In this document: positions 1-64,000 of the stretch, one piece after another
Position numbering within the stretch: position 1 is the stretch's first letter
How the letters are laid out: every line of letters begins with the position of its first letter
Origin: Chloroflexota bacterium
Lineage (GTDB): Bacteria; Chloroflexota; UBA6077; JACCZL01
Direction of reading: 5' to 3'
DNA length: 64,000 bases
Assembly (NCBI GenBank): GCA_030447245.1
Contig: JAUJPG010000013.1
Coordinates: 30,367-94,366 of the forward strand
Notes under the pieces: model-generated
The model's database searches: none
What the model was told of the DNA's origin: nothing
Seen by the model: the letters and a program-made list of their open reading frames with translations, nothing else
Translations under genes and position numbers: made by a program

Positions 1-1
1 C

Positions 2-694
2 CAGGTGTTGCGGGCGCTCGACGAATCAGGCCAGGCCGAGAACACCCGAATCATCTACACCACCGACCACGGCGAGCAGGTCGGCGAGCACGGGCTGTGG
101 TGGAAGAGCACGATGTACGAGGGCGCCGTTGGCGTGCCAATGATCGTGGCCGGCCCGGACATCCCCGTCGGCAAGATCTCGAATACCACCGTCAACCTGA
201 CCGACTGTTTCCCCGGGATCGTCGAGGCGGTTGGCCTGGATCTGAAACCGGAGGATGCGGACCTCGACGGCGAGTCGATCTTTCGCCTGGCCCAGCAACC
301 CGACCGGCCGCGGACGACGTTCAGCGAGTACCACGCCCTGTACTCGGTGACCGGCACCTTCATGGTCCGCAACGAGCGCTACAAGTACGTCTACTACGTC
401 GGGATGCCACCGCAGCTCTTCGACATGGTGGACGATCCGCACGAGACCCGCGACCTGGCGGCCGACCCGGCCTACGCCGAGGCGCTGGCCGTCTGCGAAC
501 GCGAGCTGCGGTCGATCTGCGACCCCGAGGACGTCGACCGCCTGGCCAAAGCTGACCAGCGCGCCCGCATCGAGGCGGCGGGCGGCCTCCAGGCGGTCAT
601 TCAGGGCGGCGTGACAGTGCCGTATACCCCCGCCCCGGACGAGTTCGAGCCGGCCCCGGTCGACGCGCGCGAGCGCGCCAAGGGAGGGGGCTAA
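2..694 (+). CDS. Sulfatase-family hydrolase, C-terminal part (cut by window start)
   Basis: The reading frame is open from base 2, so the gene begins outside the window; the GTG at 5 is not a convincing start. The visible 230 residues are the C-terminal part of an alkaline-phosphatase-superfamily sulfatase. They include the metal-binding segment TTDHGEQVGEHGLWWKST, then YEGAVGVPMIVAGPDI, and the late strand TFMVRNERYKYVYYVG followed by QLFDMVDDPHETRDLA, the usual sulfatase ending. The nucleophile (Cys/Ser/Thr) lies upstream and cannot be seen, so sulfatase versus phosphodiesterase activity is undecided. The tail after about residue 175 is charged and not conserved. The next gene starts about 110 nt downstream. 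Confidence 0.8.
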   Translation, partial: QVLRALDESGQAENTRIIYTTDHGEQVGEHGLWWKSTMYEGAVGVPMIVAGPDIPVGKISNTTVNLTDCFPGIVEAVGLDLKPEDADLDGESIFRLAQQPDRPRTTFSEYHALYSVTGTFMVRNERYKYVYYVGMPPQLFDMVDDPHETRDLAADPAYAEALAVCERELRSICDPEDVDRLAKADQRARIEAAGGLQAVIQGGVTVPYTPAPDEFEPAPVDARERAKGGG

Positions 695-806
695 AAAAGG
701 GACTGGGATCCACGCGCTGGCTCGAGGGTGACGAGGCCGAGCTCAGCGAGTGTCCAGCGGGAACCGCGTTCAACGGCGCGAATCGCAAGCGGGAGGATCT
801 GTTCGC

Positions 807-1937
807 GTGAAACTGTATGAGTTCCAGGCCAAGGAGCTGTTCGCCAGGGCCGGCATCGCCGTGCCGCGCGGCCGATGGTGACCGACCCACGGGGGCCCAG
901 GACGCGGCGCGCGAGCTGGGGCACTGCGTGGTCAAGGCCCAGGTCCACGCTGGCGGGCGCGGCAAGGCCGGCTTCATCAAGCTTGCCGAGACGCCCGAGC
1001 AGGCCGGCCAGCACGCCGCCGCGATGCTCGGCCAGACGTTCAAGGGCTTCAAGATCGAGCGGCTGCTGATCGAGGAGGCCGTCGACATCGCGGCCGAGCA
1101 TTACCTGGCCGTGCTGATCGACCGAGCGACCAGGTCGCCCGATGATGGCGAGCGCGATGGGCGGGGTCGACATCGAAGAGGTCGCCGAGCACTTCGAGAA
1201 GATCGCGCGATTCCCGATCGACGTGGCGTACGGACCGCTTGACTTTCAGCTCCGCGGCCTGGCCGAGCGCGCCGAGCTTGACCCGAAGACGAGCCGCCAG
1301 TTCGTCGACATCGCCAAGCGACTTTACCGCGTTTTCGTCGACTCAGACGCCTCGCTGGCAGAGATCAATCCGCTGATGGTCACCGTGACGGTCGGGTCAT
1401 CGCGGCCGACGCCAAGTTCGACGTCGACGACAACGCCCTGTTTCGCCACGCGGAACTGGCCGAGTACCAGGAGGAGAGTGAGGAGGACCCGATCGAGGCC
1501 GAGGCCCACCGCCGCGGCGTCACCTACGTCCGCCTGGGCGGCGACATCGGCATCGTCGGCAATGGGGCTGGGATCGTGATGACCACGCTGGACCTGGTCA
1601 CCCGCGCCGGGCGGCAGGCCGGGCCAACTTCTGCGACATCGGCGGTGGGGCGAGCGCGGCGACCGTCCGCGAAGCGCTGACGATTGTTCTGATGGACCCG
1701 AACGTCAAGGCCGTGCTGTTCAACATCTTCGGCGGGATCACCCGTGGCGACGAGGTTGCCAAGGGCGTCCTGGAGGCGACCGCCACGCTGGGGGTCAAGG
1801 TGCCGATGGTGCTGCGGATGGCCGCACTCGCGCCGAGGAGGGGCTGAAGCTCCTGGAAGGCTCGGTCCTGGTACCGGCCGCCGACCTGATCGAGGCCGCC
1901 AGTACGGTGGTCGCGCTGGCGAAGGAGCATCCTGGAC
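807..1937 (+). pseudogene. sucC: Succinyl-CoA ligase beta subunit, frameshifted
   Basis: The ADP/GDP-forming beta subunit catalyses succinyl-CoA to succinate with nucleotide triphosphate formation in the TCA cycle. The GTG at 807 follows a good GGGAGGA ribosome site. Reading across several frames gives a full-length ATP-grasp protein: MKLYEFQAKELFARAGIAVP, then VVKAQVHAGGRGKAGF, the conserved [23 protein letters not shown] and [17 protein letters not shown]. At least five single-base indels break it, near 872, 1,130, 1,393, 1,606-1,624 and 1,825. Two of these are an extra G inside GCCGGC at 1,606-1,612 and 1,618-1,624. The conserved motifs survive in all frames, so I infer an active gene with sequencing errors. 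It is followed directly by sucD. Confidence 0.85.
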
Positions 1938-2806
1938 ATGGGCATCCTCGTCGGCAAGGACACCCGACTTGTCGTGCAGGGCATCACCGGCCGGGAGGGC
2001 GGCCCACACCGAGCAGATGCTGGCGTACGGCACGCCGCTCGTCGCCGGGCGTCACGCCTGGCCGAGGCGGGACCGAGACCCAGGGCGTGCTGGCCTACGA
2101 CAGCGTCGCCGACGCCGTCGCGCAGCAGGGTGTCAACACCTCGATCATCTTCGTCCCGCCGCCGTTCGCCGGGCGACGCGATGATCGAAGCGGCGGCGGC
2201 CGGCCTGCGCCTGGTCATCTGCATCACCGAGGGCGTGCCGCGGATCGACACGGTGCGCGCGGTCCGATTCATCGAAGAGCGCGGCACGGCGCGGCTGATC
2301 GGCCCGAACTGCCCGGGGTGCGATGACGCCCGACGAGGCACGGGCTGGGATCATGCCGTCGACATCTTCCGACGCGGCACCCGGGGCGTCGTCTCGCGTA
2401 GCGGGACGCTGACCTACGAAGTCGTCGACCTGATCACCAAGGCCGGCCTGGGTGTGTCGACCTGCGTCGGCGTCGGCGGCGACCCCGTCATCGGGACGTC
2501 TTCGTCGACGTGCTCGAGATGCTCGCCACGGACGACCAGACCGAGGCAATCTTGCTGATCGGAGAGATCGGCGGGACCGACGAGGAGATGGCCGCGGCGC
2601 ACATCAAGAACCACCTCCGCAAGCCGTTCTTCGCCTTCATCTCCGGCCGCTCGGCGCCGCCTGGGAAGCGAATGGGCCACGCCGGGCGCGATCATCTCGG
2701 GAGGCATGGGCACCCTGCAGGCCAAGATCGCCGCGTTCCAGGCGGCGAACGTCCCGCCACCGACACGCTGGCCGAGATGGTCCAGCTGGCGAAGGAGCGC
2801 GCCTAG
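1938..2806 (+). pseudogene. sucD: Succinyl-CoA ligase alpha subunit, frameshifted
   Basis: The CoA-binding alpha subunit pairs with SucC. The start ATG at 1,938 lies just downstream of a GGAG motif in the end of sucC, so the two genes form one operon. Seen across frames are [72 protein letters not shown] and the phosphohistidine loop [14 protein letters not shown] near 2,675-2,700. The gene ends at TAG 2,804-2,806. About seven indels are present; those at 2,044-2,050, 2,168-2,174 and 2,681-2,687 are all GCCGGC read as GCCGGGC. With those corrected the protein matches the family at normal length (about 290 residues). Confidence 0.88.
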
Positions 2807-2867
2807 ACCGGGTGGCGCAGGCGGGCGGGACTGCCGCGAGCCAAGAAGCGCGCGTGATCCTGATCCC

Positions 2868-4110
2868 ATGACCGTCGCCGAACGGGGAATTCGCGAGCGC
2901 CTGCGCGAGGCCGGCCGGATGACCTTCGCCGAGTTCATGGCCGCGGTGCTCTACGGTCCTGGCGGCTACTACGCCGAGCGGCCGCCCTCGGCGGCGCGGG
3001 CGGCGATTACTTTACCTCGCCGAGCTGCACCCGGGCGTTCGGGGCGCTGGTTGGCCGTCAAGTGGCCGAAGTCTGGGTCGCGCTCGGCCGACCGACCCGC
3101 TTCGAGCTGGTCGAGGCGGGCGGGCAGCGGCGCGTTGGCCCGTGACCTGCTGACGTGGGCCGACCACGAGGCGCCGACTTCAGCCGAGCGGTCCGCTACC
3201 TGCTGGTCGAGCGAGCGCGACGAGCGCTGCGGGCGACCCAGCACGAGACGCGCCAGGCAGCCAGCTGGTCGACGAGCGCATGGCCGGGGACGAGCGGTCC
3301 GCCCTTGACATTGACCAGACGATCGTCGGATGCGTGATCGCGAACGAGCTCGTCGATGCCTTCCTGGGCTCACCTGGTCGCCGTCCGCGACGATCGACTC
3401 GTCGAACGGTACGTGGCCTGTCCGACGACGGCGAGCGCTTCGTCTTTGTCGAGGACGCCGTCGACGCCGAGGCTCGCCGCGTACTTCGAGGACCTGGGCG
3501 TCCGCCCTGGCGACTGCACCGCGGAGGCCGCGCAGGACTGGGCCGGGCGAGCGGCGGCGAGCCTGGCCCGGGAGCGCTGCTGGTCCTGGACTACGGCTAC
3601 CCGGCCGCCGAGCTCTACGCCCCGCGCCGCCGCCACGGAACGCTGCTGAGCTACCGCGGCCACACCCTCGCGAGTGACCCGCTGAGCCACGTCGGCCAGC
3701 AGGACGTCACCAGTCACGTCGACTTCACCGCCCTGGCACGGGCCTGCGCTCGAGCCGCGCTGACCACGATCGGCCCGCTGACCAGTCCAGGTTCCTGACG
3801 GGATTGGGCCTGCGCGACTACCTGCGCCTGCTGAACGCGGCAGCCGTATCGGCGTCCGAGCACGAGGCGAATCGGCGGGCGCTGAGCGAGTTGATCCGCC
3901 CCGACGGCCTCGGCGCCATCAAGGTCATGCTCGGGACGCGCGGGCTGCCAGGAGTTTCGGCCGACGGGATTCGGCGCCGAGGGCGGCGGCGGCACCCTTG
4001 GCTGCCGCCCTCCGCCCCGAGCAGATGCGTCTGCCGGGGCCCATTGAGGCCGAGCGCTTTGGCGACCTCGAAGCGCAGTGGCGCGAGTTCTGGACCGTCG
4101 CGGATGGCGA
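2868..4110 (+). pseudogene. MidA-like class I SAM-dependent methyltransferase, frameshifted
   Basis: The start MTVAERGIRERLREAGRMTF, followed by AEFMAAVLYGPGGYYAERP, is the typical opening of the SAM-dependent methyltransferase family that includes mitochondrial NDUFAF7/MidA. Further family segments appear in different frames: GGDYFTSPELHP, VAEVWVALGRPTRFELVEAG (the SAM-binding strand region), VLDYGYPAAELYAPRRRHGT, LLSYRGHTLASDP, and near the end GLGAIKVMLGTRGLP. At least six indels interrupt it. The 3' boundary is unclear, because a segment rich in Leu/Glu (about 3,990-4,110) could be its C-terminus or the start of the cyclase. In mitochondria the family methylates a complex I subunit; the bacterial substrate is unknown. 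Confidence 0.7.
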
Positions 4111-5190
4111 GGAGAGTGCCTCAGCGAAGACGCTGCTGTCGCCCCAGTGGCGGGTGTTCTACCTGGCGTTGCTCGTCGGGCTGGTGACCGGGCTCGGTAC
4201 TGTCGTGGCCGCCATCTTGATGCTCGGCGCGATGACCGCCGACCCGACAATGGCCGGACCAGTTCTGGGCGTTCGTCGCCGGGCGCCAGCGTGCTGCCGA
4301 TCGGATTCCCGCACTACATTCTGTTCAAGGTCGCCTGCGGCGCCAGCTCGCTCGCTTCCTCACGCTCTTCGCCGCCGTCGTCGAGCCGCCGATCCTCAAG
4401 CGGGACCACTGGCTGCTCTCGCGCGAGCTCGACGACCTGGACATTCTGTTCGATCAACTGCTGGCCGAGCTGCGCATATGCGTCGCGCGGTCGGTCAATC
4501 GCGGCGTCGAGCTCCGGACCGCCTCCAGCGCTATTTCAGCCCGATGGTCGTGGAGCATCTGCTCGAAGGCACCAGCGGCCGATGGAAACGTCTCCCGCAT
4601 GCGGGTGACCGTCCTTTTTTGCGACATCCGCGGACTTACTTCGATGTCGGCTCGCCTGAGCCCGGCCGCGGTCGTCGAGCTCCTGAACGAGTACTTCACC
4701 GCGATGATTGACGCCGTCCAGCGCGAGCATGGAACCGTTCTCAAGCTGATTGGCGACTCGGTGATGGCCGCGTTCGGCGCGCCAAACGCGGCGCCGACGA
4801 CACCGAGCGCGCGCTCCAGGTCGGCTGCGCCATGCAAGCCGAGTACCGACGGCTGGAGCAGGTCTGGCGGGGCGCGGCGCGGAGCACTCGCTGGGGATGG
4901 GAGTCGGCATCAACGGCGGCGAGGTCATCGTCGGCAACATCGGGTCGCCGCAGCACCTCGACTACACCGTGATCGGCGATACGGTCCACGTGGCCAGCCG
5001 ACTGTGCGGCGTGGCCTGCGCCGGGCCAGGTGTTGGTGGCGGTGGAGACGCCGCTGCCGAGCTCCAGGCATCCAGGGACGTCGTGCTGGTGCCAAGCGGC
5101 GAGGTGCCCCTGAAGGGCAAGCGCGCCGATCGCGGTCTACGAGGTCCGCTTCGGGCGAGCCTCGGCACGACGACGATGTGGTACCGTCGT
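4111..5190 (+). pseudogene. Membrane-bound class III adenylate/guanylate cyclase, frameshifted
   Basis: A short N-terminal region is followed by two hydrophobic segments (VFYLALLVGLVTGLGTVVAA and an ASVLPIGFPHYILFKVA-type segment). Next comes a helical linker (LLSRELDDLDILFDQLLAEL) and then the class III cyclase catalytic domain. Domain markers are VTVLFCDIRGLTSMSARLSP (first metal-binding Asp), [16 protein letters not shown] (second metal site) and [15 protein letters not shown] followed by [15 protein letters not shown]. It would make cAMP or cGMP at the membrane. At least six indels are seen; those at 4,278-4,284 and 5,020-5,026 are the GCCGGGC type. Start and end are approximate because no clean start or stop codon survives. 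Confidence 0.75.
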
Positions 5191-5229
5191 CACCAGCGGC
5201 AGACGAGGGATTACTGGAGGGGAACACCG

Positions 5230-6338
5230 ATGGCAGAGACCGGGCAAGGCGGCGACGTTCTGGGGCGCAGGCAATCCGTTTGAGGTCCGCGAGTACCCTG
5301 TGCCCGATCCCGCGCCGGGCGCGGTCGTGCTCAAGGTGGCGCTGGCGAACGTCTGCGGATCGGACATGCACTACTGGCGCGGTGACATGGACGTCAAGGC
5401 GATGGGCCGCCCGCTGCCACTGGTCCTCGGGCACGAGGCAACCGTCCACAGCCTCGGCGAGGGGGTCACGACCGACTCGACGGGCCAGCCGCTCAAGGAG
5501 GGCGACCGGATCGTCTACAAGTACATGAACCCGTGCATGCGCTGCGCGCGCCTGCCTCCGCCGCCAGTACAAATCGTGCCCGAAGCGACTGAATAACTGG
5601 TGGGTGTCGTGCGAGGAGTGGCCGCACTTCCAGGGAGCCTTTGGGCAGTACTACTACCTCCGCCCGAACAGCGCGCTGTTCAAGGTACCGGATGACCTGT
5701 CTGACGAGATGGTGGCTGGCATCAACTGCGCGCTCACTCAGGTCATCGCCGGGCATCGAGTACGCCGACCTGAAGCTCGGCGAGTCGGTGGTCATCCAGG
5801 GGGCCGGCGGGCTGGGCGTGTACGCCGCCGCCGTGGCCAAGGAAGCGGGGGCCGAGCGGGTCGTCATCATCGACGGTGTCGACGAGCGTCTGGAGCTGGC
5901 CCGCGAGTTCGGCGCCGACGAGACGATCGACCTGCGCCAGTTTCCAGAGTCCGGGGATCGGATCAAGCGCGTCCTGGAGCTGTGCAACGACTGGGGCGGC
6001 GACGTGGTCGTCGAGCTAGTCGGCCACCCTGGCGTCATGGACGAGGGGTTGCGAATGACCGCCCCGGAGGGTCGCTACCTCGAAATCGGCAACATCAACG
6101 TCGGCTGGAAGGGCGAGATCGATCCGTCGCTGCTGGTGTTCGGCAATCGCAAGATGATCGGCGTCTCGCACTATGAGGCCGACCACCTGGAGAAGGCGCT
6201 CAAGTTCATGCAGCGGACACGAGAAAATACCCGTACCACAAGGTGCTCTCCCACAAGTTCCCGCTCGACCAGGTCAACGACGCGTTCTCCCAGCAAGCGG
6301 ACGGACACATCACTCGTGGGGCGCTGGTGCCAAACTAG
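5230..6338 (+). pseudogene. Zinc-dependent medium-chain alcohol/sugar dehydrogenase, frameshifted
   Basis: The ATG at 5,230 follows a strong GGAGGGG site. Visible are the N-terminal catalytic domain (VALANVCGSDMHYWRGDM with the catalytic-zinc Cys, LVLGHEATVHSLGEGV with the His-Glu pair), a CMRC structural-zinc-like region, and the Rossmann motif VVIQGAGGLGVYAAAVAKEA. NAD-site and C-terminal strands follow, ending at TAG 6,336-6,338. The oxidised substrate cannot be told from sequence. Four or more indels are present, including one near 5,265, one near 5,545, the GCCGGGC type at 5,748-5,754 and one near 6,220. It is probably functional in the organism. Confidence 0.8.
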
Positions 6339-6382
6339 TAGTGCGCCACACTGAGGCTGACGCGAGCGCAGTCCACTGACGT

Positions 6383-6436
6383 GTCATCCCGAGCGCGGCA
6401 CCCAGTCTGTCGATCCCTCGCTCCGCTCGGGATGAC
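6383..6436. repeat. REP-like palindrome GTCATCCCGAGCG
   Basis: GTCATCCCGAGCG at 6,383-6,395 is matched by its exact reverse complement at 6,424-6,436, giving a 13-bp stem with a 28-nt loop. Three weaker relatives follow to about 6,505 (GGCATGACACG, CTGGATGACAG, CGGAATGACAA). The whole 6,339-6,612 interval holds no gene. Such GTCATCCCGAG palindromes are typical of dispersed intergenic REP-like elements; it could also terminate the dehydrogenase transcript. There is no T-run. Confidence 0.55.
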
Positions 6437-6612
6437 AGGTGAGGGCTCGGCATGACACGTCAGGGCTCGTGCTGGATGACAGCCTGGGGCCGCTCGGAAT
6501 GACAACCCCTCGTCTTGACCGTTGGGTCGTACTAGCGTCAGAGGCACGTGGCGCACCGGAGCGACGCGACACCCGTCGTCGGACGGGACGCGGTAAGCAA
6601 TAGGAGGGCACG

Positions 6613-7338
6613 ATGGCGCGGAAGCCGCTGTCTCAGTTGTGGGACTGGGAGCTCGTCGACGAAGAGCAAGACCTACGCGGACGGAAGCTGCTGGACCGAG
6701 ATGGTGCGCTGCTCGGCACGATCAGCGACATGCTCGTGGACACCGAGAGTGGGTACGTTGAAGGGATCATCCTGGAGGGTGGAACGACCTACGGTGCACG
6801 GGAATTCGAGCTGCGGCAGGGCGCGGCCGTGCTGCTGGAAGCAGCCCAGGACAATCGGCGGCAATCGGCGCGCGGGCAACATGCGCCATCGGCGCCCGGG
6901 CCCCCTGTATCGGAGGAGGGCGAGCTCGCGGCCGTGCAGAGGACGCCGCGCGACGTCGTCGAGGATGTGACCACCACAAGGCCCGCGGATGTGACCGCGC
7001 CGATAGATCCGCGGTCCGACGTCAACCCGGTCGCGCCGGAGCGCCCAGTCGGCGGCCCTGGCACGATGCCGAAGCCCCGTTCCGAAAGCCGCGTCGAGCA
7101 AGGGCCTCCGATCATCATCCGGCTCAGAGGCGAAGAGCTGTACGCCGAACGGGTCGCGGTGATCGCGCGTGAGATCGTGATCGACAAGCGGGCGGTTCGC
7201 TTCACTGGGCAGATCACCGATACGGTCAGACGCGAAGAGGTCGAGGTAGTCTCCTCTACCGCCGGGACGCCGGCGGCGGCACGCGAGCAGATAGCCCCCG
7301 CCGCGAGCGAGCCTCGGCGCGATCCGCCGGGCCCGTAG
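6613..7338 (+). CDS. PRC-barrel and DUF2382-like stress protein
   Basis: This 241-residue soluble protein has ATG after an AGGAGGG site. Residues about 10-75 resemble a PRC-barrel (LRGRKLLDRDGALLGTISDM, VDTESGYVEGIILEGG). The middle (about 80-165) is a low-complexity Pro/Arg-rich linker. The C-terminal part (about 168-222) resembles the DUF2382/YsnF domain, with IIIRLRGEELYAERVAVIAR and a closing RREEVEVVSS strand. Proteins with this two-domain plan are widespread in bacteria and often linked to stress; the biochemical role is unknown. It is followed 10 nt later by the gamma-glutamyltransferase gene. Confidence 0.7.
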   Translation: MARKPLSQLWDWELVDEEQDLRGRKLLDRDGALLGTISDMLVDTESGYVEGIILEGGTTYGAREFELRQGAAVLLEAAQDNRRQSARGQHAPSAPGPPVSEEGELAAVQRTPRDVVEDVTTTRPADVTAPIDPRSDVNPVAPERPVGGPGTMPKPRSESRVEQGPPIIIRLRGEELYAERVAVIAREIVIDKRAVRFTGQITDTVRREEVEVVSSTAGTPAAAREQIAPAASEPRRDPPGP

Positions 7339-7347
7339 GAGGGCGGT

Positions 7348-8958
7348 ATGGCGCTTCCGCGGACCGGGCGTCAGCCGATCCTGGCGACGCGAGGCGCGGT
7401 TGCCGCGCCGCACCACGCGGCTGCCCAGGCGGGGCTGTGGATGCTCCAGCGGGGCGGCTCGGCGGTTGACGCGGCCATCGCCGCGAACGCCGTCCTGGGC
7501 GTCGTCTATCCCCACATGGCCGGACCCGGCGGCGATCTGTTTTGCCTGCTCTGGGAGGCCGCGGCCAAGCGCTTGGATGCGCTCAACGCCAGTGGACGGG
7601 CCGGAGCGGCAGCCACGATTGACTACTACCGCGCACGCGGCCACGAGCACATTCCGATCCGCGGCCCGCTCGCCGCGCTGACTGTCCCAGGCGCTGTCGA
7701 CGGCTGGGCCACACTGCACGAGCGGTTGGGGCGCCTGCCGTTTGCCGAGCTGTTAGCGCCGGCGATCGAGCTGGCCGAAGACGGATTCGCGGTCCCCGAA
7801 AGCCTGGCACGCTGGTCGGCCCTGGCGGCCGACGTGCTCAAGCTCGACCCGACCACCAGCGCGACATTCCGCCCCGACGATCGACCGTTACGAATCGGCG
7901 AAGGTCTCCGCCTACCGCGCCTCGCCGTGACGCTCCGGCAGGTCGCCGACGGGGGCGCGCGGCCGTTCTACCATGGGCCGCTTGCCGCCCAGATCTGTGG
8001 ATACCTCGAGGCGCACGGCGGAGTGCTCCGGCCGGACGACTTCGCCGCCCACCGCTCGGACTGGGTCGAGCCAATCTCAGTCCAGTACCGTGGCCACACG
8101 GCCTACCAGGTACCGCCGAACACCCAGGGCTTCTCCGCGCTTCAGATTCTGGCGGTCCTTGACGGCATCGATATCCGGGCGCTCGGCGACGGAAGCATCG
8201 CCTACCTCCACACCCTGGTAGAGGCCGCTCGACTGGCGTTCGTGGACCGTGACCGTTACTTAAGCGATCCAGAGTTTGTCGAGGTCCCGCTCGATCGGCT
8301 GCTGTCGCCCGAGCACGCGGCCGAGATCCGCGCGAGGATCGACCCGGCGCGCCGGCCGCCGGCGCCGGCACCGGTCGCGGCCGGCGGTGACACCTGTTAC
8401 CTGTGTGCCGTCGACCGCGACGGCAATGTCGTCTCGCTGATCCAGAGCGTCTACTTCGACTTCGGCTCAGGCGTGATCGCCGGCGACACTGGCGTGCTGC
8501 TCCAGAACCGCGGGTCGTTCTTCTCGCTCGATCCGGAGCACCCGAACCATCTGGAGCCCGGCAAGCGCACGTTCCACACCATCATCCCGGCAATGCTGCT
8601 CAAGGAGGGACGGCCGGCACTGGCCTATGGGACGATGGGCGGCGAGGGCCAGCCGCAGACCCAGTCGGCGCTGGTCACTCGGATGCTCGACTTCGGCTAC
8701 GACGTCCAGCGCGCGATCGAGGCGCCGCGCTGGCTGTATGGCCGGACCTGGGGCACCGAGACGGCTGCCCTGACCATCGAAGACCGGATCTCCCCCGACG
8801 TAGCCGCCCAGCTTGCCAACATGGGTCACGAGGTCCGGATCGCCCCCAACTGGAGCGACTCGCTCGGTCACGCCCAGGCGATCTGGATCGATCATGGCGA
8901 GGGTACCCTCTGGGCCGGAGCCGACCCCCGCGGCGACGGCGCCGCCGCGGGCTGGTGA
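7348..8958 (+). CDS. ggt: Gamma-glutamyltransferase family protein
   Basis: A 536-residue Ntn-hydrolase of the gamma-glutamyltranspeptidase family, which hydrolyses or transfers gamma-glutamyl groups (for example from glutathione) after autocleavage. N-terminal family motifs are AAHHAAAQAG-like repeats, GGSAVDAAIAANAVLGVVYP, GPGGDLF and LNASGRAG. The expected nucleophile is Thr349 in GGDTCYLCAVDRDGNVVS, the start of the small subunit. GTMGGEGQPQ near residue 430 is the substrate-binding Gly-rich stretch. No signal peptide is visible, so it is probably cytoplasmic, like the YwrD-type members. The gene is intact, starts at ATG 7,348 after GGAGGGCGGT, and lies about 40 nt before folP. Confidence 0.9.
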   Translation: MALPRTGRQPILATRGAVAAPHHAAAQAGLWMLQRGGSAVDAAIAANAVLGVVYPHMAGPGGDLFCLLWEAAAKRLDALNASGRAGAAATIDYYRARGHEHIPIRGPLAALTVPGAVDGWATLHERLGRLPFAELLAPAIELAEDGFAVPESLARWSALAADVLKLDPTTSATFRPDDRPLRIGEGLRLPRLAVTLRQVADGGARPFYHGPLAAQICGYLEAHGGVLRPDDFAAHRSDWVEPISVQYRGHTAYQVPPNTQGFSALQILAVLDGIDIRALGDGSIAYLHTLVEAARLAFVDRDRYLSDPEFVEVPLDRLLSPEHAAEIRARIDPARRPPAPAPVAAGGDTCYLCAVDRDGNVVSLIQSVYFDFGSGVIAGDTGVLLQNRGSFFSLDPEHPNHLEPGKRTFHTIIPAMLLKEGRPALAYGTMGGEGQPQTQSALVTRMLDFGYDVQRAIEAPRWLYGRTWGTETAALTIEDRISPDVAAQLANMGHEVRIAPNWSDSLGHAQAIWIDHGEGTLWAGADPRGDGAAAGW

Positions 8959-8996
8959 GCCGCCACGGCCTGGGAACTGGCTGAGAGCTCTTCCGG

Positions 8997-10334
8997 GTGC
9001 GTGAACCGGGACTGATCCAGTCCGGCTCCCACACGCTCCGCGTCGGGGCGCGGACGCTGGTGATGGGTATTCTGAACCTGACCCCGGACTCGTTCTCGGG
9101 CGACGGTCTGGCCGGTGGGGTCGAGGCCGCCCTGGGGCGCGGGACGGCGATGGTCGCGGCCGGCGCCGATGTGCTGGACCTCGGAGGCGAGAGCACCCGA
9201 CCCGGCGCGGAGACCGTCGCCGAAGTCGTCGAGCTGGGGCGGGTGCTGCCGGCCGTCGAGCGGCTGGCCGGTGACGTTAGGGTCCCGATCTCGATTGACA
9301 CGCGCAAGGCCGGTGTGGCCGAGGCGGCGCTGGCAATCGGGGCCGGCGTGGTGAATGACGTGAGCGGGTTGGACTTCGACGAGGCCCTTGCTGTCGTGGC
9401 CGCCCGAGCGGGCGCGGCGCTCGTGGTCGGCCACTGGCGCCGACGCCGTGCGGACGATCCCGACGACGTCGTCGCCTGGGTTGTCCAGGGGCTCTGCGAG
9501 TCGGTTGCCCGGGCGCGCGCCGCCGGCGTGGCGCGCACCCAGCTTATCGTCGATCCTGGCCTGGGCTTCGCCAAGCCGCCGGCGGTCAGCTTCGAGCTGC
9601 TGCGTCGGCTGCCGGAGCTGCGCGCGGCGGTCGGTTTGCCGATCCTCATCGGGGCATCGCGCAAGAGCTCGATCGGCCGCGTCCTGGACCTGCCTGTGGA
9701 GCAGCGGCTCGAGGGCTCGCTGGCGGCGGCGGCGCTAGCAGTCAGCGGTGGGGCGGACATCGTCCGGGTGCACGACGTCGCCGAGTCGGTCCGGGCTGTC
9801 AAGGTGGCGGATGCAATCGCCCGCGAATGGAGCGAGTTGCCACCGACCTGGGTGCCGATCTACGTTGGGCTCGGCGCGAACCTCGGCGACCGCGCGGCGA
9901 CCCTGAGCCAGGCCATCCGCGAGCTCGCCTCGAAGCCCGGCCTGCGGGTGATCCGACGCTCCGGCCTGTACGAGACCGCGCCGCTCGGCGTGTCCGACCA
10001 GCCATTCTTTCTGAACGCTGTGCTCGAGGCGGAGACGACGCTCGAGCCGCCCGCCCTGCTGGCACTACTGAAGTGGACCGAGGCGCGACTCGGCCGCGAG
10101 CCGGGCCCGCGGTGGGGGCCGCGGCCGATTGACCTGGACATCCTGCTGTATGGCGACACCCACGTGAGGACGGCGGAGCTGACGATCCCGCACCGCGAGC
10201 TGTGGAACCGCGGCTTCGTCCTGGCGCCGCTCGCGGAATTGCAAGCGGGACTCGCGGGTCCGGATGGCCGAACGGTCGTCGAGTGGGCCGGTCTTCGTCT
10301 CGCAGAGCAGGATGTGCGGGCGCTGGAGTGGTGA
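8997..10334 (+). CDS. folP/folK: Dihydropteroate synthase-HPPK fusion (FolP-FolK)
   Basis: One 445-residue polypeptide carries two folate enzymes. Residues about 1-275 are dihydropteroate synthase, which joins para-aminobenzoate to hydroxymethyl-dihydropterin diphosphate: MGILNLTPDSFSGDG, LDLGGESTRPGA, ISIDTRKAGVAEAAL, NDVSGLDFDE, DPGLGFAKPP, LIGASRKSSIG. Residues about 288-440 are 6-hydroxymethyl-dihydropterin pyrophosphokinase: YVGLGANLGDRAATLSQAI, SGLYETAPLG, FFLNAVLEAET and the signature RPIDLDILLYGD. The synthase comes first and the kinase second, the reverse of the common folK-folP fusion order. The start is GTG 8,997. It ends 9 nt before the stop of the convergent oxidoreductase gene. 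Confidence 0.93.
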   Translation: MREPGLIQSGSHTLRVGARTLVMGILNLTPDSFSGDGLAGGVEAALGRGTAMVAAGADVLDLGGESTRPGAETVAEVVELGRVLPAVERLAGDVRVPISIDTRKAGVAEAALAIGAGVVNDVSGLDFDEALAVVAARAGAALVVGHWRRRRADDPDDVVAWVVQGLCESVARARAAGVARTQLIVDPGLGFAKPPAVSFELLRRLPELRAAVGLPILIGASRKSSIGRVLDLPVEQRLEGSLAAAALAVSGGADIVRVHDVAESVRAVKVADAIAREWSELPPTWVPIYVGLGANLGDRAATLSQAIRELASKPGLRVIRRSGLYETAPLGVSDQPFFLNAVLEAETTLEPPALLALLKWTEARLGREPGPRWGPRPIDLDILLYGDTHVRTAELTIPHRELWNRGFVLAPLAELQAGLAGPDGRTVVEWAGLRLAEQDVRALEW

Positions 10335-10343
10335 GGGAGACGC

Positions 10344-11825
10344 CTAACGCGCGAGCCGGGCCGCGGCGCCGAGCAGCCGGCCGGCCAGGCCTTGATGCAG
10401 GCCGGTCAGCTTGAAGTCGAGGGCGGTCTGCTGCACGCCGAGCGCATACGTTGGGTAGACGTGGACCGCCGAGGCCAGCTCCCCAAGCTTGATGTTGGGT
10501 GCCCTCGCCAGGATACGCTCGTGGCTCATCGGGGCGGCCCGCCCGGCGACAATGTGCGCGCCGAGGATCTCCCCGTTTGGGCGATGGACCACCTTGACGA
10601 AGCCGCGGCGGTCCTCCTCGGTCTGGCCGCGGTCGACGCGGTCGAGCGGCCAGCGGGTCACTCGGACGTCGTCGCCACCGTGTCGCTCGCGTGCCTCGGC
10701 CTCGGTCAGCCCGACCCGCGCCACTTCTGGGTCAGTGAAAATCGTCCAGGGGACGTGCTCCCGGACGCCGACCCCCTTGCCCGGCAGAAGGGCGTTGCGG
10801 ACGGCGGTGTAGCCTTGTAGACCAGCGTAGTGGGTGAATTGCTGCTCGCCCAACACGTCACCGCAGGCGTAGATGTGGGGCTGGCTGGTTCGTAGATACG
10901 GATCGACCGGGATGCCGCGCGGGCCGAAGACTACGCCCGCGGTTTCGAGGTCGAGCTGATCGACGTTCGCCCGCCGACCGGTCGCGACGAGCAGCGCATC
11001 GCCGACAACGCGGGCCCCGTCCGCGGTGATAGCAATCCCCTCGGTCGCGCGCTCGACCCGGTCCACGTTGACTCCGAGGTGGAAGCGGACGCCCTCGTCG
11101 CGCAGCACCTCGGCGAGCACGTCCGAGCTCTCCGAGTCGGCCATCGAGAGTAGGCGGTCAGAACGCTGGAACATGGTGACGCTGGACCCGAGCCGCCGAA
11201 ACGTCTGGCCCAGCTCCATGCCGATAGGCCCGCAGCCCAGCACCAGCAGGTGCCGCGGCAACTCGGTCATCCGAAAGACGTCCTCGTAAGTCAGATAGCC
11301 AACCCCGTCCAGTCCAGGAATCGGCGGCGGCACGGGCCGCGAGCCGGTGCAGATGACGAACCGTCGTGCGCGGAGCGTCCGGCCGCCGGCCTGGACAGCG
11401 TGCGGGTCGACGAAGCGGGCGGCACCGGTGACGAGCTCGACGCCCGCGTCGGCCAGGACGCTGGGGCTCTCGAACTCGTAGACCCGGCCAATCACGTCCT
11501 GGACGTGGGTCATCACCTGGCCCAGGTCCACACATGGCTCGCACGATTCGAGGCCGAAAGCTTCGGCGCGGCGCATGTCGTGCGCGACCCTGGCGACCTT
11601 GACGAGCGTCTTGCTCGGGACGCAGCCGCTGAACAGGCAGTCGCCGCCCGGTTTGTCCTTCTCGACCAGCGCAACCCGTGCCCCGAGCCTGGCGGCGAAC
11701 GGCGCCGCCGACAGGCCACCCGAGCCTGCGCCGATGACGATCAGGTCGTACTCGTTCGCCCCCGTAGCGGCCCCCAACGACGATCCCCTTTCGGCCCCGC
11801 GCCCTCGAACATCGTATGGCATCAC
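10344..11825 (-). CDS. FAD/NAD(P)-dependent disulfide oxidoreductase (dihydrolipoyl dehydrogenase/mercuric reductase-like)
   Basis: A 493-residue class I pyridine-nucleotide disulfide oxidoreductase. The FAD-binding motif is LIVIGAGSGGLSAAPFAARL (about 29-48). The redox-active pair is Cys63/Cys68 in GGDCLFSGCVPSK. The NAD(P) fold is HLLVLGCGPIGMELGQTFRR, the second FAD motif IYACGDV, and the catalytic histidine lies in SAVHVYPTYALGVQQ near the C-terminus. No N-terminal heavy-metal domain and no C-terminal Cys pair are present, so genuine mercuric reductase is unlikely. It is not beside pyruvate dehydrogenase genes, so a lipoamide role is also unproven. It lies 4 nt after the PPOX gene, in one transcript. 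Confidence 0.85.
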   Translation of the reverse strand: MMPYDVRGRGAERGSSLGAATGANEYDLIVIGAGSGGLSAAPFAARLGARVALVEKDKPGGDCLFSGCVPSKTLVKVARVAHDMRRAEAFGLESCEPCVDLGQVMTHVQDVIGRVYEFESPSVLADAGVELVTGAARFVDPHAVQAGGRTLRARRFVICTGSRPVPPPIPGLDGVGYLTYEDVFRMTELPRHLLVLGCGPIGMELGQTFRRLGSSVTMFQRSDRLLSMADSESSDVLAEVLRDEGVRFHLGVNVDRVERATEGIAITADGARVVGDALLVATGRRANVDQLDLETAGVVFGPRGIPVDPYLRTSQPHIYACGDVLGEQQFTHYAGLQGYTAVRNALLPGKGVGVREHVPWTIFTDPEVARVGLTEAEARERHGGDDVRVTRWPLDRVDRGQTEEDRRGFVKVVHRPNGEILGAHIVAGRAAPMSHERILARAPNIKLGELASAVHVYPTYALGVQQTALDFKLTGLHQGLAGRLLGAAARLAR

Positions 11826-11829
11826 GCGG

Positions 11830-12363
11830 TCACTCGTCGTCGAAGGTCCAGCGGGTCATGGCCGTCGGGAACTGGTTCCAGGCGAACGCGACTCGCGGCT
11901 GCAAGAGCCAGAGGCCGCCGCGGTCCCACTGGTCGACGGCAGGTCGGTAATCATGGGTCGCGGCATACTTGGCGGTGAAGACGGCGGCCAGCCGCTCGGC
12001 CAGCGGTCGTTCCGGCCGGCCAACCTCGAGGGTCTCACCTTCGAGGATCACCACCTCGTCGCCGCTCTCCAGGTGCACCACGAGGGACGGGTTCACGGCC
12101 AGGTTGCGCGCGCGGCGTGTCTCCGGACTGCCTTCGAAGTAGAGCTGGCCGTCCAGCCAGGCGGCCCAGGCTGGCATCGCGTGTGGGCGGCCGTCCGGAC
12201 GGGTCGTGCTGAACCAGTAGTTGCGGGCATGCTCCAGCCGCTCGACCGCCCAGCTCCAGGGTAGTAAGCCCTCGTCGCCAGTGGGCACACCGTAGTCCTT
12301 CGGCAGGTCCGGGCGCCCTCGCTTCGGCTCGGCGTGTCCACCTCGTGACTTCTGCTCCGCCAT
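11830..12363 (-). CDS. Pyridoxamine 5'-phosphate oxidase-family flavin/F420-binding protein
   Basis: A 177-residue split-barrel protein of the PPOX-like family. The signature is FSTTRPDGRPHAMPAWAAWL, then GQLYFEGSPETRRARNLAVN and VVHLESGDEVVILEGE, the usual three-strand pattern binding FMN, F420 or heme. The C-terminal part (YAATHDYRPAVDQWDRGGLW...RVAFAW) resembles uncharacterised actinobacterial and Chloroflexota members with putative F420-dependent reductase activity. The first 25 residues are charged and low-complexity. It precedes the oxidoreductase by 4 nt, so the two are probably co-transcribed. The substrate is unknown. Confidence 0.8.
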   Translation of the reverse strand: MAEQKSRGGHAEPKRGRPDLPKDYGVPTGDEGLLPWSWAVERLEHARNYWFSTTRPDGRPHAMPAWAAWLDGQLYFEGSPETRRARNLAVNPSLVVHLESGDEVVILEGETLEVGRPERPLAERLAAVFTAKYAATHDYRPAVDQWDRGGLWLLQPRVAFAWNQFPTAMTRWTFDDE

Positions 12364-12471
12364 CTGTCACCCTCCAGGTCTGTTCATCGGTCGAGCTCGC
12401 GGAGCGCGCCCCTGCCCGACCCACTCCGGTTATAGCGGAGTTGACGTGAGACCGCGTCTGGGCGCGCTGGG

Positions 12472-13444
12472 TCAGCTCGGCGACCCCAGCCCGCCCAGAC
12501 GGCGATCCAGGGCCAACGCGGTTCCCAGGCGGGCGACCTTCAGCCAGTCGCCGGTGAGCGCGCGGTCTGGACGAGCACCTCCCCGAGTCCCGCGGGGTGA
12601 TCGAGCCGTCGGACGCGGCGAGCTGGGCCATCGGGCGGGGCCAGTCCGAGCCCGGGTCAGGATGAGCCAGGCCAGAAGCAGGTGGATCAGGCAGCGCGGG
12701 TGGAGGGTGAGGTGCGCGCGCGCGACCGAGCGCGCGCGCGGCGCGTGGATCGCCGCGGGCGACCATGAACATCGCCGAGCGCGGCCAGCGCGCCCGCCCG
12801 CGCCAGCTCCAGCCAGCCGCCGAGGGCGCGCGCAGCCACACCGCGGCCAGCCCCACCCCTGCACCAGGAGCGCGCACCAGCGGCGGCCCCCAGAACATCG
12901 CCGAGCGCGGCCAGCGCAAGCCCGCCCAACAGGGCCAGCGGGACGAACAGCGACATCCCGAGCAGCCCGAAAGGCCCTCCGAGGTAGGATGACGAACGGC
13001 CAGAACCAGCGCACACAGCCTCGTCGGAACGACAGCGCCGCGTCGCTCGGGGCGCGCAAGCGCTCCAGGATGCCGCCAGCGAAGCCTGGTCCTGCGGAGC
13101 GCGTACACTAACGGCGGCTGCGGGTGCGGAAGCCCCTGCACCAGGAGCCCCGCCCCGAGCACCAGCGGCAGCGGCACGAGCAGCGCCGATCCCACCGCCT
13201 CGGCCCGGTCTGCCGCGGGCGATGGCGGCCGCGGCGAGCTCCACGAGCACGTTCAGCCAGTCGCCGCCGAGCAACCCGAGCAGCCACGGCCGATCCGCGG
13301 CAACGATGCCGAACGCCAGCGCAAGCTCTGGCTGGCCGAAGCCGACGGCGGGATCGTCACGAGGTTCGCCAGGTAGAGGACCACGGCCAGCCACGGTGCC
13401 CGCGCCGCGCCGATGAGGCCGTCACGCAATGCCGCCAGTCCCAT
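12472..13444 (-). pseudogene. Polytopic membrane protein of unknown function, heavily frameshifted
   Basis: The start MGLAALRDGLIGAARAPW, followed by LAVVLYLANLVTIP (ATG at 13,444), looks like a conserved N-terminal amphipathic helix plus first membrane span. Hydrophobic segments continue in other frames: LLGLLGGDWLNVLVELAAAA, GSALLVPLPLVLGAGLLVQG, FGLLGMSLFVPLALLGGLAL, CLIHLLLAWLIL, then a soluble-looking end GDWLKVARLGTALALDRRLG. No frame is longer than about 100 meaningful residues. An exact 25-bp direct repeat (12,767-12,791 and 12,893-12,917) lies inside the gene. I cannot name the family. It could be a real gene of about 320 residues with sequencing errors, or a decayed one. Confidence 0.5.
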
Positions 13445-13584
13445 AGGACTACGTGGCGTCGGTCTGGGACGCGATTGACGTCCGAGCATCCTACAGCAGT
13501 TTCGCACCAGGTAGGACGTGGCGTCGGACGACGGACGCGGGGCTAGCGCCCACGTACATCGTCGTCCGTCCTTTCGTGGCCTCC

Positions 13585-14697
<1,113 letters not shown>

Positions 14698-14848
14698 AGG
14701 ATTCCTACCAGATTGGTCGGATTTTGTTCTCAGAGTATACCGAGTCGTTTACCCGCGGAACAACGAAGCACGGTCGACTCGGCCGGCGAGGCCATAGCGT
14801 AGCATACGGGTTCAGGCTGGGACGGAAACCGGGAATCTCACGGCCAAG

Positions 14849-14884
14849 CCCCTCTCGCGCGGTTGTACTCGCATCGGAGAGGGG
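14849..14884 (+). promoter_or_regulatory. Possible leader hairpin upstream of the hydroxyacid dehydrogenase
   Basis: CCCCTCTC (14,849-14,856) pairs exactly with GAGAGGGG (14,877-14,884) around a 20-nt loop, in the 240-bp gap between divergent moaA and the dehydrogenase gene. A second small GC hairpin follows at about 14,898-14,912. The region could be a leader with regulatory folding, but the T-box consensus is absent and no known riboswitch is recognisable. Confidence 0.25.
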
Positions 14885-14936
14885 TTGGGTAACAAGCGCG
14901 CTTCGCGGAGTGAGTGACCCAGGCGGAGGGAGAACG

Positions 14937-15917
14937 ATGGCGCGCGTACTGCTGACCACGATGCAGGTGCAGTCCGAGGCGGACGAGATGGTGCAGCCGC
15001 TCAAGGAAGCTGGTCACGAACTGGCGATGCACCGTTTTGTGGGCGTGCCCGACGAGGAGGCGGTGATCGCCGTCCTTGGCGGGGCCGACGCGGCGATCGT
15101 CGGCGTCGAGCCGTACACCGCCCGCGTCTTAGACAGCGCTCCCGGCCTGAAGATCCTCTCGCGGACGGGCGTCGGCTACGATGCGATCGACGTCGACGCG
15201 GCGACCGCGCGTGGCGTCGCGGTGGCCACCACGCCGGGGACGAACCACCACTCGGTCGCCGAGGCGGCAGTGGCGTTGCTGCTAGCTGCGATGCGGCGGA
15301 TCGCGTTCGCCGATCGGCAGATGCGCACGACCGGTTGGAACCCACGCCCGTACGGAGTCGAGCTGCGTGGCAAGACCGTTGGCGTGGTCGGGACGGGCCT
15401 GATCGGCAAAGAGGTTGTGCGCCGCCTGCAGGGCTGGGGCGTTCAGATCCTTCTCTCTGACGTAATCCAGGATCAGTCGTTCGCCGAGCAGTACGGGGCG
15501 CGGTACGTCGAGCGCGACGAGCTGCTTCGGGACGCGGACGCGATCACCCTGCACGCGCCCCTACTGCCGTCGACGCACCACTTGATCGACGACGCCGCGC
15601 TTCGGATGATGAAGCCGACCGCGTTTCTCGTCAACACCGCGCGCGGGCCGCTGGTCGACGAAGCGGCTGTCGCCCGCGCCCTGGCCGAAGGCCGCCTGGC
15701 CGGCGCGGCGCTCGACGTCTTCGAGACCGAGCCACTGTCATCGGAGAGCCCTCTGCTCGGTCTGGACACGATCACCTTGACTCAGCACATCGCGGGCGTG
15801 ACCAACGAGTCGATGCGCGCGATGACCGCGATGGCTGTCGAGAGCGTCGCCCGCGTTCTCCGCGGCGAGCCCCCGGTCTCCTGCGTCAATCCGGAAGCCC
15901 TTGCGCGTCGACAGTAG
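14937..15917 (+). CDS. D-2-hydroxyacid (phosphoglycerate-type) dehydrogenase
   Basis: A 326-residue NAD-dependent D-isomer-specific 2-hydroxyacid dehydrogenase. The ATG at 14,937 is preferred over the longer open frame because GGAGGGAGAACG precedes it. Motifs are LKILSRTGVGYDAIDVDAAT, TPGTNHHSVAEAAVALLLAA, Rossmann GKTVGVVGTGLIGKEVVRRL, ITLHAPLLPSTHHLIDDAAL, LVNTARGPLVDEAAV (catalytic Arg), the Glu in LDVFETEP, and the catalytic His in LTQHIAGVT. The organisation is that of SerA-like enzymes lacking the C-terminal ACT domain, so 3-phosphoglycerate dehydrogenase, glyoxylate reductase or another 2-oxoacid reductase are all possible. A perfect hairpin follows the stop codon. Confidence 0.9.
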   Translation: MARVLLTTMQVQSEADEMVQPLKEAGHELAMHRFVGVPDEEAVIAVLGGADAAIVGVEPYTARVLDSAPGLKILSRTGVGYDAIDVDAATARGVAVATTPGTNHHSVAEAAVALLLAAMRRIAFADRQMRTTGWNPRPYGVELRGKTVGVVGTGLIGKEVVRRLQGWGVQILLSDVIQDQSFAEQYGARYVERDELLRDADAITLHAPLLPSTHHLIDDAALRMMKPTAFLVNTARGPLVDEAAVARALAEGRLAGAALDVFETEPLSSESPLLGLDTITLTQHIAGVTNESMRAMTAMAVESVARVLRGEPPVSCVNPEALARRQ

Positions 15918-15918
15918 G

Positions 15919-15960
15919 CCGGAGCCAGGAGGACACTCGAACCTCGCCTCCTGGCTCCGG
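15919..15960. terminator. Strong bidirectional hairpin terminator
   Basis: CCGGAGCCAGGAGG at 15,919-15,932 is exactly complementary to CCTCCTGGCTCCGG at 15,947-15,960 (14-bp stem, 14-nt loop), followed by TCTTCCCGTT. It sits between the convergent dehydrogenase (+) and SCO1664-family (-) genes and can serve both strands. The T-tract is weak. Confidence 0.7.
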
Positions 15961-15969
15961 TCTTCCCGT

Positions 15970-16734
15970 TCAGTACCAGGGCCAGGGAACGCTGCGGCGG
16001 GAGACCATCGTTGGGAAGCGGCAGCACTCCAGGACGGCGTCTGTGCGCCTGAAGAAGGCGTCGACCTCCGAGCGTGAGAGCAGTTGGCCCAACGCCTCGC
16101 GCAGCGCGGCCGAGCGGGCCGGGTCATGCCGAACGGCTGCCAGGCCGGCGAGAAGCGGCTCAGGCACCGGCTCGCCAGCGTAGTCCCAGATCACGGTCCG
16201 CAGCTTGGGGGCGGTGTTGAACGTCAGGCCGTGATCGATGCCCCAGATCCGGCCATCGCGCGACTTGAGGCAGTGGCCGGCCTTGCGGTCGGCGTTGTTG
16301 GCGATCACGTCGAACAGGGCGATCCGCTGAAGCTCCTCGCGGTGATCGTCCTTGTAGCGAAAGAAGTCCGCCCGCGGCATGGGCTCGACGTAGAGTTGAA
16401 CGCTACCGACGCCGTGCGGACCGTCGCGGATGACCGTTGGCGGGACGAACTCCCAGCCCAGGGCGCGGCTCAGCACGTACGCCGCTCGCTCACGCTTGTA
16501 CAGCGTGTTGTCCGGAAAGTCGTACAGGGGCACCTCGCCGCGCCGCGGCTTGTAGACCGCGAGGAAATCCGGCCTTCCGTCGACAACAAGCTGGGCGGCG
16601 AAAGTGTAGTTGGAGCTCCACGGGATCACGTCGCAGGCGACGATTGCCCCACGCTCGAGCAGATCATGGGCGTCGTCGGCCGAGATCCACGCTCGCGCCC
16701 CATCAGCGCCAATCTCGAAACGTTGCTCGGTCAT
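15970..16734 (-). CDS. SCO1664-family protein (PI3/4-kinase-like fold)
   Basis: A 254-residue protein of the SCO1664 family, distantly related to phosphatidylinositol 3/4-kinases and HipA-like kinases. Kinase-like features are the nucleotide-binding Lys in FLAVYKPRRGEVPLYDFP, the catalytic loop FDVIANNADRKAGHCL and the metal-binding IWGIDHGLTFN. ATG 16,734 is chosen because the open frame upstream of it has no conserved sequence. In actinobacteria and Chloroflexota this family usually lies near a DUF3090 gene, which is not present here. Its substrate has not been established to my knowledge; protein or small-molecule phosphorylation is inferred from the fold. Confidence 0.8.
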   Translation of the reverse strand: MTEQRFEIGADGARAWISADDAHDLLERGAIVACDVIPWSSNYTFAAQLVVDGRPDFLAVYKPRRGEVPLYDFPDNTLYKRERAAYVLSRALGWEFVPPTVIRDGPHGVGSVQLYVEPMPRADFFRYKDDHREELQRIALFDVIANNADRKAGHCLKSRDGRIWGIDHGLTFNTAPKLRTVIWDYAGEPVPEPLLAGLAAVRHDPARSAALREALGQLLSRSEVDAFFRRTDAVLECCRFPTMVSRRSVPWPWY

Positions 16735-17017
16735 GTCCTGCCGCGCACACCCGCTGCAACGTCCGTGCGCCGTGCTCGGCATCCCCCGCTGAATACGCTC
16801 CCGGCCCATTCTACCGGGCCGCCCCGCTCGCGGGCACCAGTAAAGGCACGGACGATGGGGTGGCACGAGGGCGTCTCGAACCCTCGGCCCTCCGTCGTTC
16901 GTCCGTTCCTGGCCCTGGCGCGTCACGAGATCGTGCCGCGCTCGTGTGCTTCCCGTAGCGGAGTCGCCATCGATTCGCTGGTAGAGTCGAGGCGGGCACG
17001 CTCCAGGAGAGGCGAGC

Positions 17018-17392
17018 ATGGCGATTGTGGACGAGGTGCTGGCCGGCATGGTGGCCGAGCTGCGGGCGGATCTCACCCGAACCGGGCTGACCCACCACCG
17101 CGGCGGGCTTGCTCGCGGCGTGGCCTGGGCCGAGGCGGCTGGGCGGGGGCCGGATGGGGCCTGGCTGGAGCTGCGGCTGCACCACCGCCCGTCGGAGCGG
17201 CGGATGGACGCCGGCCTGCTAGCCTACCTGCCGGTCGCGCGTGGGGGCCGCACAACCGTCGTCGGCACGCGCTCTGCGTCGTACCAGGATGTCCCGGGCG
17301 AAATCGCCAACCGGCTGGCCAGGGAGGTGACTGACTGGCTTCAGGCGGCCGCCGAAGGACGCACCGCGCCCGTCCGCCTGCCGATGCGCTGA
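17018..17392 (+). CDS. Small hypothetical protein
   Basis: A 124-residue soluble protein with ATG after a GGAGAGGCGAGC ribosome site. I do not recognise a family. It has an acidic N-terminal helix (MAIVDEVLAGMVAELRADL), a Gly/Trp-rich middle (GVAWAEAAGRGPDGAWLELR), a probable beta segment (RTTVVGTRSASYQDVPGEIA) and a C-terminal helix (NRLAREVTDWLQAAAEG). There is no signal peptide, membrane span or cysteine. It stands between the divergent SCO1664-family gene and another small unknown gene on the same strand. The codon pattern is like its neighbours and the frame is intact, so it is probably real. Confidence 0.6.
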   Translation: MAIVDEVLAGMVAELRADLTRTGLTHHRGGLARGVAWAEAAGRGPDGAWLELRLHHRPSERRMDAGLLAYLPVARGGRTTVVGTRSASYQDVPGEIANRLAREVTDWLQAAAEGRTAPVRLPMR

Positions 17393-17492
17393 CCAGCCGC
17401 GACCGAGGGCCAGCCACGCCCGGATGGTCAATGGCTCCGGCCGGGGATCTCGGGGTATCCTCTTCCAGAAGAGGATCCGGGGAGGTAGCGGG

Positions 17493-18047
17493 ATGTTCGA
17501 GCGGTTCCGGCGCGCGCTCAAGCGGACAGCGCCCTTCGCCGACGCGGCGACCAATGGCAGCGTGGCCCGACCAAGCGCCGTCCGCCCCGGGCTGGCTGCC
17601 AAGCTACCGCTAGACGCGCCTCCTGCCACCTCGGTCGCCGCCCTGGTGGAGCTTCCGGCCGATCGGCTGGCGGCGCAGCCCGACGTCCCGGAGCAGCCGG
17701 TCCCTCTGCCGGCGCTGCCCGGTGCCACACGGGCACGGGTTGGGGTGGTCCTGGCGGCGAGGCGCCCGAGTCTGCCGGCGCTGACCCTGCCGATCCCGCA
17801 CGTGCCAAAGCGAGCGATCCTCGCCGCCGGTATTTGCGCCGGCCTGGTCGGTCCAGCAGTCACCCGCCAGCTCGCCGCGCGTGCCTTGCTGTCGGCGCTC
17901 GGCCCCAGCCGCTCGCCGGCACCGGCCACACCGGGGCCGGTGTGGGAGTCCACGACTGTCGAGATCATCCGCATAGCCTCAACCGGCCAGCCACCAGGCC
18001 AGGCCGCCGCGGTAGTCGGCAAGCTCCTGGACCAGCTCCGCCGCTAA
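17493..18047 (+). CDS. Hypothetical Pro/Ala-rich protein with one membrane-like segment
   Basis: A 184-residue protein; ATG 17,493 is chosen because GGGGAGGTAGCGGG precedes it, although the frame is open from 17,424. The N-terminus is a basic amphipathic helix (MFERFRRALKRTAPFADAA). Residues about 30-110 are rich in Pro, Ala and Leu. A hydrophobic stretch, AILAAGICAGLVGPAV followed by TRQLAARALLSALG, is a possible single membrane span or hydrophobic hairpin. The end is VVGKLLDQLRR. No homologue is recognised. It ends 120 nt before the stop of the convergent enoyl-CoA hydratase gene. Confidence 0.55.
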   Translation: MFERFRRALKRTAPFADAATNGSVARPSAVRPGLAAKLPLDAPPATSVAALVELPADRLAAQPDVPEQPVPLPALPGATRARVGVVLAARRPSLPALTLPIPHVPKRAILAAGICAGLVGPAVTRQLAARALLSALGPSRSPAPATPGPVWESTTVEIIRIASTGQPPGQAAAVVGKLLDQLRR

Positions 18048-18167
18048 CCGGGAGGGGCAGACACAGCAGCCCGAAGGCGACGCCAGCCCCGGGATGATGC
18101 CGCCGCCGCTCAGGACTTCGTTGCGGGTACCGTCGTGGACATGCGGCCGGGCACGCCGACGGATGAG

Positions 18168-18950
18168 TCAGCCGAGGCTGGCGACGGCCTCGTCGTTCAC
18201 CCGGCGGCCCTTGTTCCGCAGCCACGCGCGACGGGCCTCCTGGTGCTCGTCGCTGGCCAGGACCAGGTTCATCGCCGCCTGGTACGCCTGGAGGAATTGT
18301 TCCCAGTCCAGGTCGTGCGCCTGATTGGACAGGCGCTTGGCCCAGGTCATGCTCGGCCGTGGGACGTCCAGGTAGCGCTCGGCCCAGGACTCCAACTCGC
18401 TCTCGAGGTCGGGGCGCGGGACGACCCGATTGACCAGCCCGATCCGGTACGCCTCGGCCGCGTCGACATTCTCGCCGCTCAGGACCAAGTGGCGCGCCCA
18501 GCCCATGCCGATCACCCGCGGCAGCCGGTACGTGCCCATGCCCGGCAGGAACGCCTCTCGCGCGGCCGGTAGGCCGAGGACAGCATCGGCGGCGGCGATT
18601 CGGACGTCGCAGGCGATGGCCAACTGGAGACCGCCGCCGATGCAGTAGCCCTGGATACCTGCGATGACGACCTTGTCGAGCGTCTCCATCGCGCGGAAGG
18701 CGTGCTCGGCGGCCGGGAAAAAGCTGTTCGGGATCTCACCCCGCGCGAGCTGGGTCAGGTCCAGGCCGCTGCAGAACGCCCGTCCCTCGCCGGTCAGCAA
18801 GACCACGCGGACCGTGTCGTCTTCCTGCATTTCGCGGGCGGCGGCCAGCAGGTCGGCAGGCCACTGGTGACCCATAGCGTTGAGCACCTCGGGACGGTTG
18901 AGCCGGATCTCGCCGATGGGGCCGCGCTTGAAACACGCTATCCTCGCCAT
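18168..18950 (-). CDS. Enoyl-CoA hydratase/isomerase family protein
   Basis: A 260-residue crotonase-fold protein. ATG 18,950 follows CGGGAGGTGGCC. Family motifs are RLNRPEVLNAM, VVLLTGEGRAFCSGLDL and the oxyanion-hole segment GIQGYCIGGGLQLAIACDVR, then LPAAREAFLPGMGTYRLPRV with SGENVDAAEAYRIGLVNRVV. The usual first catalytic Glu position (in the EA.LPG.GG.. motif) reads EAFLPGMG, and the second acidic residue is not obvious, so hydratase versus isomerase or other CoA-ester chemistry is undecided. It would act on acyl-CoA esters in the cytoplasm. It is monocistronic and divergent from sat. Confidence 0.88.
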   Translation of the reverse strand: MARIACFKRGPIGEIRLNRPEVLNAMGHQWPADLLAAAREMQEDDTVRVVLLTGEGRAFCSGLDLTQLARGEIPNSFFPAAEHAFRAMETLDKVVIAGIQGYCIGGGLQLAIACDVRIAAADAVLGLPAAREAFLPGMGTYRLPRVIGMGWARHLVLSGENVDAAEAYRIGLVNRVVPRPDLESELESWAERYLDVPRPSMTWAKRLSNQAHDLDWEQFLQAYQAAMNLVLASDEHQEARRAWLRNKGRRVNDEAVASLG

Positions 18951-19205
18951 GGCCACCTCCCGCCCGGGCACGATAGCAGGGCATCAGGGAACGGGCAACA
19001 CGCACCCGGCAACACGCTCGCTGAAGCGCTGCATCGTCAGGCTCGCCCGTCCGTCGCCCGATCGAGAGGCCCCCGCGCCTTGCCTGCGAGTGACGCCTCC
19101 TGGTACCGTTAGCCGCCTGTGTCGGCGCCGCCGACGCGGCCGTTTTTTTGCCGTTGCCCCCGCGGACCCCGGCCGGGCACGGATGGATTGGACCAGTCTA
19201 CGCCC

Positions 19206-20384
19206 ATGGCCGGTGCTGCTAGCCTCCTCGACGCCCAGACCGCGACCGTCCCGCTCGTCGACGCTGTCCTGACCGGCGGCGAGCGCTCCGCCGCCGTCGA
19301 TCGCGCCGCTGGCCTGCGCCGCCTTCGCCTGGACAGCGTGGCCGCCTCCGACCTGGAGTGCCTGGCGACGGGCATCTTCAGCCCGCTCACCGGCTTCCTC
19401 GCCGAGCGGGACTATCGCTCGGTCGTCTCCGACATGCGCCTGGCGGACGGCTCGCCCTGGAGCATCCCGGTCGGGCTGGCCGTGGACGAGGAGACCGCGA
19501 GTGGGCTGCGCGAGGGCCGGGAGCTAGCCCTGGAAGACGAGCGCGGGGTGCTAGTGGGACTGCTCGAGCTGGCCGAGCGTTACCGCTACGACAAGGCCGA
19601 AGAGGCGAAACACGTCTACCGAACCGAGGACGCTGCGCATCCCGGCGTGGCACGCCTGTACGCGCAGGGCGACGTCCTGCTGGCGGGCACGGTGTCCATG
19701 CTGGAGGCGCCGAACCCGACCCCGTTCGACGACCACAAGCTACCGCCGGCCCGTACCCGTGCCCTGTTTGCCGAACGCGGCTGGGGCAGCGTTGTCGGCT
19801 TCCAGACCCGCAACCCGATCCACCGCGCCCACGAGTACCTTCAGAAATGCGCGCTGGAGATCGTGGATGGGCTGTTCCTGCACCCGCTAGTCGGGGCGAC
19901 CAAGTCGGACGACATTCCGGCCGACGTCCGGATGCGGAGCTACCAGGTCCTGCTGAAGGATTATTACCCGGCCCAGCGGACGTTGCTCGGGGTGTTCCCG
20001 GCCGCGATGCGCTACGCCGGCCCGCGCGAGGCGATCTTCCATGCGCTGTGTCGGCGCAACTACGGCTGCACCCACTTCATCGTCGGGCGCGACCACGCCG
20101 GTGTTGGCAACTACTACGGCACCTACGACGCCCAGCACATCTTCCGCGAGTTCAGCCCCGGCGAGCTGGGGATCACCCCCTTCTTCGTCGAGCACACCTT
20201 CTACTGCCGCGCGTGCGGCAACATGGCGAGCGCCAAGACCTGCCCGCACGACGCCGCCGACCACCTGACCCTCTCCGGTACCAGGGTGCGCGAGATGCTC
20301 ATGGCCGGCGAGCCCCTGCCACTCGAGTACACTCGCCCGGAAGTCTCGGCCGTCCTGATCGAGGGCTACGCGGGCCGCGCATAG
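19206..20384 (+). CDS. sat: Sulfate adenylyltransferase (ATP sulfurylase)
   Basis: A 392-residue single-chain ATP sulfurylase that makes adenosine 5'-phosphosulfate from ATP and sulfate. The active-site motif [11 protein letters not shown] starts at residue 200, and [12 protein letters not shown] starts near 294. A cysteine cluster, [17 protein letters not shown], matches zinc-binding bacterial Sat enzymes. No kinase domain is fused; a separate cysC lies two genes downstream. I choose ATG 19,206; the frame is open from GTG 19,119, but the extra 29 residues are not conserved. With the following phosphodiesterase, cysC and sulfatase-fold genes it forms one + strand cluster with gaps of 2-20 nt or overlaps. 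Confidence 0.95.
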
Positions 20385-20400
20385 ATGACGGTGTAGCCGC

Positions 20401-21819
20401 GTGGCTGATCGCAGCCGTGTCCTGATGTTGGGGATTGACTCGGCCCCGCCCGAGCTTCTCTTCGACGAGCTCCGCGGCGACCTGCCGGTCCTCTCGGGCC
20501 TGTTTGACCGCGGTCTCTGGGGGCCGCTCGAGAGCTGCATACCCGCGATCACCGTGCCCGCCTGGATGACGGCGATGACGTCGAAGGACCCGGGCGAGCT
20601 TGGTATCTACGGCTTTCGCAACCGCGCCGACCATTCCTACGACAAGTTGGCAATGGCGACTTCGCAGATGGTCCGTGAAGACACCATCTGGGACGTCCTC
20701 GGCCGGTCCGGCCGGTCCAGCGTCGTCATGGCCGTCCCGCCTGCCTTTCCGCCAAAGCCGATCCGCGGCAGCATGGTCGGCTGCTTCCTGACCCCGAGCG
20801 ATACCTCGCAGTACACCTATCCTGCCAGCCTGCGCGACGAGATCCGGCGGCTCGTCGGCGAGTACCTGGTCGACGTCATGAGCTTTCGGTCCGAGGACAA
20901 GGAGTACATTCGCCGTTCCTGCGTTGACATGACCGAGCGGCGCTTCCGGGTGATCCGGCATTTGATGCAGAACCGCGACTGGGACCTCTTCGCCGCCGTC
21001 GAGATCGGCTCGGATCGGATTCAGCACGGACTCTGGCGGGACCACGACGTCTCCCACCCGCGTCACGATCCCGACTCGCCCTTCGCGACGGCGATCCGCG
21101 ACTACTACCGCCTGATCGACGACCAGGTCGGCTCGGTCCTCGATCTGGCCGGTGACGATACGGCCGTGATGATCGTCTCGGATCATGGGGCCAGGACCGC
21201 CGCCGGGTTCATCTGCATCAACGACTGGCTGATCCGCGAGGGCCTGCTGACCCTCACGTCCCAACCACCCCGCATGACGCCCTTCTCGAAGGTGGCGGTC
21301 GACTGGTCCAGGACAATCGCCTGGGGCGAAGGCGGCTACTACGCCCGGATCTTCATGAACGTCCGCGGTCGCGAGCCCGAGGGCACGATTGCACCTCAGG
21401 ATTACGAGCGGGCCCGCGACGACCTGGCCGAGCGCCTGCGCGCGATCCCGGCCCCTGACGGCTCACCGCTTGCCACCCAGGTGTACAAGCCTGAAGAGAT
21501 CTATCGCCGGGTTCGCAACGTCGCCCCTGATCTGATCGTCTACTTCGACGACCTCGCCTGGCGATCGAACGGGTACGTCGGGCATGGCTCGGTCTACACG
21601 ACCGAGAACGACATCGGTCCGGACGATGCCAACCACGCTCGGTATGGCGTCTTCGGCCTGGTCGACGGCACGACGCGCGGCGACAATGTCCAGGGCCTGC
21701 GGCTGCTCGACGTCGGACCGACGATCCTCGACCTGCTGGGCGAGCCGATCCCAGACGACATGCAGGGACGTCCGTTGACCGAACTATCCCACCAACCGAA
21801 AGACCGGATGGGGGGGTAG
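20401..21819 (+). CDS. Alkaline-phosphatase-superfamily phosphodiesterase/nucleotide pyrophosphatase
   Basis: A 472-residue protein of the type I phosphodiesterase/nucleotide pyrophosphatase group, starting at GTG 20,401. Two-metal AP-fold motifs are [15 protein letters not shown] (first metal Asp), the Thr nucleophile region [36 protein letters not shown] (Asp/His) and [20 protein letters not shown] (Asp-His). A late His lies in [11 protein letters not shown]. There is no signal peptide, so it is probably cytosolic. It lies between sat and cysC, so a phosphosulfate or other nucleotide-linked substrate is an attractive inference, but the sequence does not prove it. It stops 2 nt before cysC. 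Confidence 0.8.
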
Positions 21820-21821
21820 GT

Positions 21822-22370
21822 GTGACTCCACAACAGGGCTTCACGCTCTGGTTCACCGGCCTGTCCGGCGCCGGCAAGACGACCATCTCTGGGCTCGTCG
21901 AGCACGCCTTGCGCGAGCGCGGGCTGCGCGTTGAGGTGCTCGACGGCGACGTCGTCCGCACCAATCTCTCGAAGGGGCTCACGTTCTCCAAAGAGGACCG
22001 CGACGAGAACATCCGTCGGATCGGCTTCGTCTGCCATCTCCTGAGCCGCAATGGCGTGGCGGCGATCGCGGCGGCGATCTCGCCGTACCAGGAAGTCCGC
22101 GACGAGGTCCGCGAGCGGATCGGCCGCTTCGTCGAGGTCTACGTCGAGTGTCCGCTGGACGCCCTGGTCGAGCGCGACGTCAAGGGCCTCTACAAGAAGG
22201 CGCTGGCCGGCGAGATCCAGAACTTCACCGGCGTCTCCGACCCGTACGAGCCGCCGACGCGCCCGAGGTCGTCGTGCGCACCGATCGAGAATCGCCTGAG
22301 GAGAGCGCCGCCCGGGTCTTGGGCACGCTCGAGGACCTCGGCTACATCCCGCGCCGCGGCGGTGTTGAGG
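21822..22370 (+). CDS. cysC: Adenylyl-sulfate kinase, frameshifted near 22,256
   Basis: APS kinase makes PAPS from the product of Sat. The start is GTG 21,822 after GGGGGGTAGG. Residues 12-21 hold the P-loop [10 protein letters not shown]; then come [29 protein letters not shown] and the lid region [18 protein letters not shown]. Then [20 protein letters not shown] and GVSDPYEPP follow. After PYEPP the frame is lost: one base is missing near 22,256, and the +1 frame continues correctly as [20 protein letters not shown] and then LGTLEDLGY. No stop fits exactly, so a second small error near 22,355 is likely. Left uncorrected, the frame reads straight into the next gene and mimics a 617-residue fusion. 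Confidence 0.88.
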
Positions 22371-23675
22371 ATGCAGCGGAACGTCCTGTTCATCATGGTC
22401 GACTGCATGCGGGCCGACATCCTGGCCGACCGCCAGCGCTACCCCGCGCTGCCGACGATCGACGGCCTGCTCGCGCGGTCCACGAGCTTCGACGAGACGA
22501 TCGCCGCCGCCACCACCACCACCCCGTCCGTCGCGACGATGCTGACCGGTCGCTACCCATCTGAGCACGGGATTCGCTCGTTGCTCGGCTACAAGCTTCA
22601 GCCAGACGTCGCCACCTTGGCCGAGGTGCTCCGCGACCAGGGGTACCACACCGTCGCCGAGGTGACCGGGCCGTTGTTCCCGGTGACCGGACTGAATCGT
22701 GGGTTCGACGTGTACAACCGGCGCGAGCGCAACTGCTACCTGGACACCGAATGGGGTAGCCGCCTGATCGCGACGCTCTCGGCGGGGCTGCCGGAGCCGT
22801 GGTTCATGTTTCTGCACCTGTGGGAGCTTCACTGGCCGCGACGGGCCAAGGGGTCGTTCGCCAGCCCGCGCTACGGCAAGCAGCTGTACCAGCGCTCGGT
22901 CGCCTACCTGGACAGCCAGCTTCCGCGCATCCTGGACGCCGTCGACCGCGACAAGACCCTGCTGGTCATCACCGGCGACCACGGCGAAGGCATCGCCGGA
23001 GCGATCGACGACCCCCGCCCGTGGGTCCAGCTCGCGATCCGTGCCGGGTACAGCTTGACCCGGGGTCTCCCTCCGAGGACCAAGAAGCGGATCCTCTCGT
23101 TCGGCAAGCAGGCGGTCCTGGTCGAGCGCGATCAATCGGAGGTCGCCGGTCACGCCCAGCTCTGTGTCTACGACTACTTGATCCGCGTGCCGCTGATCTT
23201 CTCGGCGCCCGGCCTGGTCCCGGAAGGCCGCCGACCGGACATCCAGGTCCGCCACATCGACATCGCGCCGACGATCCTGGACGCGGTCGGCGTCGACCCG
23301 AGCCCGCTCGGCTTGGCGCCGACGCTCCTACCGGTGATGCGCGGCGACGACGCGCAGGACCGCCCGGCCTTGACCGAGGCGCTCCAGACCATGCTCCACG
23401 ACCAGGTCAACCGTCTGGTCGGGCTGCGGACCGGACGCTATAAGTACATCGCTGCCCCCGACGACCCGACGGTCCCGCGCGAGCTGTACGACCTGGAAGC
23501 CGACCCGCTCGAAGGGCGCAACCTGGCCGGCGAGCGGCCGGACCTGCTCGAAGAGCTCCACGCCCAGCTCGAGCAGCTCCAGGACTCTCGCAATGGGTCG
23601 GACTCCGCGCGGATGTCGGCCGAGGAAGAAGCCGTCGTGCGCGCGCGCCTCGAAGCGCTCGGCTACCTGGAGTAG
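22371..23675 (+). CDS. Sulfatase-fold (alkaline-phosphatase-superfamily) protein with Thr at the nucleophile position
   Basis: A 434-residue protein from ATG 22,371. It starts [16 protein letters not shown], the standard N-terminal metal strand. The sulfatase signature region reads [20 protein letters not shown]: threonine stands where sulfatases have the Cys/Ser converted to formylglycine. Metal-site segments [14 protein letters not shown] and the C-terminal [10 protein letters not shown]...[16 protein letters not shown] are present. I infer a phosphohydrolase, phosphotransferase or inactive relative and not a true arylsulfatase. No signal peptide is evident. It is the last gene of the sat-cysC cluster and converges on the glycosyltransferase array. 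Confidence 0.82.
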
Positions 23676-23708
23676 CCGCGCCGCTCCGCCTCAACATATG
23701 CGCCAAGG

Positions 23709-25487
23709 TCACCCTCGACCCACCTCGTAGATCCGGATCGTGGGCCCCGGACGCTCGTAGCGATCCAGGCCCCAGAATGGGGTGTACAGGTCTTCCAGGT
23801 CGAACGGCAACGACGTGCCATCCTGACCCGGAAGGAACTCCGCGACCAGGCGACCTTCGCGTGAGAGCGCGTCGTAAAAGGCCGTCTGGCGGGCCAGCTT
23901 CGGCGCGTCACCGCGGAAGCGCTCGTACTGGAAGCTGGAGACGATGAAGTAGCGGTGCGGGCCGCGGAGCGCTCGGGCTGGGTCAGAGACTGCGACGTTG
24001 TTGACGTTGAACAGATCGGTGTCGAGCTGCCAGCTGGGCCCGCCGTACGCGCGCGGGCGTCGGTCGCGGATCGTGTACTCCTCGAGCGCCACCTTGGCGC
24101 CTGGCGGGACGTTGTCGAGCGCCCAGCGGGCGGCGAGGACGCGGGTGTCCTCGCGCTGCACGAGCGCGTTGTGGCGGGCCACGTCGAGCGCTGGCTGGAC
24201 CAGCGCGGCGACCGCGAGTGCCGCGGAGATCACCGGCCAGAGGCGGCCAGAGATAGCCGCGCCTGTTCCGCTACTAGCGTGGGCACGGCTCACCAGGAGG
24301 CCGATCCCGCAGCCGGCGAGCAGGCAAAAGAATGGCGCAACCGGTAGCGCGAAGCGGACGAAAAATAGCTCGGTGTCAAGCATGAAGCGCAGGTAGAGGA
24401 CCGGGAAGGTCAGGACGACGAGGGCCTCGCGCAGCCGATGCCGGACGAGCAGCACGCTTCCGACGACGACGAGCGCCAGCACGCCCCAGCCCAGTCCCTG
24501 ACCCAGCGCCTGGAGGTAGAGCAGCGCTGAGGGTCCCGGCACTTGCCCTTCCCAACCCTCGCCACCCAGCCGCAGCTGCGTCCGAAAGCCGGCCCAGAAC
24601 TCGTTGGAGTCGAGCAGCGCGTACGGCGTGCCGGCCAGGAACGCCAGCCCGCCCGCGCCGAGCGAGACGGCGAGGAGCCAGGTGCGCGGCCACAATTCCT
24701 GGAGGACGCCATCAGGCGAGCGCGGCTGCGCGGCCGCTCGGGAGAGGACGTGGGCGAGCACGAGCGGACCAACGAACAGGCCGGCGTTGTACTTGGTTGA
24801 CGTGGCCAGACCTCCCAGCACTCCAGCTAACAGGTAATTTCTCAGAGTCGGCCGCCGGACGATCTCTAGGCTGGCCGCGACGGACAGGACGAGCAGAAAG
24901 GTCGCCGGGACGTCGTTGGTGGCGTAATGCCCGTCGCGGACGTGGATGAACGCCAGCCCGAGGAAAGCCGCGGACGCCACTCCAGCCCAGGGGCCGGCCA
25001 GCCGCCAGCCGAGCCAGCCGACCGTGGCGACGGTTGCCCAGCCCATCAGGGCGCTGGTGAGGCGCCCGACCAACGCCACGCCCGTCGGTGGGCGGAGGGG
25101 ACCGTCGCTCGTCGTCGCATCGGCATCCGTCTTTGGCGGTTGGAACCCGAGCAGCCGGTACTGGCCGTACAGCAGGTAGGTGAACAGCGATGGATTGCGA
25201 AAGTACTTCGGGTTGAGCGAGTCGGTGGCGATCATGTCCATCGCCTTCCAACTGTAGTGCCCCTCGTCCGGATGGAACTGCCAGGGCAGCTGCCAGCCGA
25301 CGCTCCAGAGCCGCGCCCCGAGCGAGACGGCCAGGGCGACGGCCAGCCACAGGGTGGGCGCCCCAGCCGCCGACCGCCAGCCAGCCCGGCCAGTCACCAT
25401 CCGGGCGACGCTCGACGCCGGCGCATCGTCCATCGCCGGCCCGTCTGTGAGCGACGCGCTTCGGTCGGGCTCGGTGCGCGTCGCCAT
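23709..25487 (-). CDS. GT39-like membrane glycosyltransferase (array member 10, last)
   Basis: A 592-residue polytopic protein with about ten hydrophobic helices, of the ArnT/PMT (GT39, PMT_2) clan. These enzymes move a sugar from a polyprenyl-phosphate donor to an acceptor on the outer face of the membrane. The first periplasmic loop has the key acidic pair in WQFHPDEGHYSWKAMDM; later are HVRDGHYATNDVPATFLLVL and STKYNAGLFVGPLVLAH, which resemble the PMT loop. The final 150 residues form a soluble domain (KVALEEYTIRDRRPRAYGG, YFIVSSFQYERFRGD) with an ending IRIYEVGRG. Its ATG abuts the TAG of the preceding array gene. It is divergent from the other members. The donor and acceptor are unknown. 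Confidence 0.85.
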   Translation of the reverse strand: MATRTEPDRSASLTDGPAMDDAPASSVARMVTGRAGWRSAAGAPTLWLAVALAVSLGARLWSVGWQLPWQFHPDEGHYSWKAMDMIATDSLNPKYFRNPSLFTYLLYGQYRLLGFQPPKTDADATTSDGPLRPPTGVALVGRLTSALMGWATVATVGWLGWRLAGPWAGVASAAFLGLAFIHVRDGHYATNDVPATFLLVLSVAASLEIVRRPTLRNYLLAGVLGGLATSTKYNAGLFVGPLVLAHVLSRAAAQPRSPDGVLQELWPRTWLLAVSLGAGGLAFLAGTPYALLDSNEFWAGFRTQLRLGGEGWEGQVPGPSALLYLQALGQGLGWGVLALVVVGSVLLVRHRLREALVVLTFPVLYLRFMLDTELFFVRFALPVAPFFCLLAGCGIGLLVSRAHASSGTGAAISGRLWPVISAALAVAALVQPALDVARHNALVQREDTRVLAARWALDNVPPGAKVALEEYTIRDRRPRAYGGPSWQLDTDLFNVNNVAVSDPARALRGPHRYFIVSSFQYERFRGDAPKLARQTAFYDALSREGRLVAEFLPGQDGTSLPFDLEDLYTPFWGLDRYERPGPTIRIYEVGRG

Positions 25488-27593
25488 CTACGATCCGGGC
25501 TCGACCGTCATCGTTCGCAGCGTGACCGCTTCCGTCTCGCCGGACGTCGAGTTGACGACGGTGAGGCTTCCGCGCTGGCGGGGGTCTGAGACGCGGACCA
25601 CGAGCCGATACTCGCCCGGTGGGGTGCGGGGCGGAACGGTCAGACGGTGGACTTCGCCAAGGCGACCCGAAGCGTCCGGCCCGTCCGCTCCAAGCGGCCG
25701 CTCGTCCTGAACGGCGACGCGGCCGTCCGGGGCCAGAAGCTGAACGGCCGCCCGCTCGTCACCCTCGGCGGTGCGGTCCCAGCGCAGGAGCATCTGAATC
25801 TCCTCGCCGACCCGCGCAACGCCGCTGCCGGGCGCGGTCAGGTAGTCGACGAGCGTTGCCCGCCCGCCGAAATCAGCGCCGACACTCGCCCCGAGTGGAT
25901 GGTGCGGGCCACGATAGACCCGGGCATACTCAATCCCGTTGATCGCGACGACCAGTTCAGGTCTGCCCGCGTCCAGGAACGGCGTCAGCGCCTCGCGCTC
26001 GGCGCCCCGCTGGAGCGTGTTGACGTACGGCACGACGTAGTCGGCCAGCCGAGCGCGCTCCAGGGGCAGCGCGCTGCCCTCCAGGTGGGCCTGGAGGACC
26101 CGGTGGTACGAGGTTGCCACGGTTGGCAGGCCGAGTGCGCGTGGTTGCGCGTTCAGGTAGTCGGCCACTTCTGCCAGACCCTCGCCCCAGCCGACCAGGA
26201 TCACCCGCTGAGCGGTAGCCCCGCCTCCGAGCAGGGGGTTGTAATACGCTAACGCGTGCGGGTGGACGGCGAGCAGTGGTCCAGCCTGGAGGCTGACGAC
26301 GGCGACCAGGGCGGTGGCCGTGAGCGCGAGGCTCGCGCCTCCAGAACCGAACGGCCGGAAGCGCATCGTCGACCGCCACGCCGTCCACAATCCCAGCCCC
26401 GCGACCAGCCCGAGCAGCGGGAACACGGGCAGCAGATAGCGGTCGAACTTCTTGGGCGCCAGGCTCATCATCAGACCGAAGCCGAGACAGTACAGGCCGA
26501 GCGTCAGCACCGTCCGGCGCTGTGCAGCCGGGAGCCGACGCCAACCCACGGCTGCGAAGACCAGCCCGGCCAACGTGAGCGGCGCCAGACGGAACAGCAA
26601 TGCCAGCGGATAGAAGGCCGGCCCAGGATCTTCCAGCACCTGGCCGAAGAAGAAGTTGTCGTGGTCGCCCCCGCCGACCCGCTCGGTGAACTGCGCCATC
26701 TTGAGCAACGTGCCGATTGGGTCGACCCGGAATGCCGGCCAGAGCGCCAGACAGACGACCAGCGCGACCAGCCCCCAGACCAGGCCGGCCGCCACAACGT
26801 TGAGGCCGCGGGCTCCGGGCGCGCCCGCGCGGCGGCCCGCGAGCAGCTGGGAGAGCGCCAGGAGCGGGACGAACCCAAGGACGAAGACCGACGGCGCTTT
26901 GGTCAGAAACGCCAGCCCGGCCGCCACGCCCGCCAGGATGGCGTAGCCCCACCCGCCGCCGCCCTGCCAGAAGACGAGCGCCGCGAGCAGGCAAACGGCC
27001 GTGTAGGTGGCCAGCATCGAGTCCAGGTGGACCACGCGGGCGTGGGCAACCAGGAACGGCTCGAGCGCCAGCAGCAGTCCGCCGACGAGCGCCGGTCCCG
27101 CCCCGAGCAGCCGCCAGCCAAGCAGGGTGATCAGTGCCACGCCGGCCGCGGCCAGGATCGCAAACGGCCGGCGCGCGGCGAGCAGGGCGTCCAGGTAGCC
27201 GTCGCGGCGGGTGACGTCGGTCCGCCCCTCGCGGAACGAGAAGGCACGCGCCCGCTCCGGCCCCATCCCCAGCAGCGCTGTCCACATCGTGGTCACGCCG
27301 GGGTGGCCGATGATGAAGGTATCCTCGTCGTCACGATGGTCGACGAGGGCTCCGAAATCGGCCGCCCGCTGAACCCAGCGCGATTCGTCGATCGTCACGT
27401 ACGCGTCCAGATCTGCCAGCCGCGGCACGAGGGCCACGAAGAAGAGCACCAGGGCGACGGCGAGCCCGCGGCATGCCGCCAGGAGTCTGCCTCGGTGGCG
27501 CACGGAGGAGAACGCGGGCTCATCGCGGGGGCGGATCGTGTGGGCTTCGCGGGGTGCACGTGCCCTGGTGGGTACAACCCCCGCCGAGGTCAT
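25488..27593 (-). CDS. GT39-like membrane glycosyltransferase with C-terminal beta domain (array member 9)
   Basis: A 701-residue protein. The N-terminal span (LAVALVLFFVALVPRLADLD) is followed by the acidic loop VTIDESRWVQRAADF, then IIGHPGVTTMWTALLGMGPE, shared with array members 6-8. About eleven spans follow, then APKKFDRYLLPVFPLLGL and YYNPLLGGGATAQRVILVGW, both nearly invariant in this subfamily. The last 110 residues (about 590-700) are a predicted beta-sandwich (VGEEIQMLLRWDRTAEG, PPGEYRLVVRVSDPRQRG) likely to sit outside the membrane and bind acceptor or glycan. ATG 27,593 overlaps the preceding stop by ATGA, indicating translational coupling. Confidence 0.87.
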   Translation of the reverse strand: MTSAGVVPTRARAPREAHTIRPRDEPAFSSVRHRGRLLAACRGLAVALVLFFVALVPRLADLDAYVTIDESRWVQRAADFGALVDHRDDEDTFIIGHPGVTTMWTALLGMGPERARAFSFREGRTDVTRRDGYLDALLAARRPFAILAAAGVALITLLGWRLLGAGPALVGGLLLALEPFLVAHARVVHLDSMLATYTAVCLLAALVFWQGGGGWGYAILAGVAAGLAFLTKAPSVFVLGFVPLLALSQLLAGRRAGAPGARGLNVVAAGLVWGLVALVVCLALWPAFRVDPIGTLLKMAQFTERVGGGDHDNFFFGQVLEDPGPAFYPLALLFRLAPLTLAGLVFAAVGWRRLPAAQRRTVLTLGLYCLGFGLMMSLAPKKFDRYLLPVFPLLGLVAGLGLWTAWRSTMRFRPFGSGGASLALTATALVAVVSLQAGPLLAVHPHALAYYNPLLGGGATAQRVILVGWGEGLAEVADYLNAQPRALGLPTVATSYHRVLQAHLEGSALPLERARLADYVVPYVNTLQRGAEREALTPFLDAGRPELVVAINGIEYARVYRGPHHPLGASVGADFGGRATLVDYLTAPGSGVARVGEEIQMLLRWDRTAEGDERAAVQLLAPDGRVAVQDERPLGADGPDASGRLGEVHRLTVPPRTPPGEYRLVVRVSDPRQRGSLTVVNSTSGETEAVTLRTMTVEPGS

Positions 27594-29281
27594 GGCTGGT
27601 CTCCCCGCCGCGGTCCTTCGTGGACGCGCGCGTACTCGATGCCGTTGATCCAGACCGAGTGGACTGGTGGGTTGGCGGCGAAGTAACGCTCCAGTGCGCC
27701 GCCCCAGCGCTGCATCTGAATCCGACGGCCGTAGGTCACGATGTAGTCGGCGTCGCTCGGGACGCCCTCGCGCAACGGCTCGCCGTCGCCCGGGATCATC
27801 GGCGCCAGGATGTCGAAGGAGTGGGCGGCGACTCGCGCCTCAGCCGCGGCCGGCTGCGCCGCGATCCACGCCGCCGCCTGGTCCAGTCCTTCGCCGTTGC
27901 CGACCATGACGGTCCGCGCCGCGACCGGCCCGCCTCCGAGCAGCGGGTTGTAGTAGGCCAGCGGGTATGGCTGCACCGAGAGTAGCGGCCACGCCATAAG
28001 CGCCAGGAGGCTTGCCAGCAGCGCACCGCGCGTCACCGGTCGAGTCTGCCGTCTGAGCGCCAGCGACCAACCGAGTGCCGCGAGCGCGACGAGGGTCGGG
28101 AAGATCGGAAGCAAGTAACGGTCGAACTTCTTTGGCCCGAGGGTCATCATCAGCGCGAAGCCGAACGCAAACAGCGTCAGCCAGCCGGCCCGAGCGCCCG
28201 CGGCGCGAGGCAGGCGCCGAGTGGACACGACCAGCGCGATGAGCCCGAGCGTGACGAACGGGCTCAGGCGGAACAGCGTGGCGATCGGGTAATAGAGCGG
28301 CCCGGGATCAGCGCCGACCTGGCCGAAGAAGAAGCTGCCTACCTCGTCGGGCTGCCCGCCGGTCTCGCGGGTGAAAGCCGCCATGCGCCCGAGCACTTCG
28401 ACCGGCCCGAGCGCCCAGACGGCCGGCCACAGGGCGACGAAGGTCAGGGCGGTGGCGAGCAGCCACAGGAGCAGGTCCGCACTGAGCGCTCTGGGGAGTT
28501 GGGACGTGTGGGCGTCTACACGAAGCTTCAGGGTGCTGACGGCCAACACCGCCGGCACGAACCCGACCAGGAACAGGGCCGGCGTCTTGGAGAGCAGCGC
28601 CAGCCCCGCCGCGACGCCGGAAAGGAGCACGAAGCCGCGGCCGCCACCGGCCGTGCCGCGGACCAGCGCAGCCAGCACCGACAGCGTTACAAAGGTCGTG
28701 AGCAGCCCGTCGACGTGGACGAGCTGACCGTTGGCGACCAGGAACGGCTCCAGTGCCAGCCCCGCACCAGCCAGCAGTGCCGCCTCGCGGCCGAACAGGC
28801 GCCAGAGCAGGAGCGCCGCGGCCAGCGCACCGAGCGCCGCCACCACCGCGAAGCCGATCCGTGCCTGGGCGAGCCCATCCAGGTAGGCGGGAACCTGGCC
28901 GACGACGCGCAGGTTGTGGACCCGATCGGCGAAGCGGATCGCTCCCGTGGGGCCCTGGCTGAGCATCGCCGTCCACATCGTCGTCACGCCGGGATGGCCG
29001 TTTTGATAGGTCCGCCCCAGCTGACCATTCGCCAGCCCCCAGGTGAAGCCTCCCGCGCGCCGCATCCAGCTATCCTCGTCCGAGGTCGGGAACAGACCAC
29101 GACCAGCCAGCCGTGGCGTCAGGGCCAGGGCAAAGATCACCAGCCCCGCCAGAACCACCAGCCATCGACGCTCGGTAGCCGACGACTCATGGCCCGACCG
29201 GACGACCGCGCGCTCGGACGCATCCTGCTGATCGGCGTCGGTGGCCGGTCGTCGGTGGTCCGCCGCGATCGCGTGGCTCAC
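27590..29281 (-). CDS. GT39-like membrane glycosyltransferase (array member 8)
   Basis: A 563-residue polytopic protein starting at GTG 29,281, which overlaps the previous stop by 4 nt (GTGA). The acidic loop is FPTSDEDSWMRRAGGFTWG, followed by GQLGRTYQNGHPGVTTMW. Over the 30 residues from RRAGGF to TTMW it differs from member 7 at only two positions. Later motifs are GPKKFDRYLLPIFPTLVAL, AYYNPLLGGGPVAARTVMVG and GEGLDQAAAWIAAQ. It has no C-terminal beta domain and ends with the shared GIEYARVHEGP strand. Function as lipid-linked-sugar glycosyltransferase is inferred from the fold; specificity is unknown. Confidence 0.87.
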   Translation of the reverse strand: MSHAIAADHRRPATDADQQDASERAVVRSGHESSATERRWLVVLAGLVIFALALTPRLAGRGLFPTSDEDSWMRRAGGFTWGLANGQLGRTYQNGHPGVTTMWTAMLSQGPTGAIRFADRVHNLRVVGQVPAYLDGLAQARIGFAVVAALGALAAALLLWRLFGREAALLAGAGLALEPFLVANGQLVHVDGLLTTFVTLSVLAALVRGTAGGGRGFVLLSGVAAGLALLSKTPALFLVGFVPAVLAVSTLKLRVDAHTSQLPRALSADLLLWLLATALTFVALWPAVWALGPVEVLGRMAAFTRETGGQPDEVGSFFFGQVGADPGPLYYPIATLFRLSPFVTLGLIALVVSTRRLPRAAGARAGWLTLFAFGFALMMTLGPKKFDRYLLPIFPTLVALAALGWSLALRRQTRPVTRGALLASLLALMAWPLLSVQPYPLAYYNPLLGGGPVAARTVMVGNGEGLDQAAAWIAAQPAAAEARVAAHSFDILAPMIPGDGEPLREGVPSDADYIVTYGRRIQMQRWGGALERYFAANPPVHSVWINGIEYARVHEGPRRGDQP

Positions 29282-31038
29282 CGGTTCGCCAGCGTCGCCT
29301 GCGCGGCCAGGTGCGGACCTCGGTAGACCCGGGCGTACTCGATGCCGCCGATCCGAACGCTCAGCTCTGGCTCGGGACGATCGAGGTACTCGGCCAGCAC
29401 GCGCGGGCTGTGCCCGATCTGCATTCCGAAGCGGTACAGCACTACGTAGTCGGCCCGGCTCGGCACACGGTCGCGGAGCGGCTCGCCGGAGCTAACGATC
29501 AGCGGCTGGAGGATGTCGAACGAGTGCGAGACCACCCACAGATTTTCGGCGTTCGGCCGCTCGTTCAGCCAGCGCGCCACCTGGTCCAGCCCTTCGCCGT
29601 TGCCGACCATGATGGTCCGCTGCGCCGATGCCCCGCCGCCGAGCAGCGGGCTGTAGTACGACAGAAAGTACGGGTAGCTCGACGCGGCCGGCCAGAGCGC
29701 CACCAGCACCGCGACCAGGACGCCACCCACAACCGCTAAGTGAGCACGCGGTGCGCCCCCCTCCCAGGGCGGGCTTACCGTGCGCACGACGCCTGCGCCC
29801 GAGGCGATCCGTTCCAGGCCGGCCGCGAGCCCGAGCGCCGCCAGGACGCCGAGCGCCGGGAAGATTGGCAGCAGATAACGGTCGAACTTCTTGGCGCCGA
29901 ACGTCATCATCACCAGAAAGCCGAGGGTGTAGCCCAGGAGCGTCAGGATCGCCGGACGGCGTTCGGGCGGCATGCGCCGCCAGAAGACCCCGAGCAGCAG
30001 CAGTCCTAACAGCGTAGCGGGGGCCAGCCGAAACAGGACCGCCACCGGGTAGTACAGTGGACCTGGATCGCCACGCGGCTCGCCCCAGAAGAAGGTGCCG
30101 GCCTCGTGCGGCTGCCCGCCGGTCTCGCGCGTGAACTGGGCCACGCGCCCGAGCACCTCGGTCGGCCCGAGCACCCAGACGCTGGGCCACAGCGCGACGA
30201 AGGTGACGACGAGTGCGAGCAGCCAGACCAGCAGGTCCCCGGTGCGCGTCCTGATGTTCTGGGGAGGCCACACCCGGCTCCGGGAAGCGAGGTTGCCCGC
30301 GCGATGCTTCAGCGTGCCGGCAACCAACACCGCCGGCACGAACGGCACTAGGAACAAGGCCGGGCTTTTGGACAGCAGCGCCAGCCCGGCCAGCACGCCG
30401 GAGAACACGAGCCAGCGGCGCCCACCGTCTGGCGTCCGCGCCACCAACGCCGCCAGGACCGAGGCGATCATGCAGCCACTGAGCAGCGCGTCCATGTGGA
30501 CCAGCTGCGAGATCGCCAGGTAGAACGGCTCCAGCCCGACCAGCACGCCGGCCGCCAAACCCACGGCTGGCCCGAAGAGTCGCCAGCTCAACGCGGCGAT
30601 CACCGCCACCAGCGCGGCCGTCGCGAGTGCAAAACCGAGGCGGGCGTCGACCAGCGCCTCCCAGAACCCGGCCACCCGCCCGACCAGCCGCTGATTGTGG
30701 ACGCGGTCGGCATACTGGACCATCCGCTCCGGGCCGAGCGTCAACATCGCCACCCACATCGTCGTTACGCCGGGGTGGCCGTTCTGGTACGTCCGGCCGA
30801 GCTGGCCGTTGAGCAGCCCGTAGGTGAAGCCCCCGGCCCGTCGCATCCAGTTGTCCTCGTCGGCCGTGATCGCCACGTCCCGGGCCACCAGCCGCGCGCC
30901 GAGCGCCAGCGCGAACACGAGGCAGAGACCTAACCCCCCCAACCACTTCCCGACAGGCAAGGAGGAGTAGCTCGCCCTCCCCGACAGGGAAGGGCGCTGG
31001 GGGGCTACACCAATCGTCGCAGCGTCACTCAGCGTCAA
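29278..31038 (-). CDS. GT39-like membrane glycosyltransferase (array member 7)
   Basis: A 586-residue polytopic protein, the closest relative of member 8. The frame starts at TTG 31,038, 14 nt inside the previous gene; the first 25 residues are not conserved, so a later start is possible. Motifs are ITADEDNWMRRAGGFTYG, then GQLGRTYQNGHPGVTTMW, GAKKFDRYLLPIFPALGVLA, SYYSPLLGGGASAQRTIMVG and GEGLDQVARWLNERP. It ends with GIEYARVYRGPHLAAQ. The two genes are probably the product of a fairly recent tandem duplication. The hydrophobic profile gives about eleven membrane spans with a small soluble C-terminal part. Confidence 0.86.
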   Translation of the reverse strand: MTLSDAATIGVAPQRPSLSGRASYSSLPVGKWLGGLGLCLVFALALGARLVARDVAITADEDNWMRRAGGFTYGLLNGQLGRTYQNGHPGVTTMWVAMLTLGPERMVQYADRVHNQRLVGRVAGFWEALVDARLGFALATAALVAVIAALSWRLFGPAVGLAAGVLVGLEPFYLAISQLVHMDALLSGCMIASVLAALVARTPDGGRRWLVFSGVLAGLALLSKSPALFLVPFVPAVLVAGTLKHRAGNLASRSRVWPPQNIRTRTGDLLVWLLALVVTFVALWPSVWVLGPTEVLGRVAQFTRETGGQPHEAGTFFWGEPRGDPGPLYYPVAVLFRLAPATLLGLLLLGVFWRRMPPERRPAILTLLGYTLGFLVMMTFGAKKFDRYLLPIFPALGVLAALGLAAGLERIASGAGVVRTVSPPWEGGAPRAHLAVVGGVLVAVLVALWPAASSYPYFLSYYSPLLGGGASAQRTIMVGNGEGLDQVARWLNERPNAENLWVVSHSFDILQPLIVSSGEPLRDRVPSRADYVVLYRFGMQIGHSPRVLAEYLDRPEPELSVRIGGIEYARVYRGPHLAAQATLANR

Positions 31039-33186
31039 CGGTGTCGACGACCACCTGGCCGGGAGCGCGCCGCGACTCCCGGCCGAGTCGCTCTGGCCAG
31101 CTCGTGATCGGGAGCCACTCGCCGTTCGGGCGCCGCAGGCCGACGATCAGGCTGTACTCGTTCGGGGTATCCGGCAGCTCGAGGCGGTGCGACTCGATCC
31201 CAATCTCGCTCGGGCGCATCGCCGACGTCGGCCCATCGGCACCGGTCACCGGCGCGACGTGCTCGGCGATCCTGGCCCCTCGTCGATCGACCAGCTCGAC
31301 CACGGCCGTCAAGTCCTCCTCGATTGGTCGGGTGAGCTGCCATCGGAGCGTCAGCTCGACGGTATCGCCGGGATTGACGCTGTCCGACTTCAAATACCGG
31401 CGCTCGTCTGACTTGAGGAACGAGCGGTCAAGGCGGATCGCACCGCCGAACACGGTGCCGGCGGCGTTACGGCGCGGCGGTGGCGGGACCGGGAAGAGGC
31501 GCGCGTAGCGAATGCCGTTGATCGTGACCTGGACCTCGCTCCGCCGCCCCCGCGTGACGGTTCGCAGCCGATTCGCCAGGTCCCGCTGCTCGGCGTTGAC
31601 GTACAGCACGACGTAGTCAGCCTGGGCCGCGTCGTACTGCTTGTCCGAGAGCACCGACCCCTTGAACTGGGCGCTGATGACTCGCGGGTAGAAGCCGGCC
31701 ACAGTCAAACGCTCGGCGTTCGGCTTGGCGTTCAAGTAGCTCGTGATGATGTCCAGACCCTCCCCCCAGCCGACGACGAACGCCTTCTGGGCAGCCGCCC
31801 CACCGCCAAGCAACGGGTTGTAGTAGGCCAGGTAGTAGGGGTAGACCAGCGCCGCCGGTACGATCTGCGCGACGCCCACGACCAGCAGCGCGGCGGGCAA
31901 GACCCGCCCGCCGAGGCCGTGCGGCAGCCGTCGCAACAGGAGCCACAGCCCGACCGCCGCCAGGATCTCGACGGCCGGGACGATCGGCAGCAGGTAGCGG
32001 TCGAACTTCTTCGGCGCCAGGCACATCATCCCGACGAACAACACACCGTACAGGACGATCAGGCCGATCCGCGGTAGCCAGTCATTGGGGACCCGCCGCC
32101 CGATCGGCAGCATACCGACGACCAGCAGCGCCAGCCCGAGGATCGTCACGGGCGTCAGCCGAAAGGCAAGCGCGACCAGGTAGTACAACGGTCCTGGATC
32201 GCCGACCGGTCGACCGAGGAAGAAGTTTTCGTGATCCGAGCCTCCGACCGCCTCGGTGTAGTCCACCATCTGACGCAACGTCCCGACCGGGTCGGCCCGG
32301 AACGAAGGCCAGAGCAGCATCGCCGTGACGAGCGCGAGCAGTCCCCAGGCCAGGCCATCGACGAGCAGCCGAAGGATTCGCTTCCTGGAGGAGCCTTCGG
32401 CCTGCGCGGTCCGGGAAGGCCAACGCCCAGAGAGCAACGCGGAGATGGCGACGATCGGCACGAACATCGGCAGAAACGCCGAGGGCGCCTTGCTCAGGAA
32501 TGCCAGGCCGGCCGCTACGCCCGAGAGCGCCAGGTAGCCGCGGCCGCCGCCAGCCCAGAAGTAGACGAGCGCCGCCAGCAGAGAGACCGTCATCCAGGTT
32601 GTCACGTTGCTGTCGACGTGCGCGACGACCGAGTGGGCCAGGAAGAACGGTTCCAGGCCGAGCAGCACTCCGGCCAGCAGGCCCGGCCCGGCGCCGAACA
32701 GCCGCCAGGTCAGCAACGCGATCCCGACCACGGCGAGCGCGGTCATCACCGCGAACGGCTGCCGCGCCAGCCGCAGCGTCTCCAGGTAGTTCGGGGCCTT
32801 CTCCAGGCCATCCGGGCGCACGTACTCGACCAGCCCAAGCGCCCGCTCCGGGCCCATCCCGACGAGCGAGTGCCACATAGTCATCACGCCCGGGTGGCCA
32901 CTCTGGTAGGTCCCGGCCGAGTCACCTCTACCAGCGCCCGCGTGAACAGGGCTGTCCGCCCCATCCAGTTGCCTTCGTCGGTCGTCAGGTAGCCGCCGGT
33001 GTTGATGATCCGCGGATACAGGCTCACGAGGAACAGGGCAAGGCCGGGCTGCGGCGACGAGCACGCGACTCCTGGTCCGATCGGCGTTACGAGCGCGGGC
33101 GCCAGGCCGGACCGCCGCCCGCGGCGGGGAGGACCGGATTCGGCGACGGGCACGGCGTGGACGCGCTCGGCGGATGACAGCGTCAT
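31025..33186 (-). CDS. GT39-like membrane glycosyltransferase with C-terminal beta domain (array member 6), frameshifted
   Basis: The ATG at 33,186 overlaps the stop of the preceding gene (ATGA). The N-terminal span and acidic loop (LFLVSLYPRIINTGGYLTTD, then EGNWMGRTALFTRALVEVTR) are in one frame. After a one-base loss near 32,917 the protein continues in the other frame as AGTYQSGHPGVMTMWHSLVG. The corrected length is about 720 residues. Motifs are APKKFDRYLLPIVPAVEILA and YYNPLLGGGAAAQKAFVVGW. The C-terminal 130 residues form a beta domain (GDTVELTLRWQLTRPIEED, PNEYSLIVGLRRPNGEWLP), as in member 9. The frameshift is probably a sequencing error, because both halves are conserved. Confidence 0.85.
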
Positions 33187-34786
33187 CGGCTGGCCTCGCG
33201 GAGCCCGCTCGGCCCGGACGGGGTGTTGGCTCCGCGCTGCCCACCGCTCGCGCGCATCTTCCAGACCTCGACTCGGGTGTAATGGACGTGGCGGATCTGG
33301 GCCACCAGATCGGCGTTGTCCTCCATGAAGCGCGGCGTGCTGCGGGTCACGTCGTACTTCGCTTTGACGTCCAGGATGACGTACTCCGGGTCGATCTGAC
33401 GCAGGAACTCGGGCCAGGAGACGTTGCGCTCGCGGCGGATGCGCTCCCAGACGTAGAAGTCGACATACTCCAGGTAATACGGCGGACGGGCCAGGCCGAT
33501 CCAGTACACCGGCGGCGCCACGACGACCGAGCCCGGCGGGATCTGGGCCTGGAGCTGTGCAGACAAGGCCCCGTAGTCGCGCTCGCGGAAGTCGGAGGCC
33601 GCCTCGACGATGTCGCGGAAATTGTCCTCGAACCCGAGTCCCGAGACGGCCAGGACCGCCAGCAGGGCGCCGGCCAGCGGACGGACGCCGGTGACGAGCG
33701 CGCCGCCTGGCACCGCCGCAAGCCCCGCACCCAGCTCGGCGATCGCCGACGCCAGCAGGAGCACCAGCATCGGGAAGAACAGGATCAGGTAATACTCGGT
33801 CTTGCTGCTGACCAGCACCACGAACACGCCCAGGGCGATCAGCAGGCCGCCGAGCAGCGGATCGAGCCGCCGCGTCGCGAACGAACGTCGAACCGCCGCC
33901 CACACGCCGATCGCCAGCAGGGCCAGTTCCACGATCCGCCGCCCGAAGTACTGCGCCCAGCGCCCGAGCTCCGCCTGAAGGGCGCCCAGGATGTTGCCGT
34001 CGGCACTCGGCGGCCGCTTGTCGACGCCGATCCAGTAGCTGAACGCCTCGGCGTAGTGGCCAGGGTCGGGCAGGATTCGGACGCCGACGTAGTAGGCCGC
34101 GCCGAGACTGATGCCCGGCCGTGAACAGCCAGCTCTCACCAGCCAGCAACGTCCGCCGTCGAAACGCAACAGGTAGCACAGGCCGACCATCGGCATGAAC
34201 GCCAGCGTGTTCGGATGGACGTCGAACGACAGACCAAGCAATGCCCCGGCCGCCAGGTGCCAGGCGCGGCCGCCATCCTGGAGACCGCGGAGCGCGCAGT
34301 ACAGCGCGAGCATCACCAACGCCGCGACGACGACGTCGGGGCGGACGATGTGCGAGGAGACCAGGAACGGCTGCGAGACGGCCAGGCACAGCACCGCGAT
34401 CGCGCGGCTGCCTGCCCGTACAGGCGGCGGCCGGCCAGGAACGTCGCCCACAGCAGCACCCCGCCCCAGATCAAGGAGACAATGCGTCCCTGGAACAGCC
34501 CGAGGCCGAAGAGACGGAACGAAATAGCCGTCGAAAGCCCCTGGAGGCCGCCTTTGTAGAGCGGGTCGTGCTGGTAAATCGGATCGAGGTTGCGCGCCGA
34601 CGGGTCGATGCCGCTGGCAACCCAGAACGCGTTCATCTCGCGGCCCTCGTCGCCGTTGACCGCGGGCCAGGCGACGAGGAACGGAACATTCGCAAGCAGG
34701 TAGACGACGATGGCGCCGACAAGCAGCCAATCGGTCCAGGCGGCCGCCCGCTTGGCCGACGGGCGCCAATCGGCACGAGCGTGCAA
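33183..34786 (-). CDS. GT39-like membrane glycosyltransferase (array member 5), frameshifted
   Basis: ATG 34,786 opens MHARADWRPSAKRAAAWTDW, then a span and the loop AVNGDEGREMNAFWVASGID with the DE pair. A lost base near 34,410 moves the frame; the protein resumes as SRAIAVLCLAVSQPFLVSSH followed by IVRPDVVVAALVMLALYCAL. The corrected length is about 534 residues. HIVRPDV plus SFDVHPNTLAFMP resembles a separate branch of GT39 proteins, unlike members 6-9. The C-terminal soluble part carries FYVWERIRRERNVSWPEFLR and YVILDVKAKYDVTRSTPRF. It is the first gene downstream of the IS element and would depend on read-through or an IS-borne promoter. Confidence 0.8.
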
Positions 34787-34876
34787 TCACTGCTCCCTGG
34801 AGAGGGGCGCCCCGCGGGCCGCCCGAAACGGACCTAACTCTACCATGCTCCTGAGAACCGAGGAAAGGCACGCGCA

Positions 34877-36357
34877 TTCCCTCACGCAGAATGTCGCGGC
34901 GGGCCTACAGTTCCCTCAACTGAGAATGTCACCGAGGGGGCCATGCCGGACAGCGAAGAGATGACGATTGACGAGCGACGGAAGTGCATCAAGCGCATGC
35001 AGGCGAGCTACTTGGGGGCTGACCGCACCGAGCGGGGACGGCTGCTGAGCCACCTGGAGGAGTTGACCGCGTTGGACCGCAAGACCCTGATCCGGCTGCT
35101 GCGGTCGGCCGAGCTGACGCGGCGTCCGCGCGCCCGGCAGCGCGGACGGGTCTACGGGATCGCGCTCGACGACGCGCTCCGCGTGATCTGGGAGACGCTC
35201 GATGACGTCTGCGCTGAGCGGCTGACGCCGGTCCTGGTGCCGACGGCGCGGCGGCTGGCCGCGCACGGCGAACTGGTCCTGACCGACGAGCTGGTCGCCC
35301 AACTCGGCCGCATCAGCATCGCCAGCATCCAGCGGCGGCTGACCCGGTTGGGGCAGGACACCGCCCGCCTGCCGCGCAAGGGGCCAGAGCGGGCCAACCG
35401 GGTGGCCCGGGCGATCCCGATGCAGCGGATCCCCTGGGACACGGAGGCCGGGCCACTTCGAGGTCGATCTGGTCCACCACAGTGGACCGTCGACCCACGG
35501 CGACTACGTCCACACCCTGCAGCTGGTCGACGTCGCGACCGGCTGGAGCGAGCGGGTGGCGGTGCTCGGGCGCAGCCAGCGGGCGATGGAGCACGGCTTC
35601 CGCCGGGTGCTCGCGCGGCTGCCCTTCCCGATCCTCGAGCTGCACCCGGATAACGGGCCGGAGTTCCTCAACGCCCACCTGGTGCGCTTCTGGGGCGCGG
35701 CGATCACCGGGCTGACCCTGTCGCGCTCGCGGCCGTACCACAAAAACGACAACCGCCTCGTCGAGCAGAAGAACGATACGCTGGTGCGGGCCTACGTCGG
35801 GCACGGACGGCTGGACACGCCGCAGCAGTGCGCCGCCCTGAACGCGCTGTACGAGCAGATGTGGAGCTACTACAACCTGTTCCAGCCGGTCCTGCACCTG
35901 GTGGAGAAGACCCCCGATAAGACGCGGGTTCGTCGGAGGTGGGACGCGGCCAAGCCGCCCTTCGACCGCCTCGCGGGGTCCGATGCCCTGCCCGGCGGAG
36001 CAGCGGGCCCGCCTCGCGGCCCTCCGCAATGCGACCAACCCGCGGGCCCTCCGCCGGGCGATCCACGCCGACCTCGACGCGCTGCTGCTGCCCCGGCCGG
36101 CCCGTCCCTCGGCCCCGGACTCCCGCGGCCGAGGTGGCGGCTTAGCGGCGAGGACCCGGCCCTCCCGACGGGCTCAGCCTATGAAGCTGTGGACAACGCT
36201 TACCGCGTTGCCGCACAGCTCCACAGGCCCGACGACGGCGACGATGACCCCAACCAGCCTCCGAACACCCCATCATGAAAGGAGCGGCGGCCCGGTGACA
36301 TTCTCATTTGAGGGAACCGTCACCCACGAAGCCCGCCCCGGTGACATTTTCATTTGA
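34877..36357 (+). mobile_element. Insertion sequence with nested double terminal repeats
   Basis: The element lies between two array genes and is bounded by inverted repeats around one transposase gene. The inner left repeat at 34,911-34,934 is the reverse complement of the inner right repeat at 36,293-36,316, apart from two mismatches (core CGGTGACATTCTCA). Each side has a second, more divergent outer copy in the same orientation as its inner copy: left 34,877-34,896, right 36,339-36,357. No clear target-site duplication is seen. The insertion removed the 3' part of a glycosyltransferase gene (36,350-36,562). The family cannot be named with certainty; the transposase is an rve/DDE type. Confidence 0.8.
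34943..36145 (+). CDS. DDE (rve-type) transposase, frameshifted
   Basis: A transposase of roughly 400 residues. The start MPDSEEMTIDERRKCIKRM leads into an N-terminal DNA-binding region (LDRKTLIRLLRSAELTRRPR; LVAQLGRISIASIQRRLTRL). The catalytic core is read across frames: HFEVDLVHHSGPSTHGDYVH (first Asp), ILELHPDNGPEFLNAHLV (second Asp) and NRLVEQKNDTLVRAYVG (Glu). Two frameshifts are an extra base inside GCCGGC: GCCGGGC at 35,447-35,453 and GCCCGGC at 35,990-35,996. Correcting both gives a continuous rve protein; a third error near the end is possible. This family resembles the integrase-catalytic-domain transposases annotated near IS481/IS1202. Confidence 0.78.
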
Positions 36358-36562
36358 CTTGACACGCACGGCTGGTTCGCCCCGGCGGCGGAAAGGACGC
36401 CAGGATCCGCCGCGGCCAACATGCGAACGCCAGGATCAGCCCGAGGCTCAGCATCTCGGTCGCCCGCCGCGCGAGTGCCGGCAGTCGACCACCCACGCGG
36501 CCAAATGGTGCTCCGATAGTGTCGGATGACGGAGGTGTCACCGCCACGGCGTGGTCGACCAT
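36350..36562 (-). pseudogene. Truncated N-terminus of a GT39-like gene (array member 4), cut by the IS
   Basis: ATG 36,562 shares its A with the TGA of the preceding gene (TGATG), the same coupling as in the rest of the array. The 70 codons encode a basic start and a first hydrophobic helix (LPALARRATEMLSLGLILAF). The frame then enters the right end of the IS element, where it stops in the outer terminal repeat. No remainder of the gene is found on the other side of the element, so the 3' part was deleted or lost in assembly. I infer a tenth glycosyltransferase from position, coupling and the helix only. Confidence 0.55.
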
Positions 36563-38577
36563 CAGCGGACGCGGACAGTCCCGACTTTGACGCGCCCGGC
36601 GGCCGGCGCGTCCAGCTCGTCCGGGTTCGCGGTGACCTCGGCCGGACGAGTCGTGCGCGTATTGTCCAGGCCCACCAGGACGCTGTACTCGCCAGGCGGC
36701 GCGGCCAGGTCAGGAACGAGCATGAAGCCGCGAAACAGCCAGGTGCCGGGACCCCAGCCGATGGTCCCGTCAGCGGTGCCCTCCATGTCCTGCTCCTGCG
36801 CAGCGTACTCGGCCCCGTCCGGACCGACCAGCGACAGGATCACGTGGTAGTTCACGCTGACGTCGCGCACCCCTTCCCAGCCCATGGTGACCGCGAACGG
36901 CTCGCCGCGACCAACCTCCGTCGCGCCGACGGTTGCTCCCAGCAGGCGGACGTCCTGGGCGAACTCAGTCCCGAGCGGCTGGTCGAGCGTCGCCAGCAAG
37001 GCGGTGCGCGCGGCCGCGAAGTCTTGATCGGCACGCAGATAGATGGTCCGGTCCTTCCCACGTCGGTTGCGCGCCTGCCGCGTCCCGAACGAGATCACCG
37101 GCTGGTAGCGCTGCTCGACCCAGGCGTTGAACCGCCCCAGCCGGCGGAGGCGGTCGGCCCAGAACATGACCACCTGCGCGTCGCGGTCGGTCGCGGCGCG
37201 CACGGCGACGTCGTCGGTCAGGGTGCCGGCCCGCGTCCGCCCGCGCGAGGGGTCGACCAGCTCAGGCGGGACCATCCTCCGCGCCAGAAAGGCGACGTAC
37301 GGGTGGTCGGTCAGCACGAACCGGTCGGCGGGGACGAGCGCTCGGAGCGCGCGCTCGGCCGGCGTGTCGAAGACGTGCAGGTCCAGGTCGTTCTCGTCGA
37401 CGATCGGCTGGACGCCGCGCGCGAGCGCCGGCTGGACCGCTGCCACGTCCCAGGCGAGCAGCAGGACCGCGAGCGCGCCGATGGCCAGCAGCCAGCGCGG
37501 CGACTGGCGGGACGCGGCGCTCGTGGTGCGCCAGAGGACCCCCAGCCCGGCGCCGGCAAGCACGGCTGCCGGCGGGGCCAGGTACACCAGGTGCTTCGGG
37601 TGCAGCGGGTTGTAGACGAACAGCAGCCCGAGCGTCGCCAGCGCCCAGGCAATCAGCGGCGCGCCACGTCGAGGCGCCCGCCAGACGAGCAGCATGGCTC
37701 CAAGCAGCGCCAGCGCATACAACGCGGGCTCGGCCGACACCGGTCCCTGGATCGCCTCCTTCCAGCTTGCTCGCGGATCCCAGCTCGCGGCGCTCGTCGC
37801 TCCCGCCCGGTAGACGACCAGCTGCTCGAACACCTCACGCGGTCCCATGATCAGGACCACCACCGCCGCGAGCCCCGCGACGACCAGGCCGTAGAGGACC
37901 ACGTCGGCCAGCGCACGCGCCCGCTCTATGCGCGGGGGGACAAGCCCCCCGACCACGGTGGGGACGACCGCGGGAGCGCGGGTGAGGAGTGCCACCGCTA
38001 CCGCCAGTCCCGCCGGCACGATCATCGGCTTCAACAGCAGCGCCACGCCCAGCAGCAGCGCCGATCCGATCAGCCAGCCTCGGCCGCCGCCGACCTGGAA
38101 GCGACCGATCAGCGCCAGAGCGAACAACGCGGGGGCTATCGAGGGCACCTCGGCGAGCGCCAGGCGCGAGCCTTCCAGGTACGCTGGGCTGAGCGCCAGG
38201 AGGGCGCACGCTAGCAGCCCACCGACGCGACCCCCGACCTCGCGGGCGGCGAGGTAGGCTCCAACCAGCCCGAGCAGCGAGAGCACGCCGACGCCCAGGC
38301 GGATCGCCCCGAGCGTCTCGCCGAACAGGCGATAGAAGGGGTAGAGCGTGTCGAGCAGCAGGGGACCCTGGGCGGCGTAGACGTCGCGGTATGGGCGAAA
38401 GCCCTGGGCCATCAAGAAGAGCTGCTCGGCCCGAATGCCCTCGTCGAACAGGTCCGGAAAGTTGCTGCGGGCGCCCTCCAGGTCGATGACCCGCATCGCC
38501 AGGGCGCCGGCCAAGATGGCGACCAGCATGACCCAGTGGACCGCGGGCCACCATCTGCTTCGGGGCGACGCAGGCAT
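36562..38577 (-). CDS. GT39-like membrane glycosyltransferase with C-terminal beta domain (array member 3)
   Basis: A 671-residue protein; I choose ATG 38,577 because upstream codons overlap the previous gene and are not conserved. It belongs to the second subfamily, with the acidic loop FPDLFDEGIRAEQLFLMAQG followed by FRPYRDVYAAQGPLLLD and LFGETLGAIRLGVGVLSLLG. About ten membrane spans follow, then a soluble region (AERALRALVPADRFVLTDHP; RRMVPPELVDPSRGR). Last comes a beta-sandwich (SVNYHVILSLVGPDGAEYAA; PGEYSVLVGLDNTRT). It keeps an aspartate/glutamate pair as expected for GT39 catalysis. Gene 4 starts inside its stop codon. Confidence 0.86.
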   Translation of the reverse strand: MPASPRSRWWPAVHWVMLVAILAGALAMRVIDLEGARSNFPDLFDEGIRAEQLFLMAQGFRPYRDVYAAQGPLLLDTLYPFYRLFGETLGAIRLGVGVLSLLGLVGAYLAAREVGGRVGGLLACALLALSPAYLEGSRLALAEVPSIAPALFALALIGRFQVGGGRGWLIGSALLLGVALLLKPMIVPAGLAVAVALLTRAPAVVPTVVGGLVPPRIERARALADVVLYGLVVAGLAAVVVLIMGPREVFEQLVVYRAGATSAASWDPRASWKEAIQGPVSAEPALYALALLGAMLLVWRAPRRGAPLIAWALATLGLLFVYNPLHPKHLVYLAPPAAVLAGAGLGVLWRTTSAASRQSPRWLLAIGALAVLLLAWDVAAVQPALARGVQPIVDENDLDLHVFDTPAERALRALVPADRFVLTDHPYVAFLARRMVPPELVDPSRGRTRAGTLTDDVAVRAATDRDAQVVMFWADRLRRLGRFNAWVEQRYQPVISFGTRQARNRRGKDRTIYLRADQDFAAARTALLATLDQPLGTEFAQDVRLLGATVGATEVGRGEPFAVTMGWEGVRDVSVNYHVILSLVGPDGAEYAAQEQDMEGTADGTIGWGPGTWLFRGFMLVPDLAAPPGEYSVLVGLDNTRTTRPAEVTANPDELDAPAAGRVKVGTVRVR

Positions 38578-38654
38578 CACCCGCTCCCGGGCAGATCGCG
38601 GCAGAGCGCGCGGCAGGACGGGGGCCCCATCCGCCGCCCCTACGGTCCGATCCA

Positions 38655-40667
38655 CTACCGGACCTGAATCGTACCCAGCTCGAAGCGGTAGAGCGGGTCG
38701 ACGCGGGAGCCGAGCCGCTCGTCGCCGGCGGTGATATGCCGCTCGGAACGGGCTCGAGTGTCCAGGACGCCGACCGTGGCGGTGTACTCGCCGAGCGGCG
38801 CGGTGTCCGGGAGCTTGAAGATCGACGTCTGGAACAGCCAGCGGCCCGGCTGCCATTCGGTCAGGCCGACGTTGCGGCTGCCCAGCGAGAGCTCCTCGTC
38901 CGCCCAGACCTGGCCGTCCGGCCCGCGCAGCTCGGTCAGGATGTGGTAGTCGACGCTGGCGCGGCCGAGCCCTTCCCACTCATAGGTCACGCCCAGGTTG
39001 CCGGCCTGGGTCATCTCGGCGCGGTCGAGCCCCCAGCCGTGCAGACGAAGGATGCCCCCAAAGTCGGCGCTCGCCGTCGTGCGGATGGCTCCCTCCCGGG
39101 TCGTGGTCGCCAGCGCCGCGCGGGCCTGGCTCGAGTCGGCGTGATCACGCCGCAGGTAGACCACCCGTGGGGCGTTGCCGCCACGACTGTACACCTTGGC
39201 AGGTTGGAACCGCTCATCGAGCCAGGTGGTGAACGCGCGCAGCCCGCGCAGGCGGTCGCCCCAGAGGACCACCAGCTTCGCGTCGTAGGCGTCACCGGCC
39301 TGGGCGATCTCCTCGCCTGTCAGCTCGCGGGCGCGGACCCGCGTCCGCGACGGGTCGGCCAGCTCCGGCGGGACCAGCCGCCGCGCCAGGAACGGCAGCT
39401 CCGGGTTGTCGGTCACCACGAAGTCGGCCGGTTGGGTCAGTCCCGCGATGGCCGCGGCGGCGTCTGCCGACTCGGGGAAGCGCTCGCCCTCGGTGCTCGG
39501 CCCGAGGTTCATGAACCGCGCGTCCCAGCTCAGCACCGCCGGCGCCGACCACAGGTACAACAGGGCCGGACCGGCCAGCGCCAGGACGCCGACCATCCCC
39601 TGCCAGCGCGCGGCGCGGACGGCCTGCCAGACCCGCCCGATGCCCGCTCCAGCCAGGATCGCGACGGGCGGCAGCAGGACGGCAGCATGCTTCGGGAAGA
39701 GCGGCGCGTACGCCAGCAGCAGGCCGAGACTGAGCCCAGCCCAGGCGACCAGCGGAAGCGCCCGCCGCGGACTGTCGAGCAGGAGCGCCAGGCCCGAGCC
39801 GCCCGCCAGCGCGAACAGGCCGATCCCGTCCCGCCCGAGCGTTTCCTGGAGGAGCTTCCAGTTCTCGCGCGGGTTCCAGCCGCTCGCCTCACGACTCTTG
39901 AGGCGGTAGTCGACCATCTGGTTCAGCACCGCCTGGAGGTCCGTCGACAGGATGACCCCGGCGACGACCAGCGCCGTCGTGAGCCCGACGAGCAGCAGCG
40001 GCCCCAGGCCGCGCCGTCTGCCGAGCACGGCAGCCAGCGCGACCGGCAGGACCGCCGCGGCCACGATCGGCTTGACCAGCAGGGCCACGCCGAGCAGGAC
40101 GCCGGACAGGACCAACCAGGCGTGGCGCCCGCTGCGCTGGAAGGCCAGCGCGGCCCCGATCGCCAGAATCGCTGGCGCGAGCGCCGGGACCTCGGCCAGC
40201 GCCTGGCGCGAATTGCGCAAGTAGGTTGGACTGAGCGCCAGCAGCGACGCCGCCGCGACCCCGCCGAGCGGGCCGCCGACCAGCCGCGCGACCCAGAACG
40301 CGCCCAGGATCCCGACGAGCGAGTACACGCCAACCGCCAGCCGGGCTGCGCCGAGCGTCTCGCCGAACAGCGAGTACAGCGGATACAGCATGTCCAGCAG
40401 GAGCGGCCCCTGGGACGAGTAGATCTCGCGGACCGGCCGAAAACCGGCCGTCATCAGCAGCAGCTGCATCCCGCGAATGCCCTCGTCCAGGTCGCCGCTC
40501 GACCCGCTCAAGCGGACCAGCCGCATGAAGGTCGAGCCAACCAGGATGATCCCGAGCGCCAGCGTCTCGGCCGGCCAGGTCGCCGCCGCGGCGGCCGGGG
40601 CGCGCAGCGCCGTCAGCGAGAGGGTACGCGACTGCATGGTTCTCGCGTACGTCGCTTGCTCACTCAC
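38655..40667 (-). CDS. GT39-like membrane glycosyltransferase with C-terminal beta domain (array member 2)
   Basis: A 670-residue protein. GTG 40,667 overlaps the previous stop as GTGA; an alternative ATG lies 30 nt later. Motifs are SGDLDEGIRGMQLLLMTAGF, then YSSQGPLLLDMLYPLYSLFG and LKPIVAAAVLPVALAAVLG. The soluble region has [20 protein letters not shown] and RLVPPELADPSRTRVRAREL. The beta domain carries SVDYHILTELRGPDGQVWAD and LGEYTATVGVLDTRARSER. It aligns along its whole length with members 1 and 3, so these three form one paralogous block. Role: transfer of sugar from a polyprenyl carrier, acceptor unknown. Confidence 0.87.
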   Translation of the reverse strand: MSEQATYARTMQSRTLSLTALRAPAAAAATWPAETLALGIILVGSTFMRLVRLSGSSGDLDEGIRGMQLLLMTAGFRPVREIYSSQGPLLLDMLYPLYSLFGETLGAARLAVGVYSLVGILGAFWVARLVGGPLGGVAAASLLALSPTYLRNSRQALAEVPALAPAILAIGAALAFQRSGRHAWLVLSGVLLGVALLVKPIVAAAVLPVALAAVLGRRRGLGPLLLVGLTTALVVAGVILSTDLQAVLNQMVDYRLKSREASGWNPRENWKLLQETLGRDGIGLFALAGGSGLALLLDSPRRALPLVAWAGLSLGLLLAYAPLFPKHAAVLLPPVAILAGAGIGRVWQAVRAARWQGMVGVLALAGPALLYLWSAPAVLSWDARFMNLGPSTEGERFPESADAAAAIAGLTQPADFVVTDNPELPFLARRLVPPELADPSRTRVRARELTGEEIAQAGDAYDAKLVVLWGDRLRGLRAFTTWLDERFQPAKVYSRGGNAPRVVYLRRDHADSSQARAALATTTREGAIRTTASADFGGILRLHGWGLDRAEMTQAGNLGVTYEWEGLGRASVDYHILTELRGPDGQVWADEELSLGSRNVGLTEWQPGRWLFQTSIFKLPDTAPLGEYTATVGVLDTRARSERHITAGDERLGSRVDPLYRFELGTIQVR

Positions 40668-42604
40668 CCGCGCACCCGGACCGTGGTCAGCGATAGCTCG
40701 TCGGCACCGGCGTCGAGCGGCACGGTCCGCCGCGCGCGCGAGTCGTAGACGCTGACCGACAGGCGGTAGTCGCCGGCGGCCGTCGACGCGCGGATCGGCA
40801 ACGACGCGCTTCGGATGACCCAGCGGCCCGGCTCCCACCCAGAGGTCCCCTCGCCGCCCCCGCCGAGGCCGCGCTGGGTCTGTTCGGCCACCCGCCCCTG
40901 CGCATCACGCAGGATCGTCAGCACGCTGTAGTCAGCCTGCATCGGGCCGACCGCCTGCCAGCCGAGCGTCACCTGGAGACTGCCGCCCGCGCGTGCCTCG
41001 CCCCGCTCCAGGCTGTGCCCGAGCAGCCGAAGCTGCCCGCCGAAGGTCCCGAGCGTAGAGCGATCCAGGCTGCGCTCGAAGAGGGCCCTGGCGCCGTCCA
41101 GGTCGGCGTCGCGGCGGAGGTAGAGCGCGCGGTCCTTGCCATTGCGGCGCTCGTTGATCTTGACCGTCACGTACCGCTCGTCGACCCACTCGGCGAAGCG
41201 CCGGAGGCTCCGCAGCCCGTCGCTGAAGAGGAACAGCAGCTTGACGTCGTGCGCCTCGGTCGCCGCGATCACGTCGGTCGCCCCCAGAGATCGAGAACGG
41301 ATGCGGACGGCCGAGGTATCGACCAGGCGGGGCGGGACGAGCCTTCGTGTTGCGAATGCGACGGCCGGCTCGTCGGACACGATGAACTCACGCGGCCCGG
41401 TCAGTGCCCCGATCGCCGCGACCTCGTCGTCGTAGCTCTCCGGCCGGGTTTCGCCCTGGCCCAGCAGCAGGCGACGATCGAGGTCGAGAACGGACGGCAG
41501 CGTCAGCACGTACCAGAGCGCCAGGCTGAACACGACGAGCGAGACTCGCGAAAGACGAGAGGTGAGCGTGCCGGTCGATCTCGGCCCTGCCGCGCTCGAC
41601 CACCACGCGCCGGCTCCGACGCCGACGAGCAGCGCCAGCGGCGGCAGCATGATCACCGCGTGCTTGAACTGGATTGGCGAGTACGCCATGAGCAGCGCGA
41701 ACGTCGCGAGCGGCCAGGCTACGAGCGGCACCCCCAGCCGTGGCCGGGCGACCAGCAGGAGCAGCCCAGCGACGGCCGCGGCGGCGTGGAGCGCAAGCCC
41801 TTCGTCCACCAGCTCGCCCGAGATCGCCGTCCAGTTCTCCTTGAGGCTCCAGCCTTCCACCTGGCGCGACGCGATTCGGAAGCGGACCATCTGGTCGTAC
41901 ACGTCGGCCGGCCCGACCGCCAGGATGACGATGGTCGCGATGGCCGCGCAGGTACCGCCGACAATCGCCGCGTCACGGACGACGCCCGGCAGGCGCTGGC
42001 CCGGCCGCAGAAGCACCGCCAGGGCGATCGGCACGGCTGCCGGCAACACCATCGGCTTCGTGAGCAGCGCCAGCGCCAGCAGCGCGCCACTGGCGGCCAA
42101 CCAGCGTCGGTCGCCCCAGCGCTGATAAGCGAGCGCCGCGCCCACCGCTGCCAGTGCCGGCGCCAGCGCCGGCACTTCCACCAGTGCCAGCCGAGAGTTC
42201 TTCAAGTAGACCGGGCTCAGCAGCAGGAGCAGCCCGGCCGTCGCGCCGGCCACCGGCCCGGCGGCCGCTCGGGCGATCGCGGCAACCAGCAGCAGGCCGA
42301 CCAGCGAGAACAGAGCCGGGGCCAGCCGGGCTGCCCCGAGCGTCTGCCCGAACAGCATAAACGTCGGATAGAACAGGTCCAGCGAGAGCGGGCCCTGCGA
42401 CGCGAAGATGTCGCGAAACGGGCGGTACCCGGCGGCCATCAGCAGAAGCTGCGCGCCGCGGATGCCCTCGTCGAACTTGCCGGCGAGCTGGTCCAGGTTG
42501 ACCAGGCGCAGCCCGGCGGCCGTCAGCAGCGCGAACGCGCCGGCCGCCTCGGCCAGGGTGCCAAGGCGCCGCGCCTGGACCGGCAGGGCAAGGGTTCTGA
42601 TCAT
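40664..42604 (-). CDS. GT39-like membrane glycosyltransferase with C-terminal beta domain (array member 1, first)
   Basis: A 646-residue protein from ATG 42,604, the promoter-proximal gene of the array. Motifs are LAGKFDEGIRGAQLLLMAAG and FASQGPLSLDLFYPTFMLFG, then LKNSRLALVEVPALAPALAA and LLTKPMVLPAAVPIALAVLL. The soluble part holds YDDEVAAIGALTGPREFIVS and RRLVPPRLVDTSAVRIRSR. The beta domain holds QADYSVLTILRDAQGRVAEQ and the closing YRLSVSVYDSRARRTVPLD. Parts of its 5' end and upstream region recur in scrambled form at 45,905-46,530. The upstream 43-kb gap probably carries the array promoter, though none is clear. Confidence 0.87.
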   Translation of the reverse strand: MIRTLALPVQARRLGTLAEAAGAFALLTAAGLRLVNLDQLAGKFDEGIRGAQLLLMAAGYRPFRDIFASQGPLSLDLFYPTFMLFGQTLGAARLAPALFSLVGLLLVAAIARAAAGPVAGATAGLLLLLSPVYLKNSRLALVEVPALAPALAAVGAALAYQRWGDRRWLAASGALLALALLTKPMVLPAAVPIALAVLLRPGQRLPGVVRDAAIVGGTCAAIATIVILAVGPADVYDQMVRFRIASRQVEGWSLKENWTAISGELVDEGLALHAAAAVAGLLLLVARPRLGVPLVAWPLATFALLMAYSPIQFKHAVIMLPPLALLVGVGAGAWWSSAAGPRSTGTLTSRLSRVSLVVFSLALWYVLTLPSVLDLDRRLLLGQGETRPESYDDEVAAIGALTGPREFIVSDEPAVAFATRRLVPPRLVDTSAVRIRSRSLGATDVIAATEAHDVKLLFLFSDGLRSLRRFAEWVDERYVTVKINERRNGKDRALYLRRDADLDGARALFERSLDRSTLGTFGGQLRLLGHSLERGEARAGGSLQVTLGWQAVGPMQADYSVLTILRDAQGRVAEQTQRGLGGGGEGTSGWEPGRWVIRSASLPIRASTAAGDYRLSVSVYDSRARRTVPLDAGADELSLTTVRVRG

Positions 42605-43070
42605 CGTGGCGTCCGTGGCCCGACCCGACCGGCAGGGAACGCGGATTGTACCATCCTGACTCGGAAACCCGCAGCGCGAAGGCGCGCCACCTGGGGCCGC
42701 GATACACGTCGCGCCGTAATGACGACCATTCGTCCATGGCGCATTCAGCTTTACCTATGATGCGTTCGGCGCGCCCGACCAGTTCGACATCCTCTGCGAA
42801 GGCACGGTGGTCTTCTCCACCAGCGGCCCGGTGAGCGGGTCAGACAGCGTGCGGCCGTCGGACGGCCCCGGTAGGGAGACGACCGTCACCGTGAAGGTGA
42901 CCGCCCGACGGGAACGGCCTGGACCTACACGCTCGGCTGCCCTGAATGACCTACCGAGGCCGCCGACGGCCAGCGGCGATGAGCAATCTCTGACCCGGAC
43001 GGAGCGGGCCATCGGCGCGGATCGCTCGCTCCGTCTCCGCCTCGCCTGGATCCACCGGACTCACGCCGCG
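42605..43070 (+). other. Intergenic stretch with remnant of a small secreted-protein gene
   Basis: No intact gene is present between the divergent array and lon. From about 42,735 a short open stretch without a start codon reads AFSFTYDAFGAPDQFDILCE and GTVVFSTSGPVSGSDS; shifting one frame near 42,905 continues it to TAWTYTLGCPE and a stop. The segment 42,920-42,990 is similar to 47,655-47,730 in the second unit, where a signal-peptide start (47,251) and Thr-rich end (48,020) survive. I infer that one small exported protein is encoded here and is damaged in both copies. Confidence 0.35.
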
Positions 43071-43098
43071 CTGTCAGGTAGTCGAGGGCTTCTATAAT
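43071..43098 (+). promoter_or_regulatory. Probable sigma70-type promoter of lon
   Basis: A perfect -10 hexamer TATAAT lies at 43,093-43,098, with CTGTCA at 43,071-43,076 as a fair -35 and a 16-nt spacer. It is 50 nt upstream of the lon start, with GAGGGAG as ribosome site at about 43,131. AT-rich -10 sequences are rare in this GC-rich window. The second lon copy lacks this element. Confidence 0.6.
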
Positions 43099-43147
43099 TG
43101 GGGTTTGACCGGGACGCGCCCGAGCCGTCCGAGGGAGCCCGCGTGTG

Positions 43148-45580
43148 ATGCCCCGCCGTAAGAAGCTACCGATCGCGGTCGCCGTGCCGGTCCTGCCGGT
43201 CCGCAATACCGTGCTGTTCCCGCATGTGGTCACGCCACTGTTTGTCGATCGCGACCGTTCGCTGCGGGCGATCGAGGACACGATGGGCGGGGGTGGCGGC
43301 GGGGGGCGCAGCCGCGAGCGCGAGCGCGAGCGGACGCTTGTCGTTCTGGCTCAGCGAGACCCAGAGGTCCAGCGGCCGGGGTTGGACGACCTGTACGAGA
43401 TCGGGACCGAGGCCGTCGTCGGCCGCCTGCTCAAGATGCCGGATGGCTCGACGTCTGCCCTGGTTCAGGGCCAGCGCCGGGTGCGCGTCGTCGGCGCGGT
43501 CGACGACGAGCCGTACCTGCGGGTGAGCGTCGTGCCCGTCGAGGAGCCGCCGTACGACCAGGCGGCCGTGGAAGCGCTGATGCGGGCCGTGCTGAGCCTG
43601 TACGAGAAGGTTGCGCGGCTGAGCCGGACGATCCCCGACGAGCACCACGCGGCGGCAATCAACGTCGACGAGCCCGGCTGGCTGGCAGACTTCGTCGTCG
43701 CCGACCTGGAGCTGACGGTGCCCGAGCGCCAGGACGTCCTGGAAACGCTCGATCCGGCCGAGCGGCTCCAGAAAGCCAGCCTCCTGCTGGCCAGGGAGCT
43801 TGACGCGCTGGAGCTGCAGACTCGGATCCACTCCCAGGTCCAGCAGGAAGTCGACAAGAACCAGCGTGACTACTTCCTGCGCGAGCAGATCAAGGCGATC
43901 CAGAAGGAGCTTGGAGACGCGGATGCCCAGGGACGCGAGATCGGCAAGCTCCGCGAGAAGCTCGACGCCGCCGAGCTGCCGCCTATCGTCCGCGAGAAGG
44001 CGGACGACGAGCTAGACCGGCTCATGGCCATGCCGGCGATGTCGCCCGAAGTCGGGATGGTCCGCAGCTACCTGGAGTGGATTGCCGGGCTGCCCTGGTC
44101 GGTCGCGACCGACGACCAGCTCGACATCGAGCGCGCCGCCGCGATCCTCGAGCAGCGCCACTACGGCCTGCCGCGCGTCAAGGAGCGGATGCTCGAGTTC
44201 ATGGCCGTCCGCAAGCTGCTGGCCGGCAAGGTGACGGCCGCCACCGCGACCGCCCAGCAGACTCGGAGCCCGATCCTCTGCTTCGTCGGGCCGCCCGGCG
44301 TCGGCAAGACCAGCCTGGGGCGATCGATCGCCGAGGCGCTCGGCCGCAAGTTCCTGCGGGTCTCGCTGGGCGGCGTGCGGGATGAGGCCGAGATACGCGG
44401 GCACCGGCGTACCTACATCGGCGCGCTGCCAGGGCGCATCCTTCAGGCGATGCGTACCGCGGGCACGGTCAACCCGGTCTTCATGCTCGACGAGATCGAC
44501 AAGCTCGGCGCCGACTTCCGCGGCGACCCGTCCTCCGCGCTGCTCGAAGTGCTCGATCCAGAGCAGAACGTCGCCTTCTCTGACCACTACCTGGACGTCC
44601 CGTACGACCTCTCGCGGGTGCTGTTCGTGACCACGGCCAACATGCTGGACCCGGTGCCGCCGGCCTTGCTGGACCGGATGGAAGTGATCGAGCTAGCAGG
44701 CTACGTCGAGGACGAGAAGCTGCAGATTGCGCGCCGGTTTCTGATCCCCAAGCAGACCCGCGAGCATGGCCTGACGAGTGCCCGGCTCCGCTTCTCCGCC
44801 GAGGGCACCCGCCGAATCATCCGCGCCTACACCCACGAGGCCGGTGTTCGGAACCTGGAGCGCGAGATCGGCGCGGTCTGCCGGAAGGTGGCCCGGAAAG
44901 TCGCCGCCAATGGGTCGGGCGGGCGGATCACCCGCGTGACGATCACTGGCAAGACCCTGGAGAGCTTTCTCGGGCCGCCTCGTTTCCGCCACAACCTGGC
45001 CGAGGAGCGCGACGAGACTGGCGTGGCGACCGGCGTGTCGTGGACGCCGGCCGGCGGTGACGTGATGACGCTCGAGGTGTCGTTGCTGCCCGGCAAGGGG
45101 CAGCTCGTCCTGACCGGCCAGTTGGGCGAGGTCATGAAGGAGTCGGCGCAGGCGGCATTGAGCTTCGCGCGGGCCCGGGCTGGCGAGCTGGGGATTCGGC
45201 AGTCGTTCTACGAGACGACCGACGTCCACATTCACGTGCCGGCCGGCGCGATCCCCAAAGACGGGCCATCGGCCGGCATCGCGATGGCCACCGCGCTGGT
45301 CTCAGCGCTGACCGGCCGCCCGGCCTATCGCGAGGTGGCGATCACCGGCGAGATCACCCTGCGCGGTCGGGTGCTGCCGGTCGGCGGCGTCCGAGAAAAG
45401 GTGATCGGCGCCCATCGGGCCGGCATCAAGACCTTCGTCTTGCCCCGCGATAATCTCAAAGACCTCGAGGAAGTCCCCGCGGACGCCCGTCGCGAACTGA
45501 CCTTCGTACCGGTCGATCGCATGGAAGACGTCCTACCGATCACCCTCCACCCGCCGGCGGCCGAGCTGAAAGCCGTCTAA
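43148..45580 (+). CDS. lon: ATP-dependent protease Lon (intact copy)
   Basis: An 810-residue LonA-type serine protease that degrades misfolded and regulatory proteins in the cytoplasm. The N-terminal substrate domain (LPVLPVRNTVLFPHVVTPLF) includes an unusual Gly/Arg-rich insertion (GGGGGGGRSRERERERT) near residue 45. The coiled-coil follows, with [17 protein letters not shown]. The AAA+ module has Walker A GPPGVGKTS at 381-389, [10 protein letters not shown] as Walker B, and the sensor segment [13 protein letters not shown]. The protease dyad is Ser708 in KDGPSAG and Lys751 in [11 protein letters not shown], with the same 43-residue spacing as in E. coli. ATG 43,148 is used; a GTG sits one codon upstream. 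It is convergent with the TPR gene. Confidence 0.96.
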   Translation: MPRRKKLPIAVAVPVLPVRNTVLFPHVVTPLFVDRDRSLRAIEDTMGGGGGGGRSRERERERTLVVLAQRDPEVQRPGLDDLYEIGTEAVVGRLLKMPDGSTSALVQGQRRVRVVGAVDDEPYLRVSVVPVEEPPYDQAAVEALMRAVLSLYEKVARLSRTIPDEHHAAAINVDEPGWLADFVVADLELTVPERQDVLETLDPAERLQKASLLLARELDALELQTRIHSQVQQEVDKNQRDYFLREQIKAIQKELGDADAQGREIGKLREKLDAAELPPIVREKADDELDRLMAMPAMSPEVGMVRSYLEWIAGLPWSVATDDQLDIERAAAILEQRHYGLPRVKERMLEFMAVRKLLAGKVTAATATAQQTRSPILCFVGPPGVGKTSLGRSIAEALGRKFLRVSLGGVRDEAEIRGHRRTYIGALPGRILQAMRTAGTVNPVFMLDEIDKLGADFRGDPSSALLEVLDPEQNVAFSDHYLDVPYDLSRVLFVTTANMLDPVPPALLDRMEVIELAGYVEDEKLQIARRFLIPKQTREHGLTSARLRFSAEGTRRIIRAYTHEAGVRNLEREIGAVCRKVARKVAANGSGGRITRVTITGKTLESFLGPPRFRHNLAEERDETGVATGVSWTPAGGDVMTLEVSLLPGKGQLVLTGQLGEVMKESAQAALSFARARAGELGIRQSFYETTDVHIHVPAGAIPKDGPSAGIAMATALVSALTGRPAYREVAITGEITLRGRVLPVGGVREKVIGAHRAGIKTFVLPRDNLKDLEEVPADARRELTFVPVDRMEDVLPITLHPPAAELKAV

Positions 45581-45629
45581 GGGCGGCGCCCGTTCACGGC
45601 GACGCCCCCGCCCCGGGCGCAGCCCCGGC

Positions 45630-45890
45630 TTACTGGTCCTCGTCCTGGTCGGTGTCGTCGGCCAGCGGGGCCTCGTCCAGTCCGGCCTCGGCCGGCGTGT
45701 CGGCGTCCGCGTCGGGCTCGACCTCATCGGTGTCCAGGTCCTCGTCGTCCTCCAGGTCGGTTCGGAACATCGTGTCCTTGGTGTAAGGGCGGATCTCCAC
45801 CGCCGCGGTGGGGAACGACGGGCGCGAGCCCATGCCGGCTGCACGATGCGTCTCACGGACGATGACGCGCACATGCCCCTCGTCGCCGTC
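45630..45890 (-). pseudogene. TPR-protein C-terminus (unit A fragment)
   Basis: This is the 3' end of the gene found more fully at 50,577-51,399. It reads EIRPYTKDTMFRTDLEDDED and an acidic Asp/Glu/Ala-rich tail ending DTDQDED plus Gln before TAA. Upstream, sequence homology to the other copy stops near 45,890, where array-gene-like sequence begins. It therefore lacks its N-terminal TPR part. It is convergent with the intact lon gene. Confidence 0.65.
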
Positions 45891-45904
45891 GCTGACCCAG
45901 CGGC

Positions 45905-47250
45905 GGCCGCTGGTAGGCGAGCGCCGCGCCGACCGCGTCTGCCCGAACAGCATAAACGCCGGGCGCCAGCGCCCGTGACCTCCACCAGTCAGCAGAAGCT
46001 GCGCGCCGAGAGTTCTTCAAGTAGAGCCCGGGCTCAGCAGCAGGAGCAGCGGCCGTCGCGCCTGGGCCACCAAGGGTTCTGATCATCTCGGCGTCCGTGG
46101 CCGCTCGGGCGATCGTGGCAACCAGCAGCAGGCCGACCAGGGGAGAATCGAGCAATCGGACGATGTCGCTCATCGCCGGGCCACGGCCCAGCGAGCGTCT
46201 GCCTCGAACAGCATAAACGTCGGATAGAACAGGTCCAGCGAGAGCGGGCCCTGCGACGCGCAGATGTCGCGAAACGGGCGGTACCCGGCGGCCATCAGCA
46301 GGTAGTATCGCGCGCCGCGTCGATGCCCTCGTCGAACTTGCCGGGGAGCCGTGGGTCCAGGTTGACCAGGCGCAGCCGCCGGCCGTCAGCAGCGCCCAAG
46401 CTCACGCCGCACTCGGCCAGGGTGATCAAGGCGCCGCGATTTTGCCTGGACCCGTAGCATCGACGCAGGGCAAGGGTTCTGATCATCTCGGCGTCGCGTG
46501 GCCCGACCCGACCGGGCAGGGAGACGGCGGATTGTACCACTGCGTTTGCGCCACCCGCACCGCGAAGGCTCGCCCGCTGAGGATGCAACGCCTCGACAGG
46601 CAGTGGGCTTTGATGCCGACCGATACCAATCGAGACGATGTCGCTCATGCGTACGCTTATGCTCGCCGCGTGCTCGCCGCGACGGCGGGCGTCGCGCCGC
46701 TCCTGCCCTGGCAGCCACGCAACGTGCCCAGGTAGAACAGGGCGCACCGTCCTTCAGCGCTGGCCGCCAACGTCGCGGCACCTGTGACGCTGTCCGGAGT
46801 ACGGGACGGTCGTCCGCGCTGGAGATGAGAAACAAGCTGACCGGCAAGGCCAACCTTCTTCGTCAGGTAGTATCGCGCGACCCGCCCTGGCGTCAAGCGG
46901 CCCACCCGCGGAGGGCGGCCGCGTGTTTGCCGTGGTGGCAGGTGGAGCATGTGCCGCGACGTTCGCGGAGCAGATCCTCGCGAACGCCCGCTCAAGGCGC
47001 ACGGTGCGTGTGATCAACGTTCCTGCTCCTCGGGCCGACTTGAGCTGTGGTTATCGTAGCATCGAGGACAGGACGGACGACCTTCGGGAGATCCCTGAGC
47101 GGGTCGAGGAAGACGCGACGCGTCGTCAGCGGCGCGGATTTGCACTGCGTTTGCGAACGGCCGTACCATCGACGGCTACTGCCACGCCGCGTTCGAGCTT
47201 CGACCCGCTGGCTTTGATGCAGGGCGATACCAATCGAGGAGGTGTTCGCC
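45905..47250. other. Mosaic of short patches from the array-gene 5' region and lon upstream region
   Basis: No intact gene. From 45,905 to 46,530 the sequence follows 42,120-42,660, but blocks of about 15-30 nt belonging elsewhere in that segment are spliced in. One example is the CCGAACAGCATAAACG word near 45,945, which recurs in place at 46,208. The segment with CTGATCATCTCGGCGT occurs at both about 46,078 and 46,478. From 46,600 to 47,240 similar duplicated words occur (GTATCGCGCG at 46,307 and 46,869; GGGACGGTCGTCCGCGC at 46,803 and 47,402). This looks like a faulty consensus and not an evolved sequence. Confidence 0.6.
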
Positions 47251-48020
47251 ATGCGTACGCTTGCTGCTCGCCGCGCGCTCGCCGTGCTGCTCGGCGCCGA
47301 CATCGTCCGCCCTGGGCGCGACCACGGTGACGATGACGGGGCCCGACCGTCCTGCGACGGGCACCACGACGACGTCCGTACGACGGACACGACCACCTCA
47401 GCGGGACGGTCGTCCGCGCGCGGCGGCGTGATCCGCCCTGATATGACCTCGGGACCGAGATCGAGCCGGGAGCCGAGACGGTCCGGCCAGCGGGTCACCC
47501 GATGAGTTCTCGACGTCTCGCCCGACTTCGAGTCAGCTCAATCCGCAGAGGTTATCCGACCCCGGGCGCATCGGCGCGGGTCTGGCGTGGGACGACGTTC
47601 GGTCCTCGGGCCGACGCCTCCGAGGGCATCGTGGTGATCGTCTGCCTGGAGGACTGTGACGGCCTGGACCTACGCCGCGCGCTGCACCTGAGTGACCTGC
47701 CGGTACGCCGAGTCGAGGGCGGGCGCGGCTGACCCCGGACGGGCCGCCTCCGCGCGGACCGCTCAGCTCCTGGAACGCCGCGTTCGAGGCGGTCACGACC
47801 GCGCTGCAGGAGATTCAGGGCGACACCCGCGAGGTTTGCCGGCCGTCCCGCCGGACAGCGGCAGGAGATCCGCGCCGACATCGTCCGCCAGGAGCGCGAC
47901 GACGACGACGATGACAAGCAAACGACCACGACGACGACCACCACGACGACCACGGGTACGACGACCACGACCACGAGTACGACCACCACGACGCGGTCGC
48001 CGTGCGGCACGGCAACCTAA
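47251..48020 (+). pseudogene. Damaged gene for a small exported protein with a threonine-rich tail
   Basis: ATG 47,251 follows CGAGGAGGTGTTCGCC and encodes MRTLAARRALAVLLGA, a plausible signal peptide start. The middle is frame-disrupted; FEAVTTALQEIQGDTREV is readable at about 47,788-47,841. From about 47,860 one frame runs AGQRQEIRADIVRQERDDDD, then 11 Thr, Gly, 6 Thr, Ser and 5 Thr, ending RSPCGTAT and TAA at 48,018-48,020. The codons mix ACC and ACG, so the run is not a simple DNA microsatellite. Thr-rich tails are typical O-glycosylation substrates. The intact protein cannot be reconstructed. Confidence 0.45.
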
Positions 48021-48059
48021 GGCGGCGCAGGCGTCACCGAGACGCAGCGGCAGGACGGG

Positions 48060-50532
48060 CGTGCTGTTCCCGCATGTGGTCACATCCTCTACTGTTTGTC
48101 GATCGCGACGTGCGGCCGTCGTACTGCGGGCGATCGAGGACACGATGGGCGGGGGTGGCGGAGGGCCGGGGGGCGCAGCCGCGAGCGCGATGGCTCTCCG
48201 TTCGTCTCTGCGCGATTCGCGGACGTCGCGCTCGTCGTTCTGGCTCAGCGAGACCCACGCCCCCCGCCGTAAGGTTCATCGCGGTCGCCGTGCCGGGTGC
48301 CGGGTGGGACGACACTGTTTGTACGACCGCTCGCTGCGGGCGATCGGGACCGAGGCCGTCGTCGCGGGATGGACGCCTGCTCAAGATGCAGCGGATGGCT
48401 CGACGTCTGCCCTGGTTCAGGGCCAGCGTCCGCCCTGGTTCAGGGCCAGCGCGTCGTCGGCGCGGTCGACGATGAGCCGTACATGCGGGTGAGCATCGTG
48501 CCCGTCGAGGAGCCGCCGTACGACCAGGCGGCCGTGGAAGCGCTGATGCGGGCCGTGCTGAGCCTGTACGAGAAGGTTGCGCGGCTGAGCCGGACGATCC
48601 CCGACGAGCACCACGCGGCGGCAATCAACGTCGACGAAGCGGCTGGCTGGCAGACTTCGTCGTCGCCGACCTGGAGCTGACGGTGCCCGAGCGCCAGGAC
48701 GTCCTGGAAACGCTCGATCCGGGCCGAGCGGCTCCAGAAAGCCAGCCTCCTGCTGGCCAGGGAGCTTGACGCGCTGGAGCTGCAGACTCGGATCCACTCC
48801 CAGGTCCAGCAGGAAGTCGACAAGAACCAGCGTGACTACTTCCTGCGCGAGCAGATCAAGGCGATCCAGAAGGAGCTTGAGACGCGGATGCCCAGGGACG
48901 CGAGATCGGCAAGCTCCGCGAGAAGCTTGACGCCGCCGAGCTGCCGCCCATCGTCCGCGAGAGGCCGACGACGAGCTAGATCGGCTCATGGCGATGCCGG
49001 CGATGTCGCCCGAAGTCGGGATGGTCCGCAGCTACCTGGAATGGATTGCCGGGCTGCCCTGGTCGGTCGCGACCGACGACCAGCTCGACATCGAGCGCGC
49101 CGCCGAGATCCTCGAGCAGCGCCGCTACGGCCTGCCGCGCGTCAAGGAGCGGATGCTCGAGTTCATGGCCGTCCGCAAGCTGCTGGCAGCAAGGTGACGG
49201 CCGCCACCGCGACCGCCCAGCAGACGCGGAGCCCGATCCTCTGCTTCGTCGGGCCGCCCGCCGTCGGCAAGACCAGCCTCGGGCGATCGATCGCCGAGGC
49301 GCTCGGCCGCAAGTTCCTGTGGGTCTCGCTGGGCGGCGTGCGCGATGAGGCCGAGATACGCGGGCACCGGCGACCTACATCGGCGCGCTGCCAGGGCGCA
49401 TCCTCCAGGCGATGCGCACCGCGGGCACGGTCAACCCGGTCTTCATGCTCGACGAGATCGACAAGCTCGGCGCCGACTTCCGCGGCGACGTCCTCCGCGC
49501 TGCTCGAAGTGCTGGATCCAGAGCAGAACATCGCCTTCTCTGACCCTACCTGGACGTCCCGTACGACCTCTCACGGGTGCTGTTCGTGACCACGGCCAAC
49601 ATGCTGGACCCGGTGCCGCCGGCCTTGCTGGACCCGGATGGAAGTGATCGAGCTAGCAGGCTACGTCGAGGACGAGAAGCTGCAGATTGCGCGCTGGTTT
49701 CTGATCCCCAAGCAGACCCGCGAGCATGGCCTGACGAGTGCCCGGCTTCCGCTTCTCCGCCGAGGGCACCCGCCGAATCATCCGCGCCTACACCCACGAG
49801 GCCGGTGTTCCGGAACCTGGAGCGCGAGATCGGCGCGGTCTGCTGGAAGGTGGCGGAGAAGTCGCCGCCGATGGGTCGGGCGGGCGGATCACCCCGCGTG
49901 ACGATCACTGGCAAGACCGTGGAGAGCTTTCTCGGGCCGCCTCGTTTCCGCCACAACCTGGCCGAGGAGCGCGACGAGACCGCGACCGGCGTGTCGTGGA
50001 CGCCGGCCGGCGGTGACGTGATGACGCTCGAGGTGTCGTTGCTGCCCCGGCAAGGGGCAGCTCGTCCTGGCCAGTTGGGCGAGGTCATGAAGGAGTCGGC
50101 GCAGGCGGCATTGAGCTTCGCGCGGGCGGGCTGGTGAGCTGGGGATTCGGCAGTCGTTCTACGAGACGACCGACGTCCACATTCACGTGCCCGGCCGGCG
50201 CGATCCCCAAGGGACGGGCCATCGGTCAGCATCGCGATGGCCACCGCGCTGGTCTCAGCCCTGACGGCCGCCCAGCCTATCGCGAGGTGGCGATCACCGG
50301 CGAGATCACCCTGCGCGGTCGGGTGCTGCCGGTCGGCGGCGTCCGCGAAAAAGTGATTGGCGCTCATCGGGCGGGCATCAAGACCTTCGTCTTGCCCCGC
50401 GACAACCTCAAAGACCTCGGAAGTCCCCGCGGACGCCCGCCGCGAGCTGACCTTCGTACCCACGTCGATCGGATGGAAGACGTCTTGCCGATCACCCTCC
50501 ACCCGCCGGCGGCCGAGCTGAAAGTCGTCTAG
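48060..50532 (+). pseudogene. lon: Second, frameshifted lon copy
   Basis: Nearly the whole lon coding sequence is present, ending at TAG 50,530-50,532, but more than twenty single-base insertions or deletions and a scrambled first 400 nt break it. Patches of the true start (the CCCCGCCGTAAG word) are displaced to about 48,260. No start codon or promoter is in place. Against 43,148-45,580, many substitutions are synonymous (for example CTC/CTG, ACT/ACG, GAC/GAT), with few replacements (Arg to Trp near 49,320, Val to Ile near 49,530). That indicates a copy that diverged as a working gene, probably another strain's lon with consensus errors. Confidence 0.8.
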
Positions 50533-50576
50533 GGCGGCGCCCGTTCACGGCGCCGCCCCCGCCCGGGCGCAGCTCG

Positions 50577-51399
50577 GCTGCGGTCCTCGTCCTGGTCGGT
50601 GTCGTCGGCGAGCGGGGCCTCGTCCAGTCCGGCCTCGGCCGGCGTGTCGACGTCCGCGTCGGGCTCGACCTCGTCGGTGTCCAGATCTTCGTCGTCCTCC
50701 AGGTCGGTTCGGAACATGGTGTCTTTGGTGTAGGGGCGGATCTCCGCCGCCGCGGTGGGAACGACGGGCGCGGCCCATGCCCGCGCGATGCGTCTCACGG
50801 ACGATGACACGAACATGACCTCGTCGATCGACGTAATCGCCGCCGAGTACCTGTTACCCATCTCGGACAGCTTGACGATCCGCTGGGCGAGCTTGGGCTC
50901 GATCTGGCCGATCGCCTGGCCAGTCGGCGAGACGACGCGGACGACGCCGCCGTCGATCTGCAGGTCCGCCGTGTCGCCGGGCGGTCAGCGTCGCGATCTG
51001 CTCGAACGGGACGACGTCGACCAGCGAGGTGACGGCGGTCTTGCCGCTTTCCTCGATGAACAGGCGCGGGTCGACTGGCCCTGACGTCGCGGCTGGCGCC
51101 GTGCCGGGGCCGCCGCCTCGTCGGCCAGCGGGACAGGCGAGCGACGTTCTTGGCCGCGATCGTGTTGCTCGGGTCACGCTTCTCGGATTGCAGGTACGCA
51201 TCGCGAGCCTCGGCATAGTGGCCGGCTCCATCAGCGCCTTGCCGAGGCGGTTGTACGTGTCGACGTCATCGAACAGTTCGAGGATCTGGCGGTTGATCTC
51301 GACCGCCTCGTCCCAGTGGTTCTGCATCGCGAGCTGGATCGCCTTTTCAGAGCGAACCCGCTTCAACCGCATCCGATCTTCGGATGGGAACACGGCCAT
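50577..51399 (-). pseudogene. TPR-repeat protein with acidic C-terminal tail, frameshifted
   Basis: The start [20 protein letters not shown] (ATG 51,399) is followed by a tetratricopeptide unit ([20 protein letters not shown], then [19 protein letters not shown]). After frame changes come a linker, LFIEESGKTAVTSLVDVVPF, a small beta domain (QIATLTAGDTADLQIDGGVV in a shifted frame) and AITSIDEVMFVSSSVRR. EIRPYTKDTMFRTDLEDDED and an acidic tail follow. At least four indels occur (near 51,215, 51,130, 50,985 and 50,775). I recall similar proteins as conserved in Chloroflexota genomes; the function is unknown. It is divergent from leuC. The tail is repeated at 45,630-45,890. Confidence 0.65.
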
Positions 51400-51770
51400 G
51401 GCAACACTCGGCAATCGATGATTCGGGGGGAGGCGGAGGCTCTGGAGGACGAGTCCCGCAGACCAGCATCCACGAGTGACGACGCGCAGTCAAGCTCGCC
51501 ACAGCCGCCGACAACGCTCGGTCGGTGCCCCCGCGCTGGCGAACCGCCGAGTCCGCCCGGGCAGGGTCGATCGTGCGGCGCAGCGCAACCCCGCTATTAT
51601 ACTGGTGGGCTAGCGGCTGATACGAACGCACCGACCGTGCCACGCCCGCGGCAGGCCGCGTGGTGCGCCGCGAGCGGGCGCGAGCGCGTCGCTACCACGA
51701 CCGATACGCAGACCAGTCTAGCGGGGGTGCGCCGCGACAACCGAGCGCGGCACCAGCACGGAGGAAGATC
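51400..51770. promoter_or_regulatory. Divergent intergenic region upstream of leuC
   Basis: These 371 bases separate the divergent TPR gene and leuC. A TATTAT/TATACT -10-like element lies at 51,595-51,604 on the + strand, but no good -35 is in front of it. No T-box signature or leucine leader peptide is recognisable. GGAGGAAGATC at 51,760-51,770 is the leuC ribosome site. Confidence 0.35.
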
Positions 51771-53187
51771 ATGGCGAGCGGGCGGACGCTCTTCGAGAAG
51801 GTCTGGCAGGCGCATGTCGTGCGCGAGGCGCCGAACGAGCCGGGCGTTGCTGTACATCGACTTGCACTTGGTCCACGAAGTCACCTCGCCGCAACCGTTC
51901 GAGAGCTTGCGGCTCAATGGGCGCCGGGTCCGGCGCGCGGACCTGACGATTGCCACGGCCGACCACAACGTGGCGACGACCGACCGGACGCTGCCGGTCG
52001 AGGACCCGATCTCGGCCCAGCAGCTCCAGGCGTTGGACCGCAACGCCGCGGAGTTCGGCGTTCGCCTGGAAGGCGCGCTCAGCCCGTTGCAGGGCATCGT
52101 CCACATCATCGGGCCAGAGCTGGGGTTGACTCAGCCGGGCATGACCGTCGTCTGCGGCGACAGCCACACCGCGACCCACGGGGCCTTCGGCGCGCTGGCC
52201 TTCGGGATTGGGACCTCCGAGGTCGAGCACGTCCTGGCGACCCAGACGCTGATCCAGCCGAAGCCGAAGACGATGGAGATCCGCGTGGACGGCGAGCTGC
52301 CGCGCGGGGTCACCGCCAAGGACGTCATTCTGGCCATCATCGGGCGGATCGGCGTCGGCGGCGCCACCGGCCACGCCGTCGAGTTCACCGGCTCGGCCAT
52401 CCGCGCGCTGTCGATGGAGGGCCGGATGACCGTCTCGAACATGACGATCGAGGGCGGCGGCCGCGTCGGGATGATCGCGCCGGACGACACGACGTTCGCG
52501 TACCTCGAGGGCCGCGCGCACGCGCCGAAGGGCAAGCTCTGGGAGCAGGCCCTGGACTATTGGCGGACGCTCCCCTCGGATGCGGACGCGAGCTACGACA
52601 AGCGGGTCGTTGTCCGCGCCGAGGAGCTGACCCCCCACGTCTCCTGGGGCACCAACCCCGGCATGGTCGCTCCAGTCACCGAGCGCGTGCCCGATCCGGA
52701 CCGGATGGAGACCGAGGAGGCGCGCGAGGCAACACTCCGCGCGCTGACGTACATGGACCTTCGCCCGAACACGCCAATCCAGGACATCGCGCTCGATCGG
52801 GTGTTCATCGGCTCCTGCACGAACGCGCGCATCGAGGACCTCGAAGCGGCGGCCCTCGTCGTCCGTGGCCGCAAGGTCGCCCCAACCGTCCGGGCGCTCG
52901 TCGTCCCCGGCTCGCAGCAAGTCAAGGCTGACGCTGAGCAGCGCGGACTGGACCGCGTCTTCCGTGAGGCCGGCTTCGAGTGGCGCGAGGCTGGCTGCTC
53001 GATGTGCCTGGGGATGAACCCGGACATCCTGCAGCCCGGCGAGCGCTGCGCCTCGACCTCGAACCGCAACTTCGAGGGCCGCCAGGGCCCCGGCGGTCGG
53101 ACCCACCTGGTCAGCCCGGCAATGGCCGCTGCCGCCGCCGTTGCCGGACACTTCGTCGACATCCGCGACTGGGAGATCCAGGAGTAG
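51771..53187 (+). CDS. leuC: 3-isopropylmalate dehydratase large subunit, one frameshift
   Basis: The aconitase-family large subunit isomerises 2- to 3-isopropylmalate in leucine synthesis. ATG 51,771 opens [20 protein letters not shown]. An extra G in GCCGGC at 51,839-51,845 shifts the frame; corrected, it reads [19 protein letters not shown]. Then come [33 protein letters not shown], the Fe-S cysteines in [13 protein letters not shown] and in [11 protein letters not shown], and [10 protein letters not shown]. The corrected length is about 471 residues, normal for the family. LeuD follows about 50 nt later in the same operon. Confidence 0.94.
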
Positions 53188-53240
53188 CGCGGCCTGGCGG
53201 ATGCTGGCTACCGGAGACGCCAGACGCTCGGGAGAACAGC

Positions 53241-53864
53241 ATGGATACGTTCACCACCCATACCGGCAAGGTCGTTCCGCTGGATCGGGCCAATGTCGAC
53301 ACCGATCAGATCATCCCGGCCGTCCATCTCAAGCGCATCGAGCGAACCGGCTGGGGCCAGTGGCTGTTTGAGCGTTGGCGCAAGCAAGACCCTGACTTCA
53401 TCCTGAACCGGCCCGAGTACGCCGACGGGACCATCCTGGTCGCCGGCGACAATTTTGGCAGCGGCTCGTCGCGCGAGCACGCCCCCTGGGCGCTGGTCGA
53501 CTACGGCTTTCGGGCGATCATCGCCCCGTCGTTCGCCGACATCTTCTACAACAACTCGTTCAAGAACGGCCTGCTGCTGATCAAGCTGCCGCCCGAGGCC
53601 GTTGGCAAGATCGTCGAGTGGGCGACCGGCGAGCCCGGCTTTGCGCTCTCGATCGACCTGGAGAGGCAGACCGTCTCGGATGGCCGCGGCCTGGAGTATT
53701 CGTTCGAGATCGACCCGTTCCGCAAGCACTGCTTGCTCAACGGCCTGGACGACATCGGCCTGACGCTCGGCCACGAGGAAGAGATCACCGCCTTCGAGGC
53801 CCGCCGCCCCGCCTGGCTCCCGACCACCACCAGGAGCAACGTCCAGCTCACCATCAGCCGCTGA
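53241..53864 (+). CDS. leuD: 3-isopropylmalate dehydratase small subunit
   Basis: A 207-residue swivelling-domain partner of LeuC. ATG 53,241 is chosen after GGGAGAACAGC, because the longer open frame upstream overlaps leuC without conservation. Motifs are [19 protein letters not shown], the Ser/Arg substrate loop [37 protein letters not shown] and the C-terminal [20 protein letters not shown]. It is intact. The last gene of the leuCD pair, it converges on recG with a short hairpin between. No leuA or leuB is seen in the window. Confidence 0.95.
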
Positions 53865-53878
53865 CCATCGCCGGTCAG
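53861..53878. terminator. Small hairpin between convergent leuD and recG
   Basis: CTGACC (53,861-53,866) pairs with GGTCAG (53,873-53,878) over a 6-nt loop, exactly at the leuD stop and just before the recG stop. The 6-bp stem is weak and has no T-run, so terminator function is tentative. Confidence 0.35.
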
Positions 53879-56355
53879 TTCGGCTCGCCGGTGCGCCGGC
53901 GGAAGTCGGCCATGCGGGCGGCGAGGCCGGCGTGCTCGGGGAGCGCCAGGTCCGGGTCGCGGTCCAGGATCTTGCGGGCGGCGGCCCGGGCACGCTCGAT
54001 GAGCCCGGCGTCGTCGAGGGTCGCTACGCGCAGCTCGGGGAAGCCGCTCTGGCGGACGCCGAAGTAGTCGCCCGGGCCGCGCAGCTTCAAGTCGTGCTCG
54101 GCCAGATCAAGACCTGAGTCCGAGTCGGCGACAACCTGCAGGCGCTCGAGGACCGTTTCGTTGGCGTCCTCGGTCAGCAGCAGGCAGACTGATGGCAGCT
54201 CGCCGCGACCCACTCGCCCGCGAAACTGGTGAAGCTGGGCCAGGCCGAACCGCTCGGCGCCCTCGATCACCATGACCGTCGCGTTCGGGATGTCCACGCC
54301 AACCTCGACGACGGCCGTGGTGACCAGCACGTCGTGCTGGCGGTCGCGGAACTCGCGCATCACCCGGTCCTTCTCGGCCGGCTTCATCCGCCCGTGGAGC
54401 AGGCTCAGCCGCAGGCCCCGCAGCTCGCCCGAATGGAGCCGCTCGAATTCGGCCGTCGCCGCGCGGGCTTCGAGGTGCGGCGAGTCTTCGACGAGCGGGC
54501 AGATTACGAACGACTGGTGACCGTTGGCCGCCTCGCGGCGAATCTTCTCGTAGGCTATCTGGCGCTCGTCGGGGGTCAGCAGATAGGTGTCGATCTTCAG
54601 TCGACCCTGCGGCAGCTCGTCGATCGTCGATAGGTCCAGGTCGCCGTACAGGCTGAGCGCCAGGGTCCGCGGGATTGGCGTCGCGGTCATCACCAGCACG
54701 TGCGGGTGGCCGCCCTTCTCACGGAGTGCCACCCGCTGGCGGACGCCAAAGCGGTGCTGCTCGTCCACCACGGCCAGCCCGAGTCGGCCGAACTCGACGC
54801 CCTCCTGGATGACCGCCTGGGTCCCGACGAGCAGGTCGATCTCGCCCGCCGCGATACCGTCGTAGATCGCGCGGCGCCCGCTGCCCTTGATACTCCCGGT
54901 CAACAGCCCGACACGCGGCCGCCGCGAGCCAATCGCCGCCAGTGCGGGTTCGGCGCGGTCGTAGAACTCGGTCAGCGTCCGGTAGTGCTGCTCGGCCAGG
55001 ATCTCGGTTGGCGCCATCAGCGAGCCCTGGGCGCCGTGGCAGACCGCGACAAACAGCGCCGCGGCCGCGACGGCCGTCTTACCGGAGCCGACCTCACCCT
55101 GCAACAGGCGGATCATCGGCTGGGGCCTGGCCACATCGGCGAAGATCTCGCTCAAGACCCGCTGCTGCCCGCGCGTCAGGCGGTACGGCTGGGCGCCGAG
55201 CAAGGCCTCGAGCGGGCCGTCGACCGGCAGCAGGACCGGCGCCACCGCTCCTTGCCAGTCCAGTTTGCGGCGCAGGACGACGAGCTGGGTCGTGAACAGC
55301 TCGTCGAAGGCGAGCCGTCGGCGAGCCAGCACCAGCGCCGCCTCGTCGTCGGGGAAGTGGGCCTGGCGGATCGCCGCGCCGAGCGGCTCCAACCCGTGCT
55401 CGTCACGGACCCACACCGGAAGCGGGTCCGGAACGCCGTCGGCCAGAGCGTCGACGGCCCACTTGATCTTCTCACGCAGCCAGCGGTCTGCCAGCCCGCC
55501 GACGAGCGGGTAGGTCGGTACCAGGCGGCGGGTATGGATCGGCTCGCCGGCGTCGGCGCGCTCCCAGTCGGGGTTGTCGAAGTTCAGCGCCCGCCCAGAG
55601 GTCGAGACCTTGCCGCTGACCGCGATCATCTGGCCGACCTTGACCGGGCTAAAACGGCCGTGACGAAACCAGGTGGCGGTGACTCGACCGGTCGGGTCGG
55701 CCAGCGTCGAAACGATCCGGTGCAGCGCGCCGCGCGGCGACCCGGAGATTTCGACGTCGATGACCCTGCCGACGAAGCTGGCGATCGGCTGCAAGAGCAG
55801 GTCGGCGGCCCCGCGCGCGGCTGGATACGCCTGGTGGCGGGTCGGGAGATGCCAGAGCAGGTCGCCGAAGTGGACGATGCCGAGCTTTGCGAGGAGCTGA
55901 GCCTCTTTCGGCTTGATCCCCTTGACCTGGTCGATCGGCGTGTCCGTTGGTGGCGCTGGCGCGGCGGGCTTCTTCGGGGCGGGCTGGATCGGCTCCACTC
56001 CGCGAAGCGCACCTGTTCCGAACCGCTCCTCTGGTGGGGGAAAGGTCGGCGTGGTGGAGGGACGTCGGCCCGGGAGAGCGCCTCCCCCGCCGTTGGCGCC
56101 GCTGTCCAGCAGGGCCAGCGCTCGGTCCAGCCGCTCGGCCCGGACCTCCGGCGGAGCGACGCCGTACCCCTCGAGCGTGGCGACGATCCGCTCCGCGAAT
56201 AGCAGCGGTGACGGGTCGACCGCGTTCGCGGCGACCCGCGCCCGCCAGTTCGCCAGGTACTTTTCCAGCCCGCCGACCACGGTCGCATCGCGGCAGCCCT
56301 GGCGACGCTCCGCGCCGAGCACGCGGCGAGCGTTGTCGAGGAAGCCGTCAGCCAT
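53875..56355 (-). CDS. recG: ATP-dependent DNA helicase RecG
   Basis: An 826-residue branch-migration helicase for stalled forks and Holliday junctions. The first 130 residues are an extra low-complexity N-terminal region. Then the wedge/OB domain follows, with ALHRIVSTLADPTGRVTATW and GQMIAVSGKVSTSGRAL. Helicase motifs are LLQGEVGSGKTAVAAAALFV (Walker A), MAPTEILAEQHYRTLTEFYD, VVDEQHRFGVRQRVALREKG (II), VMTATPIPRTLALSLYGDLD (III), SLLHGRMKPAEKDRVMREF and IEGAERFGLAQLHQFRGRVG (VI). The protein ends with the RecG C-terminal segment. The length is within the family range. It follows degV and the DAK gene on the same strand. Confidence 0.95.
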   Translation of the reverse strand: MADGFLDNARRVLGAERRQGCRDATVVGGLEKYLANWRARVAANAVDPSPLLFAERIVATLEGYGVAPPEVRAERLDRALALLDSGANGGGGALPGRRPSTTPTFPPPEERFGTGALRGVEPIQPAPKKPAAPAPPTDTPIDQVKGIKPKEAQLLAKLGIVHFGDLLWHLPTRHQAYPAARGAADLLLQPIASFVGRVIDVEISGSPRGALHRIVSTLADPTGRVTATWFRHGRFSPVKVGQMIAVSGKVSTSGRALNFDNPDWERADAGEPIHTRRLVPTYPLVGGLADRWLREKIKWAVDALADGVPDPLPVWVRDEHGLEPLGAAIRQAHFPDDEAALVLARRRLAFDELFTTQLVVLRRKLDWQGAVAPVLLPVDGPLEALLGAQPYRLTRGQQRVLSEIFADVARPQPMIRLLQGEVGSGKTAVAAAALFVAVCHGAQGSLMAPTEILAEQHYRTLTEFYDRAEPALAAIGSRRPRVGLLTGSIKGSGRRAIYDGIAAGEIDLLVGTQAVIQEGVEFGRLGLAVVDEQHRFGVRQRVALREKGGHPHVLVMTATPIPRTLALSLYGDLDLSTIDELPQGRLKIDTYLLTPDERQIAYEKIRREAANGHQSFVICPLVEDSPHLEARAATAEFERLHSGELRGLRLSLLHGRMKPAEKDRVMREFRDRQHDVLVTTAVVEVGVDIPNATVMVIEGAERFGLAQLHQFRGRVGRGELPSVCLLLTEDANETVLERLQVVADSDSGLDLAEHDLKLRGPGDYFGVRQSGFPELRVATLDDAGLIERARAAARKILDRDPDLALPEHAGLAARMADFRRRTGEPN

Positions 56356-56378
56356 CAGACACGCCGTCAGCCGTCAGT

Positions 56379-56414
56379 GTTCAGCCGTCAACGGGCCCGG
56401 GATGACGGCTGAAC
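56379..56414. terminator. Hairpin between degV and recG
   Basis: GTTCAGCCGTCA (56,379-56,390) is exactly complementary to TGACGGCTGAAC (56,403-56,414), with a 12-nt loop that itself contains GGGCCC. It fills the 68-nt gap between the degV stop and the recG start on the - strand. It may terminate or attenuate transcription into recG. The preceding CCGTCAGCCGTCAG is a partial direct repeat. Confidence 0.5.
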
Positions 56415-56423
56415 GCTCACCTG

Positions 56424-57263
56424 CTACTCCGCCAGCAGGCCGCACGCGCCGAAAACGCCGGGCCCGGCGTAGGTGCCCAGCACGCTGCCGATCTCGCCGC
56501 GCTCCAGAGGCTGGCCGGGGAGCCGCTCCTTCCAGAGCCTCTCCAGCTCTCCCAGGAGCTCGGGGCTGCCCCCGTGGAGGACGCCTACGCGCGCCAGCTG
56601 ACCCTGGGATGCCAGCACGTCGACCAGGCGGCGCATCCCGGCGGCGCGGCCCCGGACGCGCTCGACGGGGTGGGCCTCACCATCGCGGATGGTAATCATC
56701 GGCTTGACGTTCAGCAGGGCGCCCACCAACGCCCGGGCGCGCCCGATGCGGCCGCCCTTCTGGAGGTACTCGAGCGTGTCCAGTATGGCGTACAGACGCA
56801 GCCGCGGCACCCAGGAGCGGATCTCGGCGACGGCCGCCTCGGGCGCGACGCCTTCGGCGCCGAGCTCGGCCGCGCGCATCGCCAGCCAGCCCTGACACAT
56901 CGTGGTCTGAAGGCTGTCGATCACCGACACGCGCCCGCCGCCGACGCGCTCTGCGGCACCCTGGGCAATGCCATAGGTCCCGCTCAGCTTGCTCGAGATG
57001 TGCACCGAGATCACGTGGTCGAGCTGTCCGAGCAGCCGCTCGTACGCCTCCTCGAACAGCCCGGCCGCCGGTGCGGAGGTCTTGGGCAGCGAATCCCGCT
57101 CCCGCAGCATCGCGTAGAAGTCGGCTGTGGAAAGGTCCAGCTTGTCGCGAAAGCTCTCGCCGTCCCAGGTGACCGACAGCGGCACCACAACGATCCCCAG
57201 CCGCTCCTGGGAGTCGCCTGGGAAGTCGGCGGTGCTGTCTGTGACGACCCCGATCCTGGTCAT
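56424..57263 (-). CDS. DegV family fatty-acid-binding protein
   Basis: A 279-residue DegV-fold protein. These proteins present a bound fatty acid to a DAK-type kinase for phosphorylation. Motifs are VVTDSTADFPGDSQERLGI, VPLSVTWDGESFRDKLDLS, LPKTSAPAAGLFEEAYERLL, VISVHISSKLSGTYGIAQGA, VSVIDSLQTTMCQGW and YLQKGGRIGRARALVGALLN. The final FGACGLLAE is shorter than in many homologues. It directly follows the DAK gene (8 nt), supporting a FakA-FakB type pair. The fatty acid preference is unknown. Confidence 0.92.
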   Translation of the reverse strand: MTRIGVVTDSTADFPGDSQERLGIVVVPLSVTWDGESFRDKLDLSTADFYAMLRERDSLPKTSAPAAGLFEEAYERLLGQLDHVISVHISSKLSGTYGIAQGAAERVGGGRVSVIDSLQTTMCQGWLAMRAAELGAEGVAPEAAVAEIRSWVPRLRLYAILDTLEYLQKGGRIGRARALVGALLNVKPMITIRDGEAHPVERVRGRAAGMRRLVDVLASQGQLARVGVLHGGSPELLGELERLWKERLPGQPLERGEIGSVLGTYAGPGVFGACGLLAE

Positions 57264-57271
57264 CCCGCGAG

Positions 57272-58945
57272 CTACTCCACCGACAGAATGTAGGGGTAGT
57301 GGGGCTGGCCGCCAGCGGCCACTTCGACGTCAAGGTGGGGGTGCGCCGCGCGGACGGCCTCGGCCAGCGTCGTGGCCTGGGCTTCGGTCGTGTCGGCCCC
57401 GCGATAGACCGTGACGATCTCGCGCCGCTCCGGCTCGGCGCGCGCAAGAGCGCTGAGCGCTGCCTCGACGAGGTCTTCGGCCACGGCCACCAGCGTGTCG
57501 TCGAGCAGCCCAAGGCTCTGGCCGCGCTCGACCTGGAAGCCCTGGACCTGAGCCGACCGGACTGCGCGGGTTACTTCGATCGTCGCGACTCGCCCAGCGG
57601 CTTCGGACATCAGCGCGGCGTTGGTGTCCAGGTCAGCCTCGTAGTTGAAGGCCAGCAGCGCGGCAATGCCCTGTGGAATCGAGCGGGTCGGGACGACGCG
57701 CAGCGCGCGCGGGGTCTGCTCGGCGGCGTGCTGGGCCGCTAGCAGGATGTTGCCGTTGTTCGGCAGCAGGAGCAGCTCGCGGAAGCCGACGCCGTTGACG
57801 GCGGCGAGGACGTCCTGAACGCTCGGGTTCATCGTCTGGCCGCCCTCGACGACCGCGGCGGCCCCCAGGCTGCCAAACAGCTCCTTGAAGCCGAGCCCCG
57901 GCGCCACGGCCACGACGCCGATGTTGCTGACTCCCTCGCTCGCGGACGGGGCATCGGTGCCGGCGTCGTGCTGGACTTGCATGTTCTCGACCTTGATCCG
58001 CGTCAGCGTCCCGCGCTCGGCGGCGTAGTCAAGCACGCCTCCCGGCTTCAGCGCGTGGACGTGGACGCGGACCAGTCCCGAATCGCCGACGACGATGACC
58101 GAGTCGCCGATCGACTCGACGTAGGCGCGGATCGTCTCGACCGAGTCGGCCGGATTCTGGATCAGGAACTCGGTGCAGAAGCCCAGCTCACCCTCGCCGA
58201 CATGCTGAGCGGCCACCAGCGCGTGACTGGCGGCGGGGGCCGTTGTGGCGCCATCCGTCACGATCGGCTTACCGCACGCCACCCGCCAGAAAGCCTCGAT
58301 GACCAGCCGATAGCCCTGGGCGCCGGCGTCGACCACGCCGGCCTGGCGCAGGACGTCGAGCTGCTCGGTGGTCTCGGCGACGGCCTGATCGGTCACTCGC
58401 AGGACGCGCTCGAGTAGCTTGGAGAGCGTCCGGACCTCTGACGCCGCGGCCTGCGCCGCCTCGGCTGCCCGCCGCGCGACGGTCAGAATCGTTCCCTCTA
58501 CCGGCCGCCCGACTGCCTTGTAGCCGGCGTCGGATGCCCGCGCAAAGCCGTCGACGACGTCCGCGATCGTCAGGCACTCCTTGCCAGTCGACCCTTCGGC
58601 GAAGCCACGCAGCAGCTGCGACAGAATCACGCCAGAGTTGCCGCGCGCACCCATCAGTGCGCCACGCGCCGCCGCTCCGAGGACCGTGCCGGCGCGATCG
58701 GTCGTCTCGGCCAGCGCCGCGTCGGCGGCAGCACGCAGCGTCATTGACATGTTCGTCCCGGTGTCGCCATCCGGCACCGGAAAGACGTTCAGCGCGTCGA
58801 CGCTGCTCGCTTGCAGCTCCAACCAGGTGGCCGCGGCGGCGATGGCCTCGCGCACGTGCTCCGAGGTCGCGAACGAGCCGGCTGGCCGGTCGCTGGCGTT
58901 GGGCGAACCGGCGTCGGCGCTAGACGTCGGGGGGGCAGTCGCCAC
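57272..58945 (-). CDS. DAK2-domain fatty acid kinase (FakA-like)
   Basis: A 557-residue protein of the DhaL/DAK2 plus DegV-associated kinase family. The N-terminal DAK2 domain has NVFPVPDGDTGTNMSMTLRA (metal/ATP Asp residues), AARGALMGARGNSGVILSQL and GVVDAGAQGYRLVIEAF. The middle and C-terminal domain carries LGFCTEFLIQNPADSVETIR, SVIVVGDSGLVRVHVHALKP, VAVAPGLGFKELF and the last REIVTVYRGADTTEAQATTL. It should phosphorylate a fatty acid held by the adjacent DegV protein, feeding phospholipid synthesis. The N-terminal 25 residues are not conserved. It is divergent from rpmB, a gene order common in bacteria. Confidence 0.92.
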   Translation of the reverse strand: MATAPPTSSADAGSPNASDRPAGSFATSEHVREAIAAAATWLELQASSVDALNVFPVPDGDTGTNMSMTLRAAADAALAETTDRAGTVLGAAARGALMGARGNSGVILSQLLRGFAEGSTGKECLTIADVVDGFARASDAGYKAVGRPVEGTILTVARRAAEAAQAAASEVRTLSKLLERVLRVTDQAVAETTEQLDVLRQAGVVDAGAQGYRLVIEAFWRVACGKPIVTDGATTAPAASHALVAAQHVGEGELGFCTEFLIQNPADSVETIRAYVESIGDSVIVVGDSGLVRVHVHALKPGGVLDYAAERGTLTRIKVENMQVQHDAGTDAPSASEGVSNIGVVAVAPGLGFKELFGSLGAAAVVEGGQTMNPSVQDVLAAVNGVGFRELLLLPNNGNILLAAQHAAEQTPRALRVVPTRSIPQGIAALLAFNYEADLDTNAALMSEAAGRVATIEVTRAVRSAQVQGFQVERGQSLGLLDDTLVAVAEDLVEAALSALARAEPERREIVTVYRGADTTEAQATTLAEAVRAAHPHLDVEVAAGGQPHYPYILSVE

Positions 58946-59129
58946 TGACTCTCGCAGTCGGGTTAGTCCGGGGATGGATCGTGGGCCGGCCCGTCGCGCG
59001 CGATGGCGACGCCGATCGGAGCCATGCTACAGTGCGCTAGTATAGCTGGCGGTCGATGTACCGTTCTATGAGGGCGCTGCTCCCGGCCGTCGGCAGGTCG
59101 AGCGGCCCGCGACAGAGAAGGGCGACAAC

Positions 59130-59324
59130 GTGAAGGGCCGATGTGAGATCTGTGGCAAGGCGGTGGCGTTTGGCCACAATGTCAGCCACTCCAACCGAAA
59201 GACAAACCGCGTCTGGCGACCCAACGTCCAGAAGGCGGTGCTGCTGGTGCGCGGTGAGTCGACGAAGGTCCAGGCCTGCACCCGCTGCATCCGCACCAAT
59301 CGGAAGCAAGCCGTCAGCGTCTAG
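59130..59324 (+). CDS. rpmB: Large ribosomal subunit protein bL28
   Basis: A 64-residue bL28 starting at GTG 59,130 after GAGAAGGGCGACAAC. MKGRCEICGKAVAFGHNVSH, then NRKTNRVWRPNVQKAVLL, is the standard sequence. Two CxxC pairs (Cys5/Cys8 and Cys50/Cys53, in CEIC and CTRC) make it the zinc-binding type. The basic tail RTNRKQAVSV is typical. It is monocistronic and divergent from the DAK gene. Confidence 0.96.
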   Translation: MKGRCEICGKAVAFGHNVSHSNRKTNRVWRPNVQKAVLLVRGESTKVQACTRCIRTNRKQAVSV

Positions 59325-59585
59325 ACGCCGCTTCGAGGGTCGGGGAAGCGAGGACCGCGCGATCGTCCATGTGGGTGTCTCCCCGAACCCGCGGACCAGC
59401 CCCTCGCCCTGCCGCGTCGAGCCAGCATCCGCTTGACAGGCGGCCGCGCCAGCATCCATCCTGCATGTCGAGCTCGCTGCTGCACCTGGGCGCTGTCGAC
59501 GGCAGCGGTGGCCGGCGACGCGTACAAGCCTCGACGCTGAATCTTGCGATGATCGGGAGGCGCGCATGACAGGAGACCTCCGACG

Positions 59586-60661
59586 ATGTTGACCGCGATC
59601 CTGTTGTTGGTGAGCCTGGGCGTGATTCTGGCGGCGGCCGAGCTGTTCACGAACGCGGTGGAATGGGTCGGCCACAAGCTCGAGCTCAACGAGGGTGTTG
59701 TCGGCAGCATCCTGGCCGCGGTGGGTACAGCGATGCCCGAGACGCTGATCCCGGTCGTGGCGATCCTGTTCATCGGTGGTGGCCACGGCCACGAAGTTGG
59801 CCTTGGCGCGATCCTCGGCGCGCCCTTCATGCTGTCCACGCTGGCGATGTTCATCACCGGCCTGGCGATCATCATCTTTGCCAGACGCGGGTCATCATCC
59901 GCCGGACGACCGAGCTGCGCGTTAACTCGCGGGTGCTCGGCCGTGACATCCGTTTCTTTCTGATCGCGTACGGGCTTGCAATCGTGGCAGCGTTCGTGCC
60001 GGGCTATCCGATCAAAGTGGTGATCGCCATCGCGGTCATCGGGGTGTACGTCTTCTACGTCTACAAGCACGCCACCGACATCGAGGAAGCCCACGCCGAC
60101 ACCGAGGGGATGTCGCCGCTCGAGGCGGTCGAGGAGTTGGCGGCGGCGCCGAGCACCTGAACCCGCTCCACTTTCAGCGGTCTGCCAAGGACCCGGCGAT
60201 GAGCGGGTGGTTGCCCAGTTCGTGGTGAGCCTCCTGATTATGCTGGGCGGCGCGTACCTCTTCGTCGAGGAGGTCAATGCGGTAGCGGTGGCGCTTGGCG
60301 TGCCGGCAGTGATCCTGGCTCTGCTGATCGCACCGGCCGCGACGGAGCTACCGGAGAAGTTCAATAGCATCCTCTGGGTCCGCAAGGGCAAAGACACGCT
60401 GGCCCTGGGCAATCTGGCCCGGCGCGATGGTCTTCCAGAGCGCAATCCCGGCCGCGTTCGGGATGCTGTTCAGCGAGTGGACCGTGAACGCCGAATCGAC
60501 GACCGCGTTCGTGAGCGCCGGGATCGCCATCCTGGCCGCTGGCGCCATCTTCGGCACCTTGAGCCTGGGCGGCGGCCAAGCTGACCGCGAACGCCCTGCT
60601 CAGCGGAGGCATCTTCTACCTGGTGTACGTCGGCTACCTGCTCTTCATGGTCCTCGCCTAG
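59586..60661 (+). pseudogene. Calcium/cation antiporter (CaCA family), frameshifted
   Basis: ATG 59,586 follows GGAGACCTCCGACG. The first alpha repeat is in MLTAILLLVSLGVILAAAEL and VVGSILAAVGTAMPETLIPV; a second span set follows (IRFFLIAYGLAIVAAFVPGY). The second alpha repeat is ALLIAPAATELPEKFNSILW and AMVFQSAIPAAFGML. The protein ends LVYVGYLLFMVLA at TAG 60,659-60,661. At least four indels are present (near 59,882, 60,165-60,200, 60,417-60,423 and 60,575); the third is GCCGGC read as GCCCGGC. With corrections it is a normal Na+/Ca2+-exchanger-like protein of about 355 residues. Confidence 0.8.
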
Positions 60662-60762
60662 CACTACCCGGTATGATCCCTGGCCAGGTTGTTGGAAGAC
60701 CCATCGAGAGCTCAAGCGTCCGCCAATCGAGCACCCAACCGAGCATCAACCGCCTGCACCAG

Positions 60763-60792
60763 GCCGCCCGCAGGGCAGACCCGGCGGGCGGC
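60763..60792. terminator. GC hairpin after the exchanger gene
   Basis: GCCGCCCGC (60,763-60,771) pairs perfectly with GCGGGCGGC (60,784-60,792) across a 12-nt loop. It lies about 100 nt beyond the exchanger stop and near the 3' end of the convergent toxin-like gene. There is no T-run, so the role is inferred. Confidence 0.4.
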
Positions 60793-60799
60793 GGTGTGC

Positions 60800-61087
60800 T
60801 AGAGCTTGCGGACCTGGGGCATCCCAGGCTCACCAGGGTGCCCGGCGGGTTGGACGCCCTGCCGACGTTGTGGACCGTGATAAGGGCGTTCGAGAGACGA
60901 TAGACGATCCAGAAGCGCGGCGAGACGTACACAGTGAAAACCGCCCGAAGGCGGAGCAGCACGATCTTCGCTCGGTTGTCGACGTACGGGTCCTGCTGGA
61001 TGAGCCCGAGCAGCCGACGGATTTCCCGGCGGTCGTCGTGTCTAAGTCCCCGCGGGAACGGAGAACGTTCTCCGTAACCTGTAGGCT
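60800..61087 (-). CDS. RelE/ParE-like small protein (possible toxin)
   Basis: The - strand frame reads DDRREIRRLLGLIQQDPYVD, then NRAKIVLLRLRAVFTVYVSP and RFWIVYRLSNALITVHNVGR. This beta-rich basic pattern, ending in an Ala-Ser-Asn stretch, resembles RelE/ParE-type or related small toxin-fold proteins. Neither end is certain: no good ATG lies between the antitoxin-like stop (61,102) and the motif, and the frame stays open to 60,645. It directly follows a 61-residue antitoxin-like gene, with a perfect palindrome between. The assignment is tentative. Confidence 0.45.
61058..61075. promoter_or_regulatory. Perfect 18-bp palindrome in the toxin/antitoxin-like pair
   Basis: ACGGAGAACGTTCTCCGT is a perfect inverted repeat without spacer, 27 nt after the antitoxin-like stop and before the conserved part of the toxin-like frame. 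Such a symmetric site suits a dimeric regulator, although operators usually precede the first gene of such pairs. Confidence 0.45.
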
Positions 61088-61101
61088 GAAGGATTGCCCC
61101 C

Positions 61102-61287
61102 TCAGTCAGCCCAGTCGAGCTCCCGATCCAGCTCGGCCAGCGGCACGATGCGCCCCTCGCGCTCCGCGTCCAAGCTGGCGTCAATACCTGCCATGAACTC
61201 CGAATTGCTCAGCATAGCAATGCGCAGGGCGTGAGCGCGGGCCTCTAGCTGGATCTCATCTGTTTTCGGGGATGGGTGAATCGTCAC
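61102..61287 (-). CDS. Small antitoxin-like protein
   Basis: A 61-residue acidic protein: MTIHPSPKTDEIQLEARAHA, a central helix LRIAMLSNSEFMAGIDASLD and the end GRIVPLAELDRELDWAD. The size, acidity and position upstream of a basic RelE-like frame suit an antitoxin of the Phd/RelB/ParD style, but no family signature is clear. The start follows GGAGGCCGACCGTG on the - strand. It is the first gene of the pair. Confidence 0.55.
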   Translation of the reverse strand: MTIHPSPKTDEIQLEARAHALRIAMLSNSEFMAGIDASLDAEREGRIVPLAELDRELDWAD

Positions 61288-61593
61288 GGTCGGCCTCCTT
61301 CGGGGTGCTCACGTTCACGGAACCGCTCACGGTGTCACCCTCTGCCAACACAGTGGATCGTCATCCTACCTACGTCGGCCCCGGGCGCCGCCGGGACGGC
61401 CGGACTGGGCGGATCGAACGCCCGCCGTCCGGGCCGGGAATGGGCATGCGCGTTCTCATAGCGATGATACATCGCCGTTACAACCCGATCGGCGAATCGG
61501 GAGGTGTGACGGGACGTTCGGTAGTCCCGGTCGGACGAGCCTCGGACCGCTTCGGCGAACGTGAATTGATCCAAGCCCGGCCTGGGCGGGCCG
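61288..61593. other. Intergenic stretch without a recognised gene
   Basis: 306 bases between the antitoxin-like gene and the rpe stop, both on the - strand. Open frames here have atypical composition and no ribosome sites. No repeat, hairpin of note or RNA gene was recognised. Confidence 0.5.
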
Positions 61594-62264
61594 CTACTCG
61601 CTCGGGGGGTTCATTCGCGTACGCAGGGCGGCGATGTTGGCCGCGATGCTACCCTCGCCAACGAACACGCTCGAGCCGGCCACGATCACCTGCGCGCCGC
61701 GCGCGACCACGTCCGCTACGTTGTCAGCCTTGATGCCGCCATCGACTTCCAGCTCGGCCCGGCTGTCGCGCGTGTCCAGCAACGCCCGAGCGCGCGCTAC
61801 CTTGTCCAGCGTCGACGAGATTAGCTGCTGACCGCCGAAGCGGGATTGACGGTCATCACCAGCAGCAGGTCGAGTCGCGGCAGGATCTCCTCGACCACCG
61901 ACAGCGGCGTGGACGGATTGAGCGCCACACCGGCCCGCGCGCCCGCATCCTGGATCGCGGCGACCGTGGCGTCAAGGTGCCGGACCGCCTCGACGTGGAC
62001 CGTCATGATCCCGGCGCCAGCGTCGACGAACTCGCGCAGGAAACGCCGCGGCTCCTCGATCATCAGGTGCACGTCGAGCGGCAGGCTGGTCGCGGCGCGA
62101 ACCGCCTGAAGGATCGCCGGCCCCATCGTAATGTTCGGGACGAACGCCCCGTCCATAACGTCGACGTGGATGTAATCAGCCCCGCCCTGCTCGGCCTGTC
62201 TGATCTGGTCAGCGAGGCGCCCGAAGTCGGCGTTCAAGATGGACGGAGCGAGCTTGATCTGCAT
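61594..62264 (-). CDS. rpe: Ribulose-phosphate 3-epimerase, one frameshift
   Basis: A TIM-barrel enzyme interconverting ribulose 5-phosphate and xylulose 5-phosphate. ATG 62,264 opens [20 protein letters not shown]. Then follow [19 protein letters not shown] (metal ligands), [14 protein letters not shown] and [20 protein letters not shown]. Near 61,838 one base is missing: the frame reads [11 protein letters not shown] and stops, while the corrected frame reads [15 protein letters not shown]. It continues [20 protein letters not shown] and [15 protein letters not shown] to the stop at 61,594. The corrected length is about 223 residues, normal. The lesion is probably a sequencing error. Confidence 0.93.
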
Positions 62265-62360
62265 AGGCGAAGTATGCCGCAGGCCGCGGGCCAATCGTTC
62301 CTGGGACGCCAGGCTCCTTCCGCAATCGTCGTGGCACACTCTCCACCGAGGAGGTTGAGC

Positions 62361-62789
62361 ATGCGCGTTGCTTTCGTCGCCGGATTCTCGCCCATCGTCC
62401 GAGACCCGGCCGTCAGCCAGGCCTTTTACGAGGACGCCCTCGGCCTGTCATTGGAGGGCAGGCAGGGGGACTACGCCTTCACCGAGAAGCTGGCAGGGGT
62501 CAAGCACCTGGGGCTATGGCCGCTGATCGAGGCCGCCCGGGCCTGCTTCGGCACTTCGGAATGGCCCCACGACGTCCCGGTGCCGCAAGCGACCGTGGAG
62601 TTCGAGCTCGACAACGTCAATGCGGTCGAAGCGGCGGCCGACGAGCTCAAAGGCCGCGGCTACCAGCTGATCCACGAAGCGAGGACCGAGCCGTGGACCC
62701 AGACGATCGCCCGACTGCTCAGCCCCGAGGGCCTGCTCGTCGGCGTCTGCTACACGCCTTGGTTCCACGAGGAGACGAGGCATCGCTGA
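62361..62789 (+). CDS. VOC-superfamily (glyoxalase/bleomycin-resistance-like) protein
   Basis: A 142-residue protein from ATG 62,361 with an excellent GAGGAGGTTGAGC site. It has the paired beta-alpha-beta-beta-beta pattern: [40 protein letters not shown], then [40 protein letters not shown] and the closing strand [15 protein letters not shown]. Metal-ligand positions (His in KHLGLW, Glu late) are plausible but not certain. Members catalyse varied ring-cleavage or lyase reactions or bind drugs; the role here is unknown. It is about 20 nt upstream of the FHA-LCP gene. Confidence 0.82.
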
Positions 62790-62808
62790 CCGGACGGGGG
62801 ACGGGCGT

Positions 62809-64000
62809 ATGGCTGGCGGCCGCCGGGAATGGCTGGTTGTTCGTGCTCCAGGAGCGTCGGAGACTCAATGCGTGCTGGAGATCTCGCCCGTACGGATCGG
62901 GCGAGGGGGCGGCAATCAGGTTGTGCTGCGGGACGAGCACGTGTCCCAGGTCCACGCCGAGATCGTGGAGCATGACGGCCGTCGATGCGTGCGAGACCTG
63001 GGGAGTACCAACGGGGTCCGAGTGAACGGCCTCCCGCTTGCGCCGGGGGTGCTCCGCCCCCTGGGTGATGGCGATGTTCTGCGGGTTGGGTTGTCCGAGC
63101 TTACTTATCGCCGCGTCCCGAGCGCGGCCCGAGAGGCGGTGCCCCCTGTCGTGTCTGGGAGCGGAACCTCGGGCCAGCCAAATGTCCCAGGCGGTGAAGT
63201 TTTGCCGGTCAAGGCCGAGCCTGAGCCGGGCGGCGCACGGCGACGAGCGGCTCCCCCTCCCCCGCCCGCGCTTGAATACACGCGGAGCGGGACACGCCGA
63301 CGCATCGGGCGCGTGCTTCTCGGCATACTGGCCCTGGCCCTGATTGCCGCGGCAAGTCTCTGGCTGCTGATGCCGGCTCGGATGTCGCTCCTCGTGCTCG
63401 GCAGCGACGCACGCCCGGACGAGCTCCGCCGAGGTGATTCGGGGCGAACCGATACGCTGCTGACGGTCGTCGCCGACCGCTCTCCGGCCAGGGTCGTGCT
63501 GGTCTCGGTCCCGCGTGACCTGTGGGTAACGATCCCCGGTTTCGGCGAGGAGCGCATCAACGCTGCTAACACGCTGGGCGGCCCGGAAGCGGCCAGGCGA
63601 GCCGTAGGCGGTGTTCTGGGAGTGCGCGTCGATCGGTACCTGCTGGTCGGTCTTCAGGGGGTCCGTGACATCGTGGATGCCGCCGGTGGCGTGGACATCG
63701 ACGTGGCCGTACCGATCCACGACGAGGCCTTCCCGACCGACGATTACGGCACCATCGTGCTGGACATTCCGGCCGGACGCACGCACATGGATGGCGAGAC
63801 GGCGTTGCGCTACGCCCGCACCAGGCACCAGGACGACGACTTCGGGCGGATCGCCCGGCAGCAGCAGGTCTTCAACGCCGTGCGGACCACCTTGTTGCAA
63901 CCCGGTGCCTGGGTGCGACTTCCGGCCGTCGTCGCCGCGATCCGTCGGACAACCCAGACGGACCTCGGGCTGCTGGACCTCGTCACCCTGGGGGCATCGC
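62809..64000 (+). CDS. FHA domain fused to a LytR-CpsA-Psr (LCP) protein, cut by window end
   Basis: ATG 62,809 opens a frame that runs past the window (397 codons visible). Residues about 20-95 form an FHA phosphothreonine-binding domain: VRIGRGGGNQVVLRDEHVSQ, VHAEIVEHDGRR and LGSTNGVRVNG. A Pro-rich linker (about 110-160) leads to one membrane span (VLLGILALALIAAASLWLL, about 170-188). Outside follows an LCP domain: LLVLGSDARPDELRRGDSG, RTDTLLTVVADRSPA, VSVPRDLWVTIPG, INAANTLGGPEAARR, GGVDIDVAVPI and LRYARTRHQDDDFGRIARQQ. LCP enzymes attach polyprenyl-linked glycopolymers to the wall or to proteins. The cytoplasmic FHA suggests control by Ser/Thr phosphorylation. Confidence 0.9.
   Translation, partial: MAGGRREWLVVRAPGASETQCVLEISPVRIGRGGGNQVVLRDEHVSQVHAEIVEHDGRRCVRDLGSTNGVRVNGLPLAPGVLRPLGDGDVLRVGLSELTYRRVPSAAREAVPPVVSGSGTSGQPNVPGGEVLPVKAEPEPGGARRRAAPPPPPALEYTRSGTRRRIGRVLLGILALALIAAASLWLLMPARMSLLVLGSDARPDELRRGDSGRTDTLLTVVADRSPARVVLVSVPRDLWVTIPGFGEERINAANTLGGPEAARRAVGGVLGVRVDRYLLVGLQGVRDIVDAAGGVDIDVAVPIHDEAFPTDDYGTIVLDIPAGRTHMDGETALRYARTRHQDDDFGRIARQQQVFNAVRTTLLQPGAWVRLPAVVAAIRRTTQTDLGLLDLVTLGAS

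What the first reader, a model, noticed from the sequence alone, without database searches (positions are those of the whole stretch)
23709..42604. Nineteen-kilobase operon of nine or ten paralogous GT39/PMT-like glycosyltransferases
Nine polytopic genes plus one truncated relative lie head to tail on one strand, mostly with ATGA, GTGA, TGATG or abutting TAG-ATG junctions, so they are translationally coupled. All keep an early acidic loop (DEG, DES or DED) typical of ArnT/PMT-type catalysis. Most bacteria carry one to a few such genes, often scattered. A coupled array suggests stepwise building or combinatorial decoration of one surface polymer or glycoprotein. The family assignment is established knowledge; the joint pathway is inference.
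Basis: partly seen in the sequence, partly recalled or inferred. Interest (0 to 1): 0.78.

Follow-up and report, generated by a model that had tools for sequence, protein, structure and literature searches.

The report
Conserved nine-gene membrane sugar-transferase array
A bacterium related to known Chloroflexota carries nine related membrane genes, predicted to encode sugar transferases, side by side in an order that two related genera largely share; their products likely work together outside the membrane on a surface glycan whose identity is unknown.

Summary
The array is real. Nine minus-strand genes at 23709-42604 pass Pfam's PMT_2 cut-off, and AlphaFold models of two (one per main subfamily) have the GT-C fold. 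The 'truncated tenth relative' is the antisense of a transposase in an insertion sequence (34907-36320) lying between two modules, g10>g9>g8 and g6>g5>g4>g3>g2>g1. Seven of eight junctions overlap or abut. g5 and g6 are each read in two frames; a nearby APS-kinase gene is broken likewise, so assembly indels are a likely cause. The order is conserved: the six-gene module recurs in one related genus, five of its positions in a second. Trees place g2-g5 and g8-g10 with their positional orthologues, 59-75% identical, against 36-53% between paralogues of one subfamily. Tandem runs are common in Chloroflexota (33 of 79 loci holding a subfamily-B gene); nine is the longest seen here. The genome has 75 PMT_2 and 37 GT2 matches. 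Best reading: non-redundant, polyprenyl-phosphate-sugar-dependent transferases acting on a shared surface glycan; donor, acceptor and joint pathway are inferred. Interesting, but a variant of known GT-C biology.

The parts
40664..42604 (-). g10, GT-C glycosyltransferase, subfamily A, with C-terminal beta-sandwich; first gene of the array
   Evidence: PMT_2 40.6 bits; AlphaFold model pLDDT 92.3, GT-C fold; orthologues in G001 and G002
38655..40667 (-). g9, GT-C glycosyltransferase, subfamily A; GTG start overlaps g10 stop (GTGA), ATG alternative at 40637
   Evidence: PMT_2 39.1 bits; junction; orthologues in G001 and G002
36562..38655 (-). g8, GT-C glycosyltransferase, subfamily A; start GTG 38655 or ATG 38577
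   Evidence: PMT_2 42.8 bits; orthologue in G002
Similar outer flanks at all four copies, so the element may extend some 30-40 nt on each side
33183..34786 (-). g6, GT-C glycosyltransferase, read in two frames as assembled (break near 34.4 kb); TTG start assumed
   Evidence: PMT_2 40.2 bits; G001 orthologue aligns in two frames, 71% and 61% identity; start
31025..33186 (-). g5, GT-C glycosyltransferase, subfamily B with an extra C-terminal stretch, read in two frames as assembled (break near 32.9 kb); ATG overlaps g6 stop
   Evidence: PMT_2 38.8 bits; G001 orthologue aligns in two frames; junction sequence
29278..31038 (-). g4, GT-C glycosyltransferase, subfamily B, without the extra C-terminal stretch
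   Evidence: PMT_2 45.9 bits; alignment; orthologues in G001 and G002
27590..29281 (-). g3, GT-C glycosyltransferase, subfamily B, without the extra C-terminal stretch
   Evidence: PMT_2 30.9 bits; alignment; orthologues in G001 and G002
25488..27593 (-). g2, GT-C glycosyltransferase, subfamily B, with C-terminal beta-sandwich
   Evidence: PMT_2 32.3 bits; AlphaFold model pLDDT 92.4, GT-C fold; orthologues in G001 and G002
23709..25487 (-). g1, GT-C glycosyltransferase, last gene of the array
   Evidence: PMT_2 40.3 bits; orthologues at the same position in G001 and G002; a 42% relative beside subfamily-B genes in L123

Best explanation
The locus is a conserved array of nine PMT_2-family membrane genes, predicted to be GT-C glycosyltransferases, which likely take sugars from polyprenyl-phosphate donors and would add them, one specific linkage per enzyme, to a shared surface glycan on the outer face of the membrane. 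Shown: nine PMT_2 genes, tight junctions, GT-C models for two of nine, the invariant DE of the first outer loop in the alignments of both main subfamilies, and the same gene order and positional orthologues in two other genera. Inferred: polyprenyl-phosphate donors (from the GT-C fold and the ArnT/PMT/GT136 precedent), a glycan acceptor (g2, g5, g8, g9 and g10 carry an extra C-terminal stretch, modelled as a beta-sandwich in g2 and g10, whose nearest solved beta folds include the Wzt carbohydrate-binding domain), and one common product (from co-linear conservation only). The donors would be made and flipped by genes elsewhere in the genome.
Against: No gene for donor synthesis or flipping was recognised in the array, unlike the three-component systems, and no GtrA family member was found in the genome. 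The two modules are on separate contigs in G001, where the A module is followed by other genes, so they need not share a product. The genome has 51 isolated PMT_2 matches as well, so clustering is not required for function. For g2 other Ig-like folds score as well. In PMC11127046 the binding domain was not essential for transfer. Support for g1 and g6 as tree orthologues is weaker (g6 with G001 91/87, g1 with G002 86/97, not starred). Two of nine genes are frame-broken as assembled.
Confidence: 0.55

Rival explanations
1. A tandem family without a common pathway: the genes are independent decorating enzymes with different targets, kept adjacent by their origin in tandem duplication.
For: Phylum-wide abundance of PMT_2 genes (59 of 61 genomes) and of short tandem runs (33 of 79 loci holding a subfamily-B gene); G002 has three g5-type copies in place of one, a sign of local duplication; 51 single matches in this genome.
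Against: The same order with single-position orthologues in other genera, 7 of 8 coupled junctions, and g1 and g6 in the array although they are only distantly similar to the others, which duplication in place does not readily explain.
Confidence: 0.27
2. Protein O-glycosylation: the enzymes are protein O-mannosyltransferases or relatives that glycosylate secreted or S-layer proteins.
Confidence: 0.1
3. The array is decaying: an insertion sequence separated the modules, and g6 and g5 downstream of it are inactivated.
For: Insertion sequence at 34907-36320; g5 and g6 each read in two frames while G001 carries both in single open frames.
Against: Each broken gene shows one break, with alignable coding sequence on both sides and coding-type differences in the in-frame part; an APS-kinase gene about 10 kb away is broken in the same way, which points to indel errors in the assembly; g4 to g1, farther downstream, are open. 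The transposase reads in two frames too, but its other copies also lack one clearly full-length frame (334 to 362 codons), so it is a poor control.
Confidence: 0.08

Closest known systems
ArnT (GT83), undecaprenyl-phosphate-Ara4N : lipid A transferase, PDB 5EZM/5F15
   Different: Single gene in a lipid A operon with its own donor pathway (recalled); here nine paralogues without donor genes, five with an extra C-terminal stretch
GT136 ORF12 and three-component systems (PMC11127046)
   Same: GT-C membrane domain plus a C-terminal Ig-like domain; subfamily B also keeps an early Asp (D69), an H-x-D (H189, D191) and an R-Y pair (R385, Y386) in the same order as D31, H174-x-E176 and R349-Y350 of ORF12. 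This is a comparison by motif order, not by alignment, and H174 and E176 were not needed for activity there
   Different: No polyprenyl-phosphate-sugar synthase or MATE flippase recognised in the array; nine transferases instead of one; the sequence of ORF12 was not compared
EmbA/EmbB/EmbC and AftA to AftD, mycobacterial arabinan synthesis
   Different: Emb chains are over 1000 residues; no sequence match to them was listed
TIGR03663, 'flippase activity-associated protein Agl23'
   Same: Only NCBIfam match of g2, g6, g8, g9 and g10 at E 0.01
   Different: 16.2 to 38.2 bits against a cut-off of 126.25

Membership tests
GT-C superfamily | GT-C membrane fold with an active site in the first outer loop | tested here: met
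Pfam PMT_2 (PF13231) | Score above the gathering cut-off of 26.1 bits | tested here: met
   9 of 9, 30.9 to 45.9 bits
GT39, protein O-mannosyltransferases | Pfam PMT N-terminal domain (PF02366) above 22.7 bits | tested here: inconclusive
   6 of 9 (g1, g2, g3, g4, g9, g10); not listed for g5, g6, g8 at E 0.01
GT39, protein O-mannosyltransferases | C-terminal PMT_4TMC domain (PF16192, recalled) | tested here: not met
   Not listed for any of nine at E 0.01
GT39, protein O-mannosyltransferases | Transfer of mannose from a polyprenyl or dolichyl phosphate to Ser/Thr of proteins | not testable with these tools
   Needs biochemistry
GT83, ArnT | Ara4N transfer to lipid A | not testable with these tools
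   Needs biochemistry; no NCBIfam family other than TIGR03663 matched any of the nine at E 0.01
GT136 / three-component systems | Clustered polyprenyl-phosphate-sugar synthase and flippase | tested here: not met
   Between 23709 and 42604 only the nine transferases had Pfam matches and the insertion sequence weak transposase matches; nine further overlapping ORFs of this stretch, of many, had none
GT136 / three-component systems | C-terminal acceptor-binding Ig-like domain | tested here: inconclusive
Agl23 (TIGR03663) | Score above the cut-off of 126.25 bits | tested here: not met
   At most 38.2 bits

The most novel reading that the evidence does not exclude
A lineage of Chloroflexota builds a complex surface polysaccharide mainly outside the membrane, on an assembly line of position-conserved GT-C transferases fed by polyprenyl-phosphate sugars, in place of the usual cytoplasmic nucleotide-sugar route; the order of the genes reflects a fixed order of linkages, and local copy changes (one g5 against three) change the product.
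Probability: 0.17. Interest if true: 0.78.

Novelty: new variant of a known kind. Interest (0 to 1): 0.5.

Why it matters
GT-C enzymes that use polyprenyl-phosphate sugars are known mostly as one or a few per pathway (recalled). Here 75 PMT_2 matches in one genome outnumber its 37 GT2 matches two to one, and a nine-gene array keeps most positions as separate orthologues in other genera, so its members are probably not redundant. I know of no described envelope glycan for these uncultured bacteria (recall, and the paper searches listed under Tried and rejected); the array gives a defined set of genes to express and test. The comparison also gives a practical warning: the PMT_2 label in this phylum hides several position-specific subfamilies.

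Tried and rejected
Tenth gene: rejected, antisense of transposase frames. Insertion into a terminator hairpin: considered, rejected because the four copies share similar outer flanks, which look like outer ends of the element. Aconitase in two overlapping ORFs as a control for indel errors: rejected, since the best-matching frames of the relatives also look too short to hold both domains (open frames of 472 to 610 codons in G001, G002, G008, G009). An APS kinase-sulfatase fusion next to the array: rejected, the linker is an out-of-frame stretch and the natural kinase end lies in another frame. Transposase as a second control for indel errors: weak, its other copies also lack a clearly full-length frame. 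Sulfated glycan: no Sulfotransfer_3 match in the genome (other sulfotransferase families not searched). GtrA-type flippase: none found (other flippases not searched). Agl23 membership: far under cut-off. Wzt_C by sequence: only sub-threshold on g5. Sigma-70 and terminator scans gave nothing clearly above shuffles. Paper searches: among the papers listed (at most 20 shown per search, titles and abstract starts seen) none was on tandem PMT_2/GT39 arrays in Chloroflexota; only open-licence papers are held, so this is weak. One search looked for the source of MGR_bin229 (its habitat is a guess from the name) and gave two listings, not read. Limits: the tree was the quick method without bootstrap; PMT_2 counts were capped at 50 per genome; named loci are cut at 10-kb flanks or contig ends and were picked because they hold a subfamily-B gene; of nine proteins only g2 and g10 were modelled.
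Full report
What is there. All nine pass the Pfam PMT_2 cut-off and six also pass that of PMT. They form two main subfamilies: B (g2 to g5, 41 to 53% identity) and A (g8 to g10, 36 to 43%); g1 and g6 are only distantly similar to the others. Junctions are tight: 7 of 8 overlap or abut.

What is not there. The tenth 'relative' (35313-36038) matches no Pfam family. The other strand carries transposase frames; the second of two matched NCBIfam IS481 (E 4e-6) and IS3 (E 2e-5), both far under cut-off, and neither matched Pfam or PHROGs. They lie between 28-nt inverted ends at 34907-36320. Three further near-full copies at 95 to 98% identity lie elsewhere in the genome. So the array is two modules with an insertion sequence between them. 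In addition g6 and g5 are each read in two frames, while the related genome G001 has both in open frames. An APS-kinase gene at about 22.3 kb is broken likewise, and the transposase reads in two frames, though its other copies also lack a clearly full-length frame. Breaks in unrelated genes within 14 kb make indel errors in the assembly the simplest cause, but decay is not excluded.

Conservation. In 29 genomes searched with the B alignment, 5 had matches at E 1e-30; in the 16 held genomes of the order, 4 at 1e-60: all three of the family and G008. The A alignment gave the same 4 of 16. G001 has g6>g5>g4>g3>g2>g1; G002 has three g5-type genes, then g4>g3>g2>g1, then a convergent gene 79% identical to the sulfatase part of the window's neighbour; its contig starts inside the first g5-type gene, so g6 cannot be judged. 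G002 has g10>g9>g8 on a 6.5-kb contig and G001 g10>g9. In G001 the A pair is followed by an RmlD gene and, further on, another PMT_2 gene, so there the modules are apart. Trees place g2, g3, g4 and g5 each with the same positions of the two other genera (127 rows), and g9, g10 (both genera) and g8 (G002) likewise (24 rows); g3 and g4 are sisters (99), and g2 is sister to g5 with one G008 gene (99). For g1 and g6 the support is lower and not starred (10 rows). G008, of another family in the order, has subfamily-B genes on both sides of a gene that is most likely the 42% relative of g1 (L123). Orthologues are 59 to 75% identical to the window genes (the two extra g5-type copies of G002 60 and 55%), paralogues of one subfamily in the array 36 to 53%.

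How unusual. The genome has 75 PMT_2 matches at E 0.001, 70 over cut-off: runs of 9, 5, 4, three of 2, and 51 single. GT2 (PF00535) has 37 matches, a few of which look like pieces of one gene. Among 61 genomes 59 have PMT_2; medians of the capped counts are 27 for the 15 others of the family and order, 27 for 13 of the class and 12 for 32 of the rest of the phylum. Among 79 named loci holding a subfamily-B gene, 33 have a head-to-tail run of two or more and 18 of three or more, the longest being 7 in MGR_bin229, which is G002. A single-contig MAG chromosome (G061, record CP070811) has 40 matches with four in a row at 912903-921197, which argues against tandem runs being assembly artefacts. Nine is the longest run seen here, but no complete survey was made.

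Mechanism. The most likely reading is a set of non-redundant transferases that take polyprenyl-phosphate sugars on the outer face and act on a shared glycan. The steps shown are gene content, fold (two of nine), motif and conservation. The donor type rests on the family; the glycan acceptor rests on the C-terminal domain and on GT136 ORF12, whose similar domain binds the acceptor polysaccharide though it is not essential there (PMC11127046: abstract and sections 9 and 10 read); the joint product rests on co-linear conservation alone. The main rival is independent decoration with adjacency by descent.

Verdict. It is a conserved variant of known GT-C biology, with unknown product.

Noticed in passing
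window 21822-22400: The APS-kinase gene is broken in frame and appears fused to the following sulfatase-domain gene; the natural end of the kinase lies in another frame. Probably an assembly indel, not a fusion protein.
   Followed up: yes
window 19119-23675: ATP sulfurylase, a PF01663 phosphodiesterase, APS kinase and a sulfatase-domain gene stand in a row, convergent to the array; the sulfatase part is conserved at the same place in G002. No Sulfotransfer_3 match in the genome.
   Followed up: partly
window 34907-36320: Insertion sequence with four near-full copies (95-100%) in the genome, the others differing from this one by 11 to 56 gap positions; similar copies of its end sequence flank each copy.
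   Followed up: partly
G000 C73:399721-408170 and C73:281799-291988: Two further tandem runs of five and four PMT_2 matches in the same genome; GT2 matches lie beside or inside the first one (C73:409039 and 401270).
   Followed up: no
L139, L162, L175, L180, L186, L190: Anaerolineae-type genomes hold two to four subfamily-B paralogues in one locus that fall into separate clades shared between genomes, like an independent or older version of the same arrangement.
   Followed up: partly
L113, L123 (JAJPGT01): The record is titled Proteobacteria (Centralia_MAG_106), but the matching genome G008 is listed as the same order as the window and its genes group with those of Chloroflexota records: the title is probably wrong.
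   Followed up: no
L195:12194-13105: An RmlD-type dTDP-sugar reductase follows the A module in G001, a lead that its product may contain a deoxysugar.
   Followed up: no
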